Assembly (NCBI GenBank): GCA_036936605.1
Contig: JAUPFV010000004.1
Span: 89,988,334-90,052,333 of the forward strand
Source of the DNA: Limnanthes douglasii subsp. nivea
Lineage: Eukaryota > Streptophyta > Magnoliopsida > Brassicales > Limnanthaceae
Direction: 5' to 3'
Length of the DNA: 64,000 nt
This document shows positions 1 through 64,000 of the stretch, piece by piece (the first letter of the stretch is position 1; every line of letters begins with the position of its first letter). The position numbers were made by a program, and so were the translations under genes. Under the pieces are notes generated by a model. The model had not been told where the DNA came from. It did not search any database and was given only the letters and a program-made list of their open reading frames with translations.

Positions 1-1519
1 ATCTTGGTTGACCTGAGAAATCCGTTCCTCCCAATCTCTCTTAGAATCTTCCATTTATGTCTTCAATCAGCTGATTTTTTCCTTCAATTCTGGATTCTCC
101 GCCCGCAATCCACATGGTCTCTTTTATCTTCTTCAACAGTGAAGTATTTTGAGCAACAAGTTCTGTCATGCGCTTCACCAACACGTCGTTTTGGCAAGTC
201 TCATCCCTGCTCTGGGATATCAAAGATGCTTTTAGCTTCACCATATCTTAATTCTGAAATTTTAAGGTATTCATATCTTCACGTATTGCAGTGGAAGACT
301 TATCCACAACAACCTTATTTTTAACCACTTTTAAGTTTAGAAGAAGTGTTGGCCTGTATATATCTCATCAAGTCTAGATTAACAGCCCTACAAGAGCCAC
401 ACACTAACGACTCAAGTTTAAACTCCTCGATGGCGTTTGTATATGCAACGGACACCCTTCGATAAGCCAAAACCATGGAGTTGTGGTGACTTCGCCAAGA
501 TAAAGCCAATGAAAGTATTAATAAATAAATATAATACTACCAAATACTTGAAAATAACACCAAACTATAACTTACCTCTATTTCCAGTTCCATTTGCCTA
601 TAAAGTATGTCAGCAATTAACATGTTATTATAGTAAATTCGTTCATGACAATGCTTCAGTTGACGATACATCAAAATCGAGGGTATCGATATGCTGATCA
701 CCATCGGGTGCTTATCACCATCCAATAAAAAAGGTTGTTGAATAGTGGAAGAGTCTGCATTAGGCCTCTCAGAGAGATTTATATCACCCCTTACAGTTAA
801 CGAGTCACCACCTCTCTGAAAACGTCAATATGAGCGATAATGGAGCTATAAATAGTATGCTCACTAGCATGAACTTTAACCAAAAGATTGTCAGCTAGTG
901 TTAGTTCTTGACCAGAGGTCACAAGTAGATCTGCTATAAGATCAACCATTTGACCCCCTCATACGTAGATTGAGAAATAATGTTATCCATTTTGCATCCT
1001 ATATCGGTAATCCTCGTGGTCATAGCATTCTCCCGAGTAACTAAAGTACTTGGAATTGAAACCATGACCATCATTTCCCTAGCAGAGGCCTCAGTGATAT
1101 TAAAGAAGCTCTTCCGTTAACCGATTGGGATGTAATTCTTTGTTAGTACCCTTCTTCTTGTTGCCCCTGAAGCATCAAATAGGTAAGGGGGGGGGGGGGG
1201 AGGACTGCTCTGCCCCATTTCGTCACTACCCTTGATATAAGGTGACAACATTATACTATCGATTGACTCACTATGTTTTAACTGGCTTGGCGTACCTTTA
1301 ATCATTGGAACCTGGGCATTCATTTTAACTCCATGAGCCATTTTTTTTCTTTTTCTTTTTTGGTTTATGTTGGCTAGGATTGACATCCCGACTAACTCGC
1401 TTTTTCTTAGCATCCTTTCTAGGGGTGCCACATATTCTTCGTTTTCGATCATATTTACATGTACATCCAAGCCGACATTAACAAAAAATTATTGCAAACA
1501 CGCTGAATAACAGAAAACC
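1..1519 (-). other. Unassigned decayed gene-like remnant, left edge
   Basis: No family was recognised. Several minus-strand open stretches follow one another: 1470-1117 (117 aa, Lys/Arg-rich with a run of prolines from the poly-G tract near 1190-1201), 725-537 (62 aa), 509-321 (62 aa) and 244-41 (67 aa, heptad-like, possibly a coiled coil). On the minus strand a GTAAGT donor-like site follows the Glu-rich end of the second stretch, near 579, suggesting an intron between the second and third stretches. The series ends abruptly at the truncated Tat-A LTR near 1520 and continues off the left edge. It could be a captured or truncated gene, or part of another transposon. Confidence is low. Confidence 0.3.
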
Positions 1520-1724
1520 TATCCAAAATCCGACCTGAATGGTCTATGGGTCCTAAAACAAAAGTATAAATACCCCAACCAACCACATTAAATTGGTTGG
1601 ACTTTTTCTAAAAATATTAAATACTAGCACACACCTCTCTTATCTCTCTAACTTATACTTACAAATCTAATACTTAACTTACAAACTACCTAAAATACCC
1701 TCCAATTATAAATTATCCACACTA
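1520..1724 (+). repeat. Tat-A 5' LTR remnant (3' portion)
   Basis: This stretch aligns by eye with 20915-21119 at the other end of the element, including the AGCACACACCTCTCTTATCTCTC segment split over both copies, and ends CACACTA where the partner ends CACACCA. Similarity stops near 1520, so the first roughly 100 bp of the LTR are missing or replaced. Confidence 0.75.
1565..1572 (+). promoter_or_regulatory. TATA box of Tat-A 5' LTR
   Basis: The sequence TATAAATA sits about 155 bp before the LTR end. The same spacing and a following CCC-AACC run occur in the Tat-C LTR (22651-22658). Confidence 0.5.
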
Positions 1725-1727
1725 GAT

Positions 1728-1745
1728 TGGCGACCACAGTGGGAG
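1728..1745 (+). other. Tat-A primer binding site
   Basis: TGGCGACCACAGTGGGAG lies three bases after the LTR end. The same string begins at 22850 after the Tat-C 5' LTR. Position and the TGGCG start fit a tRNA-primed minus-strand start site. I could not assign the tRNA. Confidence 0.7.
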
Positions 1746-1813
1746 TAGAAGGTGCTTTAATAGGTTTATTCGAAACCGGCAAGTAAAAATCATAGTTCGG
1801 ACATCATCAAAGC

Positions 1814-2613
1814 ATGAATCTTAACATGCAAGATGTTCCGCCTCCTGAAACTGAAGGTGTAAGAGACAATAATAAGCATACTAGTGTGTCTCATGTCAAT
1901 CACAACACAGATGAAATACAGTTCATGCTGGATGAACGTATTCAGCTAAGGGCTGAAATTGAAGCTCTAAAGGCCCAAAAGCAAGCTGAAAAAAGTAGTG
2001 AATGAAGTGTCTGATGCATGTGGCGTATATGTAGATGAGCATGGTGACATGAATCTGTACCCAAAAGCTCATATTAAATCTAAAAACACATCGGACTAAG
2101 CAAGTTATGAGTGTATCAGATTCTTCTGATGGCTCATCCACTAGTTTTAACTCTGATGAGTCTCTTTCATCCAGTAATGATGAGGGTCGTCAAAAGAATA
2201 AATTGAGTCTAACTAATAAAAATTCAAGAAAAAAGGACATGAGAGGTAAAATAAAAAATAATAAAAGTTAAGGAAAAATAAAGGATTCGAAAAATTCTAG
2301 CATTGATCACCTATTGAGTGATCAATTTGGTATTCAATACGAACCAAGTATTTTTGCTACTCCTGATGAAGATACAGTATTTAGCGCAATCATGATTGGA
2401 GAAAAATCCCTATAATCCTCAAAAATACTATTCGGACACCTTCCCATACTATTCGACAGTTCCAAGATGGAGAAGTATGATGGAAAAAAAGATTCAGAGA
2501 ACCACCTCGAGCAGTTTAAAATATTTTTGATGAACTTTGATGACGATGATAAATTGTTATGTCTAGCTTTCTCACAAATCTTTAAAGGAAGTTCCCTAAA
2601 GTATTATAACAGT
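1814..2613 (+). pseudogene. Tat-A gag, N-terminal part (broken by Athila-F)
   Basis: This encodes the structural capsid polyprotein that packages element RNA. The start ATG at 1814 matches the Tat-C start at 22920 (MNxxxP-type N-terminus, then a Glu-rich coiled stretch). A frameshift near 2005 and stops near 2270 and 2413 follow. The Ser-rich linker, the ATPDEDTVFS motif and the HLEQFK..LMNFDDDDKLL capsid segment are all recognisable up to 2613. Athila-F enters directly after the KYYNS motif, and the frame resumes at 10855. Confidence 0.8.
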
Positions 2614-3300
2614 TGATAAGTGCATTTCATATCACTTATTACGCTTCCATTATTCTTAAAATCGTCATCGGTTCTCAAATATTCGTTGAGTTTTAACGTA
2701 TTTTTCCAGTATTCTTAAAGGCGCTTGTGCCGCCGGTAAATTGTGATAATATTAATAAATTTGGGGTTGAAATTGAAGAAATTGGAAATTAATGTACTTG
2801 AGGGCAATTTTGGAACAGTTGAAAACAAAGAAAAATATATTGATGCTTAAAAAAATATATTTATGTTGAAAAAAAAATATTAATGCTACGAAAATATATT
2901 ATGACGAGTGATTTTCTAAAAAAATATATATTAATGCTTGAAATATATTATGACGAGTGATTTTCCAAAAAAAATAAAAAATAATATATATATATATATA
3001 TATATTAATACTTGAAATATATTATGACGAGTGATTTTAAAAAAAATATATATTAATGCTTGAAAAATATATTAATGTTGAAAAAAAATGGAAAATATAT
3101 TTTCTAAGATAATGTTTAAAATATTAAATTAAGAAGAAAATATTAAAGCGAAGCATAAAAGAAAATTAATGTTGAATTAAGAAAAGAATATTAGATTAAT
3201 CAGAATATTTTATTTAGCTATATTGTTTAAAATATTATTTTATTTAACATAAATATTTACGTTACGTAATTTAATTGTTTTAGGGTTTCGGCATAATATT

Positions 3301-3308
3301 TATATAAA
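3301..3308 (+). promoter_or_regulatory. TATA box of Athila-F LTR
   Basis: TATATAAA precedes GAGACGTAAAGG and is repeated at 9595-9602 in the 3' LTR. It is the best TATA-like site in the LTR. Confidence 0.5.
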
Positions 3309-3584
3309 GAGACGTAAAGGAGAAAGAAGGGGTGCCGTTTTGGTTTCTTGTCTTACGGCAAAATACAAATAAAAGAAAAAAGAAAGGCAAGTGTATAATT
3401 ACTGGGTTTTGCGGAGCGACTTTTGTATTCTGCATAAAGAAAAGACAAAATTGTTTTAATTTACTTGTTTTGGGGTTTTATCCTGCGAATGGAACGAAAG
3501 AGAAGGAAGATAGGTGACACTGCTTTCGGGTTTCTTTCGGCAGCGGTAGTATATTTACGGCTACTATTCGGTTTAAAATTTTTC

Positions 3585-3765
3585 TAAACTCTTCTTCGTT
3601 TATTTTTATTTATATTTATATTCATCAAGCTATGTTTAATATTTTTTAAACTCTTCTTCGTTTATTTTTATTTTTATTTATATTCATCAAGCTATGTTTA
3701 ATATTTTCTAAACTCTTCTTCGTTTATTTTTATTTTTATTTATATTCATCAAGCTATGTTAATTT
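3585..3765 (+). repeat. 62-bp tandem repeat, three units, in Athila-F 5' LTR
   Basis: Units starting TAAACTCTTCTTCG begin at 3585, 3647 and 3709, each ending near CATCAAGCTATGTT. The 3' LTR has only two units, starting at 9952 and 10014. The copy number therefore changed after insertion, or during reverse transcription. Confidence 0.9.
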
Positions 3766-4549
3766 TTAAGACCATGATGATGATTTGTTCGATTATGAAC
3801 TAATTGTTGTCATGGAACCTTAGCGGATTTGTTTGAATAATATTTAGGGTTTATTGCTTAATTGATTTTTTGAGATATGTTTATCGGTTACCTAGTGTGG
3901 TTGTGTTTTTTTTGTTAGATGCGTCGTGAACATCTAGATTTTTTATCTTTAATGAATGCGAAAGTATATTTAAGGGTTTAGAAATTGCCATGCTAGCATA
4001 GGTTCTTGAATGATTCATATTGTGATTGTTCATGATTCGTAATATGTCATTAACCATATCATATTACCCTATGTAATCGAAATAGGTAACTTGTGCTTAA
4101 AACCAATTGTACCTCAATTCATATAGACATATAGGATTGTCATGCATGCGGTGTCTGCTTAACTGCTATCTCTTTTGTGGTTGTTTAAGTGGTTTGGTTT
4201 ACGTGTATTGAAAGGTAGCGTATTCTGATTTTGTGTTATCTGATTAGTAATCGTAGTTATCTTACATATTGATTAAGTATATTAATACTCTAAGTAAAAT
4301 AAACAATGAAGTTAGGGTTCCATGTTTTCTCTCGCATAAGTAAAACTCATTAGATATTCTCGTTACTTGATTTGTTTAGTTACATTCATACTTTATTACT
4401 CGTTCAAGCATTAGTTTAATAATCATATGTTGTTGCATAAGTGAATTCTTGTCTTATACACCTAGTCTTCGTGGGAACGATCTTTCTTACTTATTACTTG
4501 CTACGATTTGACCGCGTATACTTGCGTGAGAAAAAGACTAACAAGTTTT

Positions 4550-4567
4550 TGGCGCCGTTGCCGGGGA
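4550..4567 (+). other. Athila-F primer binding site (tRNA-Asp type)
   Basis: TGGCGCCGTTGCCGGGGA starts six bases after the LTR. It is complementary to the 3' end of plant tRNA-Asp, the usual Athila primer. Confidence 0.85.
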
Positions 4568-4683
4568 CTCGGTGTTATTTGACAGTTTTATTGCTTATCA
4601 GCAGGAGTCATTATAAAACTACTGACTTGATTCAGTTACTTTCTTTTTGTGTGTTTTCTTGTGTTTCAGGTACTTGAGTATGT

Positions 4684-5826
4684 ATGCAAACACGGTCTCA
4701 AACTAAAGCACTAGTACAAAAGGAGCTTGAAACACAGCAAGGAACATATTTAATATTCGCAGTTTCTGATACTAATTCTACAATGGGAGATCCAGCTCCA
4801 AAAGCACTCATGGAATACTCTCAACCAAAGATCATGGATATTCAGTCTAGCATTGTCAGACCCAATATCGCTGCGAATAATTTCGAGATTAAACCCAACA
4901 CTATTCAGATGATGCAAAATTCTTGTCAGTTTGGGGGAGCTTCATCTGAGGATCCTAATATGCACATTATGACCTTCCTTGAAATCTGTGATACTTTCAA
5001 GTTCAACGGTGTTTCAGATGATGCCATAAGATTGAGACTCTTCCCATTTTCTCTGAGGGACAAAGCTAAGAGCTGGTTACACTCTTTACCAGCAGGCTCG
5101 ATCACTACTTGGGATATACTAGCACAAAAAGTTCTCTCAAAATTCTTTCCTATGGCAAGAACAGCCGCCTTGAGGAATGCTATTACTCAGTTTTCTCAGT
5201 CATATGGTGAATCTTTAAGTGAAGCTTGGGAGCGTTACAAGGAGATGCTCAGAAAATGTCCTCATCATGGGATGCCTGATTGGTTAGTAATAAATTGCTT
5301 CTACAATGGGTTGGGTGCGCAAACAAGGCCCATGGTCGATGTTGCATCTAGGGGAGCCTTATTAACAAAAAGCTATGAGGAGGCTCATGAGCTCCTTGAG
5401 ATGATGGCTGCTAATGAATTCCAGAACCCTTCTCAGAGACAGTCACAACATAAAGTAGCTGGTATTCTTAACGTAGACACTGCCACTACTTTAGCAGCTC
5501 AGCTTGAAGCTCTAAACATGAAGGTAGATTCTTTGACTAAAGTAAGGGTACAACATGTAGCTAGTGTGTGCGAGATTTGTGCTGGAGGGCATGCCACTCA
5601 ACAATGCCCAATATCTACTGAGTCAGTGCAATTTATGAGTAACTTTCAGAGGCAGAATCAACAACCAATCTCAAACACCTATCACCTAAGCAACAGAAAT
5701 CATCCGAACTTCAGTTGGAGCATTAATCAACAAGGTAATCAGCATTATGGTGCTAAGCCATACGCTCCTCCTGGATTTCAGCAACAAGGGAAGCAACATC
5801 AATCTCAACAGTATGCCCCAAGATAA
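4684..5826 (+). CDS. Athila-type gag protein (ends at a premature TAA)
   Basis: This encodes capsid/nucleocapsid polyprotein, 380 aa to the stop. The start MQTRSQTK is typical of Athila gag. The retrotransposon gag domain lies at roughly residues 95-215, with an AKSWLHSLP motif, followed by an SYEEAHELLE region. A Cys-rich knuckle near residues 297-309 has spacing C-x2-C-x4-H-x4-C, and the tail is Gln/Asn-rich. The TAA at 5824-5826 lies in the same frame as the next reading frame at 5887 and interrupts what should be one gag-pro polyprotein. It is most simply read as a nonsense mutation of CAA (Gln). Coordinates follow the first in-frame ATG downstream of the primer site. Confidence 0.85.
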   Translation: MQTRSQTKALVQKELETQQGTYLIFAVSDTNSTMGDPAPKALMEYSQPKIMDIQSSIVRPNIAANNFEIKPNTIQMMQNSCQFGGASSEDPNMHIMTFLEICDTFKFNGVSDDAIRLRLFPFSLRDKAKSWLHSLPAGSITTWDILAQKVLSKFFPMARTAALRNAITQFSQSYGESLSEAWERYKEMLRKCPHHGMPDWLVINCFYNGLGAQTRPMVDVASRGALLTKSYEEAHELLEMMAANEFQNPSQRQSQHKVAGILNVDTATTLAAQLEALNMKVDSLTKVRVQHVASVCEICAGGHATQQCPISTESVQFMSNFQRQNQQPISNTYHLSNRNHPNFSWSINQQGNQHYGAKPYAPPGFQQQGKQHQSQQYAPR

Positions 5827-5886
5827 CCTCAGAATCAACATCCTAACCCGTCTCAACATTCTCTGAGGGACTCTGAATTCGAAGAG

Positions 5887-7602
5887 ATGAAGTTAATGAT
5901 TAAAAGTCTGATGGTATCTCACAAGACCTTGGAAAATCAGATTGGGCAGATGGCCAGTAACATGATTGGTAGACCTCAGGGAGTTCTTCCTAGCGACACG
6001 GAACATAATCTAGGTAAACGGGACGGCAAAGAGCAATGCCAAGCTATCACCTTGCGATCAGGAAAGGTTGCTGAGAACCCCACAGTTGAACAAGAGGTGG
6101 ATTCTTCTCAAAATCAGCCCATTCTGAAAAATTTTGCTCAAAATCAGCCCTCATCTGAGGTTAATTCTGGTCAAGATCAGCCACCTAAAAAGCCATCTCA
6201 GTCAGTTGTTGAGCCTACGATCTACCCTCCTCCACCTTTTCCGCAAAGGTTGCAGAAACAGAAGCTAAATGCTCAGTTTGGGAGATTTTTGGAGGTGTTC
6301 AAGAAGCTACACATCAACATACCTTTTGCTGAAGCATTAGAGAAAATGCATAGTTATGCCAAGTTCATGAAGGGAATTCTTTCGAAAAAGATAAAGCTTG
6401 GTGATTTTGAGACAGTGGCGCTCACTGAGGAATGCAGTGCGATCTTACAACAAAAATTGCCTCCCAAACTCAAAGATCCAGGAAGCTTCACCATTCCTTG
6501 TTCAATCGATAATCTAACTTTCAGCAAATGTTTATGTGATTTGGGAGCGAGCATCAATCTGATGCCCCTATCTGTGTTTGAGAAACTTGGGCTACCTGAG
6601 CCAAAACCGACTAATATCTCTTTGCAACTAGCTGATCGTTCTATTACATATCCTCATGGGATCATAGAAGATGTCTTAGTAAAGGTAGACAAGCTCATCT
6701 TTCCTGCTGACTTCGTTATCTTGGATTTCGAAGAGGACAAAAACATCCCCATAATCATGGGAAGACCATTCTTGGCTACGGGCAAAACTCTGATCGATGT
6801 CCAAAAAGGGGAGCTCATTATGAGAGTGCAAGATCAGACTGTCACTTTCAACGTTTTCAAGGCTATGCAATCCCCAATAGAGGATGAGGAATGTTTCAGG
6901 TTGGATACGGTCGATTCTTTGCACAACAATGAGGTGGATAGGTATGCGAGTTCAGATTCTCTAGGCAGATTTCTACATGGTGAATCTGACTTAGAAGACG
7001 AAGAGATATCCGAATGTGTTCAACTACTACAGGCAGCCCCGTATCAAAAGAGGCTCAATATTCCACATGATTCACTCAGACTGGGTGATCTTAAGGATTC
7101 TCAGGAAATGCTTAAACCTTCGCTAGAAGAAGCTCCTAAACTTGAACTCAAACCACTACCAGATCATCTCAGGTATGCTTACTTAGGAGAGTCATCTACA
7201 TTACCTGCTATTATTGCATCTAACCTTTCAGGTAGTGAGGAAGAAAAGCTATTAAGAGTTCTGGGGAAGTTCAAATCAGCCATTGGTTGGACCATAGCAG
7301 ATATCAGAAGATGTATAAGGAAAAAAGTCAAGAAACGGCATGATATGAAGCTTATACATAAAGCTTTTGATCCAGGCCAACTTGTTATTCTTTTCAACTC
7401 TCGTCTAAAGCTTTTCCCAGGGAAGCTCAAGTCAAGATGGTCTGGACCTTTTAAAGTCAAGACAGTATATCCACATGGAGTAGTTGAAATCTATGAGGAA
7501 TCGCCAGACAAAGCATTCAAAGTCAATGGTCAGCGACTCAAGCATTACTTTGGAGATGTGGGGAACCGTGAGGCATTCAGCATCCGACTCGACACTATAT
7601 GA
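5887..7602 (+). pseudogene. Athila-type protease fused in frame to integrase C-terminus
   Basis: The 571-aa frame continues gag in the same phase. Residues 1-130 are the gag-pro linker. The aspartic protease spans about residues 200-330, with active site DLGASIN near residue 218 and a later IIMGRPFL motif. It then runs to SAIGWTIADI, the segment just before RT in Athila pol, and jumps directly to an integrase C-terminal module with FNSRLKLFPGKLKSRW and VNGQRLKHY. RT, RNase H and the integrase core are absent. The junction is near 7305-7325. A six-A run at 7321-7326 appears to restore the frame (see findings). The protease could still be functional; the fused product cannot reverse-transcribe or integrate. 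Confidence 0.85.
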
Positions 7603-8877
7603 TTCCAAGTGGTATCGTCGAGCTATCGACGTTAAACAATCGCTTCTTGGGAGGCAAGCCACTGAGAAACAACAATTAACACTGCTGGACGAATAGGGAA
7701 GTGTTTCTTTTATCTTTTAATTTCTTGTAGTTGCATTCATCATAGTAGTTATTCATGTTAGTCATGCTTATTTGCATTTTCATGCCATGATTATATAGAC
7801 TGTGTTTAGGATCGATTTAGTCTATTAGCATAGCAATTTTTTTTCATGCATTTCGCGTCTTTGATCCCTTTAGTTGCTGTTTCTACTTAAGTAGCCGATG
7901 ATGAAAATTGTTTGGAATGACAGTAGGAATAAAATCTAATTAGGTTGCTTGTCAGTTAGCTTGCTTGACGTAGAAGCACAATTAATACATGTAGACTCAT
8001 CGATTGTTTTTATGCTGGTTACGGAAACACTTGAGTATTGTTATACATAATCCTTGCTTAGGTTCAGAATTACACATTAATCCTTTATTAGCTCATGGAT
8101 TGCAAAAAGATAAGTTTGGAGGAGTTAAAAGATAAATATGCGTATTATTCAGTTAGGCGTCAAAGGCTAGTAGCCGCTCGTTGGCGTACGTCCTCTCGCT
8201 GGGGGCTGCGTATTGCGAGTAGTCTAGGGGTGGAATGAGATGGAGCGAAACACACTCATTCCTAATCCGATTTCTTAAAAAAAAAGAAAAAAAGAAGAAG
8301 GCAAAATTGGCTAGGATGAGCTCTTTGGTACTCGAGTTATTAAGTTCGAGGGGACTTTGTGCCTAGCGACCTAAGACTTTTCCGGTCTGGGATCCGCTAA
8401 CCTAAAGCTCGCTACATGGGCACCATTGTATAAGTCTTTCAGGGACCTCATCCATTGCACGGTCAAATAAGCCTTTGTGTGTCTGTATATAGAGTAAAGC
8501 ATAATAAATCTTTGACAACCCCGAAGAAATATGGATGTGCAACTTGACTATGAAGAATCTAGGTTGTATTTCGTTTCTAATCTTGTGATTATTATGATGA
8601 TAATAAGTAAGGTCCATTAATTTGTACTAAAAACATGTCGAGTGAGTTTGAGCACACACGCACGCTTCTTCACTTGTATTGCTAACATTTGAGTACCTAG
8701 TTATTTCGCATTCCGAGGTCATTATATTCGTTGAGGCATTTATGATTAATTAGTTACCGTTACTTGTTCGGGATTATTGCGTTCTTGCATTCATTTAAAT
8801 TCAGTTGCATTCATGCATCAATTGTTAAACCTGTTTTGCATTGCTTGAGGACAAACAACGATTTAAGTTTGGGGGTT
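7603..8877 (+). other. Athila-F 3' untranslated region and polypurine tract
   Basis: Athila relatives often carry an envelope-like gene here. I see no long frame and no membrane-protein signature, only AT-rich non-coding sequence. The polypurine tract AAGTTTGGGGGTT ends at 8877, directly before the 3' LTR, and primes plus-strand DNA synthesis. Confidence 0.7.
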
Positions 8878-9245
8878 TGATAAGTGCATTTCATATCACT
8901 TATTACGCTTCCATTATTCTTAAAATCGTCATCGGTTCTCAAATATTCGTTGAGTTTTAACGTATTTTTCCAGTATTCTTAAAGACGCTTGTGCCGCGGG
9001 TAAATTGTGATAATATTAATAAATTTGGGGTTGAAATTGAAGAAACTGGAAATTAATGTACTTGAGGGCAATTTTGGAACAGTTGAAAACAAAGAAAAAT
9101 ATATTGATGCTTGAAAAAAAAATATTTATGTTGAAAAAAAAATATTAATGCTACGAAAATATATTATGACGAGTGATTTTCCAAAAAAATATATATTAAT
9201 GTTTGAAATATATTATGACGAGTGATTTTCCAAAAAAATAAAATT

Positions 9246-9301
<56 letters not shown>

Positions 9302-10849
9302 CTTGAAATATATTATGACGAGTGATTTTCAAAAAAACATATATATTAATGCTTGAAAAATATATTAATGTTGAAAAAAATAAAGAAAATATATTTTCTA
9401 AGATATTGTTTAAAATATTAAATTAAGAAGAAAATATTAAAGCGAAGCATAAAATGAAATTAATGCTGAATTAAGAAAATAATATTAGATTAATCCGAAT
9501 ATTTTATTTAGCTATATTGTTTAAAATATTATTTTATTTAACATAAATATTTACGTTACGTAATTTAATTGTTTTAGGGTTTCGGCAGAACATCTATATA
9601 AAGAGACGTAAAGGAGAAAGAAGGGGTGCCGTTTTGGTTTCTTGTCTTACGGCAAAATACAAATAAAAGAAAAAAGAAAGGCAAGTGTATAATTATTGGG
9701 TTTTGCGGAGCAGGACAAACAAAGAGGAAAAAAACGTAATTGCCTACTGACTTTTGCGGAGCGACTTTTGTATTCTGCATAATGGCGGTATACATAAGAA
9801 AGAAGAAAAGACAAAATTGTTTTAATTTACTTGTTTTGGGGTTTTATCCTGCGAATGGAACGAAAGAGAGAAGGAAGATAGGTGACACTGCTTTCGGTTT
9901 TCTTTCGGCAGCGGTAGTATATTTACGGCTACTATTCGGTTTAAAAATTTTCTAAACTCTTCTTCGTTTATTTTTATTTTTATTTATATTCATCAAGCTA
10001 TGTTTAATATTTTCTAAACTCTTCTTCGTTTATTTTTATTTTTATTTATATTCATCAAGCTATGTTAATTTTTAAGACCATGATGATGATTTGTTCGATT
10101 ATGAACTAATCGTTGTCATGGAACCTTAGCGGATTTGTTTGAATAATATTTAGGGTTTATTGCTTAATTGATTTTTTGAGATATGTTTATCGGTTACCTA
10201 GTGTGGTTGTGTTTTTTATGTTAGATGCGTCGCGAACATCTAGATTGTTTATCTTTAATGAATGCGAAAGTATATTTAAGGGTTTAGAACTTGCCATGCT
10301 AGCATAGGTTCTTGAATGATTCATATTGTGATTGTTCATGATTCGTAATATGTCATTAACCATATCATATTACCCTATGTAATCGAAATAGGTAACTTGT
10401 GCTTAAAACCAATTGTACCTCAATTCATATAGACATATAGGATTGTCATGCATGCGGTGTCTGCTTAACTGCTATCTCTTTTGTGGTTGTTTAAGTGGTT
10501 TGGTTTACGTGTATTGAAAGGTAGCGTATTCTGATTTTGTGTTATCTGATTAGTAATCGTAGTTATCTTACATATTGATTAAGTATATTAATACTCGAAG
10601 TAAAATAAACAATGAAGTTAGGGTTCCATGTTTTCTCTCGCATAAGTAAAACTCATTAGATATTCTCGTTACTTGATTTGTTTAGTTACATTCATACTTT
10701 ATTACTCGTTCAAGCATTAGTTTAATAATCATACGTTGTTGCATAAGTGAATTCTTGTCTTATACACCTAGTCTTCATGGGAACGATCTTTCTTACTTAT
10801 TACTTGCTACGATTTGACCGCGTATACTTGCGTGAGAAAAGGACTAACA
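8878..10849 (+). repeat. Athila-F 3' LTR (1972 bp)
   Basis: It starts TGATAAGTGC after the polypurine tract and ends ACTAACA before the duplicated ACAGT. It contains a (TA)n tract of about 45 bp near 9250-9296, two 62-bp units from 9952, and an additional segment near 9711-9800 not present in the 5' copy. Confidence 0.95.
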
Positions 10850-10854
10850 ACAGT

Positions 10855-12423
10855 CTCCCACACGGATCCATTAGAATTTTTATATGCTCGTGGTCGCATT
10901 TAGAAGGTAATTTGTGGGAAGTAAAAAAGCTCAAAGGGAATGGTGATACTATTATCCATTATGCCCATGAGCCAAACGAGTTATTAAAAGAATATATTAG
11001 TCGATTTGTGAATGTGAAGCATGGGTTAGCTGATTGTTTTTGAACAATTGGTTATTGCCTCTTTAAGACAAGGATTAAATCTGGGCATATTAGCTGATGC
11101 AGTAACTCAGAAGAAGGTGATGACTTGGGGAGGGATGTTAAATCAAGTTGGAAAACAATTTACGATTAAAGAAACTAAAAATTATAGAGTACAACGTTAG
11201 AACAGGTCCGCTGCTACAACATCAATTCCCCAAGCTACTACCCAATCTTAAACTACTGTTAATTATAGGCCTAAAGAGTCTGGACATGGATCACATCGGC
11301 CCAGACAAAATCAATCTAACCAGAACGAACAAGCTAGACCTAAGATGGCCCAATGGATTCAGCCTGAATGGTTTGCTGAACTGGGTGAAAGTCTGGCTAT
11401 GATATATGATAAAACTAGGAATCTTGTGCATTTCAAAAGGCCAACCCCAATTCAGTCTCTTGGAGAAAATCGGAGTACTCATTTCTGCATATACCAAAAT
11501 GATGTGGGTCATAACACACTGAGAGAGGAAAATTTAGGGCCTTCCTTAAAAGGAAATGGCGCAGTAGACAAGATAATACCAACTCCCAACCCAACAACAA
11601 TGCACCCTAAACAACCTCACCAAACGGTCTAGGGCAAAGTCTGGGTGCATCCAGACAAGAAAACTCCATGGTGATTGTGGAAAGATTTGACGTAGACTCT
11701 GAATATCTCGATCATAATCCATATCAAAATCAGGTTAGGGTGATAATAGATAAGGTTGCAACTGTTTTTGATTTGTGCAATTTTTTCGAATCATTGACTA
11801 TTTTTTGGAGAGACACTGCAACATGACCCTCAAGTTGTTCAAGGAAAAGACATGTTCACAGTTTAACAACTCAGTTAAAAGGAAAAATGCCAACACATTT
11901 TTACCAAAACCTTGCTCCATTCATTGTCTTTGATGAAGATGATTTTAGAGATATTTCAGGCCCACATGAAGATGTTGTTGTAATAGGGCGTCTATTGCGG
12001 GCAATTATATACGTCGGATGGTCGATACGGGTAGTTCATCGAATATATTATTTTTGACCACTTATAGACAAATGAAAAATCCTTCAATCATCCATCATTC
12101 AAACAAAACCATTGTAGGCTTTACGGGGAGTTCTCCCGATGTCATTGGGGAATTTGAAGAGGAAGTGTTATTCGGTAAATGACCATTTAAAAAATGGTAA
12201 GCGTGTTGTTGATTGTGGTTGATTTTCCAACATTTTACAAACCAATATTTGGTAGATCTTGGCTTTCCAGGATACATGCAACGACCTCTACTGTCCACTA
12301 ATGTTTAAAATATGTTATGGGAGGTCAAGTGGGTGTTGTCCAAAACAACCAGAAAGTAGCTCGTGAATGCTATCTCACTTTTGTGTCTTAAAATCTTTGA
12401 AGGCAGTAAAAATTAACAAAGAA
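10855..12423 (+). pseudogene. Tat-A gag C-terminal part and protease
   Basis: The frame resumes after Athila-F with a capsid segment (NGDTIIH, EYISRFVN). A shift at 11040 follows, then a linker, QPEWFAEL, a degraded CHHC-type knuckle near 11487-11520, and the AMVIVERFD-like block (MVIVERFDVDSE). The aspartic protease is at about 11930-12200: FDEDDFRDI.GPHED, then VDTGSSSNILFL at 12019-12054 with the catalytic Asp kept. Frameshifts near 11985 and 12180 break it. Its partner is the Tat-C gag-protease at 22920-25241. It is non-functional. Confidence 0.8.
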
Positions 12424-12432
12424 TAGTAGTTA
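12424..12432 (+). promoter_or_regulatory. Conserved stop at Tat-A protease/pol junction (UAG-UAG-UUA)
   Basis: Twelve codons after the first UAG comes DDSRE, the same spacing as in Tat-C, D and E. The second UAG occupies the place of CAR in the others and is explained by one C-to-T change from CAG. The inferred ancestral context is UAG-CAG-UUA. Confidence 0.6.
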
Positions 12433-15400
12433 CTGGACCCTTTAACCAATCAAAATTAAATAGATGATTCAAGGGAGGCACTTAGTTTTGTAATTACAGT
12501 TAAAAAAGTTGAAATTCATTGTTTGGAAGAAGGAAAAAGTGTTAGTGTTGAAGCTAAATTACCATTAAGGTTAAAACAAAAATTACTATTTTTTATCTAA
12601 CAATCTACATGTATTTTCATGATGCAATGAAGAGGTGACAAGAGTGCCAACTGATGTGATTAGTCACAAAATATTAATCCCATCTGATGTTGGGCCAGTG
12701 ATACAGAGAAGAAGGAATTTTTATAGAGAAAAATCTGAAGTGATTGTGCAAGAAGTAGATCAGTTAACTAGAATGGGCATATTAAGGAGTCTTAATACCC
12801 GCTTTGGATAGCTAATCCAGTATTAGTCAAGAAAAAGAATTGAAAATGACATATGTGTATTGACTTCACAGATCTAGATAGAGCTTGCCCTAAAGATCAT
12901 TTCCCAGTGCCTCGGATAGACCAACTCGTAGGCTCTACCTCAGGAAATAAGTTATTATCTTTATGGACGCTTTCTCTGGGTATAATCAGATACGAATGAA
13001 TTCGAATGATCAAGATCATACTACTTTTATTACTGATAGGGGGATCCATTGCTATAAGGTAATGTCGTTTGGATTAAAAAATGTTGGATCTACTTATAAA
13101 CGGTTGGTGAATAAGTCATTTACTAACCAAATTAGCAGAAGTATAGTGGTTTACATAGATGACAAGATGGTGAAAAGCCCTAATGAGGAAGATCACGTAT
13201 CTGATCTTCGAGAAACTTCTTTCAGCATAGAGGTTATCAACTTAAAGTTAAACCCTGAAAAATGTATATTCAGAGTCTGATCTGGTAAATTTCTGGGATA
13301 CATTATAATTGAAAAAGGGATTCAGACTGATCTGGGTTAGATAAATGCTTTATTAGCCATGGATCCGCCTCATAATACTAAAGAAATCTAGATACTAAGC
13401 AAAAGATTAGATGCTTTCAATCGGTTTATTTCGAGAACATCGGACAAGTGTGCTAAGTTTTTCCAAGTTTTAAGGAATGCTAAAGACTTCAATTGGTCTC
13501 GATAACGTGATCAAGATTTCCTTGAAATCAAGAAACATTTGTCTTCACCCAAGACATTGTTCAACCCTATTCAATGAGAGACTTTATATGTATCTGGTTG
13601 TATCGGAGTATGCAGTAAGTGCTGTGCTGGTAAGAGAAGTAGATAATTACCCTCGTCCGGTGTATTATACAAGCAAAAGTTTATTAGAAGCCGAGAAAAA
13701 GTACTTGAAGTTAGAAAAATTGGCTTTGACAGAGGTGATATCAACTAAGAAAATAAGACCCTACTTTCAAGCACACTCTATCACGGTTCAGACAGCTTTT
13801 TCCTTTGAAGAACGTGCTAAAAAGAGCTGACATATAAGGGAGATTGACTAAATGGTCAGTTGAGCTTGGAGACTATGATATCAATTTTGCACATTGAACT
13901 GCAATCAAGGCTCAAGTTGTAGATGAGTTTTTGGTAGAATTCCATACTAAGAGACCTTATGACTTAGGGTAATAAGTCTCATAAAGAGTGGGTAGTCCGG
14001 ACAAATGGTAGATCTAGTACGATGGGCTGTGGAGTTGTGGTTTGTTTAACGTCTCCTTAAAGTGACACCATGTACCAAGCCATATGCTTTGGTTTCAGAG
14101 CATCCAATAATGAGTCCGAATACGAAGCAGCCATAGTTGGTTTGAGGTTAGCTCAATTATGTGGAGCAAAAGTGATCAGGTTAGTAAGTGATTCTCAATT
14201 TCTTATTCATCAGGCTCAAGGGCGGTCTGAAACCAAAAAGTATCATTTGATAAATTATGTACAAGTACTTAAGGAAATAGCCACAAGTTTATGAGGCATC
14301 CAATATGAACATAGCCCTAGATCATAAAACATTATGGCAGATTCCTTAGCCACTATAGCTTACTCTAAATCATACCCTTGGATCCTTATGCAAGAATATT
14401 CTTCCATTGACTCAATTCAAGGAACGAAGGGTGAAGTTTAAGAGAGTATAAACATATCTAACTTACAATCCAAAGATTGGAGATACAAAATCTAATTGTT
14501 TATTACCAATGAAGTTTTACCTTCAGATAAGATTTTGGCTAAGAAAGTAAAATACAAGGCTCATAGTTTTCTGATGTTGAGAGGAGTTCTTTATAAAAAT
14601 TCTTTCAATAGATCTTTTTTGCGTTGCCTTGGTTTTGAATAATCTCAAAAACATTTTTCTGAATTACACGATGGAGAGGCGTCAACACATTAAGCTTATA
14701 AAGCTGTAACCATGAGAGTATTGTTAGCATGATACTATTGGCCTACTATAATGGCAGATGCTAAAGATTTGGTAAACAAATGTGATCATTGTAAAAAATA
14801 TGGAATGAAATTCATGTGCCGACAGTCCCAATGGAATCAGTATCTGAACCCATACCATTTGGTAGATGGGGACTATATTTAGTTGGGCCCCTTTCCATGA
14901 CCTATGGTGGTTGTCAAACTATAATTTCGGCCATATACTAATTTTCTAAGTGGATAGAAGCTGCACCATTATCTAGAATAACGTCATGAACAGTAATAAA
15001 ATTTATCCTCTCCAATATATGTTGCAGATTCGGAATTTCTAAACGCATTACTACAAATAATGGTCCTCAATTCGACAATAAAGACATGGAGGTATTTTTT
15101 ACCTTAAGAGTAATTCAACACTGACTCTCTTCTTCTTTTCATCCTCAGGTCGATAATCGGACAATTTCAAAGGGTTTGAAAAATAATTTGGAAGGAGCAG
15201 CGGGAAAATGGTCAAATTATTTGCAAGAAGTATTATAGGCCTACTGAACCACTCCTCATAGAGCTACTCATGAAACTCCTTTCGCTATTGTTTATAGAAT
15301 TAATGCAATTATACCTATAGAAGCTACGTTGCCTTTATTCAGAGTAAAAAATTATTCCGAACAAGGTAATGACATGGCTGTGAGAAGTCAGTTTAATCCA

Positions 15401-15694
15401 GTTGAAGAAAGAAGGGTGAAAGCACACTTGAGAACAATACACTACCAGGGTCTGATGAGAAGCAAGTTTATGTCGAAAATTAAAAGAAGAGATTTCCATG
15501 AATGGGACAAAGTGTTAAGAAAAGTGTTCTTGCATACCAAGGAGAAACTATTCAAAAAGCTAGCTCCGGATTGGGAAGGCCCATACATGGTATGTGAAAA
15601 GGTCAAGTAAAGAACATATAAACTTCAAGACAACGAATGTAACTTTTTACAGCATCCTTGGAATATTAAGTATCTCAGGTTATACTTAGAATAA
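12430..15694 (+). pseudogene. Tat-A pol: RT, RNase H, integrase (decayed)
   Basis: RT is at about 12690-13480, with the FSGYNQI motif and YIDD at 13152-13163. RNase H is at about 13980-14400, where the first catalytic Asp is replaced (RTNG instead of RTDG). Integrase is at about 14660-15694: a broken HHCC zinc motif, core motifs RWGLYLVGPLS and TTNNGPQFD (second catalytic Asp changed to Asn), loss of the segment holding the catalytic Glu between HPQ and DNRTI, and an intact-looking C-terminal module ending HPWNIKYLRLYLE. There are more than ten stops and several shifts. It is clearly dead. Confidence 0.85.
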
Positions 15695-16306
15695 ACTATT
15701 ATTGTAAATATTTACTTTGTTGTACTTAAATGTAAATATGGGGGCATGCTCTTTCCTACTCTGGTGGTGCGGGGAGGTTTTAACTAGATGTCCGGATCCT
15801 AATCAATATACTATCATTTTACTTTTTAAAGAGTTGTTGTGGTTGTGATGGTGATCGGATGAGTTAAATAACTATTAAACTTCTTGAAATACCTATGAAT
15901 AGTTTGGACAAATTAAACACCCATTAAACACCTTAAAATATTTGTGAATGGTTCTGATAAATTAAACACCGATTAAACATTTTTAGTTTTTATATGGAAT
16001 ACTTCTGAGTGGCTGGAACATATTAAAGAAAGATTAAACGTTTGAAATACTTGATTAATGTTTACTATCTTTTAAGTATGGTCAGATTTTAATGGAAACA
16101 TTAAAAAGACAAGGTAAAATACAAAATAAATGAAAGTAAATATGACATGAAATACTGGTCGGATCATCAAAGATGTTCGACCGACTTCACAAAAAATGCC
16201 TTCGCCATCCAATGACTTTAGTTCACAAAAAGAAAACTGAATAAAAAACATTCCTTGGCTATCCAAGGACTCATTTCAAAGTATAAACTCAAAAAATAAA
16301 TTAACC
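15695..16306 (+). other. Tat-A region between convergent pol and antisense gene
   Basis: No gene is present. A conserved block at 15731-15783 (TGTAAATAT, GGGGGCAT, TTTCCTACT, GGTGGTGCGGGGAGGTTTTAA) recurs in Tat-C, D and E. A degenerate tandem repeat with a period near 60 bp, built on ATTAAACACC, occupies about 15865-16060. A hairpin, CCTTGG-CTAT-CCAAGG, sits at 16253-16268 beside the end of the antisense gene. Confidence 0.6.
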
Positions 16307-18457
16307 TCAGGGCTCATTCCCTTCGGCTGTCTTCTTAAAATTTCTCTTTTTCTTCTCCTTTCTATCATCGTTTGAGCCCTCCTCAGCCTTGTCATCAGAG
16401 TCGGAATCATCTAAACTGATGTTGTACTTATCACTTTGAGGTAGAGTATGATAGGGAACTTCATCATCTGGAACAAAGCCCCACAACTTCCCAAAAGACC
16501 ATTTAGGAAACGTTTCATGGAACAAAAGGACCATATCAGATTTAACTGATTCTTCCCTTTGTTCCATGGACTTCAACACCCCCTCAACATATTCATTCTT
16601 GGAATGAGCTATATCTTAAGCTTTCTTTTCCTTCAAAGTGGTGATTTCATCATCCTTTTTCTTGAGAAGATCTTGTAATTTATTTTTCTCTTTAAGAAGT
16701 TGTTCATTGGTAGCCATTTCCTTGTTAAATGATTCATAAAAGTTTTAAAATTCATGGGAGGTGGAGGTTTGTAGTTCGGTATAAATATTTTGTGTTTTTT
16801 CTCAATCATCATTGGCTTGTTTAAACTCAGTATTCAGTTGTTCTTTTTCTTTGATTAAAGTCTGAACCTTGTTTTGTTCAGATACGAGAGAGACCTTTAG
16901 ACTTTGATTCTCAGTTTTGAGGAAAATATTTTGTTTGAGCTCTAACTTGTCATTCTAATTCGACTATGGACCTTATATAGCCTAAGACTGAATAGCTCAA
17001 GGTGTTACGCTCATCAGACACTTCAAAATATTCACCGTCATCGACCACTGCATTGGCTATGTTGGATGATTGAGGAAATGTTCGTTCAAAATCCTCTTTG
17101 TCAAACTCGTTGAAGTATAAGTTCCCTATATCATCTAGGTTAACTTCTCTTTCGATAGGAAGTTGGTCAGCATCAGGAAACACTAGAGAGGAAGGATCAG
17201 CATGAACTCTTTTTCGGTAGGAAATTCAGTAGAATTTTCAGTAGGAATGGTGAAATGAATGATCTCGGGTTGGAGTGTGATCTCCGAATCGATATCTACT
17301 TTCTTTTTCTTGAGTGTTTTGTCACCACTACCTGCGTGGCATCTCTTGAGCACTTCTTTCTTCTTTTTGATTTTCGGGGAAAGTGGTAGCCTTTCTGTCT
17401 CACCAATTGTTACTGCAACAACCTTCAATAGTGCAACATTAATCTCTCCTGGCAATCCTGAACTACCCGCATCGGGAAGTCCTTAAGAGGAGTCTCCATT
17501 TTTCTTCTTAATTTTATCAAGGTGGCTTGGAAATTTATTCCTAACTGGTAAGAAGAGCTTACCATGTTTTTCTTCAGTTCATTTGAAGATTTTAGCAGCG
17601 TCAGGAGGGTTGGTGAACTCTTCCCAAGAAATCTCCCTAGTTGAGCTTGTTCTCCATAGATGAGCCCTTACCATATTAGCTGCAATGAAGCTATTGTGGG
17701 ACCAATTTCCTAATTTTCTATAGCCCATTAGTTCAGTCTAGTAAAGGTGGTCCATCCCTCTTCCAAATTTTCTGAGAAATTTTTGGAAACATTGAAAAAC
17801 AAATCCGAAGTACGAGTTAATGTTAAATTTATCCGATGTAAAAATCGATATTAATACATAGTGAAAAGAGTTATTAAATGATTACTTAAGCTTTTCCAGC
17901 ATCTGGTTATAAAACTTGGATTCTCCTTTTTCCTGATTTTTCTACCATTCTCCCAAGCATCACTGATATAGAGAAATCGACTCCTCAATGGCTTATCAGC
18001 TTCTAGCAGGTTATTGACCACCTTGTAATCATTCACCATGTTGAAATAGTATAAAATGATATGATGGTTTCTATATAAGCCGACCACAGCTGCAAACTGT
18101 CCCATGGGCATTGGGATTTTGGAAAGCCTTGAAGCAATAATGCTGGCTAATGTGTACCACGCATTGAGGCCTAACTGAGTCGGACATAGCTTTACTAAAT
18201 GAAAGTATTTAACTATCTCTCGGTCCAAAGGAAACCAAAGACCCCAGTTGAGAACTTCAGTGTGTACTACTAGCTCCCCAATTTTATTATCCGTCGGAGT
18301 CTCATCAAGGATGGGCATTTTCACCTTAATAGACTCCGGATATACCAATTTATTTTTTATCCTATCCAACTCAGCAATATGTGTATACACATAATAAATT
18401 CTTTGAAGTGCTAACAAGTACTTAACACTAACCTTGAAGACGTTGGGCCCTACTCGT

Positions 18458-18735
18458 TGATGATGTGGATGAAATAGAAAAAGAAACGACGATAGATGAA
18501 ACTCTAATCCAAGGGTAACAAAGAATGAAATTTTCAGAGATAAAAAATATAATATTCCAAAAACGTATTTAAAACTTAAGGTATACGAGGCTTTATATAA
18601 AAGCTACTCAAAACCATAAATTAAAATACAAGGAAATAAAATAAAATGAAATCTTAATACAATTAGATTTTATTTAAACAACATAAGATATTTGAATAAA
18701 ATAAAGTGGTATTTTGGACCTTATGGGCTAAATTA
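18458..18735 (-). repeat. TRIM-H left repeat (3' LTR)
   Basis: It aligns with 19260-19597 through CGATAGATGAAAC, GAGGCTTTATATAAAAGCT and AACATAAGATATTTGAATAAAATAAA. It is shorter by about 60 bp. Confidence 0.75.
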
Positions 18736-19259
18736 TCCTCCTGTGGTTGACAATAATTCGTCCTCGAATTCACAGCACCATCACCATCAACAACCAAAAT
18801 TATTTTATTTTATTTTTTAAAATTATTATATTGGGAAATATTATTGTTTTCCTTATCGAAATATGATAAATTCTTATCTAGTATTCCTTATTCAAAGTCA
18901 CATTGAAGCCATCTAGTTGATGAACAACATTGGTTTTGAAAGCCTTTTCATAGTCTGAAAACAAAACCCCATGTCCAGTTGATGAAAAAATTGGTTTCGA
19001 AAACCTCTTCATAGCCTCAGACAACATCTCAATAACCAAGTTTTACCTTGATCTGACGGTTTGTAGCCAATTTAAACTCCTCCAATAACCAGTCAATACG
19101 ATCGTCATCGAAACGCCTGGTGTGTCCTCTCAATCCAAACGATCTTCGAGATCTTCATGACCATAGATGTTGTTCTATCCTTTAGACCTTGAATCAGATG
19201 AAATCAGAATTCAGAAATATGCTTACCTCATAGCAGGAACTGAGGCTCTGATATCAAAC

Positions 19260-19597
19260 TGATGACGCGGCGGAAATATAAGAAAAAACAACGATAGATG
19301 AAACCCTAATTCAAGGGTAACATGATGAAACATTAATCTAAAGGTAATAAAGACTGAAATTTTTAAAGATAAAAAAAATATATTATACCAAAAACTTATT
19401 TAAAACTTAAGTTATATGAGGCTTTATATAAAAGCTGCTCAAAACCCTAACTTAAAATACAAGAAAATATAATAAATGATTTAATATAAAATCTAATCAA
19501 ATATTAATACACTTAGATTTGTTTTAAATAACATAAGATATTTGAATAAAATAAAATAAAATTAAAATGGTTTTATTTTACTTTCTGGGCTACATCA
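19260..19597 (-). repeat. TRIM-H right repeat (5' LTR)
   Basis: This is the partner of 18458-18735. It starts TGATGACGCGG and ends GGGCTACATCA on the plus strand, giving TG...CA on either strand. Confidence 0.75.
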
Positions 19598-20333
19598 CCC
19601 ACCCTACGATGCATTCCAGAAGCGATTTGGAGTCAGTTTTCTCCACTATTTTGTGTTTTTCCCAAACTGTACTAGTGTCCCCAGTGTGTCCGGAGGTCTC
19701 TATAGGGGCATCTGGCCCACTGTATTCCATCATCTCCTCCATCATTTTTGGCGCATGATTTGTCAATGTGTGTTCGGTATCCTCTTTCTCAATATGAGAA
19801 GAACCAATGAGAAAAGTCGATGGGCGTGGATCCAAAATTGGCAGTGTTTAAGACTTTACCATTGAAGGACCTTCTTTAGGCTTCTTTGCCTCTTTGACAG
19901 GTGGAGTTGCAGTTTTGGCTTTGGATAGCCTGGTAACCCTTCGAAGTGGGCTATGTTCAATATATGAACCTATAGAAATGAAAGGGGACGGATTTTTGCG
20001 ATTGGTAACGGCTCCAACTCTAAAAGAAGGGTTTTCGTCTGGCTGTTTTGGTTGGTGAACTGGTGGTTCTGGTTGTTTTTATTGATGAATTGGTGATTCT
20101 GATTGCTCCGATTATTCAAGATTTATCAAAGATGGAGCAAAGAAATTTTTCTTGGGAAATATTGTTGGTCTGCAAGAAAATGAACTCTTGTTTGGCTTTG
20201 ATATCTTTTGTATGACCAATCCACCAGGGGAAGCAGGTAGACATGCGGCTATTCTTGCTTTTTTTTTCTCTATTTCCAATTCGGACAAGTTCAACCAGCC
20301 TCCTTTAACCAAGGATGTTCTAGCAGTGAATAT

Positions 20334-20821
20334 AAAAGTTTTGAGAAAGGTTATAAATATTAAGAACTTACTAAGGATTTGAAGTTTATCTCTCCAGAAG
20401 TTGGATTCAAAACAATTTCTCACTCTAAGAATGGAAACAGTAAAACTATCACAATTATATAGGTGAGAAAATCACTTGAGTACTTTACATAGGGGAGATG
20501 AACCGTTTGAATCATGATTAGGGGTTATCAACCCTAGAACGTTACTTTTTGAGGAATAGGTGCAAGAACCTAGGGAAAAATAGTTGAAGAGGTCTAATTA
20601 GAGACTCACACGTGTAAATAAAAGTTACATGTTACGGTCGACACCTTTGAGTTTCCTGGTAATGAAAAATCACTTCGAACCCTCATCGTATTTTCTATAC
20701 ATTGGTTAGCTCTTCCAGAAGCATTTTTGAAAGACCTAAAGAGGCTACTGATAGGTTCAGATATAATTGGAACTTCCCTTACAACTATCTAGAGGGGAAA
20801 TTTGGATAGATCAACAAAGTT
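20334..20821 (+). other. Tat-A leader between antisense gene and 3' LTR
   Basis: No coding signal is visible. A purine-rich AGAGGGGAAA at 20791-20800 is the best polypurine-tract candidate, but it lies about 20 bp before the proposed LTR start. Confidence 0.4.
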
Positions 20822-21119
20822 TGATGAATGAACAGTGAGCTCAAGTGGATTGTGACTCAGCTGTGTACTAAACTATTTTTGGTGTTGGGCTTTGGAGTCT
20901 TTAAGGCTGACCCAAATCCAAGATCTGACCCGAATGGTCTATGGATCCTAAAACAAAATTATCAATACCCTAACCAAACACATTAAATGAGTTGAACTTT
21001 TTCTAGAAATATTAAATACTAGCACACACCTCTCTTATCTCTCTACCTTCTACTTAAAAATTTAATACTCAACTTATAAACTACCTAAAATACCATTCGA
21101 TTAGAAATTATCCACACCA
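20822..21119 (+). repeat. Tat-A 3' LTR
   Basis: Its end (20915-21119) matches the 5' LTR remnant and finishes CACACCA. The start TGATGAATG at 20822 is chosen by similarity to the Tat-C LTR start TGATGAGTC. That start is tentative. Confidence 0.65.
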
Positions 21120-21720
21120 ACCTCCACACTCCATATCTGATCTACCCAAGGATTTCGGGGAATGGATACTAAGCATCCTACACCACCTCTGATTAAATTC
21201 ACCTAAACCTAAAAAATTTGTTCACCTCCAAATAACTAAAAATAATACAATTAATAAGTGGATAAATTATCTTACATGCGAATCATTTTCTTAAAAGTAC
21301 CAGCGAGCATGATAGTTGAAAAACGACAACAACGTAAATAATACTAGTCCTATAAAATATCTCTCATGAAGATTCAAAATAAAATATAGTAAATTTGTCT
21401 TTTTATCTCAACCTTTATACAAAACACCCCAACTGTTACTAACCGTTTGATGCATATGTGATCAACGACCCACAAATTTTAAATTTGGTCTACATATAAA
21501 CAAAAATATAATACATATCAAATTATATAAAATTCAAAATATCATATTGATGATGTGTGTGGGAGAAACTTGTAGCTTGTCAAAATGACGACGTGGTAAG
21601 CGTAAAGAGTAGTTGACGCATGGAAACATCGAACTGACAAGGAAGCATCCACATGCCTGGAAATGCAGTCATAGTAAAATCAAAATTGAAACAAATTAGA
21701 CAAATGTCATACCACGAACG
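21120..21720. other. Unassigned non-coding stretch
   Basis: It is AT-rich with no long frame, no repeat partner seen in the window and no RNA gene. Confidence 0.5.
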
Positions 21721-22284
21721 GTCACATGTGTCGCTCACTTCGTCTACCTTCATTTGTATTCCTTTAAGTAATAGTTGCCAACAAACTCGTACTTAAAGGA
21801 CAAGGGGGATTCTTGATAAGGCTATATCCATCGGACATGTTATATCCCTTATAACCTGTCCAAATAGTTACATGGGTCGCTCACCATGTCTACTTTCATT
21901 TGAATTCCTCTAAGTAACAATTACCAACAAAATCGTACTTAAAATACTAAGGGGGGGTCATGATAAGGCTATACCTCTCAGACAATATATATCCCTTATA
22001 TTGACGAGGTAAGCTTGGTAAATGACGATCGTCAGATAAAAAGTAAAAGAACATGTTTGGTCAATGACGAGAAAAATATCGTTCGATCCATAGCGACAAA
22101 TATGATCGAGCGAAACAAATGACAATCGAGTAGCAAAACTTGGATAAGAATACGATCGACAAAATAACACGATTAAAAAAATAGCCAACCAAAAGTGATG
22201 CACGACAATTATCTAGAAAAGACACGTAACACCACGATACGTGCCACTAAAAAAACTTGTAGAGCAATATTTTTCTGTCCACAC
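21721..22284 (+). repeat. LTR/polypurine-tract junction fragment with 147-bp duplication
   Basis: A unit running from GTCACATGTGTCGCTCAC through a G-rich purine tract to TGATAAGGCTATA occurs at 21721 and again at 21867. The TGATAAGG starts are at 21814 and 21961. The same order (GACACATCACTCAC-like sequence, ATGGGGGAGCCC, TGATAAGG) precedes the Tat-B 3' LTR at 36331. This is therefore the 3' end of a Tat-B relative with a tandem duplication. Sequence from 21961 to 22284 may be its truncated LTR. Confidence 0.55.
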
Positions 22285-22365
22285 TGATAAGGTAGTAGAT
22301 ATCCACAACAGATGTGAAGGGGAGATGTTAACTGAGCTTACGCAGTTAAAACATATCGAGCATCT
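22285..22365 (+). repeat. Tat-B 5' LTR, first part
   Basis: It begins TGATAAGGTAGTAGATATCC and matches 36331 onward. Tat-C entered after CATCT at 22361-22365. The uninterrupted partner near 36408 reads GCGTCTAACCACC, confirming the insertion point. Confidence 0.9.
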
Positions 22366-22846
22366 TGATGAGTCTGAATTCAGCATGCTCCCCGGAAGGG
22401 CAAATCAGCCTAAGTCTCTCTGAATACCGGACAGGCTACAAGCACATAAATCAGACAGATCATTCAGATCGGACAGGTCACTTCGAACACTGTAAAATTA
22501 AGGCTGTTCGAACTATGACTAAAGTACTAAAAAACCTAAACACTTCCTGACTAAGCTACCTGCCCTCCTACTTAGAACTCATGGGTCTTTAAACATGACC
22601 CGGGTCCATTAAACATGACCCGAAATCCCACAAGGGCCCAAACATCATACTATAAATACCCAACCACCAGCATTAACTATGGGTAATGAAACTTAACTGC
22701 TACCAAGCTGCTTAATTCTCTCTCCACCGTTAAACACCCTTATACCACCCTTAAACACCCTTACACCACCCTTAAACACCCTTACACCACTTTGAAACTC
22801 CACTTAAAATTACTAGCCTACCCTCATGCGATTATTTTCCACACCA
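22366..22846 (+). repeat. Tat-C 5' LTR (481 bp)
   Basis: It starts TGATGAGTCTGAATTC and ends TTTTCCACACCA. It includes a short tandem TTAAACACCCTTACACCACCC motif with one more unit than the 3' LTR. Confidence 0.95.
22651..22658 (+). promoter_or_regulatory. TATA box of Tat-C LTR
   Basis: TATAAATA followed by CCCAACC is conserved at 32717-32724 in the 3' LTR and in the Tat-A LTR. Confidence 0.55.
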
Positions 22847-22849
22847 AAT

Positions 22850-22866
22850 TGGCGACCACAGTGGGA
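22850..22866 (+). other. Tat-C primer binding site
   Basis: TGGCGACCACAGTGGGA begins three bases after the LTR and is identical to the Tat-A site. The tRNA is not assigned. Confidence 0.75.
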
Positions 22867-22919
22867 GGAGAGAGGTGCCTGAATCAAGCATTCAAAACCT
22901 GCCAAGAAATTCTATCCGA

Positions 22920-25241
22920 ATGAATCCGGATAATCCAGAGCTTCCACCAACTTTGCTCGAAGTGGTGGAAGAAAACGATGAGTATACTGTCCAAGAGCGT
23001 GACAGGTTAAAGCTTGAGATAGAAGCTCTGAGGGCTGAAAAGGCCAAAATGGGCGTGAAAGAAAAATCCAAGGCATCGGTTGTTCATCACACCGACAACC
23101 CTAGAGAGCCTGAGGCTTCGAAAACTCATGTGAGTACCAAAAAGACACATGCTAGTTCTAAAAAATCTCACCGGTCCAGGCCTGTGGAGAGCTCCGACTC
23201 AAGTTCAGAATCTTCGGGCAGCTCTTCGGACAGTGAGGGAAATGAAAAATCCTTGTCCTGTAGCAGTGATGAGGGTTGAACCAAGAAAAAGCAAAAGCAG
23301 GTTAAGAAATATTCGAGAAAAAGAGATCACCATGGAAGAATGAAAAGGCATATTGGAAAGGGGTCATCTCATAGCCGGAGGCATGTGGACCGGATGCTGA
23401 TGGATCCCTTTGCTTTCCACGATGAGCCATGTATCTTTGCAACTCCTAATGAGGATACCGTGTTCAGTCGTGGAAGGAATTGGAGGCAGTCTCCACTGTC
23501 TTCTAAAATCCTGTCCGGAAACCTCCCCAAGAGGTTTGACAGTACTAAGATGGAGAAGTACGATGTCAGTACTGATCCGGACAATCATCTGGAGCAATTC
23601 AAGAACTTCATGATGAACTTTGATGATGATGACAAGCTACTTCGTAGGGCATTCTCCCAATCCTTTACGGGGAGTGCTCTGAAATGGTACAATAGCCTGC
23701 CTCAGGGTTGTATTAAAGATTTTGATACGTTTTGGGTAGCCTTTCGAAGGCAGTTTGTGGGGAGTAAGGAGCTGAAGGGCAATGGAGACACAATAATCCA
23801 TTGTGCGCAGGAGCCAAATGAGTCATTGAAGGAGTATATAAGTCGTTTTGTGAATACAAAGAATGGGTTGGTTGATTGCTTCGAACAGGTGGCAATAGCA
23901 TCCCTAAGACAAGGCTTGAACCCAAGCAACCTGGCTGATTCGGTGACCAGAAAGAAGGCCATGACCTGGGGGGATTGCTAAATCAGGTTGGCAAGCAAAT
24001 AAACGTTGATGAAACAAAGAAAACCAGGGTGCACAGACAGGTGAGATCCACCCCGGTGGCACCAACTCCAAATCCAAATCAGTCCGGGAACAAAGCCAGA
24101 GAAACCGGACAGGGGCATGGTAGGGAAAAAGCTCAGTCTCAGCCAGGTTCTCCTGCTTAAAGTCAACAATCCAGGAACAAAAGAGGGCCATGGGTCCAAC
24201 CGGAGTGGTTCGCAGAACTTAAAGAAAGCGTGGCCACCATTTTCGATAAAACAAAAGATGAGGTACACTACCGGAGACCGGCAACCTTGTAGTCTCCCAG
24301 AGAGCATCGTAACAACTCCTTTTGCCAATACCACAATGATATTGGCCATACCACTGATGATTGCATAGCGTTGAAACAAGAGGTTCAGAACTTGATTGAA
24401 AGGGGAAAGTTGGGTGCATACGTTAAAAGAAGGGGAGGCAATAGGCCTGACAATACTCACCGCGTTGGTCCAAGTAATGCTGCCCCGGAGGGGGCCATGG
24501 TAATAGTTGAAAGGTTCGATGTGGAATCTGAGTACTTGGATCCTGATCCAACACGAAATAGGGTGGGTGCTATCAAGGAGTGTTCTAGGACGGTCTCCGG
24601 GCTCATTAAATTCTTCGGAGGGGACACTATGACTGCTCCTACTGCTTCTTCAAGAAAGAGGCATGTTCATAATTTAGCCTCCCAGCTAGAAGGAGGCATG
24701 ACATCTTATCAGTCACCAAACTCATTCCCATTCATAGTCTTCGATGAGGATGATTTAAGAGATATTGCTGGCCCTCATGAGGATGTTGTTGTCATAGGAG
24801 CATCTATAGGGGGCAATGAGATAAGGCGAATTCTGGTGGATACTGGAAGCTCTGCTAATATCCTTTTCCTAACCACTTACAAGAAAATGAAAAATCCAGC
24901 TGTAATTCAGAAGTCAGACAGATCGATCGTGGGTTTCACGGGCAGCTCGGCCGATGTGATCGGGGAGTTTGAAGAAGAAGTGTTACTGGGCAGGGGCCCT
25001 TTCAACAAAAATGGTTAGAATACTCTTCATCGTGGTGGATTGTCCCACTTGCTATAATGCTATTCTAGGGAGATCTTAGCTCTCTAGGATGCATGCAGTA
25101 GCTTCAACAGTCCATCAGTGTTTAAAGTACGCTGTTCAGGGACAGGTTGGGGTTGTCCGGAGCAGCCAAAAGGTTGCAAGAGAATGCTATGCCACTGCCT
25201 TGGCTCCACGAACGCCGGGGGCAGTCCGAATAAATGATCAA
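22920..25241 (+). pseudogene. Tat-C gag-protease (few disabling mutations)
   Basis: The polyprotein provides capsid, nucleocapsid and aspartic protease. I chose the ATG at 22920, which matches the Tat-A start. The N-terminal Ser-rich region is followed by the capsid domain (about 23520-23950; KMEKYD, ALKWYNSLPQG, EYISRFVN), a CHHC knuckle near 24319-24361 (C-x2-H-x4-H-x4-C), and the protease (24745-25010; VDTGSSANILFL at 24838-24873). Breaks are TGA at 23277, loss of one G in a G run near 23971, TAA at 24158, TAG at 24290, one extra A near 25010 and TAG at 25077 (Trp in Tat-A and Tat-D). The other residues look conserved, so decay is recent. Confidence 0.85.
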
Positions 25242-25250
25242 TAGCAGTTT
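25242..25250 (+). promoter_or_regulatory. Conserved stop at Tat-C protease/pol junction (UAG-CAG-UUU)
   Basis: UAG at 25242-25244 is preceded by CAA and followed by CAG-UUU. It is in frame with pol, exactly 12 codons before DDPRE. The same position holds UAG in Tat-A, D and E, so this is probably the normal gag-pro terminator with translational readthrough, not a random mutation. Confidence 0.65.
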
Positions 25251-28200
25251 GAGGGCCTTTATGGGGGTGAGGGTGAGATTGATGACCCCAGGGAGACCCC
25301 CGGAGTGTTGATCCCAATTGAAGAGGTTGAAACACATTGTTTGGAAGAAGGCAAAAGTGTCAAGATAGGGTCCAAGATGCCACCAATATTGAAACAAAAG
25401 ATGTTGAAATTTTTGAAAGACCATCAGCACGTTTTTGCTTGGTGCAATGCTGATGTTACTGGAGTTCCGTCAGAGGTGATATCCCATCACCTATCTGTCT
25501 GAAGAGATGTGGCACCAGTGGTTCAAAAGAGAAGAGCTTTCTCGAAAGAAAAGGTTGATGTCATAGTACAAGAGGTTGACAGACTCACAAAGATGGGGCA
25601 TATTAAAGAATCTCAGTACCCTTTGTGGACTGCAAATCCTGTCCTGGTAAAGAAGAAAAATGGCAAGTGGCGCATGTGCATTGACTTCACAGATCTTAAT
25701 AGAGCTTGCCCAAAAGATTTGTATCCGGTTCCCCGGATAGATCAGCTAGTAGACTCTACTTCTGGGAACAAACTGCTCTCCTTCATGGATGCCTTCTCCG
25801 GGTACAATCAGATCCAAGTAGATCCAAAAGATCAAGAACATACCACGTTTGTCACTGATAGGGGTCTACATTGCTACAAGGTGATGCCTTTTGGCTTGAA
25901 AAATGGTGGGGCTACTTATCAAAGATTAGTCAACAAGACATTTGCTGGTCAAATTGGAAGAAATATGGAGGTTTACATTGACGATATGATGGTGAAAAGT
26001 GTGGATGAGCAGTTGCACTTGTCCGATCTCCAAGAAACTTTTGCCAACTTGGCAAAAGTGAATTTAAAACTAAACCCTGAAAAGTATGTGTTCGGAGTAC
26101 AGTCCGGGAAGTTCTTAGGGTATATCATCAGTGAGCATGGAATACAGCCCGACCCGGACCAACTCAAGGCCTTATTCCAGATGGAGCCTCCTCGAAACAT
26201 TAAAGAAGTACAGCGATTAACGGGGACATTGGCTGCCTTAAACAGATTCATCTCCAGGTCTTCGGATAGGTGCGCTCCATTCTTTCAGACTTTGAAGGGT
26301 GCAAAGGGTTTCGAATGGACCCCGCAGTGTGGTGAGGCATTCAATGAAATCAAAAAACATCTCTCCTCTCCTAAAACTTTGTTCAAACCAGTTGACGGGG
26401 AGACCCTTATTGTGTATCTCGCCGTTTCAAGTTGTGCCATCAGTGCTGTGTTGGTAAGAGAGGTCGATGGTTGTCCCTACCCAGTGTACTACATCAGCAA
26501 AAGCTTGATTGATGCTGAGAGGCGTTACTTGAAACTCGAAAAACTGGCATTAGCTCTGGTGATAGCTGCAAGAAAAATGAGGCCTTACTTCCAGGCTCAT
26601 CCTATCGTCGTCCGGACATCTTTCCCTTTAAAGAATGTCCTTCAAAAAGCAGACATTTCAAACAGAATGCCGAAGTGGTCAATAGAGTTGGGGGACTTCG
26701 ACATAGACTTTGCCCCCCGAACAGCAGTAAAAGCCCAAGCTGTGGCTGATTTTCTGGTTGAATTCCACTCCGATAGGGATCCAGAGCAACCTACTGATTC
26801 AAAAGACAAGAAAGTGTGGATTGTCCGAACAGACGGAGGGTCTAGCACCATGGGATGTGGGGCAGGAATATGTCTCACTTCCCCATATGGGGACAGCATG
26901 TACCAAGCTATTTGTTTTGCTTTCAGGGCGTCTAATAACGAGTCCGAATACGAAGCAGCTATAGCTGGGTTGAAATTGGCCCACATCTGTGGGGCTAAAA
27001 GGGTCAAGCTTCTGAGTGACTCCCAGTTACTTGTCCACCATGCCTTAGGCCAATCTGAGGCTAGAAAGGAGCAGTTGGTAAAATATTTACTCCTCCTAAA
27101 AAATGAAGCGTTAAAGTTTAAAGCTGTTGTCTATGAGCATGTTCCCCGGGCAGAAAATGAGCTAGCAGACTCATTGGCAACAATAGCATATACGGAGTCC
27201 TACCCATGGATCCATGTGCTTGAAAGCCCTTCTATTCAACTCAGTGAGGGTGGAAAAGAGGAGGTTTTTGAAATACAAGTGAGCCGGCCTCAAGACTGGA
27301 GATCTCCTCTCATACAATATCTGTCCGATGGTATTATGCCCTCAGATAAGTCACAAGCCAGAACATTGAAACACAAGGCTCGTGGTTTCATTATGTTGAG
27401 AGAAGTGGTGTACAAAAAATCCTATAGTAAACCTCTCCTACGCTGTTTAGGGGATAATGAGTCACAGATGGTCCTCTCCGAATTGCATGATGGTGAGGGA
27501 TCAGCCCATTGTGGATTCAGAGCTTTAACAAGAAGAGTGTTACTCTCCAGATACTATTGGACAATCATGAAAGATGCTAAGGAGCTGGTAAGAAGGTGTG
27601 ACCCATGCCAGAGGTACAACAATGAAATTCATGTACCATCCATTCCCTTGGAGTCAATTTCTGAGCCCATCCCTTTTGCTCGATAGGGATTGGACTTGGT
27701 TGGGCCTCTCCCTGTGGCGTCCGGAGGGCGTAAAACTATAATTGTGGCCATTGAATACTTCTCGAAGTGGATAGAAGCAGCCCCCCTGGCAGGGACAACA
27801 TCAAAAGCTGTCATAAAATTTATTCTGTCCAACATATGTTGCAGATTTGGTGTCCCACAGAGGATAACAACAGACAATGGGCCACAGTTTGACAATAGAA
27901 AAATGGAAATCTTCTGTGCCTCAAGAGGTATACAGCACTGCTTTTCTTCACCTTTCCACCCACAAGCCAATGGGCAGGTTGAAGTGGCTAATAGAACTAT
28001 ACTGTCCGGGTTAAATAAAAATTTGGAAGGGGCTGCTGGGAAGTGGCCTAGTTATCTACAAGAAGTCTTGTGGGCCTACCGGACAACACCTGGGGCTGCA
28101 ACACAAGAGTCTCCCTTTGCCTTGGTCTATGGAATGGATGCAGTAGCTCCCATAGAGAAAACACTCCCTTCCTTTTGTATTCACAACTTCTCCGGACACG

Positions 28201-28529
28201 CTAATGAGATGGCAATTAGAAATCATCTTGATTTGATCGAAGAAAGACGGGTTAAAGCTCGTCTTAGAATTGCACACTATCAGGGCTTGATGAGAAGCAG
28301 GTTTGCTTCTAAAGTTAAAAGGAGAGATTTCCAACCAGGAGATAAAGTATTAAGGAAGGTCTTCTTGCATACTAAGGAAAAGCTCTTCAGAAAGCTGGCC
28401 CCAACTTGGGAGGGTCCGTATATTGTGGTTGAAAGAATCAAGCCTGGGACTTACTGGTTGGAAGACAAAGATGGCAGGGTCTTAAGTCACCCTTGGAATA
28501 TTGAACACCTTCGAATGTACTTGGAATGA
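25245..28529 (+). pseudogene. Tat-C pol: RT, RNase H and integrase (two nonsense codons)
   Basis: One frame of about 1090 codons copies element RNA and inserts the DNA. After a linker (FAWCNADVTGVP) comes RT (about 25620-26160; FSGYNQI, YIDD at 25974-25985), then the RNase H connection and RNase H (from RTDGGSSTMGCGAG near 26829 to about 27190). Integrase follows: HHCC zinc motif (HDGEGSAH..CDPC, about 27486-27610), core Asp in LDLVGPLP, Asp in TDNGPQFD, Glu in NGQVEV, and a C-terminal module ending HPWNIEHLRMYLE. It is interrupted only by TGA at 25500-25502 and TAG at 27684-27686; the latter replaces the Trp seen in Tat-A, D and E. The two open parts are 25509-27686 and 27690-28529. Confidence 0.92.
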
Positions 28530-28996
28530 CACTTGTGTAAATATTTACTTGTTTAAACATCCATGTAAATATTTGGGGGCATACCTTCCCCTCTTCGGTG
28601 GCACGGAGAGCTTTCAATGAAATTTGATGCCTTCTTCAAAATTTTCTGAGTATTTTCAAAATTCTATCTCTTGTCATACTACCCGGACTAAAAGGTCTAA
28701 GGGCTATTTAAACTTTAGCCGGAGAATCTTAAACACTCTCACAATGCAATAACTCAAAGCTACTTAAATTCCAGCTATCTAAACTAAAACAAATAATGAA
28801 AGAAGAGGATAGTTGAGCAAAATAAAAACATTCATTCAACAACTTAAAATTGCCTTGGCCTTCCAAGGACTTTTTGAACAAGTTTGGGCACAGTACAAAA
28901 AATCTGTCCGAATAATACGGACGCCATCACAAAAAGAGTGCCTTGGCCTTCCAAGGACTTTAGTTTAAATGAAAGATAAACAAAATAAATTATAAA
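28530..28996 (+). other. Tat-C region between convergent pol and antisense gene
   Basis: It is non-coding. The shared block at 28564-28617 (TGTAAATATTTGGGGGCAT, then TTCGGTGGCACGGAGAGC) follows the pol stop. Two identical hairpins, CCTTGG-CCTT-CCAAGG, lie at 28853-28868 and 28941-28956 close to the 3' end of the antisense gene. Confidence 0.6.
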
Positions 28997-31993
28997 TTAA
29001 GGTTGAGCCTTTGAAGATGGCTCGCCCTCATCTGCTTTCTTGCCCTTGATGTCGCTTCTCTCTTCGACTATCTTCTTGCCCTTGGGATCAATCTCTTCTT
29101 CACCTGTGCTCTCTCCGGTTTCCTCTTCATTATCAGATGAGGACTCACTGGAATATCCCTCGTCAACCATAGTATAATATGGAAGGTCATCATCATCCAC
29201 ATAGCGCCATAAGTCCCCAGTCTCCTCTTCGGGAATTTTTCGTGAAACAGGAGAACCATATCAGACTTCACCCTTTGAATCATTAGCTCCTCGCTTTGTA
29301 TCATCTCCCTGGCATAGGCGTTGATCTTGGCCTTGATTGTCGCCTCTTGGTCCCTCACCAAAGCAGCCTTCTCTTCAGCAGCCTGAGTCACTGCATTTTC
29401 TAAAGCGATCTTGTCAGTGGTCAGGTTGGTGATGAGCTTCTCCTTTGCTGCAGTTTCTCCCCTTGAGGTTGTCAGGTCCTTCTCCATTCCGGACAGCTTA
29501 TCCTGAAGGTCTTTTATGGTTTTTTCTAGGGTGGCAATTTTTGTGTTGATTTCATTTTGCTTCTTCTTCAGCTCCTCATTTGCTTCTTTAAGCAAGTCAG
29601 CATTGGTGGTGGCAGTGCGGAGGTCTCCGGACAGCTTTTCCTTATCAGACTTGAGGTCTTTGATAGTGTCTGCTTGACTCGGGACTTGCCTCTCCAATGT
29701 GAGAACTGGCTGCACATTACTAAGTAGAGAGTGGGCTATAGTGTCCTTCTCACTAGAAACCATGAAAGTCTTACCGTTAAAATTGACCGTATTGGAGCTG
29801 CTCGGAGGGATGTAGGGCCCTGCAAACTCATCTCTAGGCAGGCCAAGGAAATATTCACCAAGTCCACCCAGACCGGTGATATCCACTTCATCCAAATTAA
29901 GCTCTCCCCCCTCAACCTCATCAGTATGGAATTCCCTTGGAATCTCTTCTTGAAAGTCCCTTGGGATCTCTTCGGCTAGTGTCGGGTCAGTAGGGAAAGA
30001 GGGCTCCGGATCCCGGAGAGCAATCTCATCTCCTTGGGAAGTCTTTTTCTTCTTGGCTTCCCTATCAGCACCTTCACTTGCTTGCTTGCGAGTCCTCTTG
30101 GATGCCTTTGGAGGTTTTGGGAGGTTCACTTCCTGCTTTTCGCTCTCCTGCTCCACTACTTGTAAAAGGGCTGCATCAATTTGAACTTGTGTTGGCCCCT
30201 CTGGATCTGTTGGGGCCTCCTTCTCAGTATCACCTGCCACTTTCTTGCCTTTTCTTCTGCCCTTCATTATGCTTGGGGCTTTGGCCCAGGCAGGCAGATA
30301 GAGTGTCCCATCCAGCTCATGGGACCTTCTCAGCACAATGTCTTCATCAGGCTGGGTCGTAAGCTCCTCCCAAGTTAGGTCTCTCCGACCTGTTGTGTTC
30401 CACAGGTGGGACCTTGCTAGGTTTCCAGTGGTGAAGGCATTGTGGAATCGGTTCTCCCAGTTCTCTGCAGCCCATGCATTGATTTTGCCACAGGTAGTCT
30501 ATCCGGCCTTCAAGTAGTCCCCGAACTCCTTTGGAAGCTCTGTTAAAACAAAAGAGAAAGTGGTTAGTACAAACTTAACTTAAAAAAAAAGAAAAAAAGA
30601 GAGAGATTCGAACAGAAACTTAAAGTAAAAACTTACGGTCACTCCTCCATCTACTCCTGAGAAGGCTTGGATTCTCTCCGGCCTTGATTTTCTTGTCGCT
30701 TTCCCATGAGCCACTGACAAACAAGAATTGGCTCCTCCACTTGCTCTCCGACTCCAAGAGATCATCAACAGCTTTGAGATCATTCCCCATGTTGAAATGG
30801 TAGAAGGGGAACTGATGATGCTTGCACAGGTTGGCCACTGCGGCGAACTCTTCCATAGGAAGAGGGATCCCTGATAACCTAGATGCCATGATACATGACA
30901 TTAAGGTGAACCAACCATTGGGGCTTAGCTGTGTTGGGCAGAGCTTGACCAGGTGGAAGTAGCGCACGATCTCCGGGTCTAGTGGGAACCTGAGTCCCCA
31001 GTTAAATAGCTTCGTAAAGAAGACTATTTCATTCCTTTTACAGTCCATCGGGGTCTCCGGATCGATGGGAATCCTTATTTTTACGTTCTCAGGGATCCCC
31101 CACTTTGTGCGCATTCTACCCAGATCAGAGGTATGGATGAATGCATACTTGGTCTTCTGCAAGGCCAAGAGGTACTTGAGCTCAACTTTATGAAAGCATG
31201 GCCCCACTCTCCCTTCAAGGCTCTCCGGCAGGTCCGGATGCCTCAGATATAAGTCTTCCTTGCCCTTCTTGGCAACAACAATAGTGGTATCAGCTTGTCC
31301 GGAGGACTCGGACTCAAATCGGACCTCCTCAGTGGAGTCCTCCATTCTCTCCTCCATAATTGTTGGGGGAGCTTCTGTAGAAGTAGTCCGGGGAGGATTG
31401 AAGCTTGGCATAGCTGGCCCTCCGGACTGTTGACTGCCCGTATTCATTTGACTTCTCACCTCAAGTTGAGTTTCTGAGGCAGAAGATTCTTTGGGGGGTA
31501 CTGGGCTGCTGGCCCCCGGACCGGACGACCTCTCCCGGGGAGCTCTAGTGGGTGCCCCAGACCCAGATTCACTATTTTTTGCCCCCGATTTCGAGGGAGT
31601 ATTTTTAGAGGTTAGCCCCTTGACTAACCGGCTTGGCCTTTTTATGACTAACTTCTCCGAGGAATGGTCAGAGTCAGACCCCATGGCAATAAAAGATGAT
31701 TTTTTCCTGACGCTTGTAGCGGTGACTCCCGGTTCAACAACAGGGATTGACTCCTGAACTGAGGAGACATATACTATGGGAGAAAGGGTGGATTGAAAGA
31801 GCTTTCTGGGCTTGGTACCTTTTGAAGAGGATGAGCCTCTATCAGATTCTGCAACAGAGGAGGCTGGTTTCTCAACAGGCGACGATGGTAGCCCTGCTGC
31901 CAGTCGTTTTTCCTTCTCGACCCTTTGTGCTTTCTCCAACTCCGAAAGGTTGAGCCAACCGTCTTTGATCAATGTTGTTCTTGCTGTAAACAT
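28997..31993 (-). pseudogene. Tat-C antisense gene (aORF), two exons, near-intact
   Basis: It is encoded opposite to gag-pol and converges on it. The ATG at 31993 starts MFTARTTLIKDGWLNLSELE. Exon 1 (31993-30637) has a Ser/Pro-rich linker and a domain recalling the Pfam 'putative gypsy type transposon' family (LFNWGLRFPLDPE, FHLVKLCPTQLSPNGW, SCIMASRLSG). The intron 30636-30540 (97 bp, GTAAGT...CAG, phase 1) matches those of Tat-A, D and E. Exon 2 has HLWNTTG..LTWEEL, a Lys-rich block, a long coiled coil (about 29700-29280), VLLFHEKFP and an acidic tail to 28997. Disabling changes are TAG at 30501-30499 (Trp in Tat-A) and loss of one G near 29215. Function is unknown; Tat elements are known to carry such extra antisense genes. 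Confidence 0.85.
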
Positions 31994-32431
31994 AAAACAG
32001 CCAAGAAAGTTTTTGTTCTAGAGAGATAAAGCTCTGGGTGAAATTGTAGAGTAAAATTTGAGAGAGATAGTGAAAACAATGAAAAATGAATGAGAATTTA
32101 TAGTAAATGTGAAAAAAGGAGTTGATTCCTAGGAGAATCTGAAAAGTTGGGTAATGATTAAAAGACGGCGCTGATGTCATTATTGGCAATTAAAGAGGTT
32201 ACTTGTAAAAGAAGATGGTGCGAAATTCAAGGTGAAAAAACGACTGGAATAGCCAATCAGAATGCGACACGTGTCCCGCTAACTCTGGCAAAAACCGTTT
32301 GGAATTCGTAACGTTTAATCTATCCGAGTATACCCACAACTCTGTCCGGATTAAGAACCACTTCATTCAATCGGACTGTTTTTCAGTTCTTTGACAAGGA
32401 CACTTGTTCAAACATCTAAAAAAGGGGCTCC
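31994..32431 (+). other. Tat-C leader of the antisense gene and polypurine tract
   Basis: It is non-coding on both strands. The polypurine tract AAAAAAGGGGCTCC ends at 32431 directly before the 3' LTR. The promoter of the antisense gene should lie here or in the LTR, but I see no clear TATA box on the minus strand. Confidence 0.6.
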
Positions 32432-32902
32432 TGATGAGTCCGAATTCAGCATGCTCCCCGGAAGGGCAAATCAGCCTAAGTCTCTCCGAATACCGGACAG
32501 GCTACAAGCACATAAATCGGACAGATCATTCGGACCGGACAGGTCACTTCGAACACTGTAAAATTAAGGTTGTTCGAACTATGACTAAAGTACTAAAAAA
32601 CCTAAACACTTCCTGACTAAGCTGCATGCCCTCCTACTTAGAACTCATGGGTCTTTAAACATGACCCGGGTCCATTAAACATGACCCGAAAGCCCATAAG
32701 GGCCCAAACAGCATACTATAAATACCCAACCACCAGCATTAACTATGGGTAATGAAACTTAACTGCTACCAAACTGCTTAATTCTCTCTCCACCGTTAAA
32801 CACCCTTACACCACCCTTACACCACCCTTAAACACCCTTACACCACTTTGAAACTCCACTTAAAATTACTAGCCTACCCTCAGACGATTATTTTCCACAC
32901 CA
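32432..32902 (+). repeat. Tat-C 3' LTR (471 bp)
   Basis: It starts TGATGAGTCCGAATTC and ends TTTTCCACACCA, followed by the duplicated CATCT. Confidence 0.95.
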
Positions 32903-32907
32903 CATCT

Positions 32908-33452
32908 AACCACCGAGAAGATCCGATGTGAGCACAAAACAAAAAAGATATTTGAACCCAAGCATAGCAGAAGCGGACGAACTCAAAACATTAAGAAGGA
33001 GTAGAGAAGAGACGCGAGCTCGAACAGAGCAAGAAGTAAAGCTAAGGTCCGCTCGGATGAAAGTATTAATAAATAAGAGGATGAGATGAGGAAATCCGAG
33101 TTGGGCCTAATCAAGACTGAGCGAGCCTAAAACCCAGCATGATCCCAAATGTCAGACGTATCAAATGAAAGCTGACCTGCTCGGGAACTTAGGAAACTAA
33201 TGATCATTAAAAACTTAGTATATTACAAGAGTCAACTTTAGAAGACCACAATAATGACCGCTAATTAGGAATATTTAACAAACGTTACAGTCAAGTCCTT
33301 TGTATAAATGATCATGTGTAATAAATAAGATGGTAACCACTAAAAGTAGTATAAATAAGGATTGAGAGTGATGTAATAGGATTATGTTCTTCTTCCTGAA
33401 TCCATAATACTCATTATCTTGACATATCGGTGTTAGGGTTATCCCGTTAACA
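32908..33452 (+). repeat. Tat-B 5' LTR, second part
   Basis: It aligns with about 36411-36965 from AACCACCGAG to GGTGTTA. A TATAAATA box is at 33350-33357. It ends near TTAACA. Confidence 0.85.
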
Positions 33453-33476
33453 TTTTTTGCGTTGTATGTGGGAACT
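33453..33476 (+). other. Tat-B primer binding site, degraded
   Basis: The sequence reads TTGCG-TTGTATGTGGGAAC. It resembles the Tat-D site TTGGCGCCGTCTGTGAGAA with two missing bases and substitutions. Confidence 0.45.
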
Positions 33477-33580
33477 TCAAAAAACCCTTCCTCGTGTCTA
33501 TACACCAATGTTAGTAACCAAATCCGAGATTGATATAAAACCTACAGAAAGACGCATCCCCATATCTTTCACCGCATGAT

Positions 33581-35150
33581 ATGGTGGAGAATTTGCCAAG
33601 GAATTCTTCGGACGCGGGGGATCCTCCAGTAGCACCGGCCACTGCAGAACTTATCACTAATCTTATAGATCAACCTATCAGATCCAACCACTCGGAAGGA
33701 GCAACTGAGGTTAGGAGGTTGTAGCGAAAAATTCTGGCCATGCAAATGGCTCAAGGTAAGGTCGATCGGGACCAAGAAGTTAGAGACCAATCAACCAAAG
33801 TAACCATGACGGAACTGAATGATGCCATCAACACTTTAATGTAAAGCTGCGCACCGATGTGCATCAGCCGCCTAGGTCTATAATTGAGGCAAGCCGAGTG
33901 GTCGTACGTGAAGGGTCTTCCAAGCTAGACAAGTATGGTGAAGGAACGAGAGAGAACAGTGGGCAGAAATGCCAAAATTAGGCATCCCCAAAAGCTAATA
34001 AAGAAGCGGTAGTGGAGCATTACGACCACGTACGCCCGATAATGGCAGCGTGTGTTCTTAAGAAGTTGCCCTTCATTGAGAGAATCCTAGCCGCCCAGCT
34101 CCCGAGGAAATTTGATCCATTCCGTTTGGAAGCATACGATGGCTTTGGAGATCCGGAAAGACATCTGGAACAATTCAGAAATATGATGCTGGCTTTTAAT
34201 CCAGAAGATGTGATGCTGTGTAGGGCTCTGTCAATGACCCTCAAAGGTAATACGATGGACTGGTTCAGTAGCTTGCCTAAGGGTTCAATATGAGATTGTG
34301 CAGGATTTTGGAGTGCGTTCAAGAACAAATTTGTACGTAACAAGGAGCTGCACTTGGATCCTGATTCCATCATGGACCTCAACCAGAGAAAGGGCGGGCC
34401 TTTAAAAGGTTATATAAGGAGATTAGTCCATGCCATAATAAAACTCCCCGATCTAGCAAAAAATATGGCTGACGACTCTTTAAAGAGAGGGCTCGACGGG
34501 CAGGGTAAGTTGTACGTCGACTTGGTAATGTTCCCGTGTGATAAAATGGGAGATCTCCTGGCACGTGCCGACCAGTTCATCAAAGTTAACGAGGCGACTA
34601 AAATCACCCCACTGGCTGAGGAAATCGTAACAGATACCAAAGTATCTACGCATTATAGGATCGATGATGGACCCCGTAGAGAGTCCTCGAGAAATGTCGA
34701 TGGGCCACGCAGGGAATCTCTGAGAAAATCGGATGGACCTCGTAAAGAATCTTTGAGTAATATGGGCAGCCAGCACCCTACGGCTTATGACAGTCCTGTA
34801 CGACATTTCACCCCGCTCACATAAGCGATTTCTAACATGTATGACCGCACCTGAGATAGGATACGATACCAATCCTTAAAAGCCATATCATTCCCAAGCT
34901 ACAAGCGCTCGACCGACATCTCTGTGCATACCACAACGACCACGACCACACAACAAATGATTGATGACAACTACAAGAAAAAAATACAAATGTTAGTAGA
35001 CAATGCCATTCTAGTCCAATTTGTTCAACAGCAAGAGCAAGGCCTCCAGAGCAACAGAATGAAGGGCCCAAGCACTCATCAGCAAAATCCCCGCTGGAGT
35101 GAGCCAGACACTCGCCGGGAAGACAAAAACGTCAACCCAGGGAAGCAATA
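33581..35150 (+). pseudogene. Tat-B gag
   Basis: The ATG at 33581 opens MVENLPRNSSDA. A TAG at 33722 and later stops break the N-terminal half. The capsid domain is well kept in 34012-34293 and 34354-34824: LPRKFD, HLEQFRNMMLAF, LCRALSMTLKGNTMDWFSSLPKGS. After a shift, the CHHC knuckle near 34923-34965 has lost its last Cys to TGA. It is Tat-like rather than Athila-like and is inactive. Confidence 0.8.
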
Positions 35151-35159
35151 ATGGATATT

Positions 35160-35777
35160 CGCCATATTCGGAGGAGGTACCCTAACTGAGGCCGATCAGC
35201 AAGCCATGAAGAGGTTGAGGGAATACCAACACATACTTTTAGTAGGAAGTTCTTCTTACAACAGTTACTGAGAGCTAGTAGCAGACCTGATATTTAACGA
35301 CGACGACATGAGAGGAATGACTACACTGTATGAGGATGCACTGACGATAACTCTGGATATCGGAGGGGTGATGAAGACCAGATATTGGTAGATAAAGGTA
35401 GTTCAACCAACATTATTTTCAAAGCCAGCTACGACAAAATGTTGGGAGTTTCTCCATACAAGCCAACGCAACGCACTCTAACATGATATGAAGGGAAAAC
35501 ATCCCAGTGCGTAGGGGAGATCGAGCTCATGGTCAAGGTGGGGCACAAAACGACAAAGAAAGAACCCCAAGACCATCTTCATGATCCCAGATGCGTCGAG
35601 CTCATACCACGCCATCATTTGACAGCCATAGCTGCAAAAAAAACTGAATCAACCCCTTGCACGTTCCGCGATTGTGTCAAATACCCTGTTAGAAATTCTG
35701 TTGGGATCATCCGCGGTAGCCAACGTGCAACAACAACCTGCTACTCGGTGATCGTGGATCCAAGCAAACCAGTCTGA
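35160..35777 (+). pseudogene. Tat-B aspartic protease
   Basis: The order FNDDDMRGM, LTITLDIGG and VDKGSSTNIIF (near 35389-35421) marks a retroviral-type protease. The catalytic Asp is kept but the following Thr is Lys, which should impair activity. A stop lies near 35388 and another near 35484. The tail SVGIIRGSQ..TCYSVIVDPSKPV matches the protease C-terminus of Tat-D and ends at TGA 35775-35777. Confidence 0.75.
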
Positions 35778-35786
35778 TAGCAATTA
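35778..35786 (+). promoter_or_regulatory. Conserved stop at Tat-B protease end (UAG-CAA-UUA)
   Basis: UAG-CAA-UUA follows an extra UGA and is in frame with the protease tail. A DDPR motif lies 20 codons further on after a one-base shift, so a short piece of pol remains. It is identical to the Tat-D motif. Confidence 0.65.
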
Positions 35787-36330
35787 ACAAGCAAGGAGGG
35801 TGCAAGCCCACAAATAATTACCCCATTCCCGACCCAATGGACGACCCCAGGAATGGCGAGCAGCAGGACACCGAACCCAAAGGCGCCTTGGATGCAAGCA
35901 CACACGACAATTACTCTTGCAAAATGACAGCAATTAGAGACGCTTAAAAAACGAAAGCAACTAGACTCCAAATGGGGGAATAATTATCTTCTCCTTCTTT
36001 CTACTCTCAAAATGCCAAATTTTTTCCTTGTGAAAATACAAGCAAAATGAATTTCGAATTTATAAAGACAAACTGATGTTACTCCTAAATAATGACGCTA
36101 TGTAACTCAACCCCCACAAAGTAATAATACCCATCAAATCATTTATCGAGAAACTAAACGACTTACTACTTTTTCAAATCTATTTGTTAGACAACTAAAT
36201 CTAAACTAACACGCGTTATCGCATCAAGAAGTGACACATCACTCACGCTTCATTTACATCTATTATAACCCCTTCATTTATTCCACCTAGTAACCATTAC
36301 ATAATTACTCGATGGACTATGGGGGAGCCC
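35787..36330 (+). other. Tat-B pol stub, 3' untranslated region and polypurine tract
   Basis: DDPRNGEQQDTEP at 35840 onward is the only pol remnant; RT, RNase H and integrase are absent. The rest is AT-rich and non-coding. The polypurine tract ATGGGGGAGCCC ends at 36330. Confidence 0.65.
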
Positions 36331-36965
36331 TGATAAGGTAGTAGATATCCACAACAGATGTGAAAGAGAGATGTTAACTGAGCTTACGATGTTAAAACAT
36401 ACTGAGCGTCTAACCACCGAGCAGATCTGATGCGAGCACAAAACAAAGAAGAGATTCGAACCCGAGCAGAGCAGAAGCGAACGAACTCAAAAGATTAAGA
36501 ATAAGCAGAGAAAATATGTGAGCTCGAGCAGAGCAGAACAGAGCAAGAAGTAAAGGTAAGGCCCGTTCGGATGAAAGTATTTATAAATAAGAGGATGAGA
36601 TGAGAAAATCCGAGATGGGCCTAATCAAGACCGAACGAGTCTAAAACCCAACATGATCCCAAAGGTCAGACATATCATATGAAAGCTGACCTGCTCCAGA
36701 ACTCAGGAAACTGATGATCATTAACGATTCAGTATATTACAATAGTCAACTTTAAAAGACCACAATAATAACCGCTAATCAGAGATATTTGATAAACGTT
36801 ACAGTCAACTCTTTTGTATTTTATAAATGAATCAAGTTTAATAAAACGGTAACCGTTAATAATAGTATAAATAAAGATCGAGAAAGTGTAATAGGATTAT
36901 ATTCTTTTTCTTCTCCGATCAATAATACTCACTATCTTAGCATATTGGTGTTAAGATTTTCTAAG
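36331..36965 (+). repeat. Tat-B 3' LTR
   Basis: It starts TGATAAGGTAGTAGATATCC and matches both halves of the 5' LTR with many substitutions. The last few bases diverge, so the end is approximate and no target duplication could be confirmed. Confidence 0.85.
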
Positions 36966-38092
36966 AAGATTGGAAAAAAGTATTAACTTCAATTATTATT
37001 ATTTTCCCGATTAGTTATTAATCTAATAAAAAATCCAACGTCACATTATATCTTTTCTTTATGACAAGCGTATTGCAATTTTAAACATTAAAATCCAAAA
37101 TGTTAAAAGGACCAAAACAAGTCCAATGTCTTTTAGCCAAATTCGTACATAAACTGCAATAATTAATACACCAACCCCATTATGCCAAATCTTTATATAT
37201 CAATCTTCCCCGATAAATTAAAACAAATAAAAAATCGAATTTTTGGGTGATTAACATTTTCCTGAGATAAGGATAAGTGTCATACGAAGCTTCTGATATA
37301 GGAATGACCGGTTCCAGACCGAGTTGTTAGACCCTGTCCATTATCTGCTCCTCATTGGTACATGTATGAAGATTATAATAATAGCAGTAGGCGTTTGATG
37401 CTTCCTATCTGCAAGCAAAACATGAAAAATGGAGAAGCATATATTAAAAGAAGAGATTAAGATAAGGATTCTCCTAATAAACAATTACACCTTACTCGGG
37501 TCTCTGGTATTACGCTTCAATTATTAGAGCTAATGGTTTCTTTAGGGCCAAATTCTTTTTGTTTTTTATTATTCTGGTGCCCTTACTTCGATCCTCATTA
37601 TAAAAACATTTATTTTTATATAACAAAAGCAACTGTAGGATGCAATGAATTTAGAATCTATAGGATTTTAAATGTATAAGAAATGATGAGCTAGTCTTTT
37701 ATAAAAAGTCAAAAACTTTTGAATTTGAGGGATATTCAATAATTATTTGGTACTTGCTACAAATATTTATGAGGGAGTATTTTTTACAATGGTAAAAAAT
37801 CTTTTGATTTGATAGTTAACTAAAATTTGTAATGTGTTTTTCGAAATTTTCAAAGTAAAGTTGAATGGGTAGTGTGAATATGTTTATAATTTAAATTTTG
37901 AGTGAGTTATATTAATTAGAGCTAAACTACTTAGAACACCCATCAAAATTAATATGAAAACTATTAAAAATATTTGAAAATTGATTATCTATTCTAGATC
38001 TATTAAGCGGTGGATTAATTTCATTTCGGTTAGTTTATATACTCACATTTTAAATTTTGAAATATATGTTTTAAAATTATTTATTATTTTAG
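36966..38092. other. Unassigned AT-rich stretch
   Basis: There is no gene, no RNA gene and no repeat partner visible in the window. It may be original host DNA or an unrecognised transposon remnant. Confidence 0.5.
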
Positions 38093-38454
38093 ATTGGTAA
38101 CGTTAAAATATGATTGGGAGGTATTTAAAGTGAGTGTTTAGATATTGTATTTAATTTTAAGTAAATGATATAGAGATAATAGAGCGGTAGCTATTAATAA
38201 GTAGAAAGAGAAAAATCAACAAACTCATTTAATATTGTTTTTGGATTATTTATAGGTTGGATTCATGGGCCAATCGGGTCGGATCGGATGAACGAGTCAG
38301 TCTCATAAGCCTACATACCCAAGAACATATTAAGTTAGCATACTGCTTAGTCACTAAACACCCAACTTATTCAGCATGATTTTTATTATGAGTCTAAAAT
38401 GCTCTGTAAGACAAATCTAATCCTAACTTCCAACAAAATCCGACACTATCATCA
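38093..38454 (-). repeat. Tat-E 3' LTR (approximate)
   Basis: On the minus strand it begins TGATGATAGTGTCGG at 38454, preceded by a purine-rich GAGAGAGCTTAG tract. The stretch 38100-38290 resembles the minus strand of the Tat-A LTR (GATAATAGAG, CTCATTTAATATT, GGTCGGAT). The left limit is by rough alignment. Confidence 0.55.
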
Positions 38455-38902
38455 AGAAACTAAGCTCTCTCATAAACATTTCGAGAGAGCTAATATATAT
38501 GAATAGGTTCTGAACCGTCTCTGATGGGTTTATTTAAAAACAGTTATCATCCACAGATCACAACTTCTAACCATTAACTTTTTGAAACATGTGTCAAATT
38601 TTTTTGGACCCACAAATTTGTTTTACCCTAGGTAAAACCATACAATCAGAAGAGAGAAATGGTTACACTTCTTTAAAGACCTTAGCTATTGTTGTCGATT
38701 CCTATTACCTAGTAGGGCACTCATATAATTTTTAGCCCTTATATAAGTTTCTCTCATTTTTTCCTAATTGGTATTTATAGCGTGAGAAAAAACTTATCTT
38801 CTGCAATCTAGATAGAGAAAGTTTTTTCTTCAGGAAAAATCTCTATTTTCCCTTCCATATTAACCACCGTAAATCACCATTTCGGATTTCTTTAGTGTTT
38901 GT

Positions 38903-41787
38903 ATGTTTATAGCCAGGAACGCTCTAATCAAATGCGGTTGGCTCAATTTATTCAAATTAGAAGAATAGAAAGAAAAAAAAGCAAAAATTGTTGCTAAATT
39001 ACATGTCTTTACGGGTACAGTTGTTATAACTCAATCTACAGAATACATGGGAGGAGAGCGGGGTTACCCTTACAATAAGAATCGTATTCCTTCTGAACCT
39101 ACCTTAACTGCCCAATCATTGACTTCTCCTAGTCACTCTCCGCAGTCAATCAAGTCATCCCAAACTCTAGGGGCCTCCAGTCTTTGAACTCCCTCAAATT
39201 TCATTCCTATAGGGTTAGATATTTATGATAGTACTCCGCGTATAGTTACAAGAATTTCTAAGGAAAAAAATAAGCATTCTAGACTAACTAAGTCAACTAA
39301 ACCACTCACAATCAGTGACAATCCCTCACCACATATTCCAATCATGGAAGGAGAAGCCACTGTAACAGAACTTACATCGGGTTCAAATATAAAGGCAAAT
39401 CCAACAAGTGTAGTAGTTGAGCCCTCTATATTTGAGGAGTAAAATTTGGGTGTCTAGCCTAGTGGACCTTCAAAATATATACCACAGATCATGGAAGAAA
39501 ACATGAAAGATAGTGGTGAAGATACCCCTCTTGAGACATCTGGTCAGACTAGTAAAATCCAAAGCCAACAAGGGAAACAAATCAAAAGGCCTCACAAGTT
39601 GGTGATAATAAAGAAAAATATAAATCCCTCTCAAAATAATCCGATCCAGTTCCACAGTCTCTCATCAGACGAGGTTGGTTTAACTTCAATAAATATAATA
39701 TCAAGTATCTTTTGACCCTACAAAAAATATCATATGTTTATTTTCACGAATTTGAGCTGGATGGGATTCAAGCTAAATGAGGATTCCCTAACTCAATGAG
39801 AATTAGGCTACCATAATCCAGAGAGAATCTGATGGATTGTAGAGCCAGTGAATTGATGGTCTATACCGATGTGCTCAATTGGGGCCTTCCGTTTCCCTTA
39901 GATCCCGAAATAGTGAGATATTATAGTTTGGTCAATTTTTTCCCAAGCTAAGCTAGACTCAATACTTGGTTCTCACTGCTAGCTTGTATCATATGCTCAA
40001 TGTCATCAAAGATTATGATGCCTATGGAACGATTTGCTACTATGACGAGTTTATCTCGCAAGGGTTATATTACATTTTACCATTTCAATATAGGGAATAA
40101 TTATAAGATGGTAGATGATCTATTGGAGGCAGACAAGATTTGTAAAACCCAATTCCTCTTCATCAATGGTCCTTGGGAAAATGGTATGTAGATTACCGCT
40201 AAAGAGAATCTGAGCTTGCTCACAAGATATTGGAAGAGTTTACGTAAGTCTTTTAGGATTTTATTTATATCTATATTACTTATTGCGACTTTTATTGTTT
40301 ACCTCTAATTTATTTTATTTTAGCTATTTTGAAGCCCTTATTACAACACTTGGATGTTGCAAAAGTGAACTTGGGAAGCTGAACCAATGAGCTAACGAAA
40401 AGTGATCTAATGAGTTTCATAATTGTTTCACCCCAAGAAATTTTGTGAGGTCCCATCTTTGGAGGAGCAATCATGTTCAGGAACTCTCATGGGATTAGTT
40501 TACTACTCGTGCTCGTGCTACTAAATCCTCAAAATAACGGAAGCAGTTGATGGAAAATTATTTTTTCAATCTATGAATAGAGCTCCCAGTCATCGAAACA
40601 AGAATACGAAAAAATGATGGTTTGTCACAGTTCGTTCCTGAAACAGGAAATAAGGGGAAAATTGATAAGATAGATGCAGCCTTATTAGAAGTTGTTGCTG
40701 CTACTGTCGAACGAAATAAAGTGCCATTGGAATCCCCAAATCTTAAGAAGATGAAAGAGCATAAAAAGAGTAAAGAGAGTAATGATAAGAGAGAGAGAAG
40801 AAAAAGAAAAAAACTTCAAAAGCTTCGGTTGGTTCAGAGATTATACTTCGTCTAGAAGTTCCTCCTCTAACCATCCTGGTTGATGCTCATCTTCCTACGA
40901 CTACAGTATCTGATCCTCCTTCTCCATTGGTTCCCCCCAACTAAAAGGAAAACTTTTGGAGACGGTGATCAAATGGAATACTTAGGGAACTTCAATTTTG
41001 ATTCTTTTGACTTTGTATTTATCGAGTTTACCATTACTGCAACTACTGTGGTATATAACGAGGTTCCTTTTGAAGTTTCCAAGGAAAACGATGAGCTGGG
41101 GCATGCATTTTTCTGCTATATGAGTCCAATCATAGATTTGTGGAGACTAGTGAGGTCTCAGGTTGATGCAATCACTTCTCTTTGGATTGGCAACCATAAT
41201 CTTAAGAATTATGTTGAGGAGGAAAAGTATAAGGTTTAAAATCTAAACGGAGAAGTGAAAATTGTTAAATATGAGCTACTTCAAGAAAAATCTGATCATG
41301 ACAAGCTGCAATCTGAATATAAAGGTCTACAATCATCTACTTCCAAGGAGATCACCTTCTTAAAAAATTCGGAAATCTGATGACAATGCTACCATTCAAC
41401 GTTTGTCAGATGAAAAGAAAAAGCTTGAAGATATTCTCAAGGAAAATGAAGGTGAAATTACCTCTATCAATGAGAAGTTTGCCTCAAGATATAGCCAATG
41501 CTGAGGATGGATATGCTGAAAAAGTAGTAGAGTCTTTACAAAAGGGATGGATCAATAAAATCAGATATGGTACTACTATTTTATAAGAGGTTTCCCAAAT
41601 TGGCCCTCAATGATCTTGGTGACACGTGCCAATAAATTTGCAGCCTCATGACATATTTTTGTCTGACAAGTTTGGTCTTCATGATGATTCATTCGAGGAT
41701 GATTCTGATGGTAGGAATGAGGAAGACTCCAATGTTGAGATTTTGGCAGAAAAGAAGAAAGGAAAACTTGTTGGGAATGAGCCTTGA
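38903..41787 (+). pseudogene. Tat-E antisense gene (aORF), two exons, decayed
   Basis: The ATG at 38903 gives MFIARNALIKCGWLNLFKLEE then a stop, matching the Tat-C N-terminus. The core domain (VLNWGLPFPLDPEIVRYY, then a Trp/Leu-rich SLLACII segment, MPMERFA, FYHFNIGNNYKMVDDLLE at about 39860-40190) is recognisable. An 80-bp intron, 40244-40323 (GTAAGT...TTTTAG), is in phase 1 at the same place as in the other copies. Exon 2 has LWRSNHVQELSWD, DAALLEVV, a coiled coil and an acidic tail ending GNEP at 41787, identical to the Tat-A C-terminus. It carries several stops and shifts. Confidence 0.75.
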
Positions 41788-42352
41788 GGCCAATATGTTT
41801 TGTAAGCACTATTTTTATGTAAGCCCTTGAAGTGTGCAAGGTATTTTTGTTATTTTGATCGGAAATGTTTGTGCAAGTCCCTAAATTTTGGCCAAAGCAT
41901 TTTGTAATTTTCTAATTGGATCTTGTCAAGTCCTTAGATCGCCCAATGCACTTTATATTATCTATCAGTTTATTAATATTGATTTACTTTTATCTATTCT
42001 CACCCTTATTTTTATCCGAACATAATTAAACATGATTTGTCTTAAGAGCAATTAAAATTTGATATACATGAGTCATTCGAAGGCAATACAAACTTGGTAC
42101 AGTTAGGAGATTTGAAGGTAATCCATTCGAAAGCAATAATAAGTTGATACACTTGAGTCATTCGAAGGTAATCCATTCGAAGGCAATAAAAACTTGATAA
42201 ACTTGAGCCACGTTTTCAAAGGCAAAGACAGTAGATTAATAAAAAATTGGACACCTCTCTAAAACCTCTGACGCTACTAGAGTAGGAAATAGTATGTCCT
42301 ATAATATTTACATTGATCAATAATAAATTAAAAATTTACAACATTAGTATAG
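41788..42352. other. Tat-E region between convergent genes
   Basis: A hairpin CCTTG-AAGTGTG-CAAGG at 41825-41841 lies just after the antisense gene. A tandem repeat with a period near 55-60 bp, built on CATTCGAAGGCAATA, spans about 42055-42215. The shared pol-downstream block is at 42252-42312 on the minus strand. Confidence 0.55.
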
Positions 42353-45300
42353 TCTAGATAAAACCTTAAATGTTCAACATTCCACGGATGCCTCAAAAGA
42401 TTACCTTGCCGATCAACCAGCTTGTATATTCCTTGCTTGATCTTCTCATACATAGTGTATGGCCCTTCTCAGTTTGGAGTCAACTTTCGTAACTTCCTAT
42501 ATTTGGTATACACAACATTTTTCTTAAATCTTTTTCCTCTATTTATATATTTGTTCTTCGTATTTTAAATGCATACCTACTCATCATCAAACCGTGGTAG
42601 TGAATGGTTCTCAATTGTAATATTATTCTCTTTTCTTTAATCAGATCAAAATGAGTTCTTATTGTAACGTCATTATTTTTTTCAGAATAATTTTTAACCT
42701 TGAAAGAATGAAGATTAGCTTTTATTGGTCCAATTCTATCCACCCTATAAACCAAGGTAAATGAAGATTCTTGTGTGGAAGTGTGTAAAGTGGTTCGGTA
42801 GGCCCATAGTACCTCTTGTAAGTAGTAAGGTCATTTACCAGTTTCTCCTTCTAAATTCTTTTAAAGTAACTTCAATACTTCTATTTTCCACCTCTATTTG
42901 TCTGTTGGCTTGAGGGTGAAAAGGTGAAGATAAGCAATGCTGAATTTCTCTCAATGCGCAGAAAATTTTCATACCCCTGTTGTTAAAATTGAGGGTCGTT
43001 GTCTGTTGTAATACGTCTGGAAATTCCGAACCTAAAACAAGTGTTGGATAAGATAAATTTAATTAATACTTTGAAATTCGTTTCAGAGAGAGGTGCAACC
43101 TCTATCCACTTTAAAAAATAATCAATAGCCAAAATAATAGTTAGACACCCTCTAGAAACCATCGGAAGGGGTCCAACTAAGTCAAGCCTCCATATTACAA
43201 AAGGTAATGTTTCAGATACTAACTCAACCAGAACCGCTGGTACATGTATTGTATTTTCATACCTTTGACATGGATCATATCATCTAGCTAACTCTTTAGA
43301 ATATTCCAAATAGATGGCCTGTAATACCCTGTCAATAAGACTCTTCGGGTCAAAACGTTATAATGGGTTGATCATTCCCCATCATGTAGTTCAGATAAAA
43401 CTGATTGGGACTCATCAGATCCGAGGCATCGTAATAAAGATTTACTGAAATAATTATTTTATAGAGAATCCCTCTTAAAACGAAAAATCCACGTTCCTTG
43501 AAATTTAACTTCTTGGTTAATCATTTATCTACATGTAGGATTATGTGATATGATATCTCCAATTTCGACTCATTATGGCTGATATTTAGAAATTCTCTTC
43601 AGCATCGATTTCCATTTCAAAAGTTGTCGCTACAAATGGACATTATTGTACAAGAATCCAAGGGTATGCTTCATAATATGCAATGGTGGCCAGAGAATCA
43701 GCCATCAAATTTTCCGATCTTGGTACGTGTTTGTATTTAACATATTTAAAACCAGTCTAAACTTCTTTCAATACCCTTAAGTATTTTACTAACTGATCTT
43801 TTTTGGTTTCAGATTGTCCTTGTGCCTAATGAATGATTAACTGTGAGTCAATCAACAATCGGTTTATTTTGGCACCACATATTTGAGCTAACTTTAGACA
43901 TGCGATAGCTGTTTCATATTCTGCTTTGTTGTTCGATGCCTTAAAACCAAACCATATAGCTTGGTACATGAATCCCCAAAAGGGGAAATTAAGAACACTC
44001 CAGCCCCACATCCCATCATATTAAATCCACCATCTATTCGAATTACCCATTCTTTCTCAGGCTTGTTAACTTAATATTCCCCATAAGATCTTTCCGAGTG
44101 GAATTTAGCCAAGGAAATTAGCTACAACTTGAGCTTTGATTATCGTTCGAGGAGCAAAGTCAATATCATAATCCCCTAATTTGATAGATCACTTAATCAT
44201 TCGACCTGACATGTCCTATTTTTGTAACACGTTTGTAAGAGGAAAATAAGTTCGAACTTGATAGAATGCGCCTGGAAATAAGACCTAATTTGTATGGCCG
44301 TTATTGCCAAGGTTAAAGATAACTTTTCCAAGTTAAGTTATCTTCTCTCAGCATCCAATAAAATCTAACTAATATAGTAAACATAGTGGGGATAGTTGCT
44401 AACTTCTCGAACTAACACTACACTCACATCATAATCTGACATTGCTAGGTAAATATAGAGTCTTTCTCCAACAATGAGTTTGAGTAGAATTCTCAATGAA
44501 GATAAATATCGCTTGATTTCGAGGAATTCTTTATTACAATTAGGACACCAATTAAAGTCTTTGGCATTTTTTAGTACTTGGAAAAACTATGCACACTTAT
44601 CTGATGATCTTGAAATAAACCTATTCAAAGCTGTCAATCTCTTAGTTAACACTTGAATTTATTTGGTGGTCCGAGGAGGATCCATAGCTAACCAAGAATT
44701 TAACTAATTTGGGTCAGCCCAGATCCATTTTCTCACTAATGATGTAGCCTAGAAATTTACCGGATCGGACACCGAATGTACACTTATCCCGATTCAATTT
44801 TAAGTTTATGGTTTCCAAGTTAGAAAAAGTTTATTAGAGGTCAAGTATATGATCCTCCTCCCTTGGGATTTTCACCATCATGTCATCAATATAAACTTCC
44901 ACATTTCTTCTGATCTGACTGGAAAATGTTTTATTGACCAATCGCTGGTAAGTGGCTCCAGCATTCTTTAACCCAAAAGGCATTACCTTGTAACAATGAA
45001 GCCCCTTGTCAGTGATGAATGTGGTAAGGTTTTGATAATTAGGATCCATCTGTATTTGACTGTACCTAACAAAATCATCCATAAAGGATAATAATTTATT
45101 TTCTGAAGTGGAATCTATCAGTTGATCTATTTGAGGCACAATAAAATAATCTTTGGGGCATTCTTTATTAAGGTCTGTAAAATCAGTGCACATCCGTCAT
45201 TTGCAAGTATTATTTTTTAAAAGCACCGGATGCACAACCTAAATTGGATAATGGTATTCTCGAATATGCCCCACATTGGTTAATCAATCCACTTCTTGGA

Positions 45301-45622
45301 CTATGGCTTCAAACTTTTCCTTAGAGAAATCTCTCATTCTTTATACTACCATACATGCATCGGATCGTACAGATATTTTATGGCAAATGATATTTGATGG
45401 CAGTCCAGTTGCATCCTCATTTCACCAAGCAAATACATGTAAATGTTTTAGATAAGAAGCATAACAATCATTCCTTCAATTGTGATGGCAGTTTGGTTCC
45501 AGTTCTGTCATTCTTCCCTTCTCCCATAAAATGTTTTCTACCTATTCTACCAGGATAACATCACTAGGAGTCTCTCTTGGATCATCTATTTTGCTCAAAT
45601 CCGAATAGGACTCTAGTAATTT
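42353..45622 (-). pseudogene. Tat-E pol: RT, RNase H, integrase (decayed)
   Basis: Read on the minus strand. RT is at about 45340-44430, with its best part 45193-44834 (FTDLNKECPKD, MPFGLKNAGATYQRL, VYIDDMMVK). RNase H is at about 44090-43560 (FGFKASNNKAEYETAI in 44011-43826). Integrase is at about 43330-42353: core motifs LDLVGPLP, TTDNDPQF and HPQANRQIEVENR keep the Asp, Asp and Glu. The C-terminal module ends HPWNVEHLRFYLD. It has numerous stops and shifts and is non-functional. Confidence 0.8.
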
Positions 45623-45625
45623 CTA
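45617..45625 (-). promoter_or_regulatory. Conserved stop at Tat-E protease/pol junction (UAG-AAA-UUA)
   Basis: On the minus strand UAG at 45625-45623 is followed by AAA-UUA, then by DDPRE after exactly 12 codons. AAA is one change away from CAA. Confidence 0.6.
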
Positions 45626-46903
45626 TTTTTTTTAATCACCACAATTTCTAGTGTTTTTGGATAAAGAAAGGTGACATAACATTCCTTAGCCACTTTTTGG
45701 CTGCTTCAAACCACCCTTACTTGACTTCCAACCGTATATTTCAAACACTAGTAAACAGTTGATGCTACTGCGTGCATCCTTGACAACCAAGATCTGCAAA
45801 AAAAACGCGTTGTATGAGGTTGAACTGTCTATTAACACAAACAAACCCCTTACTATTTTAAATGGTCATTTTCCTAACAATGCTTTGGCTTCAAATTCTT
45901 CAATTACTTCAGCAGAATTACTTGTAAACCCCATTATAGTCATATTGGACCGTTGAATAACCGAAGGATTTTTCATTTGTTCATAAGTAGATAAAAATAA
46001 AACATTTTTCGAGCAACCTGTGTCAATCAAAATTATTTGGATCTCATTGCCCTCAATAGATTCCCGTCTTACCACAACATCCTCATGTGCGCATGCAACC
46101 CCCTCGAGTCGTCTTCATCATATACCATAAAAGAAGCAGGGCTTTGATAGAGGTATGTAGATAGTTTCCCCTCCAATTATGTGGTCAAACCAACCACATG
46201 TCGTTTCCTGGAACGGCTTGATGGTGCTATTATTGTATCTCCTCCAAAAATGGTTAACGATTCGAAGAATTGGCACAATTTGGACACTTTTCCAGCACTT
46301 TCTGTCACCATATTGATTCAATTCCGATCTGGATCAAGATCCAATTACTTATAATCCACATCAAATTGATCAAGAATTACCATTGCACTCGCACTCTCTT
46401 GTTTAAATATTTCTATATTTTTCCTTCGGACATTAGGTGATGCAGTTTGAGCCCCACTTACATTATGTTGTGACCAAGCGCCCATTTTCCTGTTACCTCT
46501 GTGTGACATCACAAAAGTGGTTAGTTTCTCATTTTCAATCGACGTTTGTATCTTTTATTTTAGGGTAATACAATCTTTAGTTTCATGTCCTACATAATTA
46601 TGGTACTTGTAGAACTGTATATTTCGATTTTCTTTTAGAGTTTGGGTAGGTGTTGGCCTTTGGAATCGTGTAGCATTCTTGACCATTTCATAGATGGTGG
46701 CTATATTTTCAATTAATTTATGCATAATACTATGGTTGGCCCATTGATTTTCCTTTGGTCTTGACTGTTGACCCTGATTCGATTGGCTCTGTCTGGGGCG
46801 GTGAGAACCTTGCCCTGAGTCTCTAGGTCGATTACTAAATGTAGCCTATGACTAATTACTAGCTTATGAGACAGAGATTGTGGGTGCAAATTTATACTGA
46901 TGA
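45626..46903 (-). pseudogene. Tat-E gag C-terminal part and protease
   Basis: The minus strand shows a knuckle (YHNYVGHETKDC, C-x2-H spacing with a first-Cys change), an AMVILDQFDVD block, FGGDTIIAPSSRSRKRH, a degraded FDEDD..GPHED region and a protease core, LIDTGCSKNVLFL, at 46075-45866. Gag is interrupted by LINE-G at 46904-46919 and resumes at 63013. Confidence 0.75.
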
Positions 46904-46919
46904 GGCTACCTTGATTTCT
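46904..46919. repeat. LINE-G target-site duplication, left copy
   Basis: GGCTACCTTGATTTCT is repeated exactly at 62997-63012 after the A-tail. Confidence 0.93.
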
Positions 46920-46920
46920 G

Positions 46921-48225
46921 ATGGCTCTTAACGCTCAAAATGCCGAAGAATTTCCTGTTCTTCAACAAGGGTCTGGTAGAGTTCAAGATTGTGCCACAAA
47001 ATCATATGCTGAGGTCCTTAATCCTGCTCTGGTTAGGCCTGTTAGGTCTGTTGCTAAGCCAGATTTTGTTAAGTTTTCACAGGATCATAACTCGATTCAA
47101 TTCGATATAGACACTTATGAAACTCTTTTAAAGCAATCAAGAACTACGGTGATTGCCAAATTCAGTCTGGGTATTCCGAAGAAAGCTGCGTTTCAATCTT
47201 TCTTGGAGTCGTTCCGTTTCACAGGGTCTTATTCATACGTTACTACCGATTCTCGTCAAATCTTGGTGGAATTTAATTTTCTTGAGGATGTCACCAAGTT
47301 CTGGTCTAAGCCTATATGGAAGGTAGATGGGAAGACTTTGAGAATTATTAAATGGTGCCCTGATATTCAAAAGAACAGAGAGTCTCACATAGTGCTTCTA
47401 TGGGTTCGTTTTGATAGCATGCCAGAATTCTTGTACAATGAGTCCATAGTTGGGGATATGGCAGCGTCTCTGGGCAAGGTTCATCGTACGTATGTGCCTC
47501 AATATAACAGGGCTAAAGCCAATGCCTCTTATGCCCAAGTTGAAATAGATATCTCGACCATTCTTAAACGAAGACTTTGGATTGGTTTTGGTGAAAATTT
47601 AGGTTGCTGGGTCGGTGTAAGTTATAGGAATGTCCCAGAGTATTGCTGTCAGTGTTTTCATTTGGGGCACAAAGGGATTGACTGTAAAAAAATTGATTCA
47701 AGAAAGGTGGAAAGATCTGAAAGTGAAAATCAAAAGCAAGATGTTCTTATTGCTTCAAAATGTGTTACAGATTCTGTTGAACAAAAGGATCATTCTCATT
47801 CTGTTTTTATACATGATGATGTGCCTAAAGTTACAAATGAACAGCCTTTTATTAAAGTGTACAAGCGAAGGCTCAAGTCTATAATAACTGCTAAGGATAA
47901 AGACAAGGACTCTGATGCTGTAAACCCAAGTTCTTCTTCCAATGTTGTTGCATCTTCACACACTAATCTCGAAGTTATTGGAGCTCTTCAGGATTTGGAG
48001 AAGGATGTCATCTCTCAAAGTGTGAAAACTTGCAAGGAATCCCCTAAAGAGGCGAATGCTGGCAGCTGTAACATTTCCCCATACTACAGCTCTTCAGACC
48101 AGGACTTCAATACCATTATCAACAAGAAAATTAGATCTGGAAAAAAGAACAAAAATGTTAGCAAATTGTCTATTCACTCTCTGCGTAAAAGGGAGAAATC
48201 ATTCTACAACTTTTTATCTGAATGA
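46921..48225 (+). CDS. LINE ORF1 RNA-binding protein
   Basis: The frame encodes 434 aa and is intact. ORF1 proteins of plant L1 elements bind element RNA. Residues about 60-220 resemble the DUF4283 domain (IIKWCPDIQ, VLLWVRFDSMPEF). A zinc knuckle, C-x2-C-x4-H-x4-C, spans residues 242-255 (CCQCFHLGHKGIDC). The C-terminal 170 residues are Ser/Lys-rich. The start chosen is the first ATG, immediately inside the insertion boundary, so the native N-terminus could have been longer. The stop TGA overlaps the ORF2 ATG as ATGA (48222-48225), suggesting coupled translation. Confidence 0.88.
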   Translation: MALNAQNAEEFPVLQQGSGRVQDCATKSYAEVLNPALVRPVRSVAKPDFVKFSQDHNSIQFDIDTYETLLKQSRTTVIAKFSLGIPKKAAFQSFLESFRFTGSYSYVTTDSRQILVEFNFLEDVTKFWSKPIWKVDGKTLRIIKWCPDIQKNRESHIVLLWVRFDSMPEFLYNESIVGDMAASLGKVHRTYVPQYNRAKANASYAQVEIDISTILKRRLWIGFGENLGCWVGVSYRNVPEYCCQCFHLGHKGIDCKKIDSRKVERSESENQKQDVLIASKCVTDSVEQKDHSHSVFIHDDVPKVTNEQPFIKVYKRRLKSIITAKDKDKDSDAVNPSSSSNVVASSHTNLEVIGALQDLEKDVISQSVKTCKESPKEANAGSCNISPYYSSSDQDFNTIINKKIRSGKKNKNVSKLSIHSLRKREKSFYNFLSE

Positions 48226-50545
48226 TTAAAGTTCTCTGTTGGAATGCTCGAGGAGTCAGCAATAACTCTACCTTGTCTAGACTTAATTACATTATTAATA
48301 AGGACAAAGTTAAGGTTATTGCTCTCCAAGAGCCTATGGTCAGGTTTGATAAAATTAACTTCATTGTTAATAGGCTTGGTTTCTCTAATTGCATAAATAA
48401 CATTTCGAATAAAATATGGATTTTGTGGTCTGATGATGTTAACATTTCAGTTATTTAAAATAATGATCAATTTCTCCACTTGGAGATCAATTATGCTACT
48501 CTCACTTGTTTGTTTACTTGTGTCTATGCTAAGAACCAGAAAGTTCAGCGTAGGTTGCTTTGGAATAAGTTGTGTTTGCTTGCTGATGAGGGTCTGCCAT
48601 GGACTGTGGCTGGGGACTTTAATGCTGTCTCTTGTCCTAAGGATCAGCTTCGTTGTATCTCCTATGATGCTGGCAGTGCTGAGGAATTCAATGACTGTAT
48701 AAGGCTCTGCAACTTGGAGGATCCTGGCTTCAGTGGCTCAAGGTTCACCTGGAGTAACAATAAAATATGGAAAAGGTTAGATAGGGTTTTGGTGAGCCAG
48801 AAAATGCTTTCTCTTTGGCATTTTCAGGTTTCCCACATGGTCAGATCTTGCTCTGACCATGCTCCCCTTCTTATCATTGTCTCTAATGTTAATAATAGGA
48901 TCCCTAATAATAAAAAAAGAAGTTTTAGATTCATTAATGCCTGGGCCAATCACTGTGATTTCCTAAATTGTGTTAAGAACAGCTGGGATAAACATTGTAA
49001 TGGTAGTCCTAATGATTTTTTCTGGTATAAGCTCAAAAGGTTAAGGAAATGTCTTAAAGATTGGAATCACTCTACTTTTGGTAATATTTTTACTAAAGTC
49101 TCTGATGCTGCTAAGGATGTTGAAACCTGTGAAGCCAATCATCAGATTTATAATAGTAATGATTCTAAGGCCTGCCTCTCTAAAGCTAATAGTCTGTACA
49201 TTCTTGCCCTTAAAAATGAGGAGTCATATTGGCGCCAAAAATGTTATAATACCTGGCTTAATAATAGTGATGGTAATACTAGGCTTTATGATAATTATGT
49301 GTCTAAGAAAAGGCTTAAGAATACTATCAATGGTATCAAAGATGGGGGCTGTTGGCTCACTGATCATGATGATATCTCTAAGTCTGTTGTTTCCTATTTT
49401 ACTAATCTTCTATCTAATGCCTCTTGTGGTGATAATTCTGTTGATCCTCAGGATTCTATTCTTATCAACATCCCTAAACTTATTTTTGACAATGACAATG
49501 AAGCTATCCTAAAGATTGCTAGCAAGGATGAGGTGTGGTCTGTCATTCAGGGCATGAGAAATGATAGCGCCCCGGGCATCGATGACTTTAATTGTCCTCC
49601 CTTCACTTATTTGGGGATTACCATATCTGCCAACAACAAAGGAAAGAATTACCTTCCCCTTCTCACTAAAATTTATAATCGAATCTATGACTGGGATTTG
49701 AAGAGTCTCTCCTTTGGAGGCAGACTCTACCTTATTAAAAATGTTGTATATCCTATTACTTATTTTTGGATGCAAAATAGTCAGATTCCCAATGGTATTC
49801 TTAATAAGCTAGAGCTTTGTTTTAATAGATTTTTTTGGAGGTCTAATTTTTCTACTAATGCTATTCATTGGTCTTCATGGAAAAGTTTGTGTAGACCTTT
49901 TGATGAAGGAGGGTTAAATGTCAAGCTATTGTCTGACATTCAACTCTCTTTCTCTTTTAAGCTCTGGTTTCTGTTTAGGAAAAGAAATTCCCTATGGTCT
50001 GATCTCATGCATTCTATTTATTGTAATCTCTCTCACCCTTTAAATGTTGAGAGTAAGGTTTCTGACTCTACTACCTGGAAAAGACTTAATTTTATCAAAG
50101 GCCAGGCTGATAAATTGATTTATTGGAGGCTTGGCAAGGGTGATATTGATTTCTGGAAGGATTCTTGGCATGATATGCCTCCTATTGCTAATGACTTTAG
50201 TCTAAGCAGGGTTTTCCTTCCTGTTAAGGTCCACTCTTTCTGGAAAAATGATCAGTGGGATTTCCCTACTCTTTCTTCATTTCTTTCTCAGGAAAGACTA
50301 TCCTGTATAGCTAAAGTCAGTATCAATAGTGATCTGGATGACTCTATTTGTTGGAAGCCTTCTAATAATAATGTCTTTAACACTAACAGTACCTGGAATA
50401 TCATTAGAGCTACTTCTCCTAAGCAAACTATTTTCAAGAAGGACTGGCATGCTTTTATTCCTTCTAAGTTTTCTTTCTTAACCTGGAAGCTTCTAAATTT
50501 TTTTGCTCCTATAGATAGTATCCTTTCTAATAGGCACTTTGTGTT
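48222..50545 (+). pseudogene. LINE ORF2, part 1: endonuclease, RT-deleted polyprotein
   Basis: An AP-type endonuclease occupies roughly residues 1-225: WNARG near the start, LQEP, then a TAA stop at 48456-48458, GDFNAV, RLDRVL and SDHAPL, all in one frame. The later part runs KDEVWSVIQGM..SAPGIDDFN and jumps straight to CPPFTYLGITIS, motifs that normally bracket the RT palm. The YADD core is absent, and the junction near 49592 keeps the frame. The thumb-like region and first part of the zf-RVT region (FIPSKFSFLTWKLL) follow. Coding is cut by Tat-D after 50545 and continues at 61676. Confidence 0.9.
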
Positions 50546-50876
50546 TGATGAGTGAATAATTGTTTAGGGAATATATTTAGGATCTTTTTGCTAGATGTGA
50601 CTAGAGAGAGAAAGTGTAGAGAGATAAAGTAAGATTCAGAGAAAATATTATTCAATGCCCTTTTTTAGGCAAGTGGGTCACCCTTTTATACTAACATAAG
50701 GAGGACCCATTTAAGCTCTTAGTGGGCCGTTCATCACATATTAATGAGGCCCCTCTACTATTTTTATCTTTACACATTGGTCCCTTATCGACTATGAATA
50801 CTCTTTAATTACATCAAATGTTTATTCATTGCATTTTTACCCCTCTCATGGAGATCGGCGAATTCCGCCCTTATCA
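50546..50876 (-). repeat. Tat-D 3' LTR (left copy)
   Basis: On the plus strand it runs from TGATGAGTGAATAATTG to CGCCCTTATCA. Its partner is 61340-61670, of the same length. Confidence 0.95.
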
Positions 50877-51399
50877 GTAGCCCCCCCAGTCTTCGGGAGC
50901 TTCGTGAGCGGAGACTTGTGAAGAAGCCATCGCCACTCGTCCGATCTCTTATCAGGCTTCGGGCTCTGCAGGTTCTGACTGTCCGACGCTCGAGGCTTCC
51001 TCACTGGCGATACTCCCGCGCCTCCTACTCCTGTTCTGCTGAGATTTTCATCCCGGGCCTCTTGTGATGGGCCTATCCTTCTTTCCGATTTCGGTGGTGT
51101 CGGCCCATATCATCGATGGGTTTGTGATGAGTTGCTTATGTCAGCCCGTGTCAGTCAGTGGTCGACACGCGTCTTTGGCTAACGGGTCACCCCTCTGTCA
51201 GACTAGGCTCCTAGTGAGACTCTTCATCTTCCCGCTGTCTTTCCGTCGATTGGTATCCCCCGATCCTTCAATCCAGCCTATAAATACCCCAAGATTCTTA
51301 GTGTCTCTCAGAGGCATTTTAGAGAGAGAAAGCGTTGTCCGACCATTTCTAGAGAGAGAGAGCTTGTTCGACCCTACTTCGTTCTAGTATGTTCGTTGC
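50877..51399. other. Tat-D polypurine tract and antisense-gene leader
   Basis: The minus strand of 50877-50895 reads AAGACTGGGGGGGCTAC, the polypurine tract beside the 3' LTR. The rest is the 5' leader of the plus-strand gene, with a TATAAATA at 51280-51287 that could be its TATA box. A five-codon upstream frame, ATG at 51389 to TGA at 51403, overlaps the gene's own start. Confidence 0.6.
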
Positions 51400-54047
51400 A
51401 TGAAAACCGGACGTTCACAGAAAAAACCGACCAAGAAAAAGAAATCCGAGTGGAGCTTTGAAGAGTGGTCAAGTATTGGCGATCGAGCAGAGGAGTACCG
51501 ACGCGCTGGTCTGATCTGGGGGTCTAACTCCAAGCCTTTTGTTCCCGCTCCACTTCCTCACGATCCCGTTCTTGCCACCCCGGTTCCCGCAGAATCTTTC
51601 CTGGTATCCGATCTTCCGGTTTCTCCTATTCCCGAAGCTAGCCTGTCCCCAGAACCCATTATCCTTTCCTCTAGTGACAGTTCCCATTTTTCCGCCGTCG
51701 GGCCAAACAATCCGACCTTACCGCCCGTCAATTCGCCCGCTTCCCGACGTGCCCGTAAATCCACCTTCTTGATAATGGGAGAAGACGATCTATCCAAGTA
51801 CTCAGCAGGAGGTAATAGTCCCGAAATGGTTCAGCTTACGCCCTCGATTAGAGGGATTCGGACCGGTATTAACATTGCGGTCACTTTTTTAGGTTTGCCC
51901 AAAATGCGACTAACACCCGAGCAAGCGGAGGAGGCTCATAGGAACATGGCACGCGAGGCTGCCGACGCTTCTTCCTCCCGGGTCCGACCATCCGAAACGG
52001 ATGCCGCTACTGCCCGTAGCTCTAGCCAAGTTCCGACCCAAGAAGCTGGAGAGTCGGAAGTCGATGTTGCTCCCGCGGGGGTCTGTATTGCCGCTGCTGG
52101 TCACGCGGCTAACCCCCAGGATGATCCCTTGCCCGAAGCGGTTGTGGCTGCCATTTCCACCAAGTACTTCAGCTGGCTTCTAACCAGGGACGTGGTCTCT
52201 CTCTTCGAAGGGAAGTATCTCTACTTCCCCGAGGCCGATCATAGAGACTTACTGACCCGCTGGGGGATCCCTGAGTGTGTCAGCGTCCGATTCCCGACCC
52301 CAGGGGAGACCCCCGTCCACGTCAGACCCAGAGAGATTGTGGTGTTCACCGAATTGTTCAACTGGGGTTTGCGTTTCCCCTTGGACCCTGAGATCGCGCT
52401 CTATTTCAGCACTCTCCAGATCTGCCCGTCGCAGCTGACGCCGAATGCTTGGTATACCTTGATGTCCTGCATTATGGCTTCCCGCCTTTCTGGCCAGGTT
52501 ATGCCGATGGAGGAGTACATCGCCATGTCGGGTCTGTCTAAGTCCCCGAAATCCCCATTCTTCTACTCTTATCTTGGCAATAAGTGGAAAATTGTCAACG
52601 ACTTCTTGGAAGGGGACAAGGGGTGGAAGCATCGGTTCGTATTTCTGAGCGGGTGCTGGGAGAATGGTCTTCCTTATTCTCCGGAGAACCCGAGGCAACT
52701 GCTGCGGACCTGGGTCCATGATGGTACTACCTTCCCCTACAAATATACATTTTTTTTTTACTATACCTTTATCTACCGCTCCTTTGCGTAGTGTCGAAAG
52801 ACTGGCTGCAGGGGGTGAAGAAGGACCATTCGGAAGCCGCGGAGGTCACTTTCGAGGTGCTGAAAAACTACGCCCGAAGGAATTGGGGTCGGGGCATGCA
52901 CCGCACTTTTATGGATAAGAACTTGTTCATGAGCAACCTCTGGCGGTGCTCATCCGAGGCTCTTTCTATTGAACAGCTGCGGGAGCCTCCAAGTCTGGAG
53001 GACGTGCTTGCCCGAACCGGGCGCCCCGGGTACATACTCTTTCTGCCCAAGCGCAACAAGGCGCCCAGCAAGCGTCCAAAGTCAGAGGACGACGAGGCAG
53101 TAGGTGAACCGACCAGGGTCGCGGTGCCCGAGGCAGGACGACTGGACGCGAGCCATAATCCGGCCGTGGTGCAAAAGAGGAAAAAACGTGCAGAGGCGGG
53201 GGGGTCTAAGCCGAAGAAATCCAAAGCTGCGGTTGAGGATCGGGCGGCCGTCAGCGCGGAGGTGGTGGCTTCCAGGCCTAAACTCGTGGATCAAGTGGAC
53301 GACGGCGTAGATCCCGCAAGGGACGACGTTGTGTTGATCCCAGACGACACTGAGCCCCCCGAAGCCGAAGCTGCGAATCCGGACGCCCCTTCGTCAAGTG
53401 GCCCCAAATTCCCGGTGCTGACGATGCTCGGTAGCCCGCACTCCTTTCCTCTTCGGGGTACTGATGGACTTGCTCTGTCGCTATACAACCTGCTGGTTCC
53501 GGCCGCCTTGAAAGAGCGTCGAGCAAAGGAGCTTGGCAAAAACTTAGCCGCGGCGGAGACAAAGATTACCAGTCTTGCTGCGAAGGTCAAAACTGCCGAG
53601 GAGGCCCAGGCGTTGGCGGAAAGTCGAGTGGTTGAAGCTGAGAATCTCGCTACCGAAGCGAAAACGGCCGCGGACGCGGCGAAGCAGGTGATTGAGACAG
53701 CGAAGAAGGATGCGGAGGATGCGGTGAGCGTTGCGGAGACGGCGAGGAAAGCCGCGGAAGACCGCGCCTCATCTCTGGCGCAGGAGGTTCAAAAGTTGAA
53801 AGCCTCGAACGTCGCGTACATCAACCGATGTAGGCAATGGTCGGACAAGGAGACTGCGGATGCTAAAGCCGCATATGTGCTGTCACTCCATAACCGCTTC
53901 CCGGACCTTCGCCTCGGGTCGCTGTGGCTCGACGTTCCAGAGAAGGACTGGCCCGAGGGAGTCGATTGCGGGGAATCCGACGATGCTGGTGACGAAGAAG
54001 GCGATGAGGACGTGGACGAGGATGTGGATGAAGATGGGGACCAGTAA
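51400..54047 (+). CDS. Tat-D antisense gene (aORF), intact, two exons
   Basis: Exon 1 is 51400-52723 and exon 2 is 52792-54047. The 68-bp intron 52724-52791 has GT-AG ends, a T-rich stretch before the acceptor, and phase 1. Joined, it encodes 859 aa. Exon 1 has a Pro/Ser-rich N-terminal region and a domain recalling the Pfam 'putative gypsy type transposon' family (LFNWGLRFPLDPEIALYF, ICPSQLTPNAWYTLMSC, SRLSG). Exon 2 has a SNLWRC motif, a Lys/Arg-rich stretch that could be a nuclear signal, an Ala/Glu-rich coiled coil (about 53490-53810), VLSLHNRFP and an acidic tail. It converges on pol. The best start is uncertain because an upstream ATG (51389) aligns with the Tat-C MFTAR start but is out of frame. 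The molecular role is unknown. Confidence 0.85.
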
Positions 54048-54234
54048 TCTTGTTTTCCCCTTTTTTTTAAACAATTCTGTAACTCTTGGGGGGGCGTAGG
54101 CCCCTCTGTTGTTTTTACCGAACCACTTTAACTCTTATGTATTTTGGGGGTCACGGGGCCCCCTGTGATGATCATATTTAACTTGCTTGGGTATATTGTT
54201 CTACACATCGTTAACCTTAATGTTTGGTAGGTGA

Positions 54235-54952
54235 ATTCGTTATCGAAATTTTTTTCCAAAAGTTCGGGAAAGTCAAAATGTAGATCGGTAGAACCGAAAA
54301 ACCTATTTTTAGGCTCTATAGATCGATTTGTTTATCGAAAGCTTTTCCAAAGGTTCGGGAAAACCAAAATGTAGATCGGTAGAACCGAAAAACCTATTTT
54401 TAGGCTCTGTAGATCGATTTGTTTATCGAAAGCTTTTCCAAAGGTTCGGGAAAACCAAAATGTAGATCGGTAGAACCGAAAAACCTATTTTTAGGCTCTG
54501 TAGATCGATTCGTTATCGAAATTTTTCTCAAAGGTTCGGGAAAACCAAAATGTAGATCGGTAGAACCGAAAAACCTATTTTTAGGCTCTGTAGATCGATT
54601 TGTTTATCGAAAGCTTTTCCAAAGGTTCGGGAAAACCAAAATGTAGATCGGTAGAACCGAAAAACCTATTTTTAGGCTCTGTAGATCGATTCGTTATCGA
54701 AATTTTTCTCAAAGGTTCGGGAAAACCAAAATGTAGATCGGTAGAACCGAAAAACCTATTTTTAGGCTCTGTAGATCGATTTGTTTATCGAAAGCTTTTC
54801 CAAAGGTTCGGGAAAACCAAAATGTAGATCGGTAGAACCGAAAAACCTATTTTTAGGCTCTGTAGATCGATTCGTTATCGAAAGTTTTCTCAAAGATTCG
54901 GGAAAACCAAAATGTAGATCGGTAGAACCGAAAAACCTATTGTTAGGTCCTG
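54235..54952. repeat. Tandem array, eight units of about 90 bp, dimer of 181 bp
   Basis: Each unit contains ATCGAAA..TTTTC..AAAGGTTCGGGAAAACCAAAATGTAGATCGGTAGAACC in pieces, split by variable sites. Two variants occur: one with GTTTATCGAAAGCTTTTCC and one with GTTATCGAAATTTTTCTC. From the third unit on they alternate, giving a 181-bp higher-order period. It lies between the convergent antisense gene and pol. Confidence 0.95.
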
Positions 54953-55179
54953 TAACATTAAAAGGACCGGTCAACGTCCAGCTCGTCAGCTGTCCGAAGT
55001 CAAAATAATTGAATATTTAGAAGGCAAAAGATTTTTGATTATCAAAAACGTGGGCCGGGTTTAGACTGATGCCTCGTTAAAACCTCCTCGCGCCACCGAG
55101 GTAGGAAAGAGTGCATCCCCGACCATTTACAACCTTGAATAAGGTGGAAAATACAGCGAAGTACATCGTAAATTACAAA
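54953..55179. other. Tat-D pol-downstream conserved block
   Basis: On the minus strand 55132-55078 reads TGTAAATGG, CGGGGATGCA, TTTCCTACC and TCGGTGGCGCGAGGAGGTTTTAA. It is the counterpart of the Tat-A, C and E blocks just after the pol stop. Confidence 0.6.
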
Positions 55180-58100
55180 CTATTCTAGATACAGTTTTAA
55201 GTGTTCAATATTCCATGGTAGCCTTAGGAGATGTCCGGACCGATTCTGCAGGCGGTACGTCCCGCTCTTAATTTTCTCGACGATTTCGTATGGTCCCTCC
55301 CAATTGGGGGCCAGCTTTCCGAGGCTCTTGTCCTTTGTGTGGAGGAACACGCGTTGTAAAACCTTATCTCCGACCTTGAATTCCCGACGGCGGACTTTGG
55401 CTGCGTATCGACTTCTCATCAAAGTTTGGTAATGTAAAGAATTCAAATGGGTGCGGTGCCGCTTCTCCTCTATGAGATCGAGCTCGAGTCGTCTGCTGTC
55501 GTCATTCGTCTCCTCCTGGTAAGTTCCGACCCTGAAAGAAAGAAAAATAGATTCCGCGGGAGTGACCGCGTCCATGCCATATACTAAAGCGTAAGGCGAC
55601 TCTTGAGTGGCCGTGCGGGGTGTGGTTCGGTAAGCCCATAATACTTCTTGCAAGTAGTCTGGCCACTTTCCGGCCTTTCCCTCGAGGTTCTTTCTGAGGC
55701 CATCCAGAATGGTTCGGTTCGTTACTTCGACCTGACCGTTGGCTTGTGGATGGAAAGGGGCAACGAAACATTGTCGAATATTATGAGTGGTGCAGAACGC
55801 CTTCATCTCCGCACTGTCAAACTGTGGCCCGTTGTCCATAGTCAGCCGCTGAGGCACCCCGAACCGGCAACAAATGTTCGCCCAAATGAATTTGACAATA
55901 TCTTTGGTTTTCGTGGCGGACAAAGGCTCGGCTTCGACCCACTTGGAGAAGTAATCTACCGCTACGACGATCGTCTGCCTTCCTCCCGATGCCTTTGGTA
56001 ATGGTCCGACGAGGTCGATTCCCCAGCGGTCAAAAGGCAGTCCTTCGGATATGGATTCCAGAGGAGCTGCGGGTACGTTGATGGCGTTACCGAACCTTTG
56101 ACATGTATCGCAGGTTTTTACTATGAGTCTTGCGTCTGCTGTTATTGTCGGCCAGTAGAATCCCGCCAGAAAAATTCTCCTAATCAGAGCCTTGTATCCG
56201 CAATGCACCGCGCCTTCCCCGTCATGTAGTTCGGACAAGATTACCTGGGATTCGTCGAAACCTAAACATCGAAGCAGGGGCCGGCTATAAGACTTTTTGT
56301 ACAGCACATCCCCTAAAAGGACGTAGCCCCGCGCTTTGTTGCGCAATTTTCGTGCCGAAGCGGTGTCGTCGGGAAGCCGACCTTCAGCTAAGAAAGAGAT
56401 AATGCCCTGGCGCCAGTCAGAAGTTACGACCGAAGAGATCTGGCATGCGATCTCAGGTCGGTTAGCTAACTCATGTCGTTTAATGATGGACGGGCTTTCT
56501 TGTTCTATCACCCATGGATAACTGGTTGAGCAGGAAATCGTTGCCAAAGAATCCGCTGCGGTGTTTTCGCTTCGCGGTATATGCTCGTAAGTAATTTTGT
56601 CAAAGGAAGCGGCCAGAATTCTTAATGCCGCAAGGTACTGTACCAGGTGTTCCTTCCGAGCCTCCGCGCTTCCCGAGGCTTGGTTTATTAGAAGCTGGGA
56701 GTCGCTTATGAGCCGTACCTGTCTTGTCCCGCATACCTGTGCCAACCGTAACCCTGCCAGAGCGGCCTCGTATCCAGCTTCATTATTCGACGTGTGGAAA
56801 CCAAAACAGATAGCATGGAGCATGCTAACACCCGAGGGAGTTATGATTTGGACTCCCGCCCCACAACCACTAACGTTTGCTCCTCCATCTGTGCGGACGG
56901 TCCACTCGCCCTCTGCTTTCTCTTGTGATCGGGCTTCCTGTTCGGGTCGCTCTGAGTGAAACTCAACTAGAAAATCAGCCAAGACCTGGCCTTTGATAGC
57001 TGTTCGGGGTTCAAAGTCAATGTCGAAATCCCCCAGTTCTACCGACTACTTGGATAATCTCCCCGACATGTCTGGTCGTTGAAAAATGTATTTTAGCGGA
57101 AGTGATGTGCGGACAACAATAGGGTGGGCTTGGAAGTACGGTCTCATTTTCCGCGCTGCTGTCACCAGAGCCAACGCCATTTTCTCCAGTTTGAGGTACC
57201 GAGTTTCGGCGTCCAGCAAACTTTTGCTCACATAGTATACCGCGGTCGGAGCCGGCCCCGATTCGCTGATTAGAGCAGTGCTGACCGCATAATCCGTGAC
57301 CGCAATGTAAAGGAAAAGGGTTTCACCCGCCGTCGGTTTGGTGAGGCGGTTCGGGGTCGATAGGTACTCTTTGATCCCTAAAAAAGCCTAGGTACACTCA
57401 GGAGTCCAAACAAAAATTTTCGCCTGTCGTAGGACCTGAAAAAACGGAGCGCATTTATCAGACGATCGAGAAATGAAACGATTTAAGGCGGCCAGACGCC
57501 CGGTCAGAATCTGAACTTCCTTCACACTCCGGGGAGGCGTCATGTCGGCCAGGGCTCGGAGCTGAACAGGGTCTGCTTCAATTCCGTTCTCGCTGACGAA
57601 GAACCCCAAAAATTTTCCTGATCGGACCCCAAAAGAACATTTCTCCGGGTTTAGCTTAAGGTTAATCCCTCGTAGATTACCAAAAGTTTCCCTGAGGTCG
57701 GCGAGATGGGCTTCATCGGAACCGCTTTTGACCAACATGTCATCGATGTAAACCTCCATGTTTCTCCCGATCTGGCCTTCGAATGTTCTGTTTACTAGCC
57801 TTTGGTATGTCGCGCCAGCGTTTTTTAGCCCGAAGTGCATCACTTTGTAACAATATAATCCCCGACCCGTTATGAACGTAGTATTCTCCTGATCCGCGGC
57901 ATGTAACTTAATTTGATTGTACCCGGCATAGGCGTCCATAAACGAGAGTAGCTTGTTGCCCGACGTCGAATCTACCAGCTGGTTGATCCTTGGCATCGGG
58001 AAAGGGTCCTTCGGGCAGGCCCGATTGAGATCAGTAAAGTCCACGCACATCCTCCATTTCCCGCTCTTCTTTTTAACCAGCACGGGGTTAGAGATCCATA

Positions 58101-58482
58101 AAGGGTACTTTGCTTCCTTGATATGTCCGACGCTGGTCATCCTCTCAACTTCCCGCAGAATTACTTCCGCTTTTTCGGGGGAAAAAGCCCGACGCTTCTA
58201 GACGATTGGTCTGATATTTCTGTCAATAGTCAACTTGTGAATCGCGAAGGATTCCGGTACCCCCGTGACATCCCCGGAGCACCACGCAAACAAGTCTAGG
58301 TTCTCTCGTAGGAGGGTTAGTAGCTGTGCCCTTAGGGTTGGCGAAAGGTTTACCCCGACCCGCAGACATTGCCCGTCTGCAAAAGAATGTAATTCGCACT
58401 CCTCGTCAGTCGTCAAAAGGCTTGGGGCCTCCCGGGGGTCATCCACCGGTTGCGATCCCGGAGGCACCCCCCTTAATTGCTA
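55180..58482 (-). pseudogene. Tat-D pol: RT, RNase H and integrase (three TAG codons)
   Basis: It lies in one minus-strand frame, the same as gag-protease. RT is at about 58100-57580 (FTDLNRACPKD, YIDDMLVK). RNase H begins with RTDGGANVSGCGAG near 56905. Integrase has an HHCC motif (HDGEGAVHCGY..CDTC), core Asp in IDLVGPLP, Asp in TMDNGPQFD, Glu in NGQVEV, and a C-terminal module ending LPWNIEHLKLYLE at 55180. Extra stops are TAG at 58200-58198 (CAG in Tat-C), 57390-57388 (probable CAG) and 57048-57046 (Trp codon in Tat-C). The 600-aa stretch 56982-55180, with RNase H and integrase, is open. Confidence 0.92.
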
Positions 58483-58485
58483 TTA
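58474..58485 (-). promoter_or_regulatory. Conserved stop at Tat-D protease/pol junction (UAA-UAG-CAA-UUA)
   Basis: On the minus strand UAG (58482-58480) is followed by CAA-UUA, the classic leaky-stop context, and lies 12 codons before DDPRE. The preceding UAA (58485-58483) could have been CAA before one C-to-T change. Confidence 0.7.
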
Positions 58486-61290
58486 TCGAGCCGGGAACAT
58501 CTCTTGATCTTTTTTCGGAGCTAACGCAGCTCGGTAGCATTCCCGCGCCGCTTTTTGGCTGCTGCGGACCACTCCTACATTGTTTCCGACCACGTACTTC
58601 ACACACTGGTGAATAGTAGAAGTCACAGCATGCATGCGCGATATCCAAGATCGGCCAAGGATGGCGTTGTGTGAGGCCGGCGCGTCCACTACTACAAACA
58701 AAACCGTGACCTCCTTTTTAAATGGGCCGCGGCCTAACTGGACCACGCCCTCGAACTCCCCGACTACGTCGGCTGCTGACCCGGTAAACCCGACAATGGT
58801 GCGGTCGGATCGCGCAATCACCGGTCGCGTCCCGAACTTTGCAATGGTAGATGCGAAGAGGATATTGGCCGAACTCCCGGTGTCTACCAAGATGCGCCGA
58901 ACCTCCTCTCCCGCTATTGCTGCCCCGATCACAATGGCGTCCTCATGCGGTCCGGCTATGTCTCTCATGTCGTCGTCGTCGAAATGTAAAATCGGTGAGG
59001 GGGCGCTTCTGGTTTGGAAGCAAGTTCTGGCTTCCAACTGGGTGGTCAGGTTGACGATGTGCCTTTTCCTGGAGGAATGCGTGATTCCCGCCATCGAATC
59101 CCCCCCGAAAATGGTCAGAGATTCAAAAAGATTACACAGGCCTCGCACTTTACCGATGTTCTCCTCAATCTCTTCCTTGATGATCCCGATATCATCGTGA
59201 TTAGCTTTTGGGTCACCGAAGCTCGAGGTCGGGGAAAGGGCGCTTCCGGTTTGGAAGCAAGTTTGCGTTTTCAGCGGAACGGTTTGGTCGGGGAGAGGGC
59301 ACTTCCGGTTTGGAAGCAAGTTTGCGTTTCCCATCATCGGTCTTCCCCCGGAGTCGGTTAACGACTCGAAAAATTCACAAAAACCACGGACGATACCGGC
59401 GCCTTCCTCTGCCCCCTCCTCAATGACCCCGATGATATTGCGGTTGGCCTCGGGATCAAGGTACTCAATTGTTGCGTCGAAACGGTCAGTCACCTCTGAA
59501 ATGACCATGGTCGTTTCTGGTTTTGGTACGACCACCACCTCCTTCGAGGTCGTGCCTTGCTGTGTCTTTTTCACATACTCCAACAAGTTCTCGTGCTCTA
59601 TGAGCATCTGTATCTCCTTCTTCAAGGCTATGCAATCCTTCGTGTCGTGCCCGATGTCTTCGTGGTAGCGACAATAGCGGTTATTCCTTTGTTCCCGGGG
59701 CGTCGGGATGGGGAAAGGCTTTCGGTACATTCCGCTTCTCTTGGTTTTTTCGTAGATCGATGACACGCATTCCGTAAGATCCGCGAAATAGGCAGGTCGC
59801 GTCCACTTGTTGGACATGGGTCGGGAGACCGCCGGCCCTGTTTGCCTTGGTTTCTGACCGGTCGGGGTCGAAGGCTTAGTTGAAACTGACGTGGTCGGGT
59901 GTATCGTGCTAACTGGTTGGGCCGACCTGGCGTAATCTGATCGGGAAACCTGTTTTATCACAACCGACGCTTGGGCGCTCTGCTGAATCTGGGCTGCCAG
60001 TTCTGACGCTTCTGTTTCTTCAATCAATATTTGTTTCTCAATCTGTGCTAGCAATGCGGAAAAAGTGAACGCTTGCTTCTTGGTCACTGCTTGTTTCATC
60101 GGTCCGGGGAGCAAGCCCAAACGAAACGCCGTTAGCGCCACATTCTCTTCACAATGGTCCAGGTCGGTTTTTGCGTCGATGAACCACCTAGTATAGTCTC
60201 TGAGGCTCTCCCCCAGCTTCTGCCGACAATTCATGATAGTATCCCCGTTGGCGCGGAAACTCTTACTTCCGACGAAGTGTTGCCTGAACATCGTCCAGAA
60301 GGTCCCGAAGTTACGAATGCACCCCTGCGACAAGCGGTTGTACCACTTTGAGGCTCTGTCTTTGAAAGTCATAGAAAATGCTCTGCACAGGAGCTTGTCA
60401 TCATTGTCGAAGCTTAACATGAAATTTTTGAAGGCCTCCAAATGGTTATCCGGGTCCTTTTTTCCGTCGTATTTTTCCAACTTAGAAATGTCAAATCTCC
60501 TCGGGAGCTGTCCCGCTAATATTTCGTCGGATAACGGAGAGGCCCTCCAGTTGACTCCGAGCTCACATGCTCCTCCCCCAAGACCCGCGGTCCTAACTCC
60601 ATAAAGCCCCTCGACCCCTGGGCTGATGAATTGGCTACTGGTCCTGTAACCATGGTTCTGGCTATTCGATGGTTGCCACGGAATCGGTGGCAATACTTCC
60701 CGTCCTCCGCGGCTGGCGGTACGCGTTTCCTCTTTCTCAAAAGATACCGGGGTCGGCTTATCGGCGCCGCTTCTCTTATACTGCAGAGGGTCGGTCATGG
60801 GCCCTCGTAGGCGTCGGGATCGATTCTTCTGCGCTCGCTGAACCCTTTCCCTCCGCAGATATTCTTTGCCCGACGAATCGTCTGAAGGGTAGTCTGACGT
60901 CATGGCCCGGCGGTTCTCGAGGTTCCGACGAGTCCTAGCATTTTCTTCGTCATCGGGGAGAGGATCCCTGTAGTACCTAACAGGTCGGGCCTCCATTCGC
61001 GGATCGCTGCCATGGCCAGCTTCCCCCCGATCCTCCAGGAGGGGCTCTTTGCCCTTCCCTTCTCGGGCTCTTTTCTCGCCCAACGCCCGCTCCCTTTCTT
61101 CTTCCAACCGAGCAATGTCCTCAAGGAGCTGTTTTCGGGTCATTATCAGAGTTAACCGTTTGTCCCGACCGCCGTGCCATTCTCGGGCGGGGACTACCGT
61201 GCCTCCCGAACCTGAGGCGGCTCGGACGACTTCTCTCCCGTCCCTCTCTATTGCCGCATCGCTGTTCATCCCGAAAAATATGATTTTCAA
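58483..61290 (-). CDS. Tat-D gag-protease polyprotein
   Basis: The frame encodes 935 aa and is intact. Residues 1-230 are basic and Glu/Arg-rich. The capsid domain is at about 245-420 (LPRRFDISKLEKYDG, HLEAFKNFMLSF, ASKWYNRLSQG). A CHHC knuckle lies near residues 577-590 (C-x2-H-x4-H-x4-C). The protease is at about 795-900 (DDDDMRDIAGPHED, VDTGSSANILF). A partial internal duplication precedes the protease (see findings). The start could instead be one of the downstream ATGs, for example the eighth codon. It should make capsid, nucleocapsid and protease; pol would follow by readthrough. Confidence 0.9.
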   Translation of the reverse strand: MKIIFFGMNSDAAIERDGREVVRAASGSGGTVVPAREWHGGRDKRLTLIMTRKQLLEDIARLEEERERALGEKRAREGKGKEPLLEDRGEAGHGSDPRMEARPVRYYRDPLPDDEENARTRRNLENRRAMTSDYPSDDSSGKEYLRRERVQRAQKNRSRRLRGPMTDPLQYKRSGADKPTPVSFEKEETRTASRGGREVLPPIPWQPSNSQNHGYRTSSQFISPGVEGLYGVRTAGLGGGACELGVNWRASPLSDEILAGQLPRRFDISKLEKYDGKKDPDNHLEAFKNFMLSFDNDDKLLCRAFSMTFKDRASKWYNRLSQGCIRNFGTFWTMFRQHFVGSKSFRANGDTIMNCRQKLGESLRDYTRWFIDAKTDLDHCEENVALTAFRLGLLPGPMKQAVTKKQAFTFSALLAQIEKQILIEETEASELAAQIQQSAQASVVIKQVSRSDYARSAQPVSTIHPTTSVSTKPSTPTGQKPRQTGPAVSRPMSNKWTRPAYFADLTECVSSIYEKTKRSGMYRKPFPIPTPREQRNNRYCRYHEDIGHDTKDCIALKKEIQMLIEHENLLEYVKKTQQGTTSKEVVVVPKPETTMVISEVTDRFDATIEYLDPEANRNIIGVIEEGAEEGAGIVRGFCEFFESLTDSGGRPMMGNANLLPNRKCPLPDQTVPLKTQTCFQTGSALSPTSSFGDPKANHDDIGIIKEEIEENIGKVRGLCNLFESLTIFGGDSMAGITHSSRKRHIVNLTTQLEARTCFQTRSAPSPILHFDDDDMRDIAGPHEDAIVIGAAIAGEEVRRILVDTGSSANILFASTIAKFGTRPVIARSDRTIVGFTGSAADVVGEFEGVVQLGRGPFKKEVTVLFVVVDAPASHNAILGRSWISRMHAVTSTIHQCVKYVVGNNVGVVRSSQKAARECYRAALAPKKDQEMFPAR

Positions 61291-61320
61291 AGGGCAAAAG
61301 ATTCCTTTTTGGTATCACTG

Positions 61321-61339
61321 TTCTCACAGACGGCGCCAA
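61321..61339 (-). other. Tat-D primer binding site
   Basis: The minus strand reads TTGGCGCCGTCTGTGAGAA directly inside the 5' LTR. It differs from the Tat-A and Tat-C site. The tRNA is not assigned. Confidence 0.75.
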
Positions 61340-61670
61340 TGATGAGTGAATAATTGTTTAGGGAATATATTTAGGATCTTTTCGCTAGATGTGACTAGAG
61401 AGAGAAAGTGTAGAGAGATAAAGTAAGATTCAAAGAAAATATTATTCAATGCCCTTTTTTAGGCAAGTGGGTCACCCTTTTATACTAACATAAGGAGGAC
61501 CCATTTAAGCTCTTAGTGGGCCGTTCATCACATATTAATGAGGCCACTCTACTATTTTTATCTTTACACATTGGTCCCTTATCGACTCTGAATACTCTTT
61601 AATTACATCAAATGTTTATTCATTGCATTTTTACCCCTCTCATGGAGATCGGCGAATTCCGCCCTTATCA
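61340..61670 (-). repeat. Tat-D 5' LTR (right copy)
   Basis: It is the same length as 50546-50876 with four visible substitutions. A minus-strand TATAAAAG is at 61484-61477. It is followed by the duplicated GTGTT. Confidence 0.95.
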
Positions 61671-61675
61671 GTGTT

Positions 61676-62579
61676 GGCCTCTAAATGTCAATTTTGCTGC
61701 AACTGTGAAGAGAAGAATCATCTTCTCATCAGTTGCAGCTATGCTTGGTCTTTGTGGAATTATTTTGGTAACCTATTTAGGGTTCCTGTGAGAAGGTTCA
61801 TGTCTTTAAGCCACATTTTGCATTGTTGGTTCTGGTCCTCTTCTAGCAAGTTTCATATTTCATTTCTCATTCCTCAAGTGATCCTATGGGTGATCTGGTC
61901 TAATAGAAATAAGGCCAAGTTTGATAATGCCTATGACTCTTTCTCTAATGTTGTTAATCGTGTCACTAAAGTAATTTTAGGCATTGATTCTAGCAATAAG
62001 CTTAACTCTAAACACTGGTATGGTATTGCTGATGTAGGGGCTGCTATGGGTTGCCTATCTACTGAGAAGAGCAAAGTAAGGTACCTCAAATGGAGTCTTC
62101 CTGTGACTGGAAGACTGAAAATTAATATCGATGGCGCTTGTAATTATTTTGGTGAGCCTTCAGGTGGGTTGATCGTGAGGAACTCCCATGGCCATATCAT
62201 TGAAGATGCTGGTTATGTTCTTGGCAAGTTGACCCCCCTTCTGGCTGAAAGTAGAGCGCTGCTTGAGGCTCTTCTGTTATGCAGAAATCGTTGTTGGCGC
62301 GATGTCGACATTGAGACTGATTGTCTCACCCTTGTTCGTAACATGGCTACTGGTGCTGCCTTGAACAATCCTCTGATTCCTATTTTCCGTTCTCTTTTCC
62401 TTTCTTCAATGAAGCTTCATCATGTCTCTCGCACCCAAAATGCGGCTGCCGATTGGGTGGCGAAGTGGTCTTTGAAGGAGAACATTACTCGTCAGTTTAC
62501 AAACTCTGATGCTCCGACTCCTTTTCTCGCAATCATTACCCTTGAAAGCCTGGGGGTGGGCTATCTCGACCCTGGCTAG
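61676..62579 (+). pseudogene. LINE ORF2, part 2: zinc region and RNase H
   Basis: Removing Tat-D and one GTGTT joins NRHFVL to ASKCQFCCNCEEKNHLLISC in frame, completing a zf-RVT-type Cys/His region (C-x2-C...H-x3-C). An RNase H domain of the plant L1 type follows: IDGAC, a Glu in ESRALLEAL, Asp in ETDCLTLV and Asp in NAAADWVAKW. It ends at TAG 62577-62579. This is the C-terminal end of the RT-deleted ORF2. Confidence 0.9.
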
Positions 62580-62996
62580 GTTTCTTGTGCTCGATTTAGG
62601 GCTTGTGTGCTCTAATTTGTGCTTCGGTCTGATTTAGGGCTAAAATTAGGTTTTTGGATTCGATTGAAGGAAGATTGGCTGGTGGAGAAGCTGATTGTTG
62701 GTAGTTCTTTTGTTGGTTAAGTTGAAGCTGACTGTTGGTGGCTCTTTGGTGCTCGATTAGGGTTTTGGTTGTGCTGTGGAAGCTAAGTTTTGGTCTGAGA
62801 AGAGATTGTTGAGGTTAAGAGATAGAAGATGTTGTGGAAGCTGTGTTCTGATTAGGGTTTGTTTTTCGATTTGGGGTTTTTTCTTAGGCTAATTGTTTGT
62901 AAGCCCTCCATTTCTTGTATGGTCTTTAAATCGACCCTGTTTCTTGTAAAACTTTCAATTTTTCAGTAATATATTATCTTTTTTGTTCAAAAAAAA
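62580..62996 (+). other. LINE-G 3' untranslated region and A-tail
   Basis: The sequence is GT-rich and non-coding with several GATTTAGGG/GATTAGGG motifs. It ends AGTAATATATTATC..TTGTTC and a short A-tail, followed by the target duplication. Confidence 0.8.
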
Positions 62997-63012
62997 GGCT
63001 ACCTTGATTTCT
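62997..63012. repeat. LINE-G target-site duplication, right copy
   Basis: GGCTACCTTGATTTCT is identical to 46904-46919. Confidence 0.93.
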
Positions 63013-64000
63013 TGGTTTCCTTCACGGTAATTTGTTTTTCGACCTGGTTCAACAATCCACTCCAAGTGTAAGCTTTTTTCCGAGTCACTAAATCTGCCAA
63101 CTCTTCAGGAAACAATCTCTACCGAAACAAACTTATGGCCACCTGTTCAAAACAATCAGCCAATCCAACTTTAGTATTCACAAAACAACATCTTTTAGTG
63201 ACTCATTCAGATATTGCACACAATGAATTATCATGTCACCATTCCCTTTAAGTTATTTACTTCTCACAAACTATCTTCGGAAAGCCATCCAAAACATATA
63301 TAAATTTTTTATTGATCCTTGTTACAATCTATTATACCACTTCAAGGCACTATTCTTAAACATTTGGGAGAAAGCTCTACACAAAAACTTATCATCATCA
63401 TTAAAACTCATCATCAATTTTTTAAATTGTTCAAGATGATTATCAGGATCCTAACTCCCATCCTATTTTTCTATCTTTGAACTATCGAATCGTCTGGGTA
63501 GATGCTCATATAGAATTTTTGAAGACAACGGTGACTGCATCCAGTTATGGCCTTGGCTAAACATGTGATCCTCGTTGCGAGTGACATAAACACCAGGCTC
63601 ATGCACTGCAAATTGATCACTTAGCAAGTGATTTATGTTATGGTCAGCCGACGCATTAATTTTTCATTGATAATACTTCTCCCCTTGCCCTTCTGATATC
63701 TTTTCTTTGCTAATGAACTTTGATGTTTTTAACATGCTTCTTAGCTAGCTTTTCTTTCTTGTTTTTGCGTCAATGATCACTACTCGACAAGGAAGAGGAA
63801 ACTTATTAAACTAATTATGTTGTGGAGCCCTCAACTAACTCTAATGTGCTTGTACAATGTTTAGTTCAATGTTTTTTTTAGATTCTTGGTGGGCTTTATA
63901 GAATTGATCATCTGAACTTTGCTTGAGATTACTATCTAGCTCATCATGTTTGGGGTGCCCTGATTGATTCTTATAACTCAAATCTTTCTCAACTTGCTTT
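63013..64000 (-). pseudogene. Tat-E gag, capsid and N-terminal part (runs off right edge)
   Basis: On the minus strand, capsid motifs NGDMIIHC, LKWYN, DDDKFLCRAFS and QSPLS are recognisable between 63013 and about 63550. The NEDHMFSQGHNW region and a Lys-rich N-terminal part follow. Stops and shifts are frequent. Tat-E continues beyond 64000. Confidence 0.75.

Follow-up and report, generated by a model that had tools for sequence, protein, structure and literature searches.

Conserved UAG, very probably a leaky stop of the tobamovirus kind, between gag-protease and pol in Tat-type retrotransposons of Limnanthes douglasii subsp. nivea

Is the UAG that stands between protease and pol in Tat-type retrotransposons of Limnanthes douglasii subsp. 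nivea a scar of decay or a programmed leaky stop? The question is raised by a 64,000-nucleotide stretch of contig JAUPFV010000004.1 (positions 89,988,334 to 90,052,333; hereafter the window), in which a first-pass annotation identified five Tat-type elements (A to E) with such a stop and proposed that termination yields gag-protease and readthrough yields pol. On re-reading, the UAGs start exactly where claimed, at 12424 and 12427 (A), 35778 (B) and 25242 (C) on the plus strand and at 58482 (D) and 45625 (E) on the minus strand. The hexamers that follow (A UAGUUA, B CAAUUA, C CAGUUU, D CAAUUA, E AAAUUA) all have zero or one mismatch to CARYYA, as do those after 50 of the 1,706 TAGs on both strands of the window, and the spacing from UAG to DD(P/S)RE is, as described, exactly 12 codons in elements A, C, D and E.

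Of the five protease/pol junctions claimed, those of C and D are in frame, whereas A and E are decayed and B is a non-example. Element B (32905..36953, plus strand) has gag-protease only, flanked by repeats at 32905-33435 and 36409-36953 (plus strand, 83.5% identical), and its gag-protease ends with UGA-UAG (35775..35780, plus strand); no RT match follows on the plus strand beyond element C and the DDPR lies in another frame, so this stop is not a protease/pol junction. Elements A (11042..15691, plus strand, with many frameshifts) and E (42352..46761, minus strand, frameshifted) comprise remains of gag-protease, RT, RNase H and integrase. In both, an indel separates protease from UAG, and the protease ends (ARECY or AKECY) sit in a different frame, so that the UAG is out of frame with the preserved protease, contrary to what had been supposed. 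The A copy reads UAG-UAG, then UUA (12424..12429, plus strand), and the UAG of E (45623..45625, minus strand) is followed by AAAUUA, in which AAA is not a private error, as an E-like copy (L125) likewise reads UAG-AAA-UUA.

Element C, on the plus strand, has an in-frame UAG between protease and pol (25242..25244) that is kept in family copies and is followed by CAGUUU (25245..25250), one mismatch from CARYYA. In this copy its gag-protease remains (23472..25211) do not share a single frame, its pol frame (25245..28529; RT, RNase H, second RNase H and integrase) is broken by further stops, and its 5′ and 3′ LTR repeats (22363..22846 and 32429..32902) are 94.8% identical. Element D, on the minus strand between LTR repeats that are 98.8% identical (50546..50878 and 61340..61672), retains a gag-protease open frame of 943 codons (58486..61314), then the junction UAG (58480..58482) and the hexamer CAAUUA (58474..58479), the exact tobamovirus context (motif in PMC3542737), and a pol frame that is broken in this copy (55180..58479). 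The UAA directly before this UAG (58483..58485) is private to the copy among 30 loci, the other 29 loci of the same search having GAA in its place. By itself the window is weaker evidence than the annotation claimed, and the host genome gives better evidence.

The pol of element C matches RVT_1, RT_RNaseH and RVT_3, with rve following, and that of element D matches RVT_3 and rve, with D gag above the cut-off and D aspartic protease below the curated cut-off. An extra RNase H is a mark of the Tat lineage and, with the order GAG-PROT-RT-RH-INT, places these elements in the Ty3/gypsy Tat lineage by domain content. Characteristic of the Retand clade, an antisense ORF between pol and the 3′ LTR is present in both C (30620..32017, minus strand) and D (51388..52791, plus strand). 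Transposase_28 (TRP28; PF04195), reported in the antisense ORF of 97% of Retand clusters (PMC11963269), is the sole family listed at E 10 for these two ORFs, although against a curated cut-off of 26.2 bits the match is weak in C (E 0.0029, 18.3 bits) and very weak in D (E 0.039, 14.6 bits). A profile search found no Transposase_28 match in the ORF at 17854-18603.

Many Tat copies read at the junction support conservation of the stop across the host genome (1.78 Gb): UAG is present in 133 of 137 distinct junctions, the other four comprising three UAA (L027, L095, L140) and one deletion (L083), and a sense codon in none. A pattern with exact flanks and a free NNN at the stop was found at 1,594 places, with TAG in 1,530; such counts favour young copies because exact flanks are demanded, and copies within a family are relatives and hence not independent events. 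Among the matches listed by two patterns, UAA occupies the stop place in 4 of 100 and 3 of 100; the sense codon TAT occurs at three clustered places among the 100 listed by one pattern, and other codons in 9 of the 100 listed by the second, some perhaps unrelated matches. As at type I sites, coding continues in the same frame on both sides of the UAG, both sides being open (499 codons before, 579 after) in 11 of 58 scored copies, all with UAG between. In four sets of scored pol matches, 150 to a set, the fully open pol frames have lengths that cluster at 1,095, 1,099 and 1,101 codons, with pol open for 1,095-1,096 codons at 18 of 150 scored places in the C family and for 1,099 codons at 27 of 150 in the D family. 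The longest open pol frames per set are 1,096, 1,538, 1,095 and 1,101 codons; that of 1,538 codons, the sole far longer frame among scored places, belongs to a deletion copy, and no other stop-free junction was found among the scored places of the four sets.

The UAG is kept in eight sublineages (A and C to I; A, E, H and I are represented by one or two copies each). As in type I readthrough sites, where UAG is followed by CARYYA, the next hexamer is an exact fit in D, G and H and has one mismatch in A, C, E, F and I. The one-change variants are CAGUUU, AAAUUA, CAUUCA and UAGUUA, of which CAGUUU, one base off CARYYA, is the hexamer of the many-copy families C and F. All five sublineages with leucine at codon +2 use UUA, compared with 9 of 60 leucine codons in D pol and 20 of 101 in C pol. 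A stands at position -2 in seven of eight sublineages and at -1 likewise in seven. A point on the other side is that conservation reaches beyond the hexamer, with G ten bases after the stop in all eight. The distance from ARECY to the stop is 22 codons in each of C, D, F, G, H and I.

Upstream of the stop, third codon positions of C and D are 0.31 identical over 80 codons (15 by 15 copies), and agreement at third positions among C, D, F, G and I is 0.09-0.48 over the 23-33 codons before it. No C and D pair (15 by 15) differs in the UAG or at the first two positions of codons +1 and +2, and agreement at codons +3 to +12 is 0.20, 0.45 and 0.43 (15 by 15 copies). Between C and D, dS is undefined upstream, and over codons +1 to +44 dN is 0.55-0.57 and dS 1.4-1.7 (three pairs), which weakly supports coding there. 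The stops of pol itself lie outside a CARYYA context in the four cases resolved. RNA folding 3′ of the UAG gave no consistent signal in windows of 60-110 nt (z -2.2 to +1.7, eight sequences) or 140 nt (z -1.2 to +0.9, four sequences), the folds being of a kind that does not model pseudoknots. The base after UAG is C, A or U, and not the G that, with a 3′ pseudoknot or strong stem, characterizes type III (gammaretroviral) sites. Seen directly are the position and frame of the stop, its conservation in copies and in diverged sublineages, and the lack both of an intron-like gap and of a conserved AUG nearby.

Judged from these sequence features, the UAG is very probably a programmed leaky stop of the tobamovirus (type I) kind that sets gag-protease against pol. 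We predict that most ribosomes would terminate at the UAG, releasing gag-protease, and that a minority would decode it, in plants probably with a tyrosine tRNA and aided by the hexamer on its 3′ side, CARYYA or a variant differing at one base. Readthrough would continue in frame to give gag-protease-RT-RNaseH-integrase, with gag in surplus over pol from one unspliced RNA. We infer here the occurrence and level of readthrough, the amino acid inserted and the gag:pol ratio as the selected function. In plants, a UAG set in the TMV context has been reported to allow 32% readthrough in transient expression and 6-10% in stable lines, with Tyr inserted (PMC2754532). For the C, D, F and G families of this genome, the proposal of termination for gag-protease and readthrough for pol is the interpretation that fits best, but it does not extend to B or to an in-frame stop in A and E. 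On balance we lean towards a single ancestral UAG-CARYYA switch, shared by this plant's Tat-type elements and setting gag-protease against pol. Carried by thousands of genomic copies, it would have arisen independently of the RNA viruses that share it and been maintained by selection at the nucleotide level while the sublineages diverged at third positions.

A spliced pol messenger of the Ogre kind, in which an intron removes the stop from some transcripts and the AG of UAG is a possible 3′ splice site, seems unlikely. Ten upstream GT positions, plus the AG at the stop, are common to C and D; however, pol is open from the first codon after UAG, in frame with protease, with no stop-rich gap and hence no stop-bearing region between the PROT and RT frames of the Ogre type, and the 30 nt before UAG show no enrichment in U (T 0.16-0.17, pyrimidine 0.37-0.38). 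A splice site alone would also leave the hexamer and the choice of UUA unexplained, and would not account for the preference for UAG, as CAG can also end introns.

We consider it quite improbable that these are dead families of non-autonomous copies spread by a helper, whose UAG is a nonsense mutation passed on by descent. A defective founder is compatible with the copy counts alone, and non-autonomous families with gag-pro only do exist, such as Sabrina_SA and WHAM of wheat (PMC9744471), but one and the same mutation would then have to have struck each of the diverged sublineages at an identical site, 22 codons beyond ARECY, the pol and gag-protease sides are still open in a share of copies, and the deletion copy apart, the scored places yielded no stop-free version. 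Reinitiation or internal initiation of pol downstream of the stop is scarcely credible, for while the two-ORF layout permits it, the first in-frame Met of C loci lies at codon 45 (36 of 39, three repeats of a place being included in the 39) or 53 (3 of 39), after the conserved DDPRE stretch, and no D locus (0 of 24) has an in-frame Met within 79 codons.

In other plants, related elements often have a single fused frame. The D protease region as protein query recovered 62 proteins, mostly from Cuscuta and otherwise from Ipomoea, Rhynchospora, Fagus, Alnus and Cannabis, 61 of which have an ARECY-like motif. Two of the set end within 27 residues of the motif start (Alnus P0003 at 27, Cannabis P0016 at 15) and the remaining ARECY-motif proteins continue for at least 61 residues, which is weak evidence on the stop either way, since stops may be masked or created by gene modelling. 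A query with residues 1-130 of a C-type pol recovered one protein among 110 candidates, from Vaccinium, with a fused frame, and a 2025 survey reports a single gag-pol ORF in 37 Retand clusters (59%; PMC11963269). Not every Tat-like element therefore needs the stop, and these fused frames leave unsupported the idea that the whole lineage necessarily uses readthrough. No relative was found among 401 pattern stretches in viral contigs. Four RT loci in MAGs among prokaryote contigs, at 29-38% identity, were set aside.

For the excess of gag over pol in plant LTR elements, a review of December 2025 gives two main strategies, namely frameshifting by the ribosome and an additional short transcript, and a word search of its text did not find "readthrough" (PMC12786077). 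A conserved type I leaky stop in well over 1,000 copies in one genome would make the gag/pol question directly testable and, if true, provide a large natural set of one-base CARYYA variants for translation studies.

The idea of readthrough in plant retrotransposons is not wholly new, having been raised for RIRE2 and reported for SIRE1. Among plant gypsy-type elements, a 2009 paper cites rice RIRE2 as a candidate for readthrough (PMC2754532); going by published descriptions, RIRE2 shares with our elements the antisense ORF after pol also found in Grande and Retand (PMC11963269, PMC7264820). Stop codon suppression has likewise been reported for soybean SIRE1 (PMC2829016), a plant LTR retrotransposon that, however, belongs to the Ty1/copia superfamily and has its stop at the junction of pol with an env-like gene. 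Ogre elements have two ORFs split at the same PROT/RT boundary, although by a spliced inter-ORF region averaging 274 bp (PMC6317226) instead of one stop codon without a gap. Gammaretroviruses also use UAG readthrough to serve the pol of an LTR element, but of type III, with UAG-G and a compact pseudoknot (PMC3542737), whereas here the hexamer is of type I, the folds gave no consistent structure and protease lies before the stop. The junctions resemble the type I sites of tobamoviruses and benyviruses in the UAG, the next hexamer, the lack of clear 3′ structure and the plant host, and A-UAG-CAA-UUA of element D is the exact context listed for tobamoviruses (PMC3542737). Those are RNA viruses, while the present elements are integrated retrotransposons with the stop between gag-protease and pol, several sublineages with one-change hexamers, and readthrough that is predicted from sequence.

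The window (G000:C334:89988334-90052333 in a host genome of 1.78 Gb) contains Tat-type Ty3/gypsy elements, two of them full-length and broken: element C (22363-32902, plus strand), with LTR repeats agreeing at 94.8%, and element D (50546-61672, minus strand), with repeats at 98.8%. Pfam identifies RT, two RNase H domains and integrase in the pol of C, and in D gag above its cut-off and aspartic protease below it. Elements A and E are frameshifted remains, and element B (32905-36953) is a gag-protease-only element; gag-pro-only families have been described in wheat (PMC9744471). The first-pass annotation placed in all five, at the protease/pol junction, a candidate leaky UAG followed by a hexamer resembling the CARYYA of tobamovirus (type I) readthrough. 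Every UAG that it listed is present, and the distance from UAG to the early pol motif DD(P/S)RE is 12 codons in A, C, D and E. Elements A and E keep the stop and its spacing but not continuity with protease, the end of which lies in a different frame from the UAG. B is not a protease/pol junction, as it is without RT and its DDPR is in a different frame; its own frame ends UGA-UAG-CAA-UUA, retaining the leaky-type hexamer without pol downstream. Nine exact UAG-CARYYA strings occur in the window (both strands), two being the B and D sites, so the string alone is little proof; the chance level is 50 of 1,706 window TAGs at one mismatch or fewer from CARYYA. Element D also has a UAA at a position reading GAA in the other 29 loci of the same search.

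The antisense ORFs of C (30620-32017) and D (51388-52791), the presence of which would fit the Retand clade within Tat, align at 45% over 199 residues and have Transposase_28 as best Pfam match, below its cut-off. Behind them lie ORFs (29068-30498 and 52722-54047) with weak coiled-coil-like matches, and in D a tandem array with a unit of ∼91 bp (54240-54954, from window self-comparison) separates the antisense ORF from pol. The window also holds one more Tat-type gag fragment (63005-63552, minus strand) and an element at 2613-10850 with repeats at 2613-4544 and 8877-10850, the main blocks of which are 94-99% identical. The latter has a gag frame interrupted by UAA at 5824-5826 and no Tat RT match, and by eye looks like an Athila-type copy with pol deleted. 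Two long frames adjoining element E (46915-50555), which have a zinc knuckle and begin like an endonuclease, were assigned by eye to a LINE, and an RNase H-like piece was seen by eye at 61542-62579.

Among 137 distinct junctions, a non-random sample because similarity guided the choice and many were taken for having pol open, the stop is UAG in 133, UAA in three (L027, L095 and L140), deleted in one (L083) and a sense codon in none. We read 30 C-type and 30 D-type loci including the window's own two, 20 additional pieces (L065-L067 being repeats of L015, L021 and L033), 40 pieces taken from the plus strand of the search rankings and 20 from the search with a Vaccinium relative; L057 and L063 have the motif with a one-base slip after it. 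Counts of exact-flank patterns are less selected. GATCAANNNCAGTTTGAGGG occurs at 1,594 genome places, with TAG in 1,530; among the 100 matches listed, 93 have TAG, four TAA and three TAT. The TAT (tyrosine) places, neighbours at G000:C1:6441721, 6447913 and 6458608, all fall within 17 kb of one another and are perhaps one local duplication; tyrosine is the same residue that plants insert at the TMV UAG. CAAGAANNNCAATTAAGG occurs at 368 places and its reversed-pattern control at none; the 100 matches listed comprise 88 TAG, three TAA and nine others, some of which may match the pattern's 15 fixed bases without being related.

Copies were sought in the host genome with four protein queries, 150 places being scored for each in partly overlapping sets: the post-stop regions of C (54,690 first-look candidates) and D (55,515), the RT of E (86,279) and a fused-frame Vaccinium relative (48,839). 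The full open pol frame is 1,095 codons in 17/150 places for C and 37/150 for E, and 1,099 codons in 27/150 for D; the Vaccinium query gives two clusters of full frames, at 1,095 and 1,101. Maximum frame lengths in the four sets are 1,096, 1,538, 1,095 and 1,101 codons. The 1,538-codon case is L083 (G000:C1:137720394-137720891), a D-type copy in which a deletion has removed the stretch containing the stop and joined protease to pol; the second longest in its set (L084, 1,183) still has UAG.

UAG is present in all eight sublineages, namely A, C, D, E and, from the rest of the genome, F (the 1,101 type), G (L141-L144), H (L110) and I (L112), with A, E, H and I represented by one or two copies each. 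The protease-end motif ARECY lies 22 codons before the stop in C, D, F, G, H and I, and DDPR 12 codons after it (14 in F). Third-position agreement among C, D, F, G and I is 0.09-0.48 across 23-33 codons, indicating that most, not all, sublineage pairs are near saturation. Comparing 15 copies of C with 15 of D, open on both sides, agreement at third positions is 0.31 across 80 codons upstream of the stop, and for codons +3 to +12 it is 0.20, 0.45 and 0.43 at positions 1, 2 and 3, whereas UAG does not differ at all, nor do the first two positions of codons +1 and +2. Across sublineages the hexamer has A second (8/8), U fourth (8/8) and U fifth (7/8), and the tenth base after the stop is G in 8/8; departures from CARYYA include CAGUUU in C and F and AAAUUA in E. 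The E-like locus L125 (G000:C223:80341455-80341605) also reads UAG-AAA-UUA, so E is not alone in having A directly after the stop. Codon +2 is leucine in five sublineages and UUA in all five despite the low share of UUA among pol leucine codons (9/60 in D, 20/101 in C), which points to selection acting on RNA and not on protein alone. The four resolved stops of pol itself (UGA-CACUUG, UAA-CAC, UAG-UUUGUA and UAA-ACUAUU) have no CARYYA context.

The frame is the same on both sides of the stop, and we found no conserved AUG near it, no stop-containing gap between the protease and pol frames, no U-rich tract upstream of the AG of UAG and no consistent RNA structure at the junction; type I readthrough would thus be the simplest account. 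The TMV context gives 32% readthrough in transient plant assays and 6-10% in stable plant lines, the inserted residue being tyrosine; readthrough is abolished by G as first 3' base, lowered when UAG is replaced by UAA or UGA, and reduced, in the authors' wording, "more than 0.5-fold" when the 5' base and third 3' base are changed together (PMC2754532). Based on these results, we would expect efficient readthrough at D and G.

Our junction and copy counts come from one genome. Gene models of relatives from Cuscuta, Ipomoea, Rhynchospora, Fagus and Vaccinium have continuous junctions, suggesting either a gain or a loss of the stop within the wider group. The coding region is split in some groups, the first ORF encoding gag or gag-prot and the second the remainder (Neumann 2019; PMC6317226), and a single gag-pol ORF was reported in 37 clusters (59%) and two ORFs in the others (Vicient 2025; PMC11963269). 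No readthrough measurement at a Tat gag-pro/pol junction was found in the literature searched, mostly without subscription papers. In 2009 rice gypsy-type elements were named readthrough candidates, citing RIRE2, in a paper noting that the cases verified in plants were viral (PMC2754532), and stop suppression has been reported for env of SIRE1 (PMC2829016). Given these RIRE2, SIRE1 and viral reports, the kind of event is already known and a relative already suspected; the novelty lies in how deeply the stop is conserved and in the exact signal, CARYYA being the motif of tobamoviruses and benyviruses (PMC3542737, Table 5).
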